Origin: Dysidea avara
Taxonomy: Eukaryota; Porifera; Demospongiae; Dictyoceratida; Dysideidae
DNA length: 64,000 nucleotides
NCBI RefSeq assembly: GCF_963678975.1
Contig: NC_089278.1
Span: forward strand, 9,017,479 to 9,081,478
Direction of reading: 5' to 3'
This document shows, piece after piece, positions 1 to 64,000 of the stretch (within the stretch, counting starts at the first letter, position 1; every line of letters begins with the position of its first letter). The notes under the pieces were generated by a model. That model made no database searches. It had not been told where the DNA came from and saw only the letters and a program-made list of their open reading frames with translations. The translations under genes and the position numbers were made by a program.

Positions 1-3000
1 GACATACATGGAATGATTACGGTAGGTCTATAAAAGTTCATACAATAAATCTGTTCACTGCAGTTGATCATCGGAGATTGTTGCAACAAGCCTGGCTCAC
101 ACTGTTCACAGGTTTCTGTCCCTACATGGAAGTGGACCACAAAAGTTGTAGCTCCAAGTCTGAGATGATCACCATGCGACAAAGGCTGTGGTTTACTCTT
201 CTCTTTAGGCTAATACAAGCATTCAATGTATGTTGAATTAACATTGAGCACATACCTCACTTAGCATGTTCTCATTGAGATGAGTACCATTACGACTACC
301 CAAGTCAGTGATAAAAAACAAATCCTCGTCATTATCAAATGTTATCTCAGCATGCACCTACCAATACACTCACAAGGTTATACATACAATTATAATTAAC
401 ATGTTTACTTTGCTGACTTCTAATTCAGGGATTTGAATGCTGCGAGGATCACTGACTTCTCTGCAAGTAAACACACAACAGTGTGTGATGACTAAAACGT
501 AATTGTCAAACATTATAGGCCTATGAATACTAAAGCAAGAGACACAATTCCCAGCAATTGCCTGTTAACATCAAGGGGATAAAAGAGATAAACACAGATT
601 AATAAAGTGGCTAGGTCATCTTGAAAACCTCCATCATAGGAACAAGGGCATATGTTGGCTTCCTGTATTGAGTGACAAACACTAAACTGATTACAAGAGA
701 GCCTAGAACACAATCCTTCTGTTAGCATGACAACTGACAGTAAACTAACAATACATGTACACCAGTGATGGAAGTATGATTATTATTGGGAAGTAAGCAT
801 GGATTCCTAATAAAATCATCCCATTTATATAATTTCTGTACTAAATTTGTTATATCTGAATGTAAACATAAATTAAAATGATTTATAAATTGTACTTAAT
901 TGTAAATATAAACCTTCCAAGCTGTAGCCCTTCTTTAGTAACAACATATAAACATCCAGGTTGTAGTTTGTGTGATTCTTTCACTATCAGCCTGATGCAA
1001 CGGTCCCACTGACTTTCTGGAGGAGCAGCTACGCCCACAGTATCTAAATACACAAACTAAGTCATACATTGTACACAAAGAAATTTTTAAAAACTTACCT
1101 TCAGTGCCACTCATTTCAGCCAAACAGTGTATCTTATACTGACCTTCTTCAGAGTCATAATAAAAATAAGCCCCAAACTGGGGATTGTAATAAAGTTGAC
1201 TCTCCTAGTGTAAGGCATAAAATCAAATCAACTGTGTACAAATCATATCGCCAAAATTGCTGATTGCTGGTAAATAGATACCCGTCACAATGACAACCAC
1301 CCAATAGGACAATACCAGATTAAATACCCATCGACAGCCAATTTGCCTGGCCTATTATGATGTGGGTGAAGTGTAAACACATGTACACAAGTAATTGTAT
1401 AGCATAGCCATTAGATCAGCAATATGCTTTTAAGTGCCATATTTGTCCGAGTACAGGTCCATAAAAACTGGAATACCTTTAACATGATACATTGGCATAC
1501 CATTTGAATTACCCCCACACCTACATACTCCCTTTCCCTACATCACAACTATAAAGCCCCACATGTCTCCTAGTAAAAGATCTTTGCCCTCCCTCCCTCC
1601 CTATTCCTCCTCCTTCATCCTGTCCTATTACCTGGTCATAGTACATCCCTGACTGTACATCATAGTAGAGACCCGAGTCAGCATCATATACAAATCCACA
1701 TTGCTGGGAAGCTTTGTCAGATACTTCTGCTATGCTGTCCAACAACTTTTGTGTGCTGTTCTCATCCTTGTTCTCACCAGAGGTATCAGCAATAACACCT
1801 GGAATTAATACAAGTACTTATATGGAGACGATACACCTAGTAAACATCAACGTAGGGGACAGACTTACATAAGACTACCGACAAAATTATATTTACACTG
1901 CACCATTCAAAAGATTCCATCATCAACTTGCTTTGTAACATTTTAAATTGCTATTGGCCTAACATGATCTAATTATAACTGTTTGCATACCAGCTATCAA
2001 CACAAATAATAATTAACACAAAGAGGCCAGTCAAATGCAGTCACATGTATTCAGACGGGGAAGAATACAGCAGTTGGAGCTTTTTAAAAACTTCCATGAA
2101 AAGGAAATGGGCTGGATCTGACTCTAGAGCTATTCCTGAAAGTGGAGAATCTTACAGAAAAAATGTCTCAGACATATAGTTTTTTATATAAAGTCCAGAT
2201 GTTATAATTGATGACGTCTCACAATTTAATGTAGTTTATTTCCACAGTTATGGGTGTTCTCAGGTCACCATGCAGTCTGATGTGACGTTCCCATTGTACT
2301 GACACTGACAATAGTTCATAAGTTTATAAACTCTAAACTCGACCTACCCACAAACATTCATATAAAAGTCACACTAAAAATAAAACTAATAAAGGATTAC
2401 CTAATAGAGAGAACATTTGATTTATTGTTAAATGCTGTGCACTCAAGAAGACAAGAATAATGATTAGCGGTTATCAAACAGCTATTTCCTTACATAACAC
2501 TTGTGTGTTCCATAAAGAATCTAGCCCTATGTGAGCTCAATTATCGGCTAGACCAAATCATTATGGATAATACCAGCATATAATCAAGTTACCGCTCAGT
2601 TCAGAATTGGCGGGAAAATGCATGCAGATGCTGGGATATGTAACAAACAATACAAATTAAATTAAGCACCTTAACCATGGAAACTGATTGATATTTTATT
2701 GACCTATTTACAAAATTTCCGTGTAATTGCATTAGCTATGAATATGGAGATGTTCTGAGTACACATGTAATTAGATGATCATAAGAAATCAATTAATTAA
2801 CTATTACTATGATTGAGTCTATGTAAATATCTTCAGGGAACATTGTCATGGATACCATCAATTTATGCTCGGTACCAGCTTATTACTGCTATCGTTATTG
2901 TGTCTTAATGACGACATATATGAATCTTATTCTCTTGTACTACATTTTTAGACTAACTAACAAATACAATTGAAAACATGAGTAGAATAGTAAACACATT

Positions 3001-6000
3001 ACACATAACAGTTTAACCGTTGCAAACACTCAAAATACTCAGGCCAATACTGTAATGAGTAAATAATTGGAGTAAACACATTCTTGCCCAAGACAAATGT
3101 TCGTACTGTCAAATAACATACAGCATACATGTGAAACGTAAGTGCTGCACATGCAAAAGAAATAGTCAATGCATGTATGGCTTTGCTGCAACAGTACACC
3201 ATAGTTATATAAAGTTATCAATGAATTTGTAATAAAGTGCCTTTGGCGTCAACATACAATTAAACTGCAATGACTTGTTTACACTACTAAAACTAACTCT
3301 GGAGTAAAATATTTAATTATAATGAAGTTAATGGTACATGTTAAAATACCAGTGAAATTTCACTTTTGTGTATATGTCTTACATTTCAGTGAGTTGGTGT
3401 TAGACACCCTACATCTAGTCTGGACTAAATAAAAGCAGAACTAATTTTACAGTAGAGAGAAAGGATTGGTAGATAGAGACATTACCCCACACATGTGGTG
3501 GGAGAACACGAATTAATTATACAAGAAGCCAGCCTGTGAGAGAAGCTTTAAGAAGAAAGTACCATAGAAATAGTTTGAAGGCTGATTTTAAATAAATTTG
3601 TCCTCTGAACAGCAAATTAGGGACCATGGTGTGTCCTGCTGCCTTGACACCCAAGTGTCATTAACAACACCAGATTTACGTCTCAAATATTGATTATATT
3701 TTGTTTCAACATTATTTGATTATATACTATAAACTAATGGCCGAGTGATTGCAGGGAGCTATTAATTTATAGTGTATATGCACAAAATATACACAAGACA
3801 GACGACTTTCTATGTCAGTGCTGAGGTCATAAGTCTCCATCATTATTCTGTTGAAAGCATCCTTGGTCTATGACCGTGGTACTATCCTCATAACATCTGA
3901 CACACATTGTAAATGACCATAGAGTGGCATAGACAGATGTCTGCGCCAAACCTGAATTAATTAAAGGATGTGGCCTTACAAAAAAAAGGTGTTGCAAAAT
4001 CAAATGGGGTTGTGTTGATATCAACTTTTAAGTAATGATACACTTGACATGTCACCAATAAGTTAGTAGCCCGGTACATGGCCTTTTATGGTCCTTTTTG
4101 TAAGGAAATGTGTCCCCTACTAATAGCTAATTGGGATGTTTTTGTTTGGAGAACGTAAATTAATAAAAGCTTCCAAAGTGGAAAACAATACAATAGACTG
4201 ATTTTGAGGTATTTTGTTGGCCCACATAAAGGGTTTAATTTAACAATTACTTTATATCTACCATCAAAGCATGAAATATTCCTAGCAACATCAAGACATT
4301 GTCTTTATTACATTGTTATAATAAAATAACCGCATGCCACCTGATTTCTCTATAGGATAGGCCGCATTGTTAGTGTAACTGATCTAACACAGCTGTTGTT
4401 TATCTTCCATTAATTCTTACATCTCTAACGCAATGTTACGATAGCAACAACCAGATCAAGTACAGTATACATAACTGGGTGTTGAATCCAAGATAGCGAC
4501 AAGCCAGCAATAGTATAATTACTAGTATATACTTCACCAGAGCCAGTTACTCCATCCAGCTACTAAGATTACTCAAGAACAAATACTCTATCCTATCCGG
4601 TGTACCATATCACACTGGGATAATCTTCAAATAATAAATTTAGATAATGTAACATTTTAAAATAAATTTGTTTTGATTTGTTTTGCATTATAGCTACCCT
4701 TTGGGCTTTGCCGATTAGACACAATACAAAAAAATATAAATAAATAAATACAACAAAATTAGCAATGATACATTTGGTTTGTTATCAAAATGTCATGCAT
4801 CATATACTGACAGCCTTTTTTACCAGACATATCCTGTATACTAAGGCTCTGCAAATTTTGGCAAATGTTGTAAAATAAAGCCAGTCCTCAGTAGCTAATG
4901 AAAATGACCATCCATTATATCTCACATTTCTTGATGCATTAAATGCCAAATGGCAATATTTTCATCCAGATAAAATTTATCCTTGAATATGCATTTGATT
5001 TCAGTAGGAGATTGACTCTATATTCAGTATACATTAGAAAATGGTCAAACTTCAGCATAGTTTGGGTACTTGTAACTAACCTTTGGTTCATAGTACTGTG
5101 TACCCAATCTGATCTTTGACTGGCTATACCACAGATACACGCAACCTATACATTAGATATGCTTTACTGGGATAATTAGAGGGTGGCCAGTAGAAGAATG
5201 ACAATAATAGTATATAGACATATGTAAGGGCTGGCTCCATATGGTCAATCCTTCCTTAACACTTTCATGCATGAATAATACTCAATGCTATCGGAACACA
5301 TAACTACAGTTACACGTATAGCTATTGAAAGCTAGCAGGTCATGAATGTGCTAAACTGTATGGTAACAACAAGCAAGTGATGAGCTTAGTAATACAATAA
5401 TCATCAAATAACAATTTCTTTAGTCATTACAAACTAATCATTACACTGGACCCACAACAATTATGAGCCAATCAAGGTATACTGTTTGCTATACTGCATT
5501 GGTAACTTATCGAATACAAGCTAAAATAAAAGTAATAACATTGTAATTTTCCCAGATGTTTACTAAAGTGCAAGAAGATGTAGAAACAATATATAGACAA
5601 TACAATGCTATCCTATTGGGAAAACAGATGTCACCTATTTGATTGAAATTCCTTTGATAAAAAGTTATCAGAGCAACACTTACAACTGGATAGTATCCAT
5701 GTCGGTTGTCAAGGTGAGAATTCTGTTTAGTCTGTTGTCTGGTCCCCATTTCTTGCATCACAGTTTATTTATTTATTTATTTTAACAGGTATAGCTACCA
5801 AAAGGAAGGACAGAAAGATTCGTTGGGTCTGTGTCTAAATTAATTATGTAATGTTGTTTATTAACAAATTTGTTTATTATAAGTGTTAAGGAAAGAAGAC
5901 TACCTCAATCTGTGATCATTATGAAGATAATATTGCAATGAACTAAAATCATCTTTTTGTTATTTTTATATTCGACTTCAAGTAAGTCTTCCTCTTGTAA

Positions 6001-9000
6001 TGGTATATGATTCATAATTTTTCTAGACTACATCTTGTAAGCAAAAGAATACAATTTAAATCTTAAAAATAATTTTAAATCTGTAAATATATATACTGAC
6101 ATTTTAAAGAAATCATTTTTGAAAACATGACCGAACTATAGCAGCATCAATATGGCTTTTAGCCGACCAATAATATCAAGCCGATAAACAAAGCCGATCC
6201 AATATATTAGTTTTCTCTAACAATTTGCACTCTAAATTTATTACAAAGTGACAGCGTGGGACTTGAGCATTGCTTATCTGCTGCTTGTATACACATGTTG
6301 TTGATGCGATAAAACAAAACCAATATAGGCCGAAAACTGATAGTTGATCTGAATATTGGTACACTTTTAAAATCTAACGTTTCTTAAATGTAACTTCTAT
6401 TAGATTTATGGTTCATTATGGTTCATTATTTATAGGCTCAGGAAAGATAAATCCTGTTACAGCAACAAATGAAATTTCACATATTTCTAAGAATGCATAT
6501 TTAATTGCCAGATAGCTACACATTTTACCACTAAAAGTTTTGAACAGTGAAAATAGAAGCCAACATAACAGCAACCGCCTAAATTGAGAATATAATTAAG
6601 AATATTCTTGGCAGGGATTTCACCAACTTGATGAGAGAAACACATAATAAATAACACCTGTAATGTCCAGTCTAATTTATGCACTACTGTCTAAAAGTAT
6701 ACAAATAATTATTATTGTTTACACATGATAGAATGTTGAGTTAATAAAACAATCCCTTCCTATGACCAATTGACCAATAACTAGCTTCTGTTTCTAATAC
6801 TCACCTTGATTAGTTTGACCAGCTTGGATGCTAGCTTGACTGCTGGTTTGGCTAGCTTGACCAACTTGGCTAGTTTGATGGCTGATCAGAGTATGAAACT
6901 GACCAGTGTTCTAAAACAACACACAAGACAGATTTATACTTGTAAAACCCTTCAAGGGCAGATTATTAATCACATTATAACAATTACATTAATTTGTTAT
7001 AACATGCAACTGATATGAAAAGTTCAGAGAATTACTATCTCTACATGTATACCCTTGCATTTTTACAAATTGCACCTTTTTATTAGAATGTATATTTATC
7101 TAATTATTGAAAATTTTGTGGTGATATATTCTAGCTGCTCTCCACTAGTATTATAGACATTCACTAAATAATTTTCAGACAAGACAAATATTTCACCCCT
7201 ACAGTGAAACATGTATGATAAACTGCTCAGCAACATCTCACATAATTGTAATCAGTGACAATGTCTTCATTTCCCCTTGTTATCATTGTTTATTTCAACT
7301 AAAACTGTTTGTCTTCCTTGTAGTGCTGTTGGACTAATTTGAGATCATCTATTAAAGGTGTACAAATGGTCATGACTATACCAAAGGACGTGGACATGAC
7401 ATTCGATGACAGTGCCAGAGAGAAAGCTAACAAGGAACTAACTAATTTACACAGCCAAGTGGCTCCATGACCACACTGACATTGTGATACATCAAACCCT
7501 GGGCTAACAAAACAAGTGAAATATTATTTTATGAAAAATTCATCTAGTTAAAATAACACCATAAATATATTGGGTTATTCAATTAAATAATTAAATTGTT
7601 TCTGAAATCATCACAGAAAATTCACTGAAATGTTTACAATTAGCAGTACTTGGCAAATGACTAAAATTACCCTATATCCAGGTAAGGTTATTCATGTCTA
7701 GAAGGCCAATGAATGTATACACATATATAGTCAAATGAAATACAATGTTATCAAAATTCCTGATGGTCTCCATTCAAGTCTATAAATCCTTTCTGCCTTT
7801 TTGTGTTTGAATACTAAAAACTGTGATGTTTTAACTAACTTACTGAGGCTGTTTGCATGCCTGTCCAGTAAAATAAAAACCTAATTATTAGATTTAACAA
7901 AATTGACCATATTACTATTATTATTATTTACCATTACTGTGCAAACTTCACTCAGTGAAGGCTGTGCACAGGAAAAAAAAAATCACATACAATATAAAGC
8001 TATCTAATTACATTTAAAAGAGTCAGTTGAATTACTATTCACAGTTTCTTCAGGAAGCTGATTCCATGCGGGGATAGTTTTGACAAAATGAATGCTTGCT
8101 AGAATTTTTCCAAAGCTATTTCTAACAGTTTTGGAATTACCATTTATATATGTTGTGGAATTAGATGCTCCCTTGGATCATTCTCTACATTGAAATGCTG
8201 TATGTATATGTATATGTGCATGTGCATGTGATATTGACATACTCATACTTGAGTCATTTACAGCTAGTGTACAAACACCCAAAGGTTGATGTCATGAATA
8301 ATTAATCATAAACTTCAAAAAAAAAAAAAAAAAAATGTTGATTAACTAGGGTTGTTGTTCCAGGAATTAATAGTGTCAGGAAAGAAGGTAAAAAGTTAAT
8401 CACGCATGGCTGGTAATTGTTTGAATCTTCTTCATGTGGCCTCTTATGATGGGTTGTTAAGTATTCGTTAACTTGTTAGCATAATGTATTAAAACTGTAA
8501 CACAATAAGCTCCTGGTTTCATTCATAACCTCCCTTGTATATTAATTGTATTTTACATGATAGACCTAGCTTTATGCATTTCAAGGTGTTTTGTAATTGT
8601 TACTTGACATTTACATCATTTGTTCTGATTGCCCAGTGTATAACAATTAATTCAGCCTTACTATAATATAGCTTAACTATTTCATGCATGCATAAACAAT
8701 GTATTATATAAACTTTTTACGGCAGATGCTTTCAATATTTCAAATCAAGTTACACAAATCCACTTCTATAGATAATTATGATTCTTAATAGTCAATACCT
8801 ACTATGCTGTCATTTGACATTCAAGGAACAGTCAGCTACCATGGAAGGTTTTCATTAGTTTCTTCCTATTACGCCCATGTCACACCACAAGGGTAGTCAT
8901 GGTCAAGAAACTTTTGTACAAATTACATGACCCAACAATGATTTTTGTACACTACCAACTCTGACGAGATAAAAATTTTTTAATGACCATACCTGGTCAC

Positions 9001-12000
9001 TGATATCATCTTTATTAATCTTTTTGTCATATAACTTAAACATAAGCATGGAGAATACAGTATGAGGTGGTGATGCTAAGAGATTAATTCAGCATGAGGT
9101 AAAGCCAAGTGTGTATTAGTCTTGAGACACCTCCAAGTACAGTATTTTTAGTGCACACAAGCGTAGGTGGTGTTTTAGATACATTGAGTCATCTGTATCT
9201 GCTCAGTTATCCATTGTATGGGCAGATACAATACTTATATGGTCAACCACCAGAACTACCCATATAGGCAGATATATATGCAAATTTAGCTGGCAGGACC
9301 TAGCCTATGCCTTCTCTCCATGGGGAGATAGATGTACCTGGAAAGAGTCAGGAGAATTCATTACTGAACCACCTCTCCTAGAGCTTGTGATTCACTACAT
9401 CTTCCTCTATGCTCACATCTTGTTGACAGTCTCGAGGGCAGGTCAGAGGTGGTTCCACAAGGATGATAAGTGTGACATCAATTCCTCTACTGACATCAGA
9501 AATTACAACTAACAAACAACAGTGGATGAAAATTTAAACTAGCTTCTTGCTCTATGTATGTACTATTACTCCCACCTAGACTACTTTTTTATCCACTATC
9601 TTAATGCAGTCGGCTAGCTAATTGTCTGAGGTACAGTGTATTTCCTAATAAGGAAAATAACTACTCATGATAGAGAAAACTATTTGTGGCCAGAGCGATG
9701 ACTAATTGTTAAGCACCTATAGCATCGGAATGTGCTATGAATATCACTATTAGGCATAACAACTTACTATATACATATTACATAGGCACTAGTTCTTCGT
9801 TTGCTACTAGTAACTGATCATGGATTCCTCTATAAAGTTATAATACATTATGAAAAGACTTAATTGTAATACATTTATTACCGAATTAGCACAAGCCAAT
9901 ATGGCATGTGCCATTTCAACACTTTAGAGACACTATAAACCAGCAGCCATATAATATACAGCCCCTGATTTTAAAAGGGATACTATACAAAGCCATACAA
10001 AATAGAAGGAATATTTTTGACGACTATTTCTGTTAAGTGTTTCTCAAACTATCATTAGCAAGGCTTCAGCTTACATTGTTTTTAAGCCCGCAAGTGAGTA
10101 TACTTCTAAGGAATGCGTACTTGTAAGGAGTGCATGCTTATGTACCCAAAACTTATTAAGCTGCATAGCCAGCCTTGTCTAACTCCATTAGACTAAAACC
10201 ATATACCAGGAGAAAGTGTATTCAATGGGCTACTTGGTAACCACTGTAACAACAGGCGCTCGCTTATCATGAAGTGGCCATGAGTTCATAACATAAACTC
10301 CCTTACTTTATATTATGGAGAATACCACTACCTAAAGTTTGTACAGATAGTGGCAACAGAGATTGTTTTACTTTATACGACATGGTTTGATATTGAATGG
10401 TGAATTGAACAGATAAGATATAGACTTTTTAAAATGTATCAATATTTTTTAAATAGGTTTGCATTGCGTGCTTAATTGAAAGCTTATCATAGCAAAAAAC
10501 CAAGACATCGCATCATTTCACATTGTTGTAGATTCTGCAGCTAGTTATGATTTGAAAGTTACAGCCACACAAGAAAGCCAATATATTGGCATACATGGGA
10601 TTAAGGGTTAAAAGCAGTAGTGCCACAGTGTGGTTATGTACTCTATGGCATACAAAGTGAGTGATATTAATCATAACGAGGGTAGTCAAGATAAAGAAAA
10701 AAAGGAATTTGATGTATGCACTTGATAGAGACTGAATTAACATGATAAAACATATTCAATACCTGACACTTTAGATATGCAAAAGTGCATTATATTTCCT
10801 AGTAGGTTTGATTACTATCAATGCCTTCAATGGAGTGGTTGTTATAATGGGAACTCCTGAGATATTGTTCAAACACCTCTAGATATAGTAATAGATGTTC
10901 TGGAAAGTAGTGTGTACCAAGACAGGGGACCCTCCAAGAACAATAGCACATTACAGGTGATATGGTAATCACGTTGCTGTTTTTTTTTTACATTAAAACT
11001 CTAGTCAAATAGTCCTAGGGGTGACTTGATCCCTTGCAATCCACACCACAGTCAGAATCCAAAATACCCTCTGCATTGCTTACATTTATAATGTATCAAG
11101 TGATAATTATTGGACTGGCAACAGTGGAAGTCAAGAGACAGATCCCTCCAAGAGCAGGTCTGTCACATAAACTGCCTGGAACTCAGGCAGGAAAGACTGC
11201 AACAAGATCCTACACCCACTGGGTTATGGGGCTATTATTTAGAGCCCAAAAACAGACATTGTGTGCCATTGCTACTTAGGAATTGAATGAGCCTGAATTC
11301 CTTAAAAGTCTGTATCTATAAGGCACCAACGGTGCAAATTAGCTGACAGTATCACATAAGTATTCTAGTTGTCTCCCGTGGAATTTTGAGAAAGTGTAGC
11401 TCTGTAGAATTCTGACAGTTGGATCAGCTTGTCCTGGGGGCAGGAAACCCACTAGGTATGTCACTTCAAGCTTCCTTCTTCATCCTCCACATGGATACAA
11501 CCAAGTGTTACATGACTCTTGATACAGAGATAGTATTGACTCTCATGATTGTTTCTGAACATTGCAATGTTGAGATGTGTATTACACATGTGTATAAAAT
11601 GGTGGCACATACTGTTGTGAAAGAATTCAGTCTGGAAAACAAGCCTATACTTCTGAGACAGTTCATTGTGTGAATAAATCTTACTGGTTTAAATGCTTAC
11701 CTAACAATTTCACCTTACAATTATTTAGCTAAAATAAATAATCTGTGCATATACGATGCTATTGATGTTATAATATCATGATAGGTATCATAATCGTGAG
11801 ATCATAAAATCATGAAAGTAACAAAATTTCACAATTGCTCAGCCCTGGATACAGCCTTTTGCAATGTAGTCAGGTTCACTATGTCAAAAAATATACTTCC
11901 GCTCAAATTTTAGCCAACCTATACACTTTTGGACTGAAAATCAATGTTTACATTTGCACAGATTCCTGCAAGGTCAGCATTTCAAAATGACAGCTAATAA

Positions 12001-15000
12001 AATAAGAAAATTCTAGTATATCAAGTTAAATTTGACAAAAGTTTAATAAATGAACTCAACAAATTCTCTGGTGACATTTTTACACCTCTTTTCATTAGAG
12101 GTGAGACAGTTAAACATGAAAGTTTTTACAAAGGGAATAGAAGAACGTCTATTATACTACAATAATTTAGGAATAATTTATAGTGAAAAGAATTAATGAA
12201 TATTCTGGATTATTTGGAGTATAACTGGTGCAAAGTATAATTTGACTTCTACTAAAACAGTTCAAACCTAAAAACAGCTGAAAATTTAGATGCTCTAATA
12301 GAGCAGTCGCTTAAAGGCAGTCAACTTTTGAGCCCTTTTTTTTTTTGCTAATGTGCTTACGTATGTTTGGAATAATTAGCAGTAGATGAATTTTGAAAGA
12401 ATTTTCATTTTAAAAGTAATTGGAATTAACTCTCTCCTAAAAGGGAAGTTTCCTTTTTACATAAACAATGAATTCACCATGATCACCAAGAGCAATTTTA
12501 TGCACCAGATAGACATGCACCAACAAGTTAAAATTGATACATGATCTTGAAAATTAGTATCCACTGTTACCTAACTGTTAATCCAATGTAAATTTCCTTT
12601 CCAGTGACAGAATGAATTACCATCTTTAAATAATCCAAATATTGCCATTGTTGATGGAGTGATTCTTATCCAGAAGATGACAAAGATCTAGCCAAGATGT
12701 TTTTAATGACAGGCTTACAAGTAATTGCTCCATGCTAAAATGCTGGTGCTATTGCAACGATTTACCTTACACAGAACTGTGTGTTGTGTGGTACAGATGC
12801 ACAAGTGATGGAGACTTATACATACAAGTAGAAGGAAAAATGAAAAAATTTAAAGTTGGGTTACGATAAAAAAAGTAAAGAAACAAGGGAATTGCTAAAA
12901 AGTAGTGAAAGAAGATAAGTTGCCTATACATCTACAGATATACTAGTGGACATTTAATCCCTATACTTCATTCAGTCTACCATGACTGAATTAGGGATTA
13001 AATGTCCACTGCAGTATATAGGCAACCTCTCTTGTTCACTACTGTATTAGACTGAAGTATAGGGATTAAATGTAGGACTAACATAATTATGACTGGTGAA
13101 CTAGCGCATATACTGCATCAAAGGAAGAAGGGCACTTGGAAAACCATATACCTGGACACACGCCCCAACTATCAATTATGTAGCAAAAAGGGAGGTAGCC
13201 ATTACGATTCATTTTCAGCTATGCTTTTCACACAGCGTTGCAAACAAAGAACAGCGTGAGAAGTGTCTCAACTATCAATCATATTGCTATGGAAAATACC
13301 AGCGATAAGCTAACACAGCCACAGTTAAGCCGTATCACGTTATATAGCGTGAATTGACACCTTGCATTGTCAGTGAAGAGAACTGAGGACAAAGGCAAGC
13401 CCATGATGCATGTATTGTACATCTGCAAATTATGCTTGGCTGTCAGTCAGTCAGCGTAAAATTCTATTGAATAGAAAAAATGTAAAATGCTATAGAAATT
13501 TTGTTGGAAGAGTTTGGGGTTAGTCTAAAGTTTTGAGCTTGGCTGTGTCTAGCCAATGTCATGAAGGGAAATTGAGACTGGTTTTAGGGTGATATTTTGA
13601 ACTGGAAAAGCTCAATTCTGCATGATCCCTAATATATAGTACTATCATACTGTAAATAAATACATCGAAAATGACAACAGCGACAGTGCTGATGATTGTT
13701 AGGTTTATATCTTTGAATTAACTGTAATAGATATAAATACATGTATATGTACATACGTACATAGCCGTGATGTCTTTATACATAGCTGTACCCTACATCT
13801 CAATGTTAATAATTCACTTATTCACTTTATTTCATGCAATAACTATTTGCCAAATAAAGTTTCTTAGCATTTTAGAGGATTCTATATGGGTGTGAGAACA
13901 TAGAAATAGTGTTTGTTGCAATTCTCTGTCAATAAGAGGCTGATATGGAGAAATTTGCATCATATGGACTGCTATTTTCAAACTGCTAATTAACTAACAT
14001 GTAGGTATCTGTTTAAATGTAAGCATTGATCTCCATGCTCTAAGCTTTCTAATAATAATTATGTAGGCCCATAAATTTTGAACAGTTATCTTTGACATAG
14101 TAAACTGCATGCTACCAACTGGTACATGCAAAAGTGCTCTTGGATCTGGTCAGGGTGAAATCATAGTTGCCAATTGCTAATAGAGGATATGCACTGCCGA
14201 ATACATTCTAATGAACACGTGATTTTTTCATACGTCATGACGGTGAACAGAATGCGAATCGATTCATTACATGGATGGTAGATCAGTTACGAGCAATTCT
14301 TACTAAGTGACATATCCTTCTGCCTAAGTAGTACATCCGGCGAGAAGAAGCAGGCCCGTGGCTTTAGTGGCGAGTTCCAGTTCGAACATTCATTCACTGC
14401 CCATACCTTTATATGAGTTTTTCGTGGCCTTGTGGTAATCGTTCACGACAACAGAAAGCCTGCTTGTAGCTTAAAAGGCGAGTTATACTTCGAGCCGCAT
14501 TCACTACCCAGTACTTTTATATGGAATTTTCGTAAATCTTCGATAGTCGTTCACCGTCAACTTTTTTTGGAAGCACCGCACCGCTGATCATTTTTCGTTC
14601 GAATAATATAGCATGCATATCCTCTATTAACAAAGTTCCTTTTAAGAGAGAATACTTTATGCAAATTACAATTATTCTTTTAAACCTAGTATTAGCCAGT
14701 CTCCTAAAATTTATGCCTAACATAAACACACTAGCTAGGAGTTTCATAATAGTGACTGCTACATTAGCAATATGGACTCAAAGTTGACTGCTTTATTAGA
14801 GTATGCGACTGCTCTATTAGAGTAACTCAATTTTTCTGCTGTTTTTAGGCTTGAACTGTTTCAGTGAAAGCCAAACTTGTACTTTGCTCCAGTTATACAT
14901 AGGTCTCATTAAATTAACAATTCTTTTCGCTTAGTACTATTCTTGAGTTATTGCAGCATAATGGATGTTCTTCTATTCCGTTTGCATGATTAACTATCAC

Positions 15001-18000
15001 CTCTAATAAATAGAGATGTAAAAATGTCACCAGAGAATTTGTTGAGTTTATTAATGAACTTTTATGTCAAATTAAAATTGATATATCAGGAATTTCTTAC
15101 TTTATTGGCTACCATTTAGAAATATAAAAATGCTGACCTTGCAGGAATCTGTGCAGATCATAGGCGGCGGAAAGGGGGGGGCTAGGGGGCTGAAGCCCCC
15201 CCTCAGAATGATATCACACCGAAATTATCTTTCTTGGAGTGGGGCTGAAAACCGTGATAAAGATCAAGATACTCTAATAGAGCAGTCACTCTAATAAAGT
15301 AGTCAGTGTGTAGCGAGCTATGTAAGGATTTTTATGTAGTTTATCAGCTAAAAATGGTAGCTGGTGAGGTGGAAAGCTCTTGTCAGTTGGTTGTGACCTT
15401 TTTTTTTTTTTTTTTTTTGGTCTCACCTTACCAAACTATAGAAATAAGTCTGGGTCAGCCCAGCCCCCCCTCATATCAACTACTTGCTCCGCCGCTGGTG
15501 CAGATGTAAACATTGATTTTCAGATTCCTCATGCTCTAAGCTTTCCAAAAATGTATAGGTTTGTTAATCTCCATAAACTTTGAACAAAAATACATGGTGA
15601 ACCTGACTAATGTCCTAGTGATTAATTAATTAGAGTATGTTCTCCGTCACAATAGTTTTAAGGAGACCCAGGAACTCTTTTTAGGAAGGACGCATTAGAG
15701 GGAGTGAAACCAAGGATCACTTTGTGAACTTCATTTCTCTAGTACAGGGATATTACATTATCTTGTCTTCAAATTGGACCATACATGTCTAGCTAAGAAA
15801 TGACACAATTTTATAACTAACCTAAACATCTCAAGGTTTTTCAAATCAAGACACAAAGTAAACCATTGTGTAGCTTAAGAATACAGCACACCATATTATC
15901 ATGAAAATATTATTTTCATACATATGTACCACAGGTGTAGGAAGCATCTCATGGTTTGGGGGAGGGGGGGACAGATAAAGTTAAGGATAAGATGCAAGCT
16001 GAGCATTCCAAGCACGCTAAACTTAACTAGGGGGTCTAGGGACATGCCCCTGGAAAAATTTAACATAAAAAACTACTGCTCTGAGATTGAATTTCAGAGT
16101 ATTTTCAGTAACACATGGTTGAACCATACAGCAGTGTACACTTACTTCCGTAGCTTGCCTATATGTCGGTCTCCTAAATTAATTTTAGAGGTGCTTATCA
16201 CGATTGTCATTCTGAAGTGTTGTTGAGGGATTAGGTATGCAAGCAGATAATGCGGGAAGCCGCTAACAAGTTTGAGTAATCATCCAGCATTCCTCAGTTG
16301 GTGAATTGAACATCACAAATAGTCGTTACTTAAAGGCTTGTTTGCAAATGATGATATCGTGTGGATAACACTGACTGGTGTAGCCGGCCTGAGAGTATCA
16401 TTGGCATTCTTAGTGGCTGGGAGAAATGCTGCAAGCAATTAATTGTGTATCATCGTGAGAAATGCCAGCAGTTGTTTGAACCAAGACATGCTGGAAGTCT
16501 CTATTACTGAAAAGAAGAGGTCTCATACTTTACCATACTGCCCAACAAATAACATCATTGCATTCAAGCGAGCAATGAAATGTCTCTATTCCATTTCTAG
16601 TGGACAAGTCAGTAATGTTGTTTCGCTACTAGTACTGGTGCACCAGACTGTTATTCACCCTGAAAATGAACAACATATACTAGGGTTTGGTTTTTTTTGT
16701 TTTTTTTTCAAATTAGGTTTTTCTTTTTCACAGCTGGGCTGTTTTGGATTAGATAACATTTATTTTTGCATTCGTATAACTATGCTAGCTTTTGTCCATC
16801 TTTCTTTTAACAAAAGAACTAGATTTTAAGAGACATTTATGACTACTATAGTTTGAAATTTACATGTAGCTAGTTTGCTGAAAGGTGCACATACAAAGGG
16901 ATCTTGAAATGCGTTTGGTACATGCATATATGGTCAGTTTTCACGTTATAATATTTCCATTACATTAATGAAGGATTGTACCTTGTCAGTTACCTGAAGG
17001 AAATTCTGCATAAGTGATTTAGCCGGTAGGGATGATAACAAGTCACAGCAAAGCCAACTGCTCTATTAGAGTGTCTTGACAGTGTGATTCTTGTGTATAT
17101 GTTTGTTGTGTAGCCTGACTATTTATTAACCCTCGGGGTGCCGACAGTTACAGTAGTTGTCTTGTGTGGCTCTGAGTGAATTTGTCTGTTACCACTTCAA
17201 CTGCTGCATACTTTGTTTATAGGTTAAAAGCTAGGATGAGTTTAACAAATGAAATGTGTGGATTGTTCTGCAAACGCTTTATTCAAAAGTCATGGCAATA
17301 TTAGGTGTTCGTCTTGGCCTTCTTCGCTTCTTGATGAACTCTTGATGTACAAAAGTGATAGCAATAATACATCTAATGATACTACACTGATTCAGAAGAG
17401 GGATCAACAAACTCAACAAGCCAGGGATGAGACTTTGTAATCTTTAAGATTTCAAGATTCCCAATAAGATCTAAGCACTTTATTAAATGTTATCATCAGA
17501 TAGCCTTTTACCTTTTAACTGGGATTGAGCCCCTTATCTCTATAGCTCTTCACCTCTAATTTAACAACTTCTATACCTGGCTGTTTTGAAGGCCACAGCA
17601 TCTTTCACAGCTTTCTAACACTCATTTCTAGGATTTTTATTACTGGGACAAGCTTGAGTGAGCCCCACACTAAGTCATTTAGTGTTGGCACCCATTTACA
17701 AAAAGTACAGAATTAAAGGGCTAACCTCATAATATCATCCTTATATTAATAGAACAGTCACCGAGAAGTTAAAAAGTGCACAAAAATGTCAATAAGATTC
17801 AAACCAAGGACCTTCATACCTATACACCCAAACCCTTTATCACTCTGGTACTGCTGTCAGTTGATCATCTCATTTAATTTCTATCTTATACACAAAAGTT
17901 CTAGTATACTGCACCAAAATATAATTGAAGGGGCCAGAGGCAAAAGGCATTTGAAAGATTAGGTGACCACGTAATGGACGTTAAACAAAATTTTGGGACA

Positions 18001-21000
18001 TAATTGAATTTTTGTAATAGTTATATTGAGACTGCCATGAACTTTTAAACTCTGTTGTTTACTTAGTGGCAATATTATTCACCAAGCCATTCTATTTTTA
18101 GAAAATGGAAAATCTAAAATGGTACATGTCCCCTTTTTCTACTGACCCCTTCAATTTCATAGATCTATCAATGGAAATCTAGAACATTCTATGTGCGTTG
18201 TATTAGAAGAAGTGTTCAGGAAAAATGTGTGCTCTATTAGAGGGGAGCCTGTATTCCGTGGAATAGTGGAATAGCAGAATTACGGAATAAGCAAAAATCA
18301 CATTCTAAATATTTTGTTATTGTTTATAGCCTCTATGACATTTTAATATACATTCCTCACCTCGTAGAGAACACAATCACGATGGCACTGATCCTCGGGG
18401 CGATCTTTAATAGGATTATGTACAAAGATATTCACTCTAGAACAATCTAACTAAGCTAAACTACCAACAAATACACTTCACTACACAATCGCTAGAAAAC
18501 TAGAAGTTCTTTGTGCTATACTTACTCATACCAGCTGTCACACACGAGTAACTGCCCGAATTTATTAGAGTTATATACGAAGTGTTAGAGCCGAGGTTGG
18601 AGCTCTGATGTTGGGAGCTGAAAGTAGTATTATTCTCCAAATTTATTTGAAACACTTTAGGAAATGGTACCAGAGTTATAAGAAAGGTCAGATTATTCCA
18701 TGCATGCAGGGTAGCTACCTAGGGGGTGCCCGGGATTGTTTTGTCCTAAACTATTCGGCCAGTTAGCTAGCTAGCTGCTCGTGTGTGACAGCTGGTATGA
18801 GCAAGTATAGCCCAAAGAACTTCTAGTTTTCTAGCGATTATGTAGTGAAGTGTATTTAACAGTAGTTTAGAGTTAGATTGTTCTAGAGTGAATATCTTTG
18901 TACATATCCTATTTAAAGATCGCCCCGAGGATCGGTGCCATCGTGATTGTGTTCTCTACGAGGTGAAGAATGTATATTAAAATGTTATAGAGGCTATAAA
19001 CAATAACAAAATATTTAGAATATGATTTTCGCTTATTCCGTAATTCTGCTATTCCGCTATTCCGCGGAATACAGGCTCCCCTACAAAAAGTTTATAAATG
19101 AAGCACTATTGTGCAAAACCCTTGGAAAAGTTGAATAAAATATGGCTTTATTGAAGGGCTACCAATTGTTATGTACCATTTCTATAGTAGGTCATCTCAG
19201 GCACAACTATTACGTCAATGAGCACACAAACCAGGTACCAGGCATAAAATGCATTTTTTCCATAACAGAAACAACTCACAGTAGCTTTGATTCCAATTTG
19301 CACAAAACAAGCAGCAGCAAAATAGCTTAGTCTTTGTGTGACAACATGCAGACCTTAGTCCTGTTAGGCACTAGCCTTTTATGGCACACATGATGATGAA
19401 AGGGGTCTTAAGACAATATACAATATAAGTACAAGGGCCTAGACTCAGGGGTACCATGTACTGTTAGTGATCAGTACAGGAGCCCTGGCAAGACCTAAAC
19501 TAATTAAATTACAATAATTATAACTTGCAGCTTAGGTGATCCAATAAATCCCAGTCCAGGGAGGCTCTAGAATTAAATATTCTGTATGAGCAGGATACAG
19601 CAACGTGAGCAGCCTGCTTAAACAGGGATCTTATAATTTTCTTTGTCACTTGATAAGCATTAGCCACTTGGGCAATTGTGTCTGGCATAAAATGGCCTAA
19701 ATGACCAATCTCGATGAAGATCAACAGTTAACCCAGAAAGCTAAGGTCATGTTGTAAAGAGCCATATCGATCTTCCTTCTAACCTCTAGCAGCCAGTAGG
19801 TGTCGCTGGGTATTAGTGGGGATAGTCAGTTCAAATAAACAAGTGGAATTGTTAGAAACCAACAGGCCTGCTAAGGATGGAGCGAGGAAAGATTGGCTGG
19901 GATCCCAAAAATTATGTGCACCACCTTCATACCGCCTTTAAACATTATCCTAGAAACATCTTACGTGAGGAAAATCACCTTTATGGAATACTATTAGTCC
20001 ATCTAACATCAAATACAACATTAAAAACAAGAAAACACTTACAGGCGGCTAAATATAGAATTTTCAATAAACCACTGAAACTTGAATTTTTGTCTGCCTG
20101 CCTGCCAGCCTGCTTACCTGCCAGACCACAGTCGCCAGGCTGGAGGCCAAATGAAGTAGTGCACAGCCACCACTTTACGCCACAATAACAAACTCACCAG
20201 TGGGATGTACCTTTTGGGGTTCCGATGAGTGTGTGCGTTCTGTGCCTTGTCTTTCCTTTTATCTTCAATCAGGCTTGTCTTCGTTCTTCTTCATACAATG
20301 AAACCATACTGAGATGCTAATTTTCCCTATCAACACTTTCCTTCAGCAGCATATTTAGATGCCACTAACATATTTAAGTGTTTTATGTTCCGTAGATACC
20401 TGTAACTTCACGATAAGTTCAATACCATGACTATTAACGTGATTAATCATAACGATCAAGCACCAAGACCACACCTCTTTACAATCTATTTACTCGATCA
20501 CGATAACACACCCCATTATTATCAGCCTAGCTGTATTCATAATGGTTCAATGAAAATATGAAATAGTGATACACACCCTGGCAGCAGACATGGGGAAAAT
20601 ACATGAGTACTTATATTTTAGTACACTCAAGTACAAGTTTGAAAGTACTTGTATTTTATACTTAAATACTTTCTTAATTACCGTTACACTTAAGTATTTT
20701 GCCAGAGTACTTAAAGTAATTTTAAGTATTACAAACATTGTAGTTTGTACACAGTGAGCATCAATGAAAATAAATTTGATGAAGTATTGAAATTCTGTAG
20801 TACTTTATACAACCTTACTACGTATCATGTTGCTAGGAATTCTGGTGTAATAAAAACAATGCTGTGTTTAAATTGAGAAAAACCTGAAAGTACCTGCTAT
20901 CCTGAAATATTTTGCAATTCCTGAAGTTTTATCTGAAGGAGACTGTAAGGCAGCTAAATGCGACTACTGTAATGAGGGGTTTGTTGAATTGGTGGTAAGA

Positions 21001-24000
21001 AAATATCATTTATAAGTGCATGTATTCTTCTATGTCAGACAGTATTCCTTGTGAAGAAGACAATGTACTTTGCATGCTGAACTTGACGACTAAAAAACCA
21101 TACCTTGCATGTTTGTACCTCAAGCTTAAGTTATTATGCACGGCTGCATAAATTTTGCTATAGGAAAATGTACTGTACCTGTACTTTACCCAGTATGTAC
21201 CTGTACTTTACCCAGTATGTATCTGTACTTTACCCAGTATGTATCTGTACTTTACCCAGTATGTATCTGTACTTTACCCAGTATGTACCTGTACTTTACC
21301 CAGTATGTATCTGTACTTTACCCAGTATGTACCTGTACTTTACCCAGTATGTATCTGTACTTTACCCAGTATGTATCTGTACTTTACCCAGTATGTACCT
21401 GTACTTTACCCAGTATGTATCTGTACTTTACCCAGTATGTATCTGTACTTTACCCAGTATGTATCTGTACTTTACCCAGTACGTACCTGTACTTTACCCA
21501 GTATGTATCTGTACTTTACCCAGTATGTATCTGTACTTTACCAGTATGTACCTGTACTTTACCCAGTATGTACCTGTACTTTACCTAAAGTACTTCCATT
21601 GTACTTTACTTAAGTACTCTCATGATTTCAGTTGGAGTACTTGTACTTCACAAACTCAAAAGTATTTGTACTTTACTTAAGTGCACTTGGCCCCATGTCT
21701 GCCCCCTGGTAGCTAGATGAAGGCTGACTCAAGATACTGCAATCACCCTAATAGAAGTTGCACGTAAATAGCTGTATGCTATGACAAAAAAACAACAAAA
21801 AACTACTACCTTAAAATTATTAATTGTAGGGATCCAAGCGATAAAAAGTAGTGAAACAAGAGATGAATGATGGTATTACAGCATAGCTCAGTGGGAAAAT
21901 CCCTACATTGGCATTGAACAAAATGATCAAGCCAAGAAAGCCAGCACGCCACACCATGAGTATATTTACAGGAAGAAACAAAATGTGGTTTTCATGCATA
22001 CATAGCTCCATGCTCCCTTCTTGAATTGGAATCATTTTTATATTGCAAAGGCCCTCCACCTTCAGGACCTCACATACCAAGATTGCTTAACACAATCGTG
22101 AAGTATATGCCTTCAAAATTTGGCTTAATTTGTTTTTCTTCTTCGTTTAGTGGGCTTGGGGGGCTTAGATTCTTCTTTTCACACTTTACTAAAGCCATTA
22201 TAAAATGCAAATGTGTAGCTCAATTGTCTTCAGCTTGGTACACTTTATGAACACATTGCGGCACAATCACGTACCAAGTTTGGTACAAATCTGATTAATA
22301 TTCATAGAGCTATGGATGATTATTTGTATTAAAAAAGGCTGACTTGTTGTCAAGCCTACACGGTAAACCACTTATGGGAATAACTTAAAAATCGGTATGC
22401 ATATAGGTTAACCAACATAGCTCAAACCTTTTGTGGTTTAAAAGAAATTGCATTGACAGCTACAGAGTTACAAGGCAAAACCAAACAACTGTAAATCGCA
22501 GGGGGTTGAAATACTCTAATAGAACAGTCACTGTGGGGGTAAAAAAGGTGCATAAAAAGTGTTGAAAAACAAAGTTATTGACCAGCATTCAAACCAGGGA
22601 CCTCCATACTGAACACCCAAATCCTTAACCACTGAGCCGCTGCTATCATGGCTGATCACCCCATTTTATTTCTACTTTATAAATGAAAATTCTAGCTAAG
22701 ATCTACTCAATAGTCAAGTTCATAATTTCATAGATCTTTAGATCTACCAATGGAAAATCTAGATTGTTCTACAAAAATTATGAAAGTGCGGCCAAGTACA
22801 GTCAGTGTGGGCGGGCGACATACTCGTTTTACGGAACCAGAAAATACCGTTTTCATGCATCCGTTGCAGCCTCTTTACAGGTGAGACCCGGCCTTCGATA
22901 TGCAACAGCTAATAATGAGATGGAGCTTATGTAGATATTTATGCTTCAGGATTCTGGGGAGGTAAGCAAACATCTGAAGGAATATTTTAAATGTCAAAGT
23001 TAAGGCTATTGCGCCTCATATCATGGAATCCAAGTATCCTCACCATAGTTTATTGACGTTTTGAATGTGAGAAACAACGAAAGTATGAACAACGAAATTG
23101 AGATGGGTTCTTTTACTTCACTTGTATTTTCAACATTAAGGGGTGGTATGGGTCATGCTGCTCAGTGCTGTAGTTTACAGAAGACTTGCTCTCCTTGTCT
23201 CTCTTCAGAAGGAGTAGTGCCAGATGTCAGGGTGGTGGCAAGGGGTGCTGGTAACCCTGGGAATAATAATAAAAAATCTAAATAAAAAAGTTTTCATGTA
23301 TCCGTAGTGCTTGAATGGTATAATTCTGCAGTGGAAGCTTCCTCAGGGTAGGGCATCTGCCATTCCTAGTTTGAGTAGAATCTGCCCAGCTATTATTGGG
23401 GTATATGCACCTTCAGAATTCATCTTATTTCAGTTCTTCATATAGCCATGCAGTCTTCGATGATTCCTGTAGTAAAGGGGAAAAGTTAAAAGGAATTATC
23501 AAGGTCAACCATGGCTGGCTTTGGAACTTGCAACTACAAAAAGAAGTGATATCCGCACAAAAACAGCCAAGCTGTGAAAAAAGGTGTGGCCTTACACAGT
23601 ATTAACATCATTGCAGTCATTTGTTGGCTGCCACCTTTGATTTCACAACTTTTTTCACTGAATACTTTATATCAAAAAAAGGCAATCCTCCTATCCCATC
23701 CCCAAACCTCTCTGCACTTACATCAAGGCGGGCACAATCTTCAACATAAGCAGATCTGTAGTGAAATTGCTACAGTACAGCTATGAATATAAACAACACA
23801 GCTACACTCCCTATTTGCTAGTTCTATATACGGCTAATGGTCTGATGACAGAGAACTGAAGCAGTTCAAATACTCGAGATGAATGCTCCGAAGTAGACGA
23901 AGCAGACAGTACCATCACTTAAAGTACTGCCTTTGCTTGTATGTAAAAACGGCACTCTGGGGTGTTCCAAGACTAAATGGATCTGTCTTATACTGTAATA

Positions 24001-25081
24001 GTCTCTCAACACGCCCCCTAATAATATACATGTCGACTATCCTTTATGCATTAAATACAGAGTATGACTAAACACAGGAAGTAGTCATATTACAGGAAGT
24101 ACAGCACAGGAAGTAGGTAGGAAGTGGTAATATCAATAGCAAAATTCCATTTAAAGATCTAAAAAGGCCGTATTGGTATTGAAGCTCTATGGAGCCTTTG
24201 AAATATTACCTAACTACATGCCCAATATACACTAACTTGGCTATTTAGTCACTATGTTGGCAAAAACATACTTCAAAAATGGCTAAATCAATCCTTTCTT
24301 CATTGGTATATCTTGTAATGTTCAAAATGTTAGCAATCAAAATTTGTCCATTCAACCAGCTGAGGCAGCAAACTACACAGCCACAAAACTTAATGGTCCA
24401 TCTCTATTGCATATACATGGCAACACACACAACATATCAGCACAGTCTCTTTCATTTAACACATTGTGGCAGACCCGATTGCTCTAATAGAGTGTTTGTA
24501 TCTTCTATTAGATTAAGATTACTGACTAGTGTACCCAAATCTGTGTGTACATTGAAAGTTGGTTGTAGTGTGACTTTTGATATTGTATCATAACACTACA
24601 GCATAACTATACATGAATACCACACGATCCACAACTTACTGGATCGTAGTAGTATCCAGTTGTTTTGTGGCGATACAACACAACCTTCTCATAATCTGGA
24701 TCTTTAATGGTATCATCTTCTTCATCTTTTGTCAAATCCACCACTTCTCCATCCTCTATAAGACATTAGCAGTATTATTTTGTTATCATTTTACATAAAC
24801 ACTTTTAGCAGCAAGTTTTGCTATTTTCAATATCTAAAGGACTATGTTAGCTGCAGCGTACCATGTTGCAGCTTTAAAAACTACAAGTTATTTTGTAAGA
24901 TACTAGCTACATACACTAGTGTGACATGTGTTCACAACGAACTACCTTTATAGCTGTTAATTTGAACCTTCAATTCTGTTACCTCCTCTTGTAACAGACG
25001 CAGCCTCTTACGTGCTAATTCCACCTTAACTTCTTGTAGCGATTCTTGCACATCACGTGACTCACTAGGTTCCTCGTCCAT
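1..25081 (-). CDS. AGGF1: AGGF1-like protein (OCRE + FHA), 3' end beyond left edge
   Basis: Exons on the minus strand: 24946-25081, 24640-24755, 6805-6910, 1632-1798, 1099-1204, 914-1043, 409-460, 256-357, and from 209 leftward. All have GT-AG borders and matching phases. The start is the ATG at 25081. The first exon is coiled-coil-like (LARKRLRLLQEEVTELKVQI). Tyrosine-rich OCRE repeats follow (HKTTGYYYDP joined to NTGQFHTL across the 17.7 kb intron; later GFVYDADSGLYYD and ESQLYYNPQFGAYFYYD). Then comes an FHA domain with VHAEITFD and DLGSRNGTHLNE, and a CEQCEPG motif typical of AGGF1. The G-patch that ends family members should lie outside the window. Known AGGF1 proteins are nuclear or secreted factors linked to splicing-type complexes; the role here is inferred from the family. 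The odd point is the two very long introns in an otherwise compact region. Confidence 0.85.
1799..6804. other. AGGF1 intron, 5.0 kb
   Basis: This AT-rich stretch lies between two AGGF1 exons. I see no gene, RNA or clear terminal repeat in it. A possible extra exon near 5,690-5,752 has splice-like edges but breaks the reading frame and was rejected. Confidence 0.6.
7914..8190 (-). mobile_element. LINE 3'-end fragment
   Basis: On the minus strand the segment encodes HFVKTIPAWNQLPEETV, which resembles the conserved tail of CR1/L2-type reverse transcriptase ORFs. It ends in a TAATAATAA-like simple-repeat tail at 7,914-7,930. Only the last tens of codons are present and other stop codons interrupt it, so it is a 5'-truncated dead copy. 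The clade is uncertain. Confidence 0.55.
12901..13047. repeat. Fold-back hairpin repeat
   Basis: The two halves pair imperfectly over about 65 bp with a very short loop near 12,990. The core arm is GTGGACATTTAATCCCTA and its complement TAGGGATTAAATGTCCAC; outer parts also pair (GTTGCCTATA with TATAGGCAAC). A third copy of the block GTATAGGGATTAAATGT follows at about 13,056. Confidence 0.6.
14173..14632. mobile_element. MITE-like element with short terminal inverted repeats
   Basis: The ends read TAATAGAGGATATGCA on the left and its reverse complement on the right, about 460 bp apart. Inside are two imperfect direct copies of a roughly 95-bp block (about 14,360-14,455 and 14,460-14,555), each with GGCGAGTT, CATTCACT and CTTTTATATG in the same order. 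No transposase is encoded. I could not fix a target-site duplication. Confidence 0.5.
14785..14825. repeat. Paired palindromic motif
   Basis: Two copies of the dispersed motif in tandem: GACTGCTTTATTAGAGTA then GACTGCTCTATTAGAGTA, starting about 22 bp apart. See the finding on this family. Confidence 0.7.
15159..15497. mobile_element. Non-autonomous hAT-like insertion
   Basis: A 339-bp insert is flanked by the 8-bp direct repeat GTGCAGAT (15,151-15,158 and 15,498-15,505). Its ends are imperfect inverted repeats, CATAGGCGGCGGA and TCCGCCGCTG. The inverted paralogous arm at about 11,955-11,975 has the same sequence without the insert and with a single GTGCAAAT, that is, an empty site. An 8-bp duplication is typical of hAT transposons. 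A poly-T run and a pair of the dispersed palindromic motif (15,268-15,306) lie inside. There is no coding capacity. Confidence 0.75.
16285..16510 (+). pseudogene. Copied fragment of the 33.8 kb pseudokinase gene
   Basis: The segment closely matches 33,700-33,925: shared runs include ATCGTGTGGATAACACTGAC and GAAATGCTGCAAGCAA. It covers the short first intron, the membrane-segment exon and the start of the juxtamembrane part. The intron is still present, although its acceptor has become AAG in place of CAG, so the copy arose from DNA and not from processed RNA. Later changes interrupt the reading frame after the membrane segment. It sits inside the large AGGF1 intron, in the same orientation as the parent gene. 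Confidence 0.75.
17744..18245 (-). repeat. Dispersed tRNA-like repeat, diverged copy
   Basis: On the minus strand the segment at about 17,790-17,860 reads like a pol III tRNA-derived head, with a B-box-like GGTTTGAATC and a preceding A-box-like region. The outer parts match the copies at 22,510-22,800 and 48,820-49,090 (for example TAGATCTATCAATGG and ACATTCTATGTGCG). It is the most diverged copy of the three. Confidence 0.5.
18241..19082. mobile_element. MITE-like element with about 305-bp terminal inverted repeats
   Basis: The left arm 18,241 to about 18,545 and the right arm about 18,777 to 19,082 are near-perfect inverted copies. The outer ends are AGGGGAGCCTGTATTCC and complement; inner blocks include AAGATCGCCCCGAGGATC and ACCAGCTGTCACACACGAG. 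About 230 bp separate the arms. The high arm similarity suggests recent insertion or gene conversion. I found no transposase ORF and no convincing target-site duplication. Confidence 0.75.
20576..21719. mobile_element. Element with hAT-like ends around a minisatellite
   Basis: The ends share GCAGACATGGGG in inverted orientation (about 20,584 and 21,705). Both flanks of the central tandem array carry diverged AAGTACTTGTACTTTACTTAAGT-type sequence, the kind of AGTACTTTA-rich ends seen in some animal hAT elements. I could not find an 8-bp duplication, so the family assignment is tentative. Confidence 0.4.
21170..21585 (+). repeat. 22-bp minisatellite, about 19 copies
   Basis: The unit is GTACCTGTACTTTACCCAG followed by TAT, alternating with a version having GTATCTG. 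Copies are nearly identical over 415 bp. Because 22 is not a multiple of three, all forward frames read as repeated open frames; these apparent proteins are artefacts of the repeat. Confidence 0.95.
21925..22800. repeat. Composite dispersed repeat with tRNA-like segment
   Basis: The first part (about 21,925-22,450) matches 48,425-48,780 and, inverted, 50,600-51,260; shared blocks include GAATTGGAATCATTTTT, GGTAAACCACTTATGGG and CAAACCTTTTGTGGTTTAAA. The second part (22,510-22,800) on the minus strand contains a tRNA-like head: A-box-like GGCTCAGTGGTTAAGG and B-box-like GGTTTGAATGC about 40 bp apart. It also holds one copy of the dispersed palindromic motif at 22,510-22,530. Confidence 0.6.
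22990..23285 (+). mobile_element. Decayed retroelement-like fragment
   Basis: The reading frame around 23,100-23,215 contains EIEMGSFTSLVFSTLRGGMG, which resembles a segment seen near the end of reverse transcriptase ORFs of retroelements in basal animals. Only a short broken piece remains. The family is unresolved and the copy looks old. Confidence 0.4.
24479..24516. repeat. Paired palindromic motif, diverged
   Basis: GCTCTAATAGAGTGTTTGTA is followed by TCTTCTATTAGATT, a second weaker copy. It lies 120 bp downstream of AGGF1 exon 2, within the intron. Confidence 0.5.
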
Positions 25082-25254
25082 TTCAAGTCTGAGAAAAGAA
25101 GAACGCACGAAGAATTAAGTCTGGTTTGCGAACTACCCATTACAATTGCCATTACTATGAGCACAAATGTCCTCCTTCCTGTAACACTTCGTCCTTCAAA
25201 TCATGTGAATAGCATTTCATTTCGATTGTGGCATTGCATTTAGACTACAAGTTG

Positions 25255-25770
25255 TTATTATTATTATTATTTTCCAAAAATGTGCAGCCTCAGTTTGAGG
25301 ATTAATGCACATATGAAACATGCATACAAAATGTTTTACAATATGATTGATTATGGGATTACTGATTGGTAGGGGAAAGTAATAATAATTTCAGTTGGTA
25401 CTTAAAAATTTGTAATGATTGTTGTTGGATTAGGTCAGGTGGGAGTGAATTCCACAGTCTAATTGATCTAGGCAAGAATGAATTACTGTACTGATTGGTC
25501 CTTGCATAGATATGATGAAATCTTTGATCATGTCCTCTGGTGTTAGAAGTGACAGGGATTAAATCAACTGGAGATATATCAATGAGATTATGAACAATTT
25601 TGTAGAGGAGGGTGATACTAGATACTTGTCTGCGGTGTTCTAAGCTGGGAATGTTAAGGTCAATGAGCATGTTAGTTACGCTGCTGAAACGCGAGAAGTC
25701 AGCCATAATGAATCTGGCAGATTGCCTCTGTACTCATTCAAGCTTATTAACATGTACACACGATCGCTTT
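25255..25770 (-). mobile_element. LINE 3'-end fragment
   Basis: On the minus strand about 130 codons match the C-terminus of a CR1/Jockey-like reverse transcriptase, with RFHHIYARTNQYSNSFLP and SIRLWNSLPPDLI. One in-frame TGA stops the frame near 25,736. The element ends in a TTA-type microsatellite at 25,255-25,272. The 5' part is missing, as usual for dead LINE copies. It lies between the AGGF1 start and the next gene. Confidence 0.7.
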
Positions 25771-25891
25771 ACCACTGAGTCTTTACCAACAATTATACAA
25801 ATATATTTTCATGTAATAACACAATGAACTGTACAGAGCATATTTACAACTATCAAATTAACATCCATATATATCACTAATAATATATTGG

Positions 25892-28081
25892 CTACGATGA
25901 AGTTACTGGTTCTACTAACAATTCAGTGGATATCACTTCCATATTGGTACCTTCAATAGGTACTTCCTCCATTTCCAATACCTCAGTAGACACTATCTCT
26001 TCTGTAGCTCGTTCAGGAACAATGGTCAACTGCTCGGTAGGTGCTGTAGAAGTCAGTGCAGACTCCTGGACTACTGTAACCTCTTGTTGGCAACTTGTAG
26101 CAGGTAGCATATCAGTAGTGACTGGCAGAACATCAGTGGTTGTGGTTACATCAACATCCACAGTCTGAATATCCTCCTGCGACACTGTAGTTGTCTCATA
26201 AACTACCATGGACTCATCAGTCACAATCTCTTCTTCTAGTGCAATCTGCTCAGAGCTGAGTAATACTTCTGGTTGCGAGTACGATAGCTGAGAGCCTTGC
26301 GGTGTAACAGTTGAGGTTGCCCCAATGTTAGCCAGTTGAGCAGCTTGCTGACTGCTACCCATCTGTTGCTGAGCAGCAAGCTGTAATGACTGTTGTAAGC
26401 TGGCTATCTGCATGGCTTGCTGCAGGTTGGCTAGTTGGGTCTCCTTGCTGACGGAAGGATCGGTACTTAATGCATCTGCTAAGTGCTGCAAGGCCTGAGC
26501 TATTTCCAGACCAGCTTCGTGATCTTCTGCCGAAAGGGACGCCAAAGCCGTTGCAGCTTCTTGAGTTATTGGCGAAAGGCTTGTGTTAGCAACCAATTGT
26601 AGCTGCTGCTGAGCTTGTGATACTAGTGAAGTGGCATTGGCTGTGGTGGAAGGAATTGGCTGGCTGGATACTATTGGTGTAGTTAGGGTTGATGTTGTAA
26701 CCACTAGATTTCTAGCTGGTAATACAAGGTTATCACCATTCTCCATATCTTCTTCTTGATCAGAGTCTAACTCTTCAACACCATCAGCACTTCCACTGGC
26801 TTCGCCAGAAGTACGTTTCTGTAGTGATATGTGATGCTTCTTCTTCCAACTACAAGAACAACAATATGTTAACTAATTACGGCTTATATATAAACTCACT
26901 GTGACAGCCAAGCCTTTGAGGCACGGAAGTCAGGGTTAGTACTCATCTCAAGTGCCTTCTCTCTTACTTGTCGATTGCTGATCACTTCCTCATGGTTCCA
27001 TCTCTCAATCAACCACTGCAATAGGAATTCATCAAAATCTTCATCATCCTCGCCAACTAATTCTGCTTCTTCTTCTTCAACCTTCTTCTTCTTCTTCTTG
27101 GTCTTTCTACGAGGAGAAGTGAAGATAGTTGGTGAATAGAAAGTGCCACTACTGGAAGCTTCCCCTTCAGGAAGGATTTTCAATTTAAGTTCCAATTCCT
27201 TCTTTTCATGGGGATCGTCAAAAGTGTGATCACGCAAATTAATGTTGTAACGCTTTTGCCACTTTACAAACCATCCAAGAGAAGCTTTAAAGTTTGGACT
27301 GCCATTAAGTTCCCTTGCTTTCTCCCTAATCTGATTTGTATTTAGAGTAATGCCTTGTTCCCAAGATTCCTTCACCCACTCAAATAATGCTTTGTCCAAC
27401 TGAGGATTGCTTACTTTCCTACCCTGGCCTGGTCGACGAAATATTGCTGAGCCAGACTCATTTGCTACTGTGGAAATGATATCTAACTCTTCCTTCCAAC
27501 GCTGCAAGCAACGTCGAGACACATTTAACTCCAACGCAGCCTGGCTAGCATTCTCTAATTCTTGACACCTTCTCACTGCCTCCAATTTAAATCCAGCAGT
27601 ATATGATCTCTTTCGTCGTTTGGCTACTTCATCTTCTTCAGATTCCTGGTACCCAGTTCTCTTCTTCCAGTTGATATACCAGTTTATGGAGGCCTTAAAG
27701 TTAGGATCACATTGTTGGCCAACCTCATAAGCTTTTTGTCGAATTGTGTTCGGTGTAATGGGCTGTTTGCTCTTTCTCTTATGCTCCATTACCCATTGGA
27801 ACACCTCCTGGTCGATGTCCGAATGCTTCCCCATTCGGGTACCAAGCTCGGATGCGCTACAAAAAACGCAGACATCATGTATTATAATCAAATCACAAAG
27901 GATTGCTTCTCTACTATATCAAAATGGCGGTCAAGCTTCCAAACAGCGCCCTTCAAAGTGCACTCTTATTGGATAATTTATGAGCTTTTATTAGAACAAT
28001 AAAACTAGGCCACATTTAATAAGAAACGATCCTATACAAGTCATAAATATCCCTTCAACCAGCTCACCTTTCGTCCGACAT
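25892..28081 (-). CDS. Three CENP-B-type HTH domains plus Brinker-like domain; putative transcription factor
   Basis: Three exons (28068-28081, 26900-27856, 25892-26849) give 642 residues with matching phases; the start MSDES is split by the first intron. Domains in order: CENP-B/Tc5-type HTH at about 14-75, a Brinker-like DNA-binding domain at about 85-128 (RSYTAGFKLEAVRRCQEL), a second CENP-B-type HTH at 150-215 and a third at 275-338. Each HTH repeat ends in an F-x-A-S-x-x-W-x-x-x-W-K/Q-K pattern; the third is completed across the last intron, which supports the splice. A lysine-rich, then acidic linker precedes repeat three. The C-terminal 300 residues are Gln/Ala-rich, then Thr/Val/Glu-rich, like an activation region. 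No DDE transposase domain is present, so it looks like a host gene built from transposase-type DNA-binding modules. The function is inferred. Confidence 0.8.
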
Positions 28082-28479
28082 GTGCACAAAATGGCGGATA
28101 AACGGCGGGATCCGGTTATTTCCGCCCACAAGATTATGTTGTATCATTGTGTTGTTTTGTATTAGTCGAGTATCGTAATAAAATATTGTTTAATTGATGT
28201 TTTAGAAACAAAAGAACTGCAAAAAGTCGATACCGTAAAGCTTATTTTTATTTCTGGATCACGTGCACAGTCAATGATTTTTTTATTAATTAATAAATAG
28301 TTTCCCTCAAGTTGATGGTGGGGCCCACCAAACCAAGCCGACGCATTGCATGCGTACATCTGTCTCTAACAGCCTACAGAAAACAGAGGCATGATGATGA
28401 ACACATGATAATATAACTCTTTGGCATGTGAAGTTCTTATATAATATGTATATACGAGTCCATCTGAGTCACTGGCTGA
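28082..28479. other. Intergenic gap
   Basis: This lies upstream of the HTH gene and downstream of the PWWP gene, both on the minus strand. A GGCGGATAAACGGCGGG stretch next to the HTH start may be promoter. Nothing else is recognised. Confidence 0.4.
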
Positions 28480-29264
28480 TCAAACCTTTTCAGACTTATC
28501 AACAACCGGCTCTGCCGCTTGCTCTACAGTAGGTGTAGTGCTGTCGTCGTTTGACTGGTCTTGTTTCTTTGATGATCTTTTCTGCTTCTTAGGAACTGGA
28601 GCAGACTCAGGTTCTTCAGGCTCCTCCTGAGTATTCTATGTTAATACAACACCAGTGTGTTTAATATATATACCTCTTCTTGTTCAACAGCTGCAGCCTT
28701 GAGTTCTTCATAAGTTGGTGTAGCTTTCATAAATCCTGCTGGTAATGTACCAGATTCGCAAAATTCCTTTACTTCTTTGAATGCCACCTGTGAGAGATGG
28801 TTGCACAACACATTAGGTACATGGTGCTACTTGCCTGAAAAGAAATGCCTCTACATTTTGACTGTAATCTCTTCTTGATCCCTGCCTCATATGACATAAT
28901 AGAGCTTGGACATATCCAATGGCTATTTTACATGCAGTGAAAAGTTACACTATTTCGATGAGCACACTCACTAATCGTAGGTGCCAAAGAATCGTACCAT
29001 TGTACACTTTTCTTTTGGTGGCACTTTCAAGCTGTCCGGAAAGAATTTGTCATTTTTCATGTCCACAACCTAATAATACACACTCAATGCAAATCACAGG
29101 TGTACTACTGGTCTCACCCTTGCAGCCCAAAATTTGAATCCCGACACCTTCGCCCATACGATATCCCCAGCGCTAAAAGTTGATTTCTCGGGTTTCTTCT
29201 TTGGAGCTTGTTTTCCGCTTGCATTTAGGTCAATGGCCAGTTGTCCGTCACTCCCTGTAGACAT
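28480..29264 (-). CDS. PWWP-domain protein, HDGF/PSIP1-like
   Basis: Five exons (29118-29264, 28972-29069, 28835-28922, 28674-28787, 28480-28635) encode 200 residues. The PWWP domain occupies about 29-115: GDIVWAKVSGFKFWAAR, then MVRFFGTYDYHWI, then SYEAGIKKRLQ and a helix ending FKEVKEF. The signature PWWP tetrapeptide is replaced by FKFW. PWWP domains bind methylated histone H3 tails and DNA. The C-terminal tail is acidic, then basic (KKQKRSSKKQDQS). The third exon appears to end at a GC donor (CAG then GCAAGT). It starts 86 bp from TASP1 on the opposite strand. The exact subfamily is not resolved. Confidence 0.85.
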
Positions 29265-29350
29265 AGTTGTAGCGCCTCGACCAATTCAAACTTTATTCGC
29301 ATAATAAATCCGAGACGCGCTAAACATATAATAAATATTAGATGCGTTAA
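29265..29350. promoter_or_regulatory. Putative bidirectional promoter
   Basis: Only 86 bp separate the start codons of the PWWP gene (-) and TASP1 (+). Both 5' leaders and core promoters must overlap here. I see no TATA box I would rely on. Confidence 0.5.
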
Positions 29351-32300
29351 ATGGCTGCACCTTTCATAATCCTTCACGCCGGTCAGCTCGTATAAGAGCC
29401 TGCGTATAGCTACATTTACTGTTTTACGGGTTTACAGGAGCTGGTTATCATCCAGAATCTACAACAAGTCTCCTGACTAGTTTGTGTGAGGAATCTTGCT
29501 CGCAGGTAGCAGACACTGATGGTAGTTGTGTGTAGGAAAATAAAGCCGTTCTTACAGGTACTGAGAGTGTTTAAGGAGGGAGGTAGCAGCCAGGAAGCAG
29601 TATCACGTGCAATATCCATCTTGGAGGTATAGTCTGTAATATGGTGATAGTACAGTGCTATGTCACAGGACTCCCCACACACCAACTGTGGTTATGGTTC
29701 AAACCTGACATTACTTGGTGGGGTAGAGTGTGATGCCAGTATCATGTGTGGACAATCAGGATATTATGGTAGTGTAGGAGCTGTGACAGGTAGATTGCTG
29801 CAGAGGAGGTTGGTCATGTGTCACAACTTTGTAACATCTTCCAATAAAAACACCCAATAATCAGGTCTTGATATTCACAGTGAAAAAAGCAAGCCTTACA
29901 TTATCCACACTTATGATTGTGACTTAAATAAAGGATTTCAATATTGTGATGATGTGTGACCAACATCCTCTGACTCTTCTGAAGTTTATCATTCCTGTTT
30001 GGCAGGTGTGAAAAATCCCATCAACATAGCATCAGGATTATTGTCTCAGCAGTGTAGTGGACCATTGTCTCTTGGTAGACTTCCCCCAATGTAACTTAAC
30101 CTGATGTCATTGTAGTGATTGCATTCACTTGTCACTTCCAGGATGCTAGTGGGGGGAGGAGCTAACATTTATGCAGCACAAAACAACATACAGGTATTGC
30201 CAGCTGATGATTTGATCTCAGGTGAGCACAGTGACATAATCAAAACATGCTATAATGCAGTACAGATAGAGCTCGTGCTGTTTATGTTGATCACATGAAA
30301 AGATTAGAAAAAGCTAATAAAATTGAAGCCATCTCTACAGCAAAGAAAGCGCGTCTTGACCAACCGGTAAATGCACTTTGATCATTATTGTGTTTGTACT
30401 TGTTTGATGAAAGAGTGCAGTGGCACAAGATACAGTGGGAGCTATTGCTATGGATGAGCGAGGTGTATTGTGTGCTGGAGTGTCTAGTGGAGGATTATCT
30501 TTGAAATTTCCTGGAAGAGTAGGACATGTAAGGGCTGTGATGGTTGGACTAACCAATGAAATGCGGTTCTTCTGTTAGGCAGCCATGTATGGCTGTGGCT
30601 GCTGGGCACAGAATAGCAGCGTTGAGGACATTCCAGGGTTTGCTTGTAGCATATCAGGTTTGTGCGTGCGTGCGTGCGTGCATGTGTGTGTATGTGCAGC
30701 TTGACCTGCTAAACACATTTCAGTCATTTAAATATCCTTCTTCCAGCTGTAAAGCAATATGTAAAGTAGCCCTTCCTGGTACCCTTCTTGAAAGTAGCCC
30801 AATGCTTCTACTCTAGCTTGGCTCATTTAGCAATAGTCAAATTCAGCAGCAAAATGAAAGAATCAGCCATACCACAGCTTCCTTATTTTTGCCAGCGTTC
30901 TTCAGCTCAATGAAGAAAATATTTAGTGTGATGTCAAACAGACACTGTCTATAAAGTCACCACGTGGTCTGAGATCCACACATGTCTGCTCTTGACACCT
31001 TTACTGTTACCACTGTTCATCTGGTTGGCTGAAATACTTACTATTTCTCTCTCGAGAAAAAAATCACTTTTCTTTTTTTAAACTGTTTTCTCAGGGAAAC
31101 TCAACGTGTACATACTATAGTGCAGAAATCCTGCACTTGTAGGTGGATCTGGACTTACAGCACTAGATTGACACCTGGGAATCATTCACACTGTATTGGA
31201 ATACAGAAAGCCAATGGGCAAATAGAAGGCAACAGTTTATAAATGCACTTTACAGTTACAAAACTATACACTGTGAAGAAATTGGGGCAAATAAGTTGTG
31301 CCGGGTTCAAGATTCTCTAATAGAGCAATCACTACTCTAATATGTCATTATATCAATTGATAACTTTTTTTGTGAATTATGCCTTTTGATTTAGTACACT
31401 TTATCTAGATAGGCTAGGTTAATATAATGCTTTGCAAAGCATGCACTTTGTTTGATAACTATCGAATTCAAACCTAGAAGGCCTAATTTTACAGAAGATA
31501 TCCAACTAGAGTCTTAGAATGTATATCTCCTTCATTCATCCAGCTACACCAACCAAAGTTATGCAAATGAATGTAACTTGTGCGCTAGAGTTCCATTATT
31601 CTGATCAAGTACTTTGATGTTTGGCTAATGCTAATGCAAGTATTTCGATCATAATGCTTGATCTTTGTATTACTTCTAAAGTGCAGATAGCTATGTGCTA
31701 ATCAAGGTGCTAATGCACTTTTAAGCTGTCTACAATTTGCTGACATTCCTCGATTGATTGATTGGTTGTCTCTAGAACTGATACGGGATTTGTATTTTAC
31801 CACGCCCTTCCTTTCTAATATGATGGGGTGGGGTGGCACCAGACTATGTGCTATCTTTATTGCATCAGTTTCTCCTTTTACGTGCTGCTCCCCTGCTAAA
31901 TGCTTCTGGAAAGGTTAAACATTATACACCCTGTTTTCTTTTGACACTTTTGTAAAGTTGGGCTGGGTAAAGAGCCAGTGTTTACCAATAATATTAATCA
32001 CATTCATTGTGTATGTTGCAGCAAACTTTCTCCTGTAAAGATGGACAATAGTACTAGGTCAGATATATGTAATCATTGCTAGCATAATCAGTGCATTAAC
32101 AGCATCTGTGAAATATGAACACTGGTAGCAATCAATTTGCAGAAGAGATGACAGTCCTTGAATGGCAGGAAGAGTTAGGTAGATAGTGGAGGCAGCAGCT
32201 GTAACAGTTGATCAGTTGCTGTATGTCAGGAATTTTGACAAAAGAAAATTTGTTTGATGAATGGAATAAATTTATCAACTTTTAATTCCTCAAACCTTGA

Positions 32301-33538
32301 TTGGCACCTTCAAAGATTTTAAGTTTGTGATTTATTAATTGATGAAGTGAGGACTTGTCACCTTTTCCTTTCATCAAAATTTCCTGCTGTATGGTAATGC
32401 AGATCCTGCAAAGAGAGGAGGATCTGAAATTTAGTTAAGAATTGCAGAAATCTGAGGTTGTATGCAATGTAAATGCAGCACTTTACTGTGATTGAACAAT
32501 AGCCGAATGCTCTATTAGGTTATTACTGTTTATCTTGAGTGATGATCATAGTGGCTAATACTGGACTGGGACTGCAACAAATTAATGTCAAATTTAGTAT
32601 TCGGATATTTGGGTGTCTTAACGAATGAATACTGGTAACATTTAGAATTTAACCACATGCTGCCACATAATTGGCCACTTTTTCTCTGAAATTAATGGTG
32701 GTTGTCTTTATAATCTCATAGTACAACAGGCCATCTTGGAAAAATATAGGTGATAACAAACCATTTCAGCTGTAAACTTCACTAGTAAAATGGTAAATTT
32801 AGTATCCAGATAATATCTTAAGTAATGAATGAATATCTGAACGAACTGAATATTTGTTGTAGCCCTAGTTCCTATGCCTCTTGTCGAAATCTCGAGGACC
32901 ATGTAAAATGTCATGGTCCATGGGGGACCACTTACAACAGTTGTAATTTGCATGGGTTAGAGGACTGGTTATAACAGTTAACTTGCTACCATGCATAGAC
33001 CACTCGTAAATTGTGATAGTCTTTGGCCATGTATTATCAGTTTTGTGTGGGAAGATGGAATGTGACCATTAAAGTTGTTCTCATTATCATAGGTGCAGGG
33101 GAGCATATTACACGAACTCTCTTGGCCAAAGAATGTTGTTCTTATTATCAGTCCAGGTAAGTATTTAGCTAGTGTACTGATTATTATTATTATACAGTTG
33201 ATATGACAGACCTGATTCACCCCTCAAGTTACATGATTTCTTACAAGAACACTTTCTCTCCCATCCATTTCTACATGATATAACAGAGAAGAATTGTGGT
33301 CTGATAGTTGCACAGAGTTTTACAGGTGGTATAGTGTACAGTTCATCCTGCTATCATTTGGTATTTGTCCATAGACTGCTGCGAGTTGTCATGGGGGCAT
33401 ACGACAAGTAGTTTTTGTGTAGCATACCAAGGAAGGGACAATGTCAAGCCACAAGTCATATTTTCTAGATTAGAATCTACTGTTACATCAGGAAGAACTG
33501 TTCAAATTGGTGCTGTATGTTTATCTAACAAGAATTAA
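29351..33538 (+). CDS. TASP1: Taspase 1 (threonine aspartase)
   Basis: Twelve exons: 29351-29381, 29438-29505, 29558-29626, 29669-29789, 30006-30090, 30142-30221, 30266-30366, 30414-30527, 30579-30657, 33099-33156, 33210-33325, 33375-33538. Phases agree and the product is 361 residues (human 420). Family motifs are clear: FIILHAGAGYHPES at the N-terminus, ECDASIMCGQSG, GVKNPINIA, then QDTVGAIA, where Thr192 is the autocleavage and catalytic threonine. After it come FPGRVGHAAMYGCGCWA, GEHITRTLLAKEC and HTTSSFCVAYQG. Taspase is an Ntn-hydrolase that cleaves after Asp in targets such as MLL/Trithorax and TFIIA. The last three exons lie 2.4 kb downstream behind a repeat-bearing intron. The first donor (GTCAGC) is weak but restores the HAGAGYH motif. 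Confidence 0.93.
30658..33098. other. TASP1 intron, 2.4 kb
   Basis: It starts with a TGCG/TGTG microsatellite (about 30,660-30,700). It holds the dispersed palindromic motif at 31,312-31,345 (two copies) and a weak one at 32,506-32,520. I see no coding sequence. Confidence 0.6.
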
Positions 33539-33539
33539 T

Positions 33540-33600
33540 AATTGGTAAAATCGGATGGCTGCAGGTTCGAGGCTGCCCAGGTCCAGTCATGGATTTTTTT
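33540..33600 (+). repeat. Possible tRNA-like SINE remnant
   Basis: GGATGGCTGCAGGTTCGAGG contains a B-box-like GGTTCGAGG close behind the TASP1 stop codon, followed by a T-rich run. No A box fits upstream, since that is TASP1 coding sequence, so at most a truncated fragment is present. Confidence 0.25.
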
Positions 33601-33705
33601 CTCCTTTCTCCACCTTCTCAAACTAATAAATAAAATGTTTGTGGTGAAATCACGTGCTCGATCACGGGGTGAACCCGCGATCAGTTGGGAGTGGCTGATG
33701 TCGCA

Positions 33706-34980
33706 ATGTTTCCAGTCGGTGAGTCGAACACCGAAAATATTTGCTACTTACAGGCTTGTTTACAGATGACGATATCGTGTGGATAACACTGACTGGTGTA
33801 GCAGGCCTGGGAGTATCGTTGGCATTGCTGGTGGCTCTGGTGAAATGCTGCAAGCAAGTAATTATGCGTCATCGTGAGAAACGCCGACAGCTGTTTGAAC
33901 CAGAACAAGAATTGCTGGAAGTCTCCATGACCTCATCTAATAAGTCATTTGTAAGCAATTGAAACTGTTCTTGTGCTTACATGAGAGCTATGAATATTTT
34001 AGGAAATGGGTAAACGTGACAGCACCAGTAGCGAGGCAATGGGATGGGAGAGGAATACATTGAGCAGAGATCGAAAAATACGTAAAGAAAACTTGCTGTT
34101 GCTAAAGAAATTGGCAGGTGGGAGATATGGTGCAATTTATGAAGCTGAAGTGTATAACTTAGTGGAGTATGAGGGAACAAGGAAAGTACTAGCTAAACTG
34201 CTACAGAGTGAAGAGAATGATATGATAAAGGAATTTGAAGATGATGTTAACTTCCTTACAACACTGAATCATGTTAATGTAGTCGGGTTGCTAGGGCTGT
34301 ACACAAATGAACCTCCCAAGTGTTACGTGTTTGATTGTGGTCAGACACGCGATCTGTTAGTGTATGTAAGAGACCTCAAGAACAAGACTGCTATTCAAAA
34401 TCTACTACAGCCATCAGATTCCATTGACAATGAACAGGAGGAAGGGACTCTTATAGAGAACCCTGTTTCAGCTTCTGAGGAGCTTCATATAGACTTGTTG
34501 ACATTTGCCGACCATATAACACTTGGTATGGATTATCTGTCAACCCAGAAAAAATTTGTCCACAAAGATCTGGCTCTGAGGAATTGTATAATAGGGCACG
34601 ACAATGTGGTCAAAGTATCAGTGGACACTGAGCTAGCAAAACTGACCTATTCAGAAGCCTACAATGATGGTCTGCCGATTAGATGGATGTCACCAGAGTG
34701 CTTGTTGACAAACACTTTCACAACACAAACTGACGTGTGGTCCTTTGGGATTGTGTTGTGGGAGCTCACCAGTCTAGGAGAAGTGCCTTACTACGAGTTT
34801 ACTGACAACAGGTCAGTGATGCAGGCTATTACCAATGATGATCACCTACCAGTTAAGCCAATCTTGTGCAATGACAGCACATTTATTGTAATGACTGATT
34901 GCTGGGAGAAAGAACCAAATTCCAGACCGACGTTTCTTCAGTTACACGAACATATTTATAAATTAACAATCAGTAGCTAA
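33706..34980 (+). CDS. Membrane-anchored PTK7/RYK-like tyrosine pseudokinase without ectodomain
   Basis: Proposed exons are 33706-33718, 33754-33950 and 34003-34980, giving 395 residues; phases agree. Residues about 12-36 form one membrane helix (VWITLTGVAGLGVSLALLVA) followed by a basic stop-transfer (RHREKRR). The kinase-like domain starts near residue 95 with glycine loop GGRYGAIYEAEV and a lysine in LAKLL. The catalytic loop is HKDLALRNC (HKD as in RYK and PTK7), the DFG motif reads DTE, and the APE region is IRWMSPECLL, then DVWSFGIVLWELTSLGE. Loss of DFG glycine and phenylalanine argues for weak or no catalysis. No signal peptide or extracellular domain fits between it and the TASP1 stop at 33,538. 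The first exon and its 35-bp intron are the least certain part; an alternative is that the true 5' exons were lost. Confidence 0.75.
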
Positions 34981-35349
34981 GTAATAACTTAATTATAGAA
35001 ATCATTACTTTGTCAAATACCGGAATACCTCGAATAGTCTGGCGTAGCGCAGACCTTATAAAGAATAAAAAGGTCTGCGCTACGCCAGACTAGTTAAATA
35101 CGCACAGATACTATACTATCTAGTTGAACATTCTGTGTACATGCACCCTCCAGTGCCTAACTGGTAAAGTAGATAATAACAACAACATAACATCTTGTTT
35201 AGAACATCTAGTTTCCTTATATATAATCTACGCTTAATTGAGCCATAGATTAGATTACATAATCTATGATTGAGTACTAAAAAATAAAGCACTTTAAATG
35301 GAGTAGAGTACATTAAATGGAATAAGTGCATTACTAGAGTAACTAGCAA
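34981..35349. other. Intergenic gap with hairpin
   Basis: This lies between the pseudokinase stop and the CDK7 start. It contains the perfect inverted repeat at 35,036-35,093. The rest is AT-rich and presumably includes the CDK7 promoter. Confidence 0.5.
35036..35093. repeat. Perfect 22-bp inverted repeat (hairpin)
   Basis: AGTCTGGCGTAGCGCAGACC plus TT is followed after about 13 bp by its exact reverse complement. It sits 56 bp after the pseudokinase stop. Similar TAGTCTGGC ends occur at 54,918 and 56,175, so it may be a tiny fold-back element. Confidence 0.75.
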
Positions 35350-37351
<2,002 letters not shown>

Positions 37352-37440
37352 TAATATTATGGTCACGTGATCCCTTACGTTCGCGGGGGGCATTAATAGG
37401 GATAATTTAGTTGTGAGATGTATGCAAAAACGTATCTATA

Positions 37441-38760
37441 ATGGAGCTATTAATACACTCTGGAGACGATTATGTTGCAAGTTTCGAGCCGGAGAGCTTG
37501 GCAGCCTTGGTAGGTGCACGCGTAGAAGCGATCACAATAGACAAGATCGTTGTTCACTGTAGACATACACAAAGTTAGCAGAGATTCCTGTTACTGTGAC
37601 TTCTGCGTGTGTTCCATGGCGTACACCTTCTGGTAAGGCACCATCTGAACGGTTAATGCACACAGATGTTTTTATAATGCAGGTCAATATCCGGTACTGA
37701 AACATGATGCTAGAGTAGTTCATGATGATGTTTTGGATTACTTTAGCTCACACGTAATTTCGTTTAACTAGTTGACATTCCACTGTGATGTAATGATTAG
37801 GGATACGACTTGGATGGTGCATTGACAGCTAAGCAAGCAGCTGAATCATTTGCCTACAAGACACTAGTTCGAGATGCCCTCCATAAAGCTTTGGTATGTA
37901 TGTATGTTTTACCCCATGTAAAGTACTGATGTGTAACCGTCTTGGCAAAAACCTGCCTAAGCAATTTGCAGCCATAACTTGTTTCTTAACGAAAGTAAAC
38001 TAGGCAGGTTTTTGCTGAGAGTCATCTCTGTTCTTGTGTCTAGTTGTATTGTCGGTGGCTGGATGCTGAGAACTACAGTAGCTTCACTCGCAAGTGGTAC
38101 AGCAATCAACTGTCATTCCCTTTGACAATATTTCTGCCACACATGAAACATAGAAGTGTCCAATCTAAACTAGAAAATGAGTGTACCCCAGATCTAACTC
38201 CTGATATGTTCCACAACCTGGTTAGCATATGCACCATGGTTTGTTGTCACCTTTTTACATGCAGGTATTAGCTCGTGCTAGAGAATGCTTCAACACGCTA
38301 TCCGTAAAGTTAGATACCCAACAATATTTCTTTGGAGACAAGTTTAGTGATAACTACTACATGTATAGTAGCATGGTGTTTTACAGGCCTACCTCACTAG
38401 ATGCAGTAGTCTATGGTTATTTGGATAACTTGATACAATATAGTCTCCCAGGGAACAACAGTCTACAAGGTCATGTTTACTGCTGTGATAACTTGCTGCA
38501 GTTTTGCACTAGAGTAAGAAGTCGCTTGTACCCTGACCATAAAACAGGTAAAAAATCATTTTATTATTTCATAATTTACTCTGTTGCGTTAAGGTACAAG
38601 TAGTGAGGCTGAAGTGTCAAATTGGCAACCTGCAATGTGGATCTCCATAGGGACAGCAGCATCTTTGTTACTATTTCAAATGTACAGAGTTGGTTGGTTT
38701 CATAAACCACCAATACCTGACACTAATAAGACTTCATTAGAAAACTATGTATTACAATAA
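37441..38760 (+). CDS. Metaxin (MTX1/MTX3-like), mitochondrial outer-membrane import/SAM component
   Basis: Exons 37441-37509, 37575-37632, 37683-37753, 37801-37893, 38044-38220, 38265-38341, 38387-38547 and 38594-38760 give 290 residues. The N-terminal thioredoxin/GST-like part starts MELLIHSGDDYVASFEPESL and contains VPWRTPSGQYPVL. The GST-C part has SFTRKWYSNQLSFPL, ARARECFNTLSVKL and YFFGDKPTSLDAVVYGYL. A C-terminal helix (MWISIGTAASLLLFQMYRVG) would be the outer-membrane anchor. Length and order fit MTX1/MTX3. The intron at 37,894-38,043 holds a hairpin. Confidence 0.9.
37942..38018. repeat. Inverted repeat in metaxin intron
   Basis: GGCAAAAACCTGCCTA and TAGGCAGGTTTTTGCTGA face each other about 40 bp apart. 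It occupies half of a 150-bp intron, where most neighbouring introns are near 50 bp, so it may be a small inserted element. Confidence 0.55.
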
Positions 38761-38864
38761 CACTTGCATGGTCCTAATACATAATATATTATGTGATGCT
38801 ACTATACTAGTTTATGTGAAAAAACCTAAAAGTTTCAAGTGTTTTGTTGATCATCATGGATACT

Positions 38865-41250
38865 CTAGGATACTAAACAGCGCTCTTTTTTGCCTGCGTC
38901 TTCTGGGTCAACCTATAGGCAGTCTAAGGTATAATCAGGGTTTATGAGCTCTTAACTGCTCTACTTACTTCCTTGTGGAACAGATGCTCCTGTTGCCCTT
39001 CGCTGGATGAAGAATATGATGACGAATACGATGAACCAGCCACAGTCCCGCTGCTGGCTGCTGTTGTAGCCTTGGTCACATCATAGCTCTTACTACCACT
39101 ATCAGTGGCCTCTGTGTTATCATCAACATCAGTATATGTCACTGTGGATGTGTGCTCATTCCTTTGAGTGAATGTGGCAATGATCTGTACAATAAATACA
39201 CAAACTATATCAGTCGTGCAGTAAAGAAATACAAATTACACTGTAAACATACATTACCAACATGTACTTACATCACCATTACTGTTGTGCAAAGTGGTAG
39301 TGGAGTTGGCACCTTCTCCCCAGTTGCTCTGGCTCTTCCATACAATATCTGTTGGTGGCTTGTGTTCCACTCCAGCACCAGCAGACCACACCTAGTTTAA
39401 ACAACCAATACACTCGTCAAGTTATATAAACAATGAACTTACAGTAACTACAGCCCCTCCTTGCAAACGGGACTTGCTGTGGAATTTAAATACAATCTCT
39501 GGTTCTTCCTCGATGTGGTGGTGGATTCTGAACCCTCCAATGGACTCAGTCTAAACATGAAATGATCAATCACCCAACATCTGTGGTAGTGCTAACCTGG
39601 TCAGACATATTCTTGATCTGAACATAGTTTCCTTTGTGGTCTACATCCACTATCTGAATAAATCCTGAGGCTGACGTTGATACATTAGCACTGGTAACAT
39701 CATCATGTTCACAACGACGTCTCTTCTTAGCACTGTCACGCTCCACTATGGCCACACTGGTCTGAGCATGTGTACGCTTCTTACGTGGGGTAGGGGTTAG
39801 CTTAAGTCTAGTAAATTTACATTTCAGATACCCCACACACTATTCATGCATACCTATCTTCCTCCTCTTCAAGAAGTGAACGATATGTGGCAATTTCTTG
39901 GTCCAAAGCAACCTTGATATCCATTAGGTTTTCATACTCCTTGATCTTGTCCTCATAGTCTACTCGTAGGTCACGTAACTGACTGACATACATAGTGACA
40001 CTGCTCTGGTGTCTGGTTCTCTCAGAGGATAGCTCTTCTTCCTTTGTACGCACTGTGTTCTCTAGTCGATCAATCTTAACAATAAAAAGTCACAAAAGTG
40101 ATCATAGCAAAACATAAATACATACCATGGCTTGGTACTTGCCCAAATCTCCATTTGCATTTCTTAGAGCATCATTAACCTTCTTCATCTCGCCTGACAG
40201 ATGACCAATGGTTCGTGAATCATTTGTACTTTGACTTTCAAGCTTTTGTATCTGTAATAAAACACATACAGTGTAAACAAAAGACACACATATACATTCA
40301 TCAGTTACTTTGCCACTATACATTTCCTCCATGTCCTGTTTGTACCGCTGGACATCTGATTCACTCTGCTCTCTTAACTCATCCAAGATCTGCTCCAGCC
40401 GGCTATCCAGCTGGTGCTGAAAATCAACTTCCAATGTGGTGTTCTCTGATTGCATTACAGTCATCCTTTCACGCAGTGCTGTCAACTCCTAATGATCTGA
40501 ACATGAGCTCAGGCCACATTATACCAGTGTCACTTACCTGTGCATGGGTCCTCTGCTTAAATGACATCTCCTCTTGCAGTGATTGAATGTGGTTTTGTAG
40601 ATCTACTTTGGCAAGTGTTTCAGTGGACAAGGCTTCTTTTGCCTACAGAAACAGTATAGGGTGAGCAAGAATTGGAATCATCTTCTACCTCATTTAATTC
40701 ATCTCTCAGTTCAGCGAGTTGGTTTTCAGCTGCTGTCAACGCCTTCTGTAATCTGGCCTTCTCCCTCAAAGCAGCCTGTCTTTGGCTATCCGCATTGGTT
40801 AGGTTGTGTTCGGCCGTGCTCAACTGCGCCTCTAGTCGTATTATCTCTTCTTTAAGTTTCCTCACTCTATTATAATTAAAACAGGCTAATATCAACTACT
40901 CGTGGCCATTATGGAACTTACTCGTCTTCTAATTCAGCAACTCGCTCACCAGCTTTACTAGCGAGCAACTGTTGCTTCGCTTTTTCTTTAGCTGTCTCAT
41001 CTAGTAACGCCCTTGTGTCGGCGAGCTCTGTCTCGTAAAGCGCCTTGATTCCCTCGTTGCCCAAGCCATGTTGCTCTTTTATAGCGATCAACTCTGTTTC
41101 TAACTTCAAATTCTGCTCTTTCAATTGACGCACTACATCAATGTAGCCGGCAAACCTATCATTCAAATTCTGCAATTCCTCCTTTTCTCTGATCCTTGAA
41201 AGCCGTGAAGGCGATTGCCTGCCTGGGGATTGTGTCTCAGAATCACTCAT
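38865..41250 (-). CDS. Nuclear lamin with CaaX box
   Basis: Eleven exons (40922-41250, 40689-40866, 40538-40642, 40309-40488, 40126-40251, 39854-40074, 39597-39807, 39443-39550, 39272-39391, 38969-39184, 38865-38912) give 613 residues. The rod begins EKEELQNLNDRFAGYIDVVR (coil 1A) and ends ATYRSLLEEEEDRLKLTPTP, the intermediate-filament end motif followed by the lamin mitotic phosphorylation site. Then come a nuclear localisation signal (AKKRRR) and a lamin tail Ig-fold (GGFRIHHHIEEEPEIVFKF, IVWKSQSNWGEG). A final 48-bp exon reads VDPEDAGKKERCLVS, ending in the CaaX box CLVS for farnesylation. If that last intron is retained, the protein would end VSRAVKSS without CaaX. It is on the minus strand, 130 bp downstream of GATAD2. 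Confidence 0.93.
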
Positions 41251-41380
41251 TTTCCCTCTCTACCCAACCAAACCACGGAAGTTAACCAATCGAGAAACCA
41301 AATATCAAATTTAAAATTTGATTACCCAATCAAAAAACGCGCTTACTGTACAATGCCAATTAATGCACATCAAATACGAT

Positions 41381-42969
41381 TCAAACATTTACTACACTAG
41401 AAGAGTCCGTTGAGGTAATTTCACTTGAGGAAGGCTTTCGCATAGCTTTAGGGGCGCCTTGTTTGCGACTTCTTGTTCTGGAAGGACTATTAGTAGAGTC
41501 TGAATCAGCTGCTGTACTGCTGTTGCCTGGTAGAGTTTCACACTCAACCACAACAGCTGAGTCTACCAAACTTTCCTGCAGTCTTTTCTCCAATAGTTGT
41601 TTTGAAATGAGGTCTAGTTTATCCTTCAATGAAGACTTGCTCTTTTTCTCATCTGATTTCTTCACTTTCTGTTGCTGCTGCTTCATAGTTTCTATGGAAT
41701 ACTGCGCTCCACCTGGCAACTGAATCACTGGTGGAGCTACCTGGCCTGTTAACTTTGGCTGTTGTTGTTGCTGCTGCTGTGGGGTTTTGAATGGATGCTG
41801 GTAAGTAGCATCTAAGGGTCTGTCTACACGAAACTTGGATGCCTTGTTGCTTGCTCTTTGTGGCATTTTGTACTTTGCTCCATCAGACAAGTCATCTCCT
41901 CTAGAATCTGGTGAGTCTTGTGCTGCTATAATGTTACCTAACTCCTTCAGGTGGTTAGCAATCTTTTCACGCTGCAGTGTTTTCAAATTCTTGAAATCAC
42001 AGGATTCACACAACAATAAGGAATGTGCATTACTCTTTCTGACTTGCCAAGCTGATGCAAAGTCACACTTGCACTGATTACAAACTGGTTTACTTGAGGC
42101 TGAAGCATTCTTTTGCTTCACTAAATGTTCCATCTGCCACTTGGAGTCAAAATAATGACAAACAGCTTCCAAGCCAAAGTTTTTCATGAAGTCACCATCA
42201 CTGACTGGAACAATAGGCCATACCTGCCTATATGTTTTAGGATACGGAGCAGACAATACTTTCTTGTCCAGGCTCTTCTTGGTTGTTTTACGTACATACA
42301 TTTGTTGCTGTTGTTGATGATGGTGTGAAGTGGTTGCCAATTCTGTGTTGTGAGCTAGTATTCTACTAGGCATGTTGGACAAAGTCGTCGCATCTAACAT
42401 TTGCTGTAGTCGTGCACTAAGATTAATGCCTGCAGCAGCAGTCGTGGTGACACTTGGAGATATAGGACCAGGCTGCATACTCTGTTGTACCTGTGCAGTC
42501 AAGTTGTTTAGGGCACTGGATACATTATCTCCACTGAATATGTTCCCTTCTGACCCTGTTTCTGACTTTGTTGGCTTGTCACTACGTAATTCCTTCATTT
42601 TCCTCAGCTTGATCTCTTCAAGCAGCAGTTGCTCATGTAAAACTGTCTTATTCGTACCATCTCCTGATAATTTGGCAGCTTTCTTAGAGCCCATTTCACC
42701 TTCATCATCAGATAAAACAATAATGTCTGACTTGCTTCTTTTTCCACCACTGATGATCTCACTATTTCAAAAAATTAAACATTGTATGTCCTGTTTGAAC
42801 ACTACCTGGTCTGGGTGATGTTGGTCTGTCCTGACATACCATTCTGCTGCTGTGTTGTCTCGACCTGTACAAGTGACTTATTAATTGACTGTACATTTTT
42901 TCATACAACACTTACAGATTCAATGACAGTCTTTCTGGAACTCGCAGGTGGCTGTATCACAGATGACAT
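41381..42969 (-). CDS. GATAD2: GATAD2/p66 subunit of the NuRD complex
   Basis: Three exons (42916-42969, 42806-42864, 41381-42761) give 497 residues. The N-terminal part has SDIIVLSDDEGE, as in vertebrate p66, and a coiled helix (HEQLLLEEIKLRKMKELR) like conserved region 1, which binds MBD2/3. A GATA-type zinc finger lies near residue 265: C-x2-C (CNQC), then CESC, with helix KTLQREKIANHLKEL. Poly-Gln and His-rich stretches surround it. The C-terminus is low in complexity and Ser/Thr-rich. NuRD is a nucleosome remodelling and histone deacetylase complex. A single GATAD2 gene, before the vertebrate A/B split, is expected. Confidence 0.88.
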
Positions 42970-43107
42970 GACCCAACAACCTGTGCTAAATCAACACCAT
43001 TAATACCACATTTGATCCCCAACAAGCACACACAGACAACAATTTATCATAAATTACGAACATACTGTAAGGTACAGTTAAAAAGAAAAACAAACAAGTC
43101 ATATTTA

Positions 43108-43957
43108 TTAGGTCAGTGAAGAAGGTTGAGGGATGCTTTTATGTTTGCCCTCTTTCTTAATAGCATCATTGTGATCACTAGTTCCCTGCTGCCACTCTAA
43201 TGTCCTCTTAGTAGCTTTTAACTGAGAACAAGCAAAGAGGTCACTGTTTACTTGTATTGCTGTTTCACTGTACGTAGCTTGTTCTCTGTCTGTGGTTGCA
43301 TCAGAACTGGTAGATGAGGGTTGTAATTTGGGAATGGTGGTTGAAGTGTTATTATTCTCTGTAGTTTCATGTTGGTTGGCAACCCAGCTATAAAACACAT
43401 CACTGATAATTAAAACAATTCTCCTATTCATCTTCAGTTTACCTTTGATTGGCATAGAAGTCAATGTAGTGTTGATGAATTAATAATAAGTGGTCAACAA
43501 ATAAACTGTCATTCTGAAAACCAAGCTTCTTCTTCTGTTCCTTGTAACGTTCGTGTACCTGTCTGGATATTTCTATTCTAATGTTTCTCTGCATTCGAGG
43601 AAGATCGTGAATTTTTTTTCTTCCAGCATTAGGTCTAGCTCCACCTCTTTTCTTTTTGGACAAAGTGCATCTACTTGTGGCCAGAGGCTCTTCTTGTAAG
43701 TCAACAGTTTCAAAACTGTCTGTTGTCACTGTTTCAGTTTCAATTGGTTGTGGTACTAATATACTATCCACAAAATGTTCATCACCAGTGAAACTTGTTT
43801 CATAGACGTCGGTAGCAGAATGTAGGACTGCTGTTTCTATTACTTCTCCTTGTCGGCCACAAATCTCTATTCTCATACTGCTAGACTCCATTCCAGCATC
43901 AGAATCCACACTTTCAGGCAGCTGTATGACTTCCGAGTGCACCAAATCAGATTCCAT
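43108..43957 (-). CDS. Uncharacterised acidic/basic protein with AT-hook-like motif
   Basis: Two exons (43443-43957, 43108-43387) with a 55-bp intron give 264 residues; phases match. I do not recognise the family. The first 100 residues are acidic. Around 103-118 is KKKRGGARPNAGRKK, an AT-hook-like basic patch, followed by a helical block (NIRIEISRQVHERYKEQKKK, then LGFQNDSLFVDHLLLIHQHY) that could be a compact nuclear fold. The remainder is Ser/Thr/Asn-rich, without known motifs. The composition suggests a nuclear, possibly DNA-binding protein; that is inference. An 18-bp inverted repeat lies just upstream. Confidence 0.7.
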
Positions 43958-44520
43958 TAATTTTTTTGTTCACATTATTAAACTAACCACCACCAGCCCT
44001 GGAACAAGGAAGACACGTGACATCAACATGTAATATATCTTACTAAATCCTTGTTCCAGGGCTGGTCAATACTCAAGAAGGCGTCAATTAGAAAATATTA
44101 TATGTCACGAGTCACGCAAACAAAAACAGTAAGTACTACTCGCTACCCAACAACGAAGTTTCACTCACCAACAATAATTTGCTTCTGTTTGCTGTGTAAG
44201 CCTGGGGACGTGCTAAGACTTGCTTGCAATCCCAATTATGTCTCACCACGTTTGGTGAACACACGTGACAACCAGTTCGCTAAAGTAAAGACCAACTTAA
44301 TCGTTAGTGTAGACAGAAAACAGCACCATTTTGTCCTTACTCTCGAGAGAGACTTGTCCAACCACAAATATGTGTAATAGATGCCAACAAGGGTTGAAAT
44401 GATATGATTGGCTATTTTTTCTGCAAATTACATCAGCTTAAACCTTTCCCTAACAATACAGCCATATAAATGACACAACTCTAATATTTTCATATACAAA
44501 ACCCTGTACAGGTAAAAAGT
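43958..44520. other. Intergenic gap with palindrome
   Basis: This separates two minus-strand genes. It holds the 43,993-44,065 inverted repeat. A 108-codon forward frame at 44,051-44,377 has no recognisable motif, starts at a TTG, and is not supported as a gene. Confidence 0.5.
43993..44065. repeat. 18-bp perfect inverted repeat upstream of the unknown gene
   Basis: CCAGCCCTGGAACAAGGA and its exact complement TCCTTGTTCCAGGGCTGG flank a 37-bp loop containing CACGTGAC, an E-box-like site. The nearer arm is 35 bp from the start codon at 43,957, so it lies in the promoter or 5' UTR. Confidence 0.7.
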
Positions 44521-47500
44521 TCAACGTTTGAACGAGAATCCAGAGTTGCCATAGTGATGGGTTGGGTGCGGATGCGTGGCATGCAAGTGTTCCATTTGAT
44601 GGCGTAGTACATCAGAAGATGAATGGGAGTATGAAGTGTTAACTTGTGTGGGGTCATAGTGATGAAGGTATCTTGTGAATTGACCAGCATTGACCTGATA
44701 AGCCGGATTACCCTGTTGAACAGGATGCAGCTGATGAATAGGGTTTATTTGATGAGTAGAGTTAACTTGCAATTGATGGACAAAGTTTGGATTAGTTTGG
44801 TAAACAGGATTACCCTGATAAACTTGTTGACTTCCCACATGCTGATGACCCTGAGCAGGATAAACTTGTTGAACAGGAGATGGATAGCTACCTATGTGAT
44901 GTAGTTGAGTGTATGAACTGCCAGGCACACCCTGTAGTGTTTCAGTTGATCCACCAGTCACTGTAGCAGTCTTTTCAGCTGCTAAAGATGTGCTACTGCC
45001 CACTGGATTTTCTTCACTGCTCAGTTCACTGGTGCCATTGGAGTGAACATGAAGTTCAGGTAGTCTAGCTACAGGCCACTCTCCTGTAGTCCACTAAGAG
45101 AGACAGACATAATAGAAATCGATCCAACAGATAACTTACTTGAAGTAGACAGCTGTTCAGTGGATGGGCATTGCAATCTGAAGACTCTGTACATAACCCA
45201 TAATTAAGTGATTTGTTCTGTCTATAAACACTAAACCTTTAGTCATCTGTTTAGTTACAGAATTAACAAGTGATCTTGATGTTGCTTCCCCAGTTAGATC
45301 ACCAGACATCCGCTGTAAGTCTAAACAACAGTCACTGCTTTACCTGGAACTATTACTAGCCAATTACCTGCTAATAGTAACGCTGCCCATAGTTGTAAAC
45401 CAACATCTTTTGTTTTCTGGGCTATTTCTAAAGCTGGAGAAGCCATGTCTTTAGCCTCCTGTACAATAAAAATCTCACTATTTGCCTAAATTGTAGAAGT
45501 GTTACCTTCCTAGTTCCCAGAACAATGTATATCTGTGCTAGCAAGACCAATGCTGAAGCTGTTAGTTTATTGAGGTCTGCATCACTAGCAATTGCAAGTG
45601 TTTCTTTAAGACAATGCCTATAAGCAAATAGTATTAGGGAACATGCCAAGTATGTGTACATAGCTTACTTTGCATCATGAAGTTTCAAAATTGTAAAACT
45701 GTAGAGTCCCTTCACATAGTATGCAGCTGCTTTCAGGCTCTGAGACCTTCAATAAGACACAATAATAAAAATTGTTGGCATTAAATTCTTACAGTGATTC
45801 CTGGTCTGGTTGAATTGATGACATTAAGGCTGAAAGCTTGAATGAAGTAAACATTAAACTAGCAGTAAAGTGGAAGGCATTGTGCTCACCTCTGCTTCTC
45901 TGGTTGGACCTATTTTCATGTAGGCAATAGCCAAGTTGAGTGACACATACAACCTCAAAGCTTCCATGTTGGTATGTTGTAGGGCACAGTGAAACTGTGC
46001 CACTGCTTGCTCTAAGTTATTGCCAGTACCTAATGTGTACAGCCCCTACAAGGAAAGCAATACAACTTGCATTCTTTATATTGTACAGCTCACTATGAGT
46101 GTGTGAAGTGACGATCGGTGTGAGTATGTCAGCTTAGGATGTGAGTGGCAACATTTCAAAACTTCCCCTAGCTATAAAATATAATGTTTACAAAGTTGAA
46201 GCTTCACTAGCTGTCCCTACCAGACTAAGAGATTCACAAAACTTTCCTTCAACCAGTTTACAACTGATCAAAGTTTCCATTACATGAGACTTTAAGACAT
46301 TGAACACTTGTAAATCAACATCTAGACCAAAAAATAAGGGTATATTAAAAATTGAAAATTAAATATGTTTATACGTTCTTACTATCTGGTTGCTGGGCAG
46401 TGAGTTGTAACGCTTTCTCGCCATACAAAACAGCCTTCTCAGCATTACCACATGACAAGGCATGGATGGAACTAACCTGTAAAAGTACACAAAACTAACT
46501 AGCCTTAAGTTAACAACAGATAAGTTACCAGGTAAACAAGAACAAAAATATGCTCTCTGGACAGCCATTCAAAGTCGTTGGCAGTTAATTCAGCTTGGTC
46601 ATTAGCTAGGTGGATACATGTAAGAAGTGGTTGCTTAGCTACACTCCTTACAAGGCCGTGGCTCTGAGTTTAAAACCTTTACTTTCTGCTGTAGTAATCT
46701 CAGATGGGGCTTAGCAAGCTTAACCTGCTCAGCAGGATTATGATAATATAATGACCGAACACTAACCTGATCAGCAGACAGCAAATGAGCTACTTGAATA
46801 ACAAGGTAGAAAGAATGTAACAGAGTACAGTGTGGCCCTGAATATGACCCCAGAATGGTATGGCATTGATTCAACAATAGTCCAGCCTCTGTGTAATTCT
46901 TCAGTGACAACAAGTACTACAAAATTACAATATTGATAAAACCAACTCCAGTGCAACACACAAATACTTACTGATCCTTTACATAACAGACACATCAGTT
47001 GAGTGTAAACAGCTCCTTTAAGTTGACTGAATTCCACAGCTTTTGACAAAGTGATTATAACTGCATTGGTGTCCCTCTCGCAAGCATTCATATCCTACAT
47101 GAAGTTATTATGGACATGTTCATGGATGATATGTAAGTCACTCACTGCTAATTGAAGGGTCAGCCTCAAGTACCAGTATGGAAAATGTGTTGAAGAATCC
47201 AGCACCTTACGAAGGATGGACTTTGCTTGTTGGTACGATGACTACACACATAAATTAATATTTTATTGTTGCCACACACAAGATTGGCTACCTGTTCAGC
47301 ATATATCCTAGCCATCAATGAGGCAGCTTCAAACCTGATTTCATGCAGTTCAGCAACCTGGCCACTTGACCGCCCAAGCACCATCTATGAGAGTCATAAA
47401 AACTAATTTACCATATCACTATCAACACATTTATACAGACCACTTTCTCTAAATGATTAATTGCTTCACTGCTGTTAGTGGTATGATGGTGAAGCAGCAA

Positions 47501-47908
47501 GGACAACTGAAGTCTTGATCGCATTTCTACACGTGGAGAGGGCTTGAGTTCTAACGCAGCCAACAAGCAATGAACAGCTTCTTTAACTTGAAGTTGTGTT
47601 CTAAAGTATTCGGCCATTGCAAGCAACCCATTTATGGCTTTGTCGTTATCCTATTAATAGTGAAAACTTTACACACCCTTAATAATTATATGTACACATT
47701 ACATTAGCTATTAAATGAAATTTATCTCCTGATGCCATATAAAATTTTATTTTACACTAGGAAATCTGAAACCATAAGTTTCTATTAAATACCCACCACA
47801 ACATCAATTTAACATACATAACACACATCGCTCATATGTCCTGTCATAGTATTAATAAGATTGTCCTAACAGACCTAACACTACTACATATAACACAATC
47901 ATTACCAT
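44521..47908 (-). CDS. MAU2: MAU2/SCC4 cohesin-loading factor subunit
   Basis: A many-exon TPR protein. Exons I placed with matching phase include 47441-47650, 47292-47384, 47146-47241, 46972-47094 and 46767-46916; the last exon reaches the stop at 44,521. Family matches: INGLLAMAEYFRTQLQVKEA, LQLSLLLHHHTTNS, RFEAASLMARIYAEQ, SLKNYTEAGLLLNQCHTILG, LSREHIFVLVYL, and near the end WTTGEWPV, like the ITWTDGPPP of vertebrates. The probable start ATG at 47,906-47,908 is followed directly by an intron donor. The C-terminal 160 residues are an added tail of Gln/His/Asn-Pro repeats (QQVYQGNPVYQTNPNF). MAU2 with NIPBL loads cohesin on chromatin. Exon borders in the middle were not all resolved. Confidence 0.85.
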
Positions 47909-47964
47909 TTTAGCGTTACTCTATCTACTGCACACCTCGCGCCTGATTACGCACGTGCCAAAAC
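47909..47964. promoter_or_regulatory. Putative bidirectional promoter MAU2/AK6
   Basis: The proposed MAU2 start (-) and the AK6 start (+) are 56 bp apart. Both promoters must share this stretch, which includes GCACGTGC near 47,952. Confidence 0.45.
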
Positions 47965-52668
<4,704 letters not shown>

Positions 52669-52729
52669 AGTGCACCTTATAAAATGTAGCATGTATAATT
52701 CGGTTTCAAGCGCATGTGCGGAAAGGAAA

Positions 52730-54130
52730 ATGGAAGAAGCGAATGACATCCAAAGCAATAATGAAAGCATCATTGATTTATGCGCAGACTGCAAGACTAG
52801 GTTTGGTTTAGTGGTTAAAGACGCGAACGGTGAGCCTCCAGCTAAGAGAGTAAGGGAAAATAGCGTGATCACATGCTGTCAAGCCTGCTTTGGACTATCA
52901 AGTAAAATAGAAGAAGTGGTAGCTCAAGTCGAAACCGAGTATCGATCATCTGGCTACCAGTCGGTAAACACGTTTGTACTGTGTGTCTCAATTCGTTCAC
53001 TGGCCCTGCTAGTGTACCAACCAGCTATTTGGCATTACTACCTTGGTAAAGATGGATACGAGTTGGGACACAGCACCCCTCCACCTACCATGACCATTAA
53101 GAATTATCTTAAAGCGAAGTTGAGTCAGAAACTGGAGGATGTATTACATTTAAGGCACAGTGCTGACAGTCCCTTTGAAGTAACAGTTGTTGTTGATGCT
53201 ACTGCCCCTGGTGAGGTGAACACGTTGTTGCGCTCCTTACAAGACAAGCAGCAAGTAAAAAAGAAGAAAATGTCAAAAGAGTTTTCGTTAACTGAAATTG
53301 CTAATCTGCTGCCAAATGTGACAGCTGCAGAATTACAGCAAAGTAATTTGTGTCCTCCGCCAGTTATCACCTCATGTGACGTTACTGTTACGTTTTACCA
53401 TCAACCTCTTTTCATTGGTGGTCGTTACAATAAATTTTCTCGGGAGCTGAGCCAGTCTCCTTGGATTGTGGATGGTGTAAAGAAGACCGAGTATTCAGTA
53501 CAAGAGCTTATTGTGCCTGCTGTACAACAAAAATTTGGTTGTAAAGATATTAAATTTTCATCATCTGGCCGAGAAGATTCTGATGTCAAAATGTTGAGTA
53601 ATGGCAGACCATTTTTACTGGAGCTTTCAGAGCCCAAGGTAGGCTGTGCAGGATATACTACTCACATCTTATCAGAAGTGGAGCGGACCATTAATGATAG
53701 CAGTCTTGATTTGATCCGAGTCAGAAATTTGAAGTCGGTGAGTAAAGAAAGGACAGCTGCAATTAAGCAGGGAGAAGAAAATAAGAGGAAATATTATTCA
53801 GCTCTTGTGGCGACTACCCAGCCTATAACACCTGATCAATTGTGTTGTTTAAATGACATGAAGGAGCTGGTTATATCACAGAAAACACCTATACGAGTGC
53901 TACATCGCAGGCCTCTAATAGCTCGACAAAAGACCATTCATTCCATGAAGACACAGTGTATAAATGAACAACATTTTCTACTTCATCTTTGTACATCTGC
54001 TGGGACATACATCAAAGAGTTTGTTCATAGTGACTTTGGTAGAACTGTACCCAGTCTGTGCAGTATTCTGAAACAGCAAGTGAATATAATCAATCTTGAT
54101 GTGGAAGAAGTTGAAATGGACTGGCCATAG
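52730..54130 (+). CDS. PUS10: tRNA pseudouridine synthase PUS10, intronless
   Basis: One exon encodes 466 residues (human 529). The start is the ATG at 52,730 (MEEANDIQSN), chosen because the frame upstream overlaps AK6 coding sequence. The N-terminal zinc-binding part has CADCKTRFG and CCQACFG. The catalytic domain carries SSGREDSDVKMLSNGRPFLL, where the aspartate after GRED is the likely catalytic one, then KTPIRVLHRRPL and the C-terminal signature GTYIKEFVHSDFGRTVPSL ending EMDWP. PUS10 makes pseudouridines at positions 54/55 of tRNA and in animals also aids miRNA processing. It lacks introns while its neighbours have many. Confidence 0.93.
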   Translation: MEEANDIQSNNESIIDLCADCKTRFGLVVKDANGEPPAKRVRENSVITCCQACFGLSSKIEEVVAQVETEYRSSGYQSVNTFVLCVSIRSLALLVYQPAIWHYYLGKDGYELGHSTPPPTMTIKNYLKAKLSQKLEDVLHLRHSADSPFEVTVVVDATAPGEVNTLLRSLQDKQQVKKKKMSKEFSLTEIANLLPNVTAAELQQSNLCPPPVITSCDVTVTFYHQPLFIGGRYNKFSRELSQSPWIVDGVKKTEYSVQELIVPAVQQKFGCKDIKFSSSGREDSDVKMLSNGRPFLLELSEPKVGCAGYTTHILSEVERTINDSSLDLIRVRNLKSVSKERTAAIKQGEENKRKYYSALVATTQPITPDQLCCLNDMKELVISQKTPIRVLHRRPLIARQKTIHSMKTQCINEQHFLLHLCTSAGTYIKEFVHSDFGRTVPSLCSILKQQVNIINLDVEEVEMDWP

Positions 54131-54501
54131 CCATAAAAACTATTTAATAATTATGAAAGGGTATAACAATATGAATGGGTGCTTGCATACACATTTACAA
54201 TGTTTATGGTGTGCAAAAATTTTGTATGGAGTCACTCTTTTCACTCCCTATTGTGTATAGATAAAGGTGATTTATGCAAAGCAAAGAAAGCCTGACCATT
54301 TATAATACAGCACACGTACTACGACACTACAGCCAACTACTGATAGTTACCACGATTTCTAACCCTACTATTTTTAAGTAAGGGTCACAAAACTAGCCAG
54401 AGATAGACTGTCAAGTTGCAACTGTATGGTTCGATTGTGGTACGTAATAATTTTTTGCACGTGACACAAGAAGGCGACATTTTTGACGGTCGAGACTAGA
54501 G
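54131..54501. other. Intergenic gap
   Basis: This lies between the PUS10 stop and the SCAMP start on the same strand. AATAATTATGAAAGGG follows PUS10. Nothing else is recognised; the SCAMP promoter should lie within it. Confidence 0.4.
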
Positions 54502-57500
54502 ATGTCAGATTTCAGTGGTAATCCGTTCGCCGATACTGACGATGTTAATCCTTTTGCTGTAAGTCGATAAAGATTATTGGAGGACGTTTCACTACAATTC
54601 CTTGTTCTCTACAGGACCCTGCGGTGACAGCAGTCACGACAAACACGCAGGCAGAGGAGTATAATCCTTTTGCTGACCAGCCGCCACCGACTCCTGAGGT
54701 TAGTGTACTAATACTGAGCATAACTGTTAGTGCATGTTTGGTTCTTGGGAAGGCGGGAACTGGTTTTAACTGGTCATGTGGCCTTTACATCACAAGGGTA
54801 ATTTCAGAATGGATTTCATCATTAAAATCATAAGACTACCTCATATATGTGTGTTTATTGGTTGGTAGTGTTGTGGCAATACTGCTTCACAGCTAAAGAA
54901 AAATACTCCAGCTGCACTAGTCTGGCAGCCGCCCCTTGGTCTGTCTAGCATCACATACTTGTGCAGATGGAATGCGGTATTATGTCATGATAACCGCACA
55001 AATTTAATTCATATTCCTTTGTTTTTGTTGTTTATCAATAATGTCTTACCTAGTTGAGAAGTCGGCAAAAGTATTCTCGACAAATGCCTTATATTGTGTC
55101 CTTGGCTTTCAGAAGAGATATCTTCACATATTGTCACCATCACAATGCGCGAGAAAATTTCATGCGAGTTATGCGTTAATTTGCAACCAAGCAATCTGAT
55201 TGGTTGCACCTGATCCTCGTAATCTGACACAAGTACGTGATGCTAGACAGACCAGACCCTTCATCTCTAATAGTGCGTTTACACTAGTAGCTCCAGCTCG
55301 GTACGGTACAGCATGGTACGGTACGCTATGTTTTAAGTGCGCGTTTACATTGGTAAGGAAATAACCGTGCTGGGCAAGTTTATACATAAGCACGTGATGG
55401 CTAAAGTATCGTCCTATGAGATGCCCTCGCCGTTTTCAAGCTTGTTTCAAGCAGTTGCTGTCGTACAAGTTACCAGCAATCCGTTTGAAGGACAATATCA
55501 GCGGCTATCGCTCTATGGACAGCTCATTCAAGTTGAACTTGGTAACTGGACTTTGTTTCACGTTTGGCCATGGTAGAAGCCATCGTATTTACGTGCAGCA
55601 GCCAAGGATATAGCAAGGTTTGTTTCAATTTGTCTACCGTGCCGTGCCGTACCGAGCCAGCACGGTTGAAGTAGCAGGGCCAGGTCAGCCCGGCACGTAA
55701 CGGTTTGGCTCGGATCGATACCCATTTACACTAGCAAAATTAAGCGTACCGTGCCGTGCTGTACTGTACCGTACCGTGCCCAACTGCTAGTGTAAACGCA
55801 CTATAAATTGTGCTGAAACATTTATTGAGTTATTTGACTATTCGGTTGGTATGACACTATTCGATTCATTAACACACTATTCGAATAATCGTTAGCACTT
55901 TGTACACTGTGTTCAGGTAGGAAAGCCAGCCTTGAAACTTAAGATTGCGAATGAAGTGATGTATCTACTCTGTAAAAATTCTATTTTAGGAAAGATAGAA
56001 TAGCTTTTGGGCTTTACCTTACTCCCTAACAAAAGGTTTCAGTACTTATTCAATAGAAGTATAAGCTTAAAGAATAATCGAACATTCGGTCGTTTGTTTG
56101 CAACTGTTCAAATAGTAAAAATTGCTATTTGTTTCTGCACTATCTCTAATCAAAGGGGCGGCCGCGCCAGACTAGGTTTGTACCACTAAATTCAGTTGTG
56201 CACAATATTGGAAGGTTTCATTTTCTCACATGGGAGCCATTAATTAATTTTTGCCTCAACAAACATGGCGTCTAATAACTGTTACCAGTTTAGAATGTGT
56301 AAATCTTCTATTACATGTTATCTGATTTTCTCATATAAAGGCTTCAATGTCAACCTCTGAAACTTGGTACTTTGCACTTTCAGATTGTATCATTTAGGTC
56401 GTTTATGTTGGCAGACTTATTCTTTCAGTCTGTCACGTAGTTGTATCAAACAGTTCGTAATTATTTATATATTAGGGACAGTATCCAACGCCTGTGTTGC
56501 CCTTTCAAAATACACTGTGTTATGGTATTGCATCATTAGTAAACTTCTGCACAAGGCCTCATTGTGAAGGGAAGACCTGCATGTGTTTGGCATTAGTCAC
56601 TGCTATAAAGCCAGTGGTGTCCTGGGACAGATCAAGATTCAACACAAGATGGGTCTTTTTGCAAGGGCAATAATCAACCTATTTCAGAGTCCGTTTGTGA
56701 TTTTAAAAATTGTCCTCTGGATGGAGTATTGAGCTCACGTTGCGTTGCAGCAAGTCTTCCAGCCACATGTGAGTGGCTGGCTCTGGATTAATATCATCGC
56801 TATGTTCTCCACCTGCCGGGTCATCAGCTAGTATCTACGAGTAGTGTTCATCGATAGGTTTCTTGCAAGAAATGCCTCTCTTTGTTCTCCCACCTTTTGT
56901 GATGGTGTCTGGTTTTTTCAGTGCTACAACAAATTTCTTTACTGTGATGTTCTTCTTGATCGTCTATAGTCAAGAGAATAGCAGCATCTTCCATTGTCCT
57001 CATGCATGTTTGCTCGCACCATAGATTATCTAGGCTCACACTGAAAAATATATTGTGTCTCCGTAACTCGCATGTTATGCTTGCTTTAGATGCATATTAG
57101 AAAACACGTGCACTTATAACCCTTGAAGCATGTTGGTGATGATGACTGTTGCATAGTAACATGGTGTTTTGAAGGGGTGATACAGCATTGGATACTCTCC
57201 CTAAAATTATGAACTCTTGATTGTATTATAATATAGTCACCACTTTACAGGTAATGGATTACTGTTGAATGACAAATTGAATGTCACAACACCTTCATCG
57301 AGTTCTATGTCAATGTGGTGTTGTTAACAGACATGTAGATTTGTGATGAATCGAATTTATACCCATGAGGCCCCACCTGATAGACATAGTATAATTACAA
57401 TACTAATATTAACACATTCGTGAGAATAAGGTAGGATACTAAACAGTATTACTGCTAGAGAACAGTAAGTGTAGCATACGCTGTTTAATTTATTTTTATA

Positions 57501-59378
57501 TTTTCATTTGTATCTAGAGACATTATCATAACAAAGCGTTTATTTCTACTATATATTAGCAACTGCAGGGATATTGTACTTATGATTCTTTAGCAGAATA
57601 AGTTATTATTATATGAAATTTCACATGAGTCTCAGTAGTCGTAGAAAACTAGCAAATGTTGAAGGTCTGTAGGGCTCAATAGATCATTAGATAGCGCTTC
57701 AAGAAAATGTAGGAACACGAAACAGTAATTTTTTCCCTGTTTCACCAAGTTGTAAAACAAATTGTATGGTTTTGAAGTTTATGTGAAGCACTATCTAAAT
57801 ATCCAGTGAACCTCATTGTTGGCTGGTTTTGTACTGTGATTATTGAGTGTGAGATAGTAATATGTAATTAATGCAAGCAGCATGCAATGCATATCCTACT
57901 TCCTCTGGATTTTACCATTTAATAGTAAGCTCCATGGTTTTTACAGACAACTTAGTTACACAAGTCCACTCAACCATTTTCTATCAGTATGGTAATTAGC
58001 TAATTGATAAATTTGTGTCAATATATGTTTTTTAGCCAATCAGGATTCCTCCTCCACCATCCAAACAAGAAATGCAGACAAAAAATAAGAGGCCTAGTGG
58101 ACCATCAGCTCCACCTGCCCCCACTCCTGCTGTGATAGAGGCTCAACAATACCCACAACCACCAGCTTATGTGAGTGTTATTTTTGTGTGGTACAATTTT
58201 CCCCGATAGTTGCTGAAATTTTCAATGTGTATTGTTGTTGCTATAGACACAACCTCCTGGAATTCCAGAAGATGATGAGTTTCGTCGTCGTGAAGAGGTT
58301 AGGTGTATTTTTACTGTTCTGGTTGATTGCGTGTTTGTGTTATTAGGATATTGCTAGTAAAGAGGCAGCTTTGGAGGAGAGGGAAAGAAACTTACAAAGA
58401 TTGGGACCACAAAGTAAGTTGTCACCTTCATAGGCAATTGTAAAACTGGTGGCAATGTTTAGGACGGGAGAACAACTTTCCACCACTACCCTCTGGTTGT
58501 CCCATTAAGCCATGTTTTTATCATGACATCTCCGCGGAGATACCTCCCAGTCAACGATTGATAGTACGAGCACTACTCGGCTTATGGATTTGTAAGTGTA
58601 TTACAAGCCAGCAGTGATAATGATGTATCCTTCTCTCAGATACCATCTCTCTGCTTACCTACAACTTAATTGTGGCCATTGCTGGAGCTATTGCAGCCGG
58701 CACTAAACATGATGATTCCTACCTGACCACTATGGGATTTGCTATTGCTTATTTTATACTATTCATTCCAGGATCCATGGTCTGTTGGTACATTCCTGTA
58801 TACCGAGCATACAGGTCAGTCACTTATCTTACTGTGTTGTTATTTTCTCCTAATTAACAGGAGTGACAGCTCACTGGCATACATGTGGTTTTTCTTTGTG
58901 TTCTGTTTTCAAATTATCAGTTACGCTTTTAACTGCATTGGCTTTCCAAAAACTGGTGGATGGTGAGCATTAATTGCTATGTTTGGAAGTGCATTTATAG
59001 TGGTTCTCTTTAGTGGCTTCTGGAATGGAGCAGTTGTGTTTGATGAAGGTGCTGCTGTTGGTGCCATGTTCATAATTTGTGCAATTCTGTGGGCTCTTGC
59101 TATCCCATTCTCCGTATTTCTATTTTTGAGGGTAATTTTATCATTGCAGTTAAGTTTGTATGGTTACTACTACTACTTCATAGGTACATAGATACTACCG
59201 TTCATCTGGTGCTAGTCTACAGAAAGCTCAGCAAGAAGCTTATGCTGCTGCAGCTTCAAACAAGACTCTCCAGAGAGCAGGAAAGAAGGCAGTAGTGACT
59301 GCAGCTACCAACAAGACCGTACAGCAAGGTGTTGCAACTGGTCTCCAATCTGCTGCTCAGTCTGCGGTAGCACAGTAA
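54502..59378 (+). CDS. Secretory carrier-associated membrane protein (SCAMP)
   Basis: Ten exons: 54502-54558, 54615-54698, 58036-58170, 58247-58297, 58347-58413, 58463-58591, 58640-58814, 58861-58962, 59014-59131, 59184-59378; 370 residues with matching phases. The N-terminus has NPF repeats (SGNPFADTDDVNPFA, YNPFAD) that bind EH-domain endocytic proteins, then a proline-rich stretch and a short coiled coil (EAALEERERNLQRL). The cytosolic amphipathic motif CFYHDISAEIP and four membrane helices follow, with the loop VCWYIPVYRAYRSDSS between helices two and three. The tail VHRYYRSSGASLQKAQQEA matches the family. SCAMPs act in post-Golgi and endosomal recycling. Intron 2 is 3.3 kb and carries inserted elements. 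Confidence 0.93.
54938..55253. mobile_element. MITE-like inverted repeat element
   Basis: GGTCTGTCTAGCATCACATA and its near-complement TACGTGATGCTAGACAGACC are 280 bp apart. The arms extend about 27 bp with few mismatches (ACTTGTGCAGAT with ATCTGACACAAGT). No coding content. Target duplication unclear. Confidence 0.55.
55271..55803. mobile_element. PIF/Harbinger-like MITE
   Basis: Perfect 17-bp ends TAGTGCGTTTACACTAG and complement are flanked by TAA on both sides (55,268-55,270 and 55,804-55,806), a 3-bp target duplication typical of PIF/Harbinger. Subterminal regions are full of GGTACGGTAC and ACCGTGCCGTACC palindromes. About 533 bp, non-coding. Confidence 0.75.
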
Positions 59379-59475
59379 ATGGATTGATACTGTATGCACT
59401 AAGGAAAGACATTAATGTCAAACATGAATGTTTCAATGTTCCTACTATTTACTACAACATAAATTTTGTGTATTG

Positions 59476-61052
59476 CTAAACAACATTTGTTTGTAATTGA
59501 GTGTGCAGTAGAGCAGTAGACGAAATAGCATCTCCAAGCCCCACTGTTTTAACGGGCTGATTGCACACCAACACTGGAGTAAAATAAAATAGAATATCTT
59601 TTCTTCTCCAAGATAAAACTGGTTTGTCTCTACTGAAGATGACTGGTGACCTGCGTAGCTTTTCATCATCAACAGAAAAACTTATAATTTGTGGGACCAA
59701 CAAGGAAAAGTCATCATCACTGAACTGGGTCAAGTTACATGCTTGTAAGCCAGCAATCCTTGCTCCAGCTGCAACAGATGACTCAGTATTGTCCCATTTG
59801 TCAGATACAACAGCTATTATGTGAAATGTTAGTGAATGCATGTGTACACGTGATAATCGTCCTGCATGTGACGTGAGCATCCAATATAGCAGATCTGCCA
59901 AGTAACCTATCTCAGGAGCTTTAAACCCTTCAACGCTTTTCTTCATTGGATAGGCATTGCTGTGAGCAATAAACTGAAGTTCTTGTTCATTGAGACCAAC
60001 TGAATCAACAAGTGGTAGTAATGTACGAGAGAGTAGTTCACAGAACTTCATGTTGGCTGTACTGGCTAGTTCAATGTGAACAGGAACGTGTTCTGGAATG
60101 TTATGTAGACCTGTAGCAATGCGAGATATCCTCTGTTTGTAGAACTGTTCATTGTATCGATCCAACAGGTGAGCTCCAGCTAATACTAGCAAGTCAGGAT
60201 GGAAGTGTTTTAGATGTGTTTCTAACTCCTCTAGAGTAGATAGCTCAGAATTACTGATGTCATGGGAGAAGATTATCCTGTTGGCACACGTCGCAGTTGC
60301 TGTTCCCCATTTCTCATGTTTGGCATACTCCAGTATTAAATGTATTTCATCTTGTACTGAGGACTTTACTTCTAGTGTTTGTATAGCAGGGTTTAGTAGT
60401 TGTTTTAGCTTAGTACCAATAGGCCCAGCTAGCAATATCTATGTAATAAGAAAAGTTGTTGATCATACAACACATACTGTGTGTAAACCTCACCGTTGTT
60501 TCTTTGCTAGATAATTCCACCAATTTCTCTGCCATCAAAGCAGCGTTGCCACCAATAAAATACTATTATTAAGTTGTTACAAATGACACTGAAGAAGTGT
60601 ATACTAAAACAGTACCTCGTGATCTATCTTTTCTGCTGCATCAGTTATCACTCCAAACAGAGACCTGTTGCTGAAGAAACGTTCCAAGCCTGCACAATTC
60701 TGCATGGAGTAAGCTAAACATTGCTGCACGTGATCAAGATTGTCCAGCACAGGTTGATCAGAGATCACGTTACATGGCTTCTCTCCTAGTTCCTCTAATA
60801 ATTTGGTTCCTGATACGATCAAGTCCAAATTAACATTTAACCTGTGCAGATGTTAGATATAGTGCGTGAAACATTACACGTCACTGAACAATATTACCCG
60901 ATCGCGATCCTTTTTGAAATTCTTTTCGGTAATGAAATGATCTTCTCCCAGTTGTTCGCGATCTCTACCACATCTCCGTTATCGTGATAAAAGAATAATA
61001 GCAGTCCTGCGACTATAATGAGACCACTGATACTCCAAATATCGCTCGCCAT
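59476..61052 (-). CDS. ADPGK: ADP-dependent glucokinase
   Basis: Four exons (60898-61052, 60616-60841, 60494-60562, 59476-60438) give 470 residues, close to human 497. An N-terminal hydrophobic anchor (WSISGLIIVAGLLLFFY) fits the ER location of the animal enzyme. Then AIGLNVNLDLIVSG, YFIGGNAALMAEKL, DEIHLILEYAKHEKWG, NRIIFSHDIS, HIELASTANMKFC, SVGLNEQELQF and the C-terminal VGLGDAIS, whose aspartate (about 453) is the catalytic base of the GXGD motif. It phosphorylates glucose using ADP, giving glucose-6-phosphate and AMP. It is convergent with SCAMP (98 bp between stops) and 165 bp downstream of the epimerase stop on the same strand. Confidence 0.94.
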
Positions 61053-61217
61053 TGGCGGGCACTGAAATAACGCGCTGGCGTTTATAGTAAAACCTTTCCT
61101 ACCCCTTGTTTCACGCACATGCGTGTATTTATTATATGATTTAACCATAGATAATAGACACCCATTTATGATTCGAAAACTAAGTGTTTTTCTTGAATCT
61201 ACTGATCGATAATGTTA

Positions 61218-62407
61218 TTATAGCACTTCTAACACCTGAGATGCATGAAAGGATTGTCCAACTGGGAGGCTAGCCGACTCAGACACATACCCAGCCTCCA
61301 CACACACCATATTGTGATACTAAAAGGAGCAATAATATTACACTTAGACCAACAACACTATTACCTCATCATTTCCAAAGTCACTCATCCCAGCTGCCTT
61401 ATCAGCCCATGGATTCCACACAACTAGCATACATACACTTCATACACACAACCAGGCAACAGCAAGCACTTACCTGTGTCAGGAAAGTTGTCTTTAGTTA
61501 CATGAACAGTTTTCTGATTTCCACCAACATTAGTTATATCATGGGGCAAGCTAGCTTTAAGATAAACCCTGCATACATAAGAGCAGATCTTCACTTTACG
61601 TACTTAGTTGAAAACATATACCGGTATGTACCTATCTGTAAAACAGTTCACAGTCAGTAAACCAGACTGTTCTGTTTTCCTCTCGCCATTTGCCACTTTG
61701 TCAATATACTCTAAGTTACTGAGACCAGAAATGGTAGTTTTAGAAACATCCGGCAGCCGAAAGTAAGTATGCAACAAAGTAGTGAAAGTGAAGGGCTGGT
61801 CTCCTGAATAGAACAATCCTCAAATCCCAACATTCTAGTTATATACTGTTACCTTTGTTGTCAACTTGCAGGCTAAACTGTAACTTGTTCTTCCACAAAA
61901 TGATCCGGTAGTCTACTTGGAACCTTAGAAATGTCAACAACAAAAATAAATCAGAATCATTATTTTAAAAGATTTTACAGTCTTACTTGTGATTCCACAT
62001 CTTTCGGGTGTCCTCATTATCACACAGTCTGAATACAGCAGACACACTGCCATTATCATGCTTTACACATCAACAGCATTCAATAGTTAAACTTTCTGTG
62101 AAATAGTCAACCTTAATTGGATCCTGCTGCACTTTCCATTGGCTAATTCTAGCAAACCCATGTTGCGGACCAAGTTCCCAGGCTCCAAATTGAGCTGTGA
62201 TAAAACAACAATGAAGTCAACACATTATCATAGTGGATATAACAAACGGAATATAACTGGTACGCCTCCTCTGATTGCTTTCTTATTGTCATACACTGCC
62301 TTTTCACTACAGGGTACATTGGTAGATGAGAGTGTTGTGAAATGTATGCACTGACCTGACAAATATCATGTCAGCTCCCTCAGCCACCCATGATGTTAGC
62401 GTTGCAC
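61218..62407 (-). CDS. Glucose-6-phosphate 1-epimerase (hexose-6-phosphate mutarotase), 5' end missing
   Basis: Nine exons on the minus strand: 62356-62407, 62248-62306, 62112-62194, 61987-62060, 61853-61923, 61632-61803, 61474-61568, 61365-61423, 61218-61319. All phases agree. Motifs: GATLTSWVAEGADMIFV, KAIRGGVPVIFPQFG, ELGPQHGFARISQW, PFTFTTLLHTYFRL, ISGLSNLEYIDKV, VVWNPWADKAAGMSDFGNDE and YHNMVCVEAGYVS. These are the aldose-1-epimerase-superfamily signatures of the YMR099C/YeaD group; the histidines in QHGFAR and LLHTYF sit at the usual active-site places. About 25 N-terminal residues are not found before 64,000; they may lie outside the window or behind the repeats. The enzyme interconverts alpha and beta glucose-6-phosphate. 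Confidence 0.9.
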
Positions 62408-62730
62408 CTGCATACAAACAACTAGTATTACATTCAACCAATTGTGTACCATCTGTTCATAAATCTCTTCCACACTGAAACTGATAGCAATTTCAAAATT
62501 GACATTAACTCGTGTTAACGATACATATATATATGCTCAGTCACAGCAAAGTTGTTATGGAAGTAGGCTATAGGCATTGATATAAGCCACTCTGGGGGTT
62601 ATTTTGTGGAAGCCTATGGTCTGAGCAATTACAAGATATAAACTAACACGTTATTCTTGCCTATCTAGTACCCACATAATAACTGCTGAAATCTGATTAA
62701 TTCAAGAGTACATATAATAAGGCTCTGTAG

Positions 62731-63003
62731 CAGGGGCATACCCAGGGGGGTTTCAGGAAACCCCTTTGAAATTGAAACTTCAGGTTTCCAGAATCTGGAA
62801 TCTATCATAGAACAGGACATATTTTAAACTTTTATCTTAGTTTCTCACATGATAGCAACACTTGTAGCACTGTTCTGAATTATGGTTTTGGTGAAAAGAT
62901 CGAGATACTCTAATAAAGTAGTCAGGCTATATAAATTACTCTAATATAACAGTCACTTAGCTGTAGTGGAAACTCCTTTTCAAAATTCCTGTGTACACCC
63001 CTG
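62731..63003. mobile_element. hAT-like non-autonomous element
   Basis: The ends are CAGGGGCATACCCAGG and, at the right, CCTGTGTACACCCCTG; the form CAGGGG(C/T)GTA..CCAGG is common to animal hAT ends. About 273 bp. The flanks show no exact 8-bp duplication. It carries a pair of the palindromic motif at 62,905-62,957. Confidence 0.5.
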
Positions 63004-63399
63004 CCATAGCAATTACATACTAGCTAGCTATAGAGCAATAATTCCGAACACTTAGAAAACAGATAATTGTACTTGTGCTAAATATCAGAGTACTACTTGA
63101 ATCAGTATTGGGAGAGTACCAGAAGAGGTACGACATGCACATGTGAGCGCATATGTTTTGTACAGAGAAGTTATTTCATGAAGTTATTGATGTAAAATAC
63201 ATGCCAATTGAACCCTTTTCTGATGCTTAATTCAGCAGTGCAATCAACCCCATCCAACCCCGATGGTTTAGTTTCAATGTACACAGCCAATTGGAGATGC
63301 CATCACGTGATGAAGTTTAGCAGTTTATCAAAACTCGTCTACACATAAATTTCTGCAATTTACCATTTAAAGAATGCAATTACTATGAATTCTTTTACT

Positions 63400-63600
63400 A
63401 CAAGCAACTGATGACAACATTGACTCGTATAAATTTTCCTTTTCCCCCTCTGTGATTAAACTTTGGAACCCCCTCCTCCCCTACTTACCCATCTCTGGAT
63501 AACTTTTGTAATAACTTAAGTATTTATATCTGTGCGTTATAATCATTTGTGATTTCTGCACAGTAATGATTTCTGCACAGTAATAATAAACCTCGATAGT
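63400..63600 (+). mobile_element. LINE 3'-end fragment
   Basis: The forward frame at about 63,418-63,500 reads SFSPSVIKLWNPLLPYL, a reverse transcriptase C-terminal motif like that of the 25.3 kb fragment. It ends near a TAATAATAA tail with a short duplication of GATTTCTGCACAGTAAT. Only the last codons survive. Confidence 0.5.
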
Positions 63601-63952
63601 GGGAGCTGGGGTCAAGTCATGTCATAGATGGTATATTCTCCGTACTGGTGCGGAGAATATAGATCTATGGTCGTGTAGGGTGGTTGTTAAAAAAATCAGT
63701 AACTGTACCTTTGCACACATCATAGATCCTTCACACACGAAGCATGATGATATTAGAGGAGTCTGGGGACATGCTGGCACTGTGCTTTGAGATTGAATCT
63801 GAGAGCATGGATGTGTACATACTTTCTATCATTATGGCAATGACTATCATTGAGATACTGTGCGGGTAGATACATCAGTAAATGAAGACACCATTCATGC
63901 ATTTGTATGGATAATATAGAATGTGTTTCATAGCAAAACCAGGTTCTGCTAA

Positions 63953-63999
63953 ATGTTCTATTAGAGTAGTTAGGTGACTGTTCTATTAGAGTATCTCAT
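63953..63999. repeat. Paired palindromic motif
   Basis: GTTCTATTAGAGTAGTTAGG is followed by GACTGTTCTATTAGAGTATC: two copies of the dispersed motif in the same orientation at the very edge of the window. Confidence 0.6.
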
Positions 64000-64000
64000 A

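Follow-up and report, generated by a model that had tools for sequence, protein, structure and literature searches.

A short directional repeat with a predicted hairpin, dispersed among several kinds of carrier in 64 kb of most likely nuclear animal DNA

The accessible part of PMC2800124 describes the RHE of sponge mitochondrial DNA as short hairpin units in many dispersed copies, often as tandem double hairpins, which spread singly or inside longer duplicated blocks. For yeast mitochondria, the accessible part of PMC4478555 describes GC clusters such as GC42, a 42-nt palindromic mobile unit, and reports that the clusters merge and shuffle. In placozoans, a motif of Mutator terminal repeats has been linked to chromatin-loop anchors, according to the accessible part of PMC12221973. 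Here, we describe a repeat, TGACTGCTCTATTAGAGTATCTTGAT, that spans about 26 bp, is partly self-complementary and directional, and recurs in a single window (the whole stretch of DNA analyzed, 64 kb in length). This window encodes nuclear-type genes, namely a tyrosine-kinase-like protein, Pus10, and ADP-dependent glucokinase, and judging by these proteins its DNA is most likely nuclear and of animal origin; its overall appearance would suit a demosponge.

All 17 places at which a first-pass annotation had reported the motif hold it, with an offset of at most 3 bp and 24 copies in total, the one at 18227 being weak. On both strands of the window, the 18-mer GACTGCTCTATTAGAGTA occurs in 5 exact copies and in 11 with at most 1 mismatch, and the count reaches 19 and 22 at up to 3 and 4 mismatches. 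At up to 2 mismatches, the tolerance that the annotation had proposed for a comparison with random sequence, there are 15 copies inside the window against a mean of 0 in Markov sequences of order 1 to 3 (20 each); the simulated means at up to 3 and 4 mismatches are 0 to 0.15 and 0.65 to 0.8. When exact 10- to 14-base words, unselected beforehand, were ranked under a low-complexity filter, the most widely dispersed were pieces of the motif, which came top at every length. A profile made from 21 of the 24 copies (18227, 24498, and 31333 left out) gives 20 of its own building copies 20 to 39 bits and the remaining one, at 17742, 13 bits; in 64 kb of simulated sequence, about 2.5 sites exceed 8 bits. 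Among the copies outside the profile set, 24498 scores 7.5 bits, while 18227 and 31333 score below 5 bits. Both 24498 and 31333 are degenerate second members of pairs, with 5 mismatches each, and at 18227 there are 4 mismatches surrounding an intact 11-bp core. The motif is therefore real and far above chance, and chance or base composition as its source is ruled out by the Markov simulation, the word ranking, and the profile scan. Independent origin by mutation is not credible, because of the 20 to 39 bits scored against the simulated background.

Seven of the 17 loci are paired. They lie at 14786..14824 (+ strand, start-to-start spacing 21 bp), 15270..15304 (−, 17 bp), 24477..24515 (+, 21 bp), 31313..31350 (−, 20 bp), 50416..50460 (+, 27 bp, with a possible decayed pair after it at 50560/50577), 62906..62954 (−, 31 bp), and 63951..63993 at the window end (+, 25 bp). 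The members are co-oriented in all seven, at a spacing of 17 to 31 bp, which agrees with the earlier description of pairs usually in the same orientation and about 20 to 30 bp apart. The annotation had also noted the absence of the motif from 33–48 kb; this is correct, and 0–12.2 kb and 52–62.9 kb also lack it. Uniform placement gives smaller gaps than the three largest seen here (p 0.01).

The carriers are of several kinds. A 3.2 kb fold-back element (11952..15158) has arms at 11952–12340 and 14769–15158 that are 76% identical, and the motif sits near the inner end of both, inverted: in the left arm at 12291..12308 (−, 1 mismatch, with a shrunken partner beside it at about 12309–12322) and in the right arm as the 14786 pair. 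The right arm also holds a MITE (15159..15497) with the ends CATAGGCGGCGG and CCGCCGCTG, which carries the 15270 pair. It is flanked by an exact 8-bp target duplication, GTGCAGAT, and similarity to the fold-back arm restarts at 15495; we take it to be of hAT type from the length of the duplication and from the end sequence, which is typical of hAT elements. The 62906 pair lies within a stretch whose ends look hAT-like by eye (CAGGGG...CCCCTG), with no clear target duplication. A repeat family that includes a stretch judged tRNA-like by eye, family X, carries the motif at 22512..22529 (−) and, as an exact copy, at 48819..48836 (−), and a degenerate copy at 17742..17759 (−) marks the edge of the family. 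Two further copies follow such sequence, one at 49199..49216 (+, 1 mismatch) about 110 bp past the end of an X copy and an exact one at 51297..51314 (+) 0 to 30 bp past the end of an X-like module. No carrier was recognized at 17056..17073 (+, single, followed by TCTTGA) or at 51934..51951 (−, exact), and the single motif at 32505..32522 (+) is followed 8 bp on by the start of TATCTTGA. The weak copy at 18227..18244 (+) adjoins the inverted duplication 18241–19082; the first-pass annotation had placed the motif inside that duplication, which it merely abuts.

Since 17742, 22512, and 48819 share one family X position and 12291 and 14786 share one fold-back arm position, the 17 loci reduce to about 14 contexts, and to fewer if 50416 and 51297 (neighbors of X pieces) and 18227 are merged. 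That unrelated carriers share one short motif, often paired, is supported. Despite this collapse of 5 of the 17 loci, a fixed site in one repeat family, the contrary outcome that the annotation had named, is ruled out within the window, as carriers and flanks differ. Edges of repeat blocks fall close to the motif in 8 of 44 cases against a null of 1.1 (p 0.001), these 8 representing about 4 events.

Flank identity was compared over 101 locus pairs from 15 of the 17 loci, leaving out 18227 and, as it reaches the end of the window, 63951. On the downstream side, the 10 bp directly after the 18-mer are far more alike than in shuffles (z 8.2), and identity falls to background beyond them. The 20 bp on the upstream side show a slight excess (z 2.7 and 2.3), and the single strongly conserved position there is the base adjoining the motif. 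The flanks of 17056, 24477, 31313, 32505, 51934, and 62906 matched no other motif-locus flank at E ≤ 0.01, and neither did that of 63951 (upstream flank only); one match, at E 0.045, joins the flanks of 17056 and 22512. Within this one 64 kb window, no site lacking just the motif could be shown. Copying of a discrete unit, as opposed to evolution in place, is supported by the sequence, and the unit appears to have been copied, singly or as same-direction pairs, into at least 10 unrelated places within the window. Of the annotation's guesses (a self-spreading mini-repeat, a protein-binding site, or a structured RNA signal), none is proved; what stands is this copying of a discrete unit.

Exact single copies are predicted to fold into a 6-bp stem with a 3-nt AUU loop, which is weak (−3.8 kcal/mol). 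Across 16 of the 17 loci (18227 left out), the motif strand is predicted to fold better than its complement at 13, and likewise in 7 of 7 pairs; the consensus contains a G-T wobble, and therefore this strand preference is partly a single fact counted repeatedly. The predicted stem is absent at 17742 and 32505, and at 12291 the complement folds better. When five pairs were refolded, four were predicted to form a single long hairpin interrupted by an internal mismatch or loop, and three reached z of about −3.3 to −3.5 against shuffles; the 50416 pair was slightly better than shuffles and the 62906 pair no better. Changes in the stem preserve pairing in 18 of 30 cases against 37% expected under a strand-symmetric null (p 0.007), and unique variants in 16 of 28 against 36% (p 0.012), both p-values being too small because the copies are related. 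The named stem has 89.5% of its cells paired versus 27 to 57% for slid versions, as would be expected anyway for a structure derived from the consensus. Covariation was not seen, since 317 of 500 shuffles paired at least as well as the real copies and 185 of 500 matched their covariation score. A covarying structured RNA is not supported, and the excess of pair-keeping changes is one-sided. For the structured RNA signal suggested earlier, the strand asymmetry lends weak support to a modeled RNA hairpin, and covariation lends none.

We tentatively propose, at somewhat less than even confidence, that the motif is a nuclear hairpin mini-repeat of about 26 bp, which was copied in one piece to unrelated sites, including transposable elements, and that its form would make it the nuclear equivalent of the mitochondrial hairpin-forming elements. 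The points that count for this proposal are the discrete unit, the many unrelated contexts, the co-oriented and variably spaced pairs, and the better folding of the motif strand. The unit itself would be the moving entity, and may travel as a hairpin, single-stranded or of RNA, that is copied into new sites through repair, gene conversion, or reverse transcription. Pairs could have formed through slippage, and carriers that amplified later, such as the fold-back arms and family X, would have carried the motif along.

The main rival, which we regard as somewhat unlikely, is that the motif is a binding site carried by several transposon families and read either by a transposase or by a DNA-binding protein of the host, for example a zinc-finger protein. 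A directional, information-rich motif across several TE-like carriers would fit such a site, as would the common orientation within all seven pairs, and the placozoan Mutator terminal-repeat motif offers a precedent in the accessible part of PMC12221973. A protein with Tc5-type HTH domains is encoded at 26896–27918, its tie to the motif being co-occurrence in the window. However, the motif does not clearly exceed its carriers in conservation: its 17/18 identity is matched or beaten in 56 of 392 fold-back arm windows and 59 of 413 family X windows, counts that include the motif window itself. Moreover, the spacing of 17 to 31 bp keeps no constant helical phase, and a mechanism would still be needed for copying about 26 bp into unrelated carriers.

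Another possibility is that the copies are terminal or subterminal repeats of one non-autonomous DNA transposon family with diverged interiors, arranged like those of IR/DR elements, in which doubled repeats lie inverted at the two ends. Locus orientation alternates above expectation (14 runs in 17 loci, p 0.02), the motif is inverted between the fold-back arms, and inverted copies border 17742–18244 and 48819–49216. However, the alternation loses significance (p 0.10) once the weak 18227 site is removed, and the motif lies in the interior of both the MITE and the 62906 carrier, with no inverted partner found inside either. When up to 500 bp around the 17 loci were scanned for 14-bp inverted ends and 8-bp target duplications (only this duplication length), the motif was at no terminus. 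The scan gave candidates at 3 of the 17 loci (scores 18, 17, and 17), and 4 of 40 random positions scored at least 17 (best 21), so that by itself it proves little; only the MITE is convincing, because of its exact duplication and the arm resuming right behind it. Transposon termini were thus rejected, with the reservation that the scan yields false positives, the alternation being merely suggestive. We consider this explanation quite improbable, and the internal position in the MITE agrees with the earlier remark that ordinary transposon ends do not explain the motif. Still less probable is an origin from a tRNA-derived SINE, or from its LINE partner, with very short truncated remnants of a 3′ tail or shared domain left: a tRNA-like stretch, recognized by eye, precedes the motif at 22512, 48819, and 17742 only, and the similarity of 17742 with family X terminates inside the motif, but family X similarity also reaches upstream of the tRNA-like part, seven loci have no detectable upstream sharing with other loci, and in the window ARAGORN found no tRNA and Rfam, at gathering score, no known RNA family, though diverged SINEs may escape both.

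Relatives were also sought elsewhere. The single-motif pattern gave 0 matches in viral contigs and 22 in prokaryotic genome contigs, the latter with one copy each at up to 4 mismatches and, by rough estimate, no more than chance. The pair pattern gave 8 matches in viral contigs, 3 of them with copies at 4 mismatches and none with a copy at 3 or fewer. A tRNA-like 20-mer pattern had 0 matches, and searching with the ADP-glucokinase piece at the protein level found no relative. No nuclear animal counterpart appeared among the literature titles listed. Of the 9 papers listed as containing the motif core strings, none concerns sponges to judge by its title, and one deals with plant microsatellite markers.

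A wider reading, which we judge unlikely, is that this is a nuclear self-spreading mini-element of about 26 bp (45 to 60 bp when doubled) in an early-branching animal, hopping into and riding other transposable elements, perhaps in tens of thousands of copies if the window is typical. It would then be a parasite of parasites, and few mobile units of animal nuclei would be smaller. Short non-coding hairpin repeats that multiply have been described from organelles, and a nuclear one inside transposons would lead one to ask what machinery copies a unit this small.

With the general features of hAT MITE families as the standard of comparison, one carrier (15159–15497) is alike in its hAT-type ends and exact 8-bp target duplication, whereas the motif is internal, not at the ends, and is also present elsewhere without such ends. 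The placozoan Mutator motif, as far as the accessible text describes it, is likewise a short, transposon-spread motif possibly used by the host; it lies in the terminal repeats of one family, while ours is internal to several carriers and is known from sequence only. The GC clusters differ in being GC-rich and mitochondrial, with presence/absence variation and putative target duplications reported in the accessible part of PMC4478555. The likeness to the RHE, as far as the accessible text describes them, lies in the dispersed copies (17 loci in about 14 contexts, 7 of the 17 paired) and in the predicted hairpin with its 6-bp stem and 3-nt loop, which here is weak and missing from some copies. 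The comparison is one of form, not sequence: the RHE are mitochondrial, whereas our motif lies among nuclear-type genes, has a weak stem, and forms a directional unit.

The partly self-complementary 18-mer GACTGCTCTATTAGAGTA occurs on the two strands of the window (38% G+C, no N) in 5 exact copies, with 11 copies at ≤1 mismatch, 15 at ≤2, 19 at ≤3 and 22 at ≤4. It was recovered at all 17 of the 17 loci reported in the first-pass annotation, within 3 bp of the positions listed there, and is indeed commoner than in simulated sequence: simulations at three Markov orders, with 20 sequences per order, averaged 0 copies at ≤2 mismatches, 0 to 0.15 at ≤3 (compared with the 19 copies observed) and 0.65 to 0.8 at ≤4. 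Later analyses took 24 copies, two of which (24498 and 31333, the degenerate second members of pairs) carry 5 mismatches. Nor is the motif an arbitrary choice of word. When exact words of 10 to 14 bases in the window are counted without bias, low complexity having been removed, pieces of the motif rank first at every length; the top 10-mer, itself a motif piece, lies at 13 separate loci, compared with 6 for the best unrelated one.

Conservation was assessed in an alignment of 15 loci anchored on the last copy, with the 18-mer numbered +1 to +18. Positions 0 to +19, +21 and +24 are conserved above the 99.9% null, and positions -1, +20, +25, +26, +28 and four scattered ones above the 95% null only. 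Flank identity was compared with shuffles as the mean of 101 locus pairs, the 4 homologous ones having been set aside. Downstream, it is far higher than in shuffles within 10 bp (z 8.2); upstream, it is slightly raised within 20 bp (z 2.7 and 2.3). The rest of the flanks is at background. Therefore, the ~26 bp unit is close to TGACTGCTCTATTAGAGTATCTTGAT. A motif profile made from 21 copies, leaving out 24498, 31333 and the weak copy at 18227, scores 20 of these 21 at 20 to 39 bits and 17742 at 13 bits; among the copies left out, 24498 scores 7.5 bits and the other two <5 bits. Simulated sequence contains about 2.5 sites >8 bits per 64 kb. Copies of ≥20 bits cannot be separate mutational origins at so many places, and the unit was copied.

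The carriers, found by self-BLAST and nhmmer, are unrelated, as had been proposed: a fold-back element, a hAT-type MITE, repeat family X, a stretch with hAT-like ends, and loci without a recognised carrier. In the fold-back element, whose inverted arms (11952-12340 and 14769-15158) are 76% identical, the motif lies near the inner end of each arm. The hAT-type MITE (15159-15497) is inserted in the right arm; the exact target duplication GTGCAGAT flanks it, and a motif pair occupies its middle. In the MITE-end scan, candidates scoring ≥17 also arose at 4/40 random positions, and 15159-15497 is considered an inserted MITE because of its exact duplication and the resumption of arm similarity at 15495. 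For this insertion, the left arm (11860-12340) represents the unoccupied state: similarity between the arms ends at 15158 before it resumes. Family X, which includes a stretch that is tRNA-like by eye, carries the motif at one homologous position in 22512 and 48819; at 17742 the motif is degenerate and lies at the edge of similarity. X-like modules lie near 50416 and 51297; at 49199, the motif comes about 110 bp after an X copy terminates. In two X-like modules, TCTTGATA repeats occupy corresponding places (48398-48420 and 51262-51296). The motif follows these repeats in the 51 kb module and is absent at the corresponding place in its 48 kb relative, which may be an empty site or just the end of X and is not counted as evidence. 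The hAT-like ends around 62906 were read by eye, and a clear target duplication is absent. The flanks of 17056, 24477, 31313, 32505, 51934, 62906 and 63951 (upstream side only for the last) match no other motif locus's flank at E ≤0.01; that of 17056 has one match at E 0.045. In 32505-32538, TTACTGTT-TATCTTGA comes after the motif and by eye reads like a second unit with its palindrome deleted.

Pairs occupy 7 of the 17 loci, with start-to-start spacings of 21, 17, 21, 20, 27, 31 and 25 bp, and the shared orientation described for them extends to all seven. A further decayed pair may be present at 50560 and 50577 (spacing 17 bp; 13.0 and 6.6 bits on the motif profile). The first-pass annotation correctly found no motif in 33-48 kb, but 0-12.2 and 52-62.9 kb are equally empty. 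The three largest motif-free gaps, summed, exceed uniform placement (p 0.01). Repeat-block edges fall ≤35 bp from a motif in 8 of 44 cases, compared with 1.1 under a rotation null (p 0.001), although these eight edges represent about four events and some arise from the motif belonging to the aligned block.

For exact single copies, the predicted fold is a 6-bp stem capped by an AUU loop (-3.8 kcal/mol). Compared with its complement, the motif strand is predicted to fold better at 13 of the 16 loci tested and in 7/7 pairs; both strands give zero at 17742 and 32505, and the complement is better at 12291. Five refolded pairs gave z values of -3.3 (14786), -3.5 (15270), -3.4 (63951), -1.4 (50416) and +0.4 (62906). 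Of the changed stem cells, 18/30 still hold a standard pair, where a strand-symmetric null predicts 37% (p 0.007); for unique variants, the count is 16/28 changed cells and the expectation 36% (p 0.012). Both tests assume independence of the copies, which does not hold. C-to-T changes amount to 14/72 at three C positions and G-to-A changes to 7/96 at four G positions, with copies again treated as independent. Covariation was absent in the formal pair count, the observed pairing being reached by 317/500 shuffles and the covariation score by 185/500; a structural role for the motif is possible, though covariation lends it no support. Motif-window identity is 17/18 between the fold-back arms (as good or better in 56/392 windows) and 17/18 between X copies 22512 and 48819 (matched or beaten by 59/413). 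Comparisons of these two X copies with 17742, in which the motif windows run past the alignment end, gave 14/18 and 13/18, with 67/163 and 46/146 windows as good. The motif thus does not appear clearly more conserved than its carriers.

Pfam matches were obtained for five of the ten reading frames scanned (26896, 34003, 38226, 52589 and 59476; Tc5-type HTH, tyrosine-kinase-like, GST C-terminal, Pus10 and ADP-dependent glucokinase) and none for the other five; from these matches, we infer that the window is nuclear and most likely animal. By its general look, it may be demosponge DNA. The minus-strand frame 26896-27918 encodes a protein, possibly a domesticated transposase, in which three stretches match the DNA-binding domain of Tc5 transposase, a domain of CENP-B type. 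A segment at 16246-16507 is duplicated with 77% identity at 33660-33931, just upstream of the tyrosine-kinase-like frame at 34003, and is a possible remnant of a kinase-gene duplicate. The window also contains a large inverted duplication or MITE at 18241-19082 (arm complementarity 91 to 94%; its ends read GGGAGCCTGTATTCCG by eye), a tandem array at 21174-21585 (22-bp unit, 18.8 copies, 96% matches) and a short element at 49371-49901 with 44-bp inverted ends (TACCATACGGAGGGAAACTTTG), 80% complementary, which looks like a MITE.

Rfam and ARAGORN detected no known RNA family and no tRNA in the window. Single-motif scans returned 0 matches in viral contigs and 22 in prokaryotic genomes, each a lone copy; the pair-pattern scan of viral contigs gave 8 matches, none with a copy at ≤3 mismatches. 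Among the titles listed by literature searches that took in few subscription journals, none showed a nuclear animal counterpart of the unit. The unit may already lie inside an unnamed Dfam or Repbase library entry.

We tentatively propose that the unit is a nuclear hairpin mini-repeat, similar in form to the repetitive hairpin-forming elements (RHE) of mitochondria. A discrete, directional, self-complementary unit has been copied to unrelated places, often doubled, and later amplification of larger elements would have carried it along. The main rival, a putative binding site that transposons have spread and that the host perhaps uses, seems rather unlikely to us; its precedent is the terminal repeats of placozoan Mutator elements, which occur at loop anchors according to PMC12221973. 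Improbable, too, is that the motif represents transposon ends. Inverted ends are expected to give the alternating locus orientation observed here (14 runs, p 0.02); however, p becomes 0.10 once the weak 18227 site is removed. A SINE or LINE tail is very doubtful, and the remaining probability belongs to readings not thought of. The hairpin mini-repeat would differ from RHE in being nuclear, RHE being mitochondrial, so that class membership fails on location. Its likeness to the RHE of sponge mitochondria, as described in PMC2800124, lies in a discrete unit that is dispersed, often doubled, self-complementary and taken along in larger blocks, and the yeast mitochondrial GC clusters described in PMC4478555 share this form.
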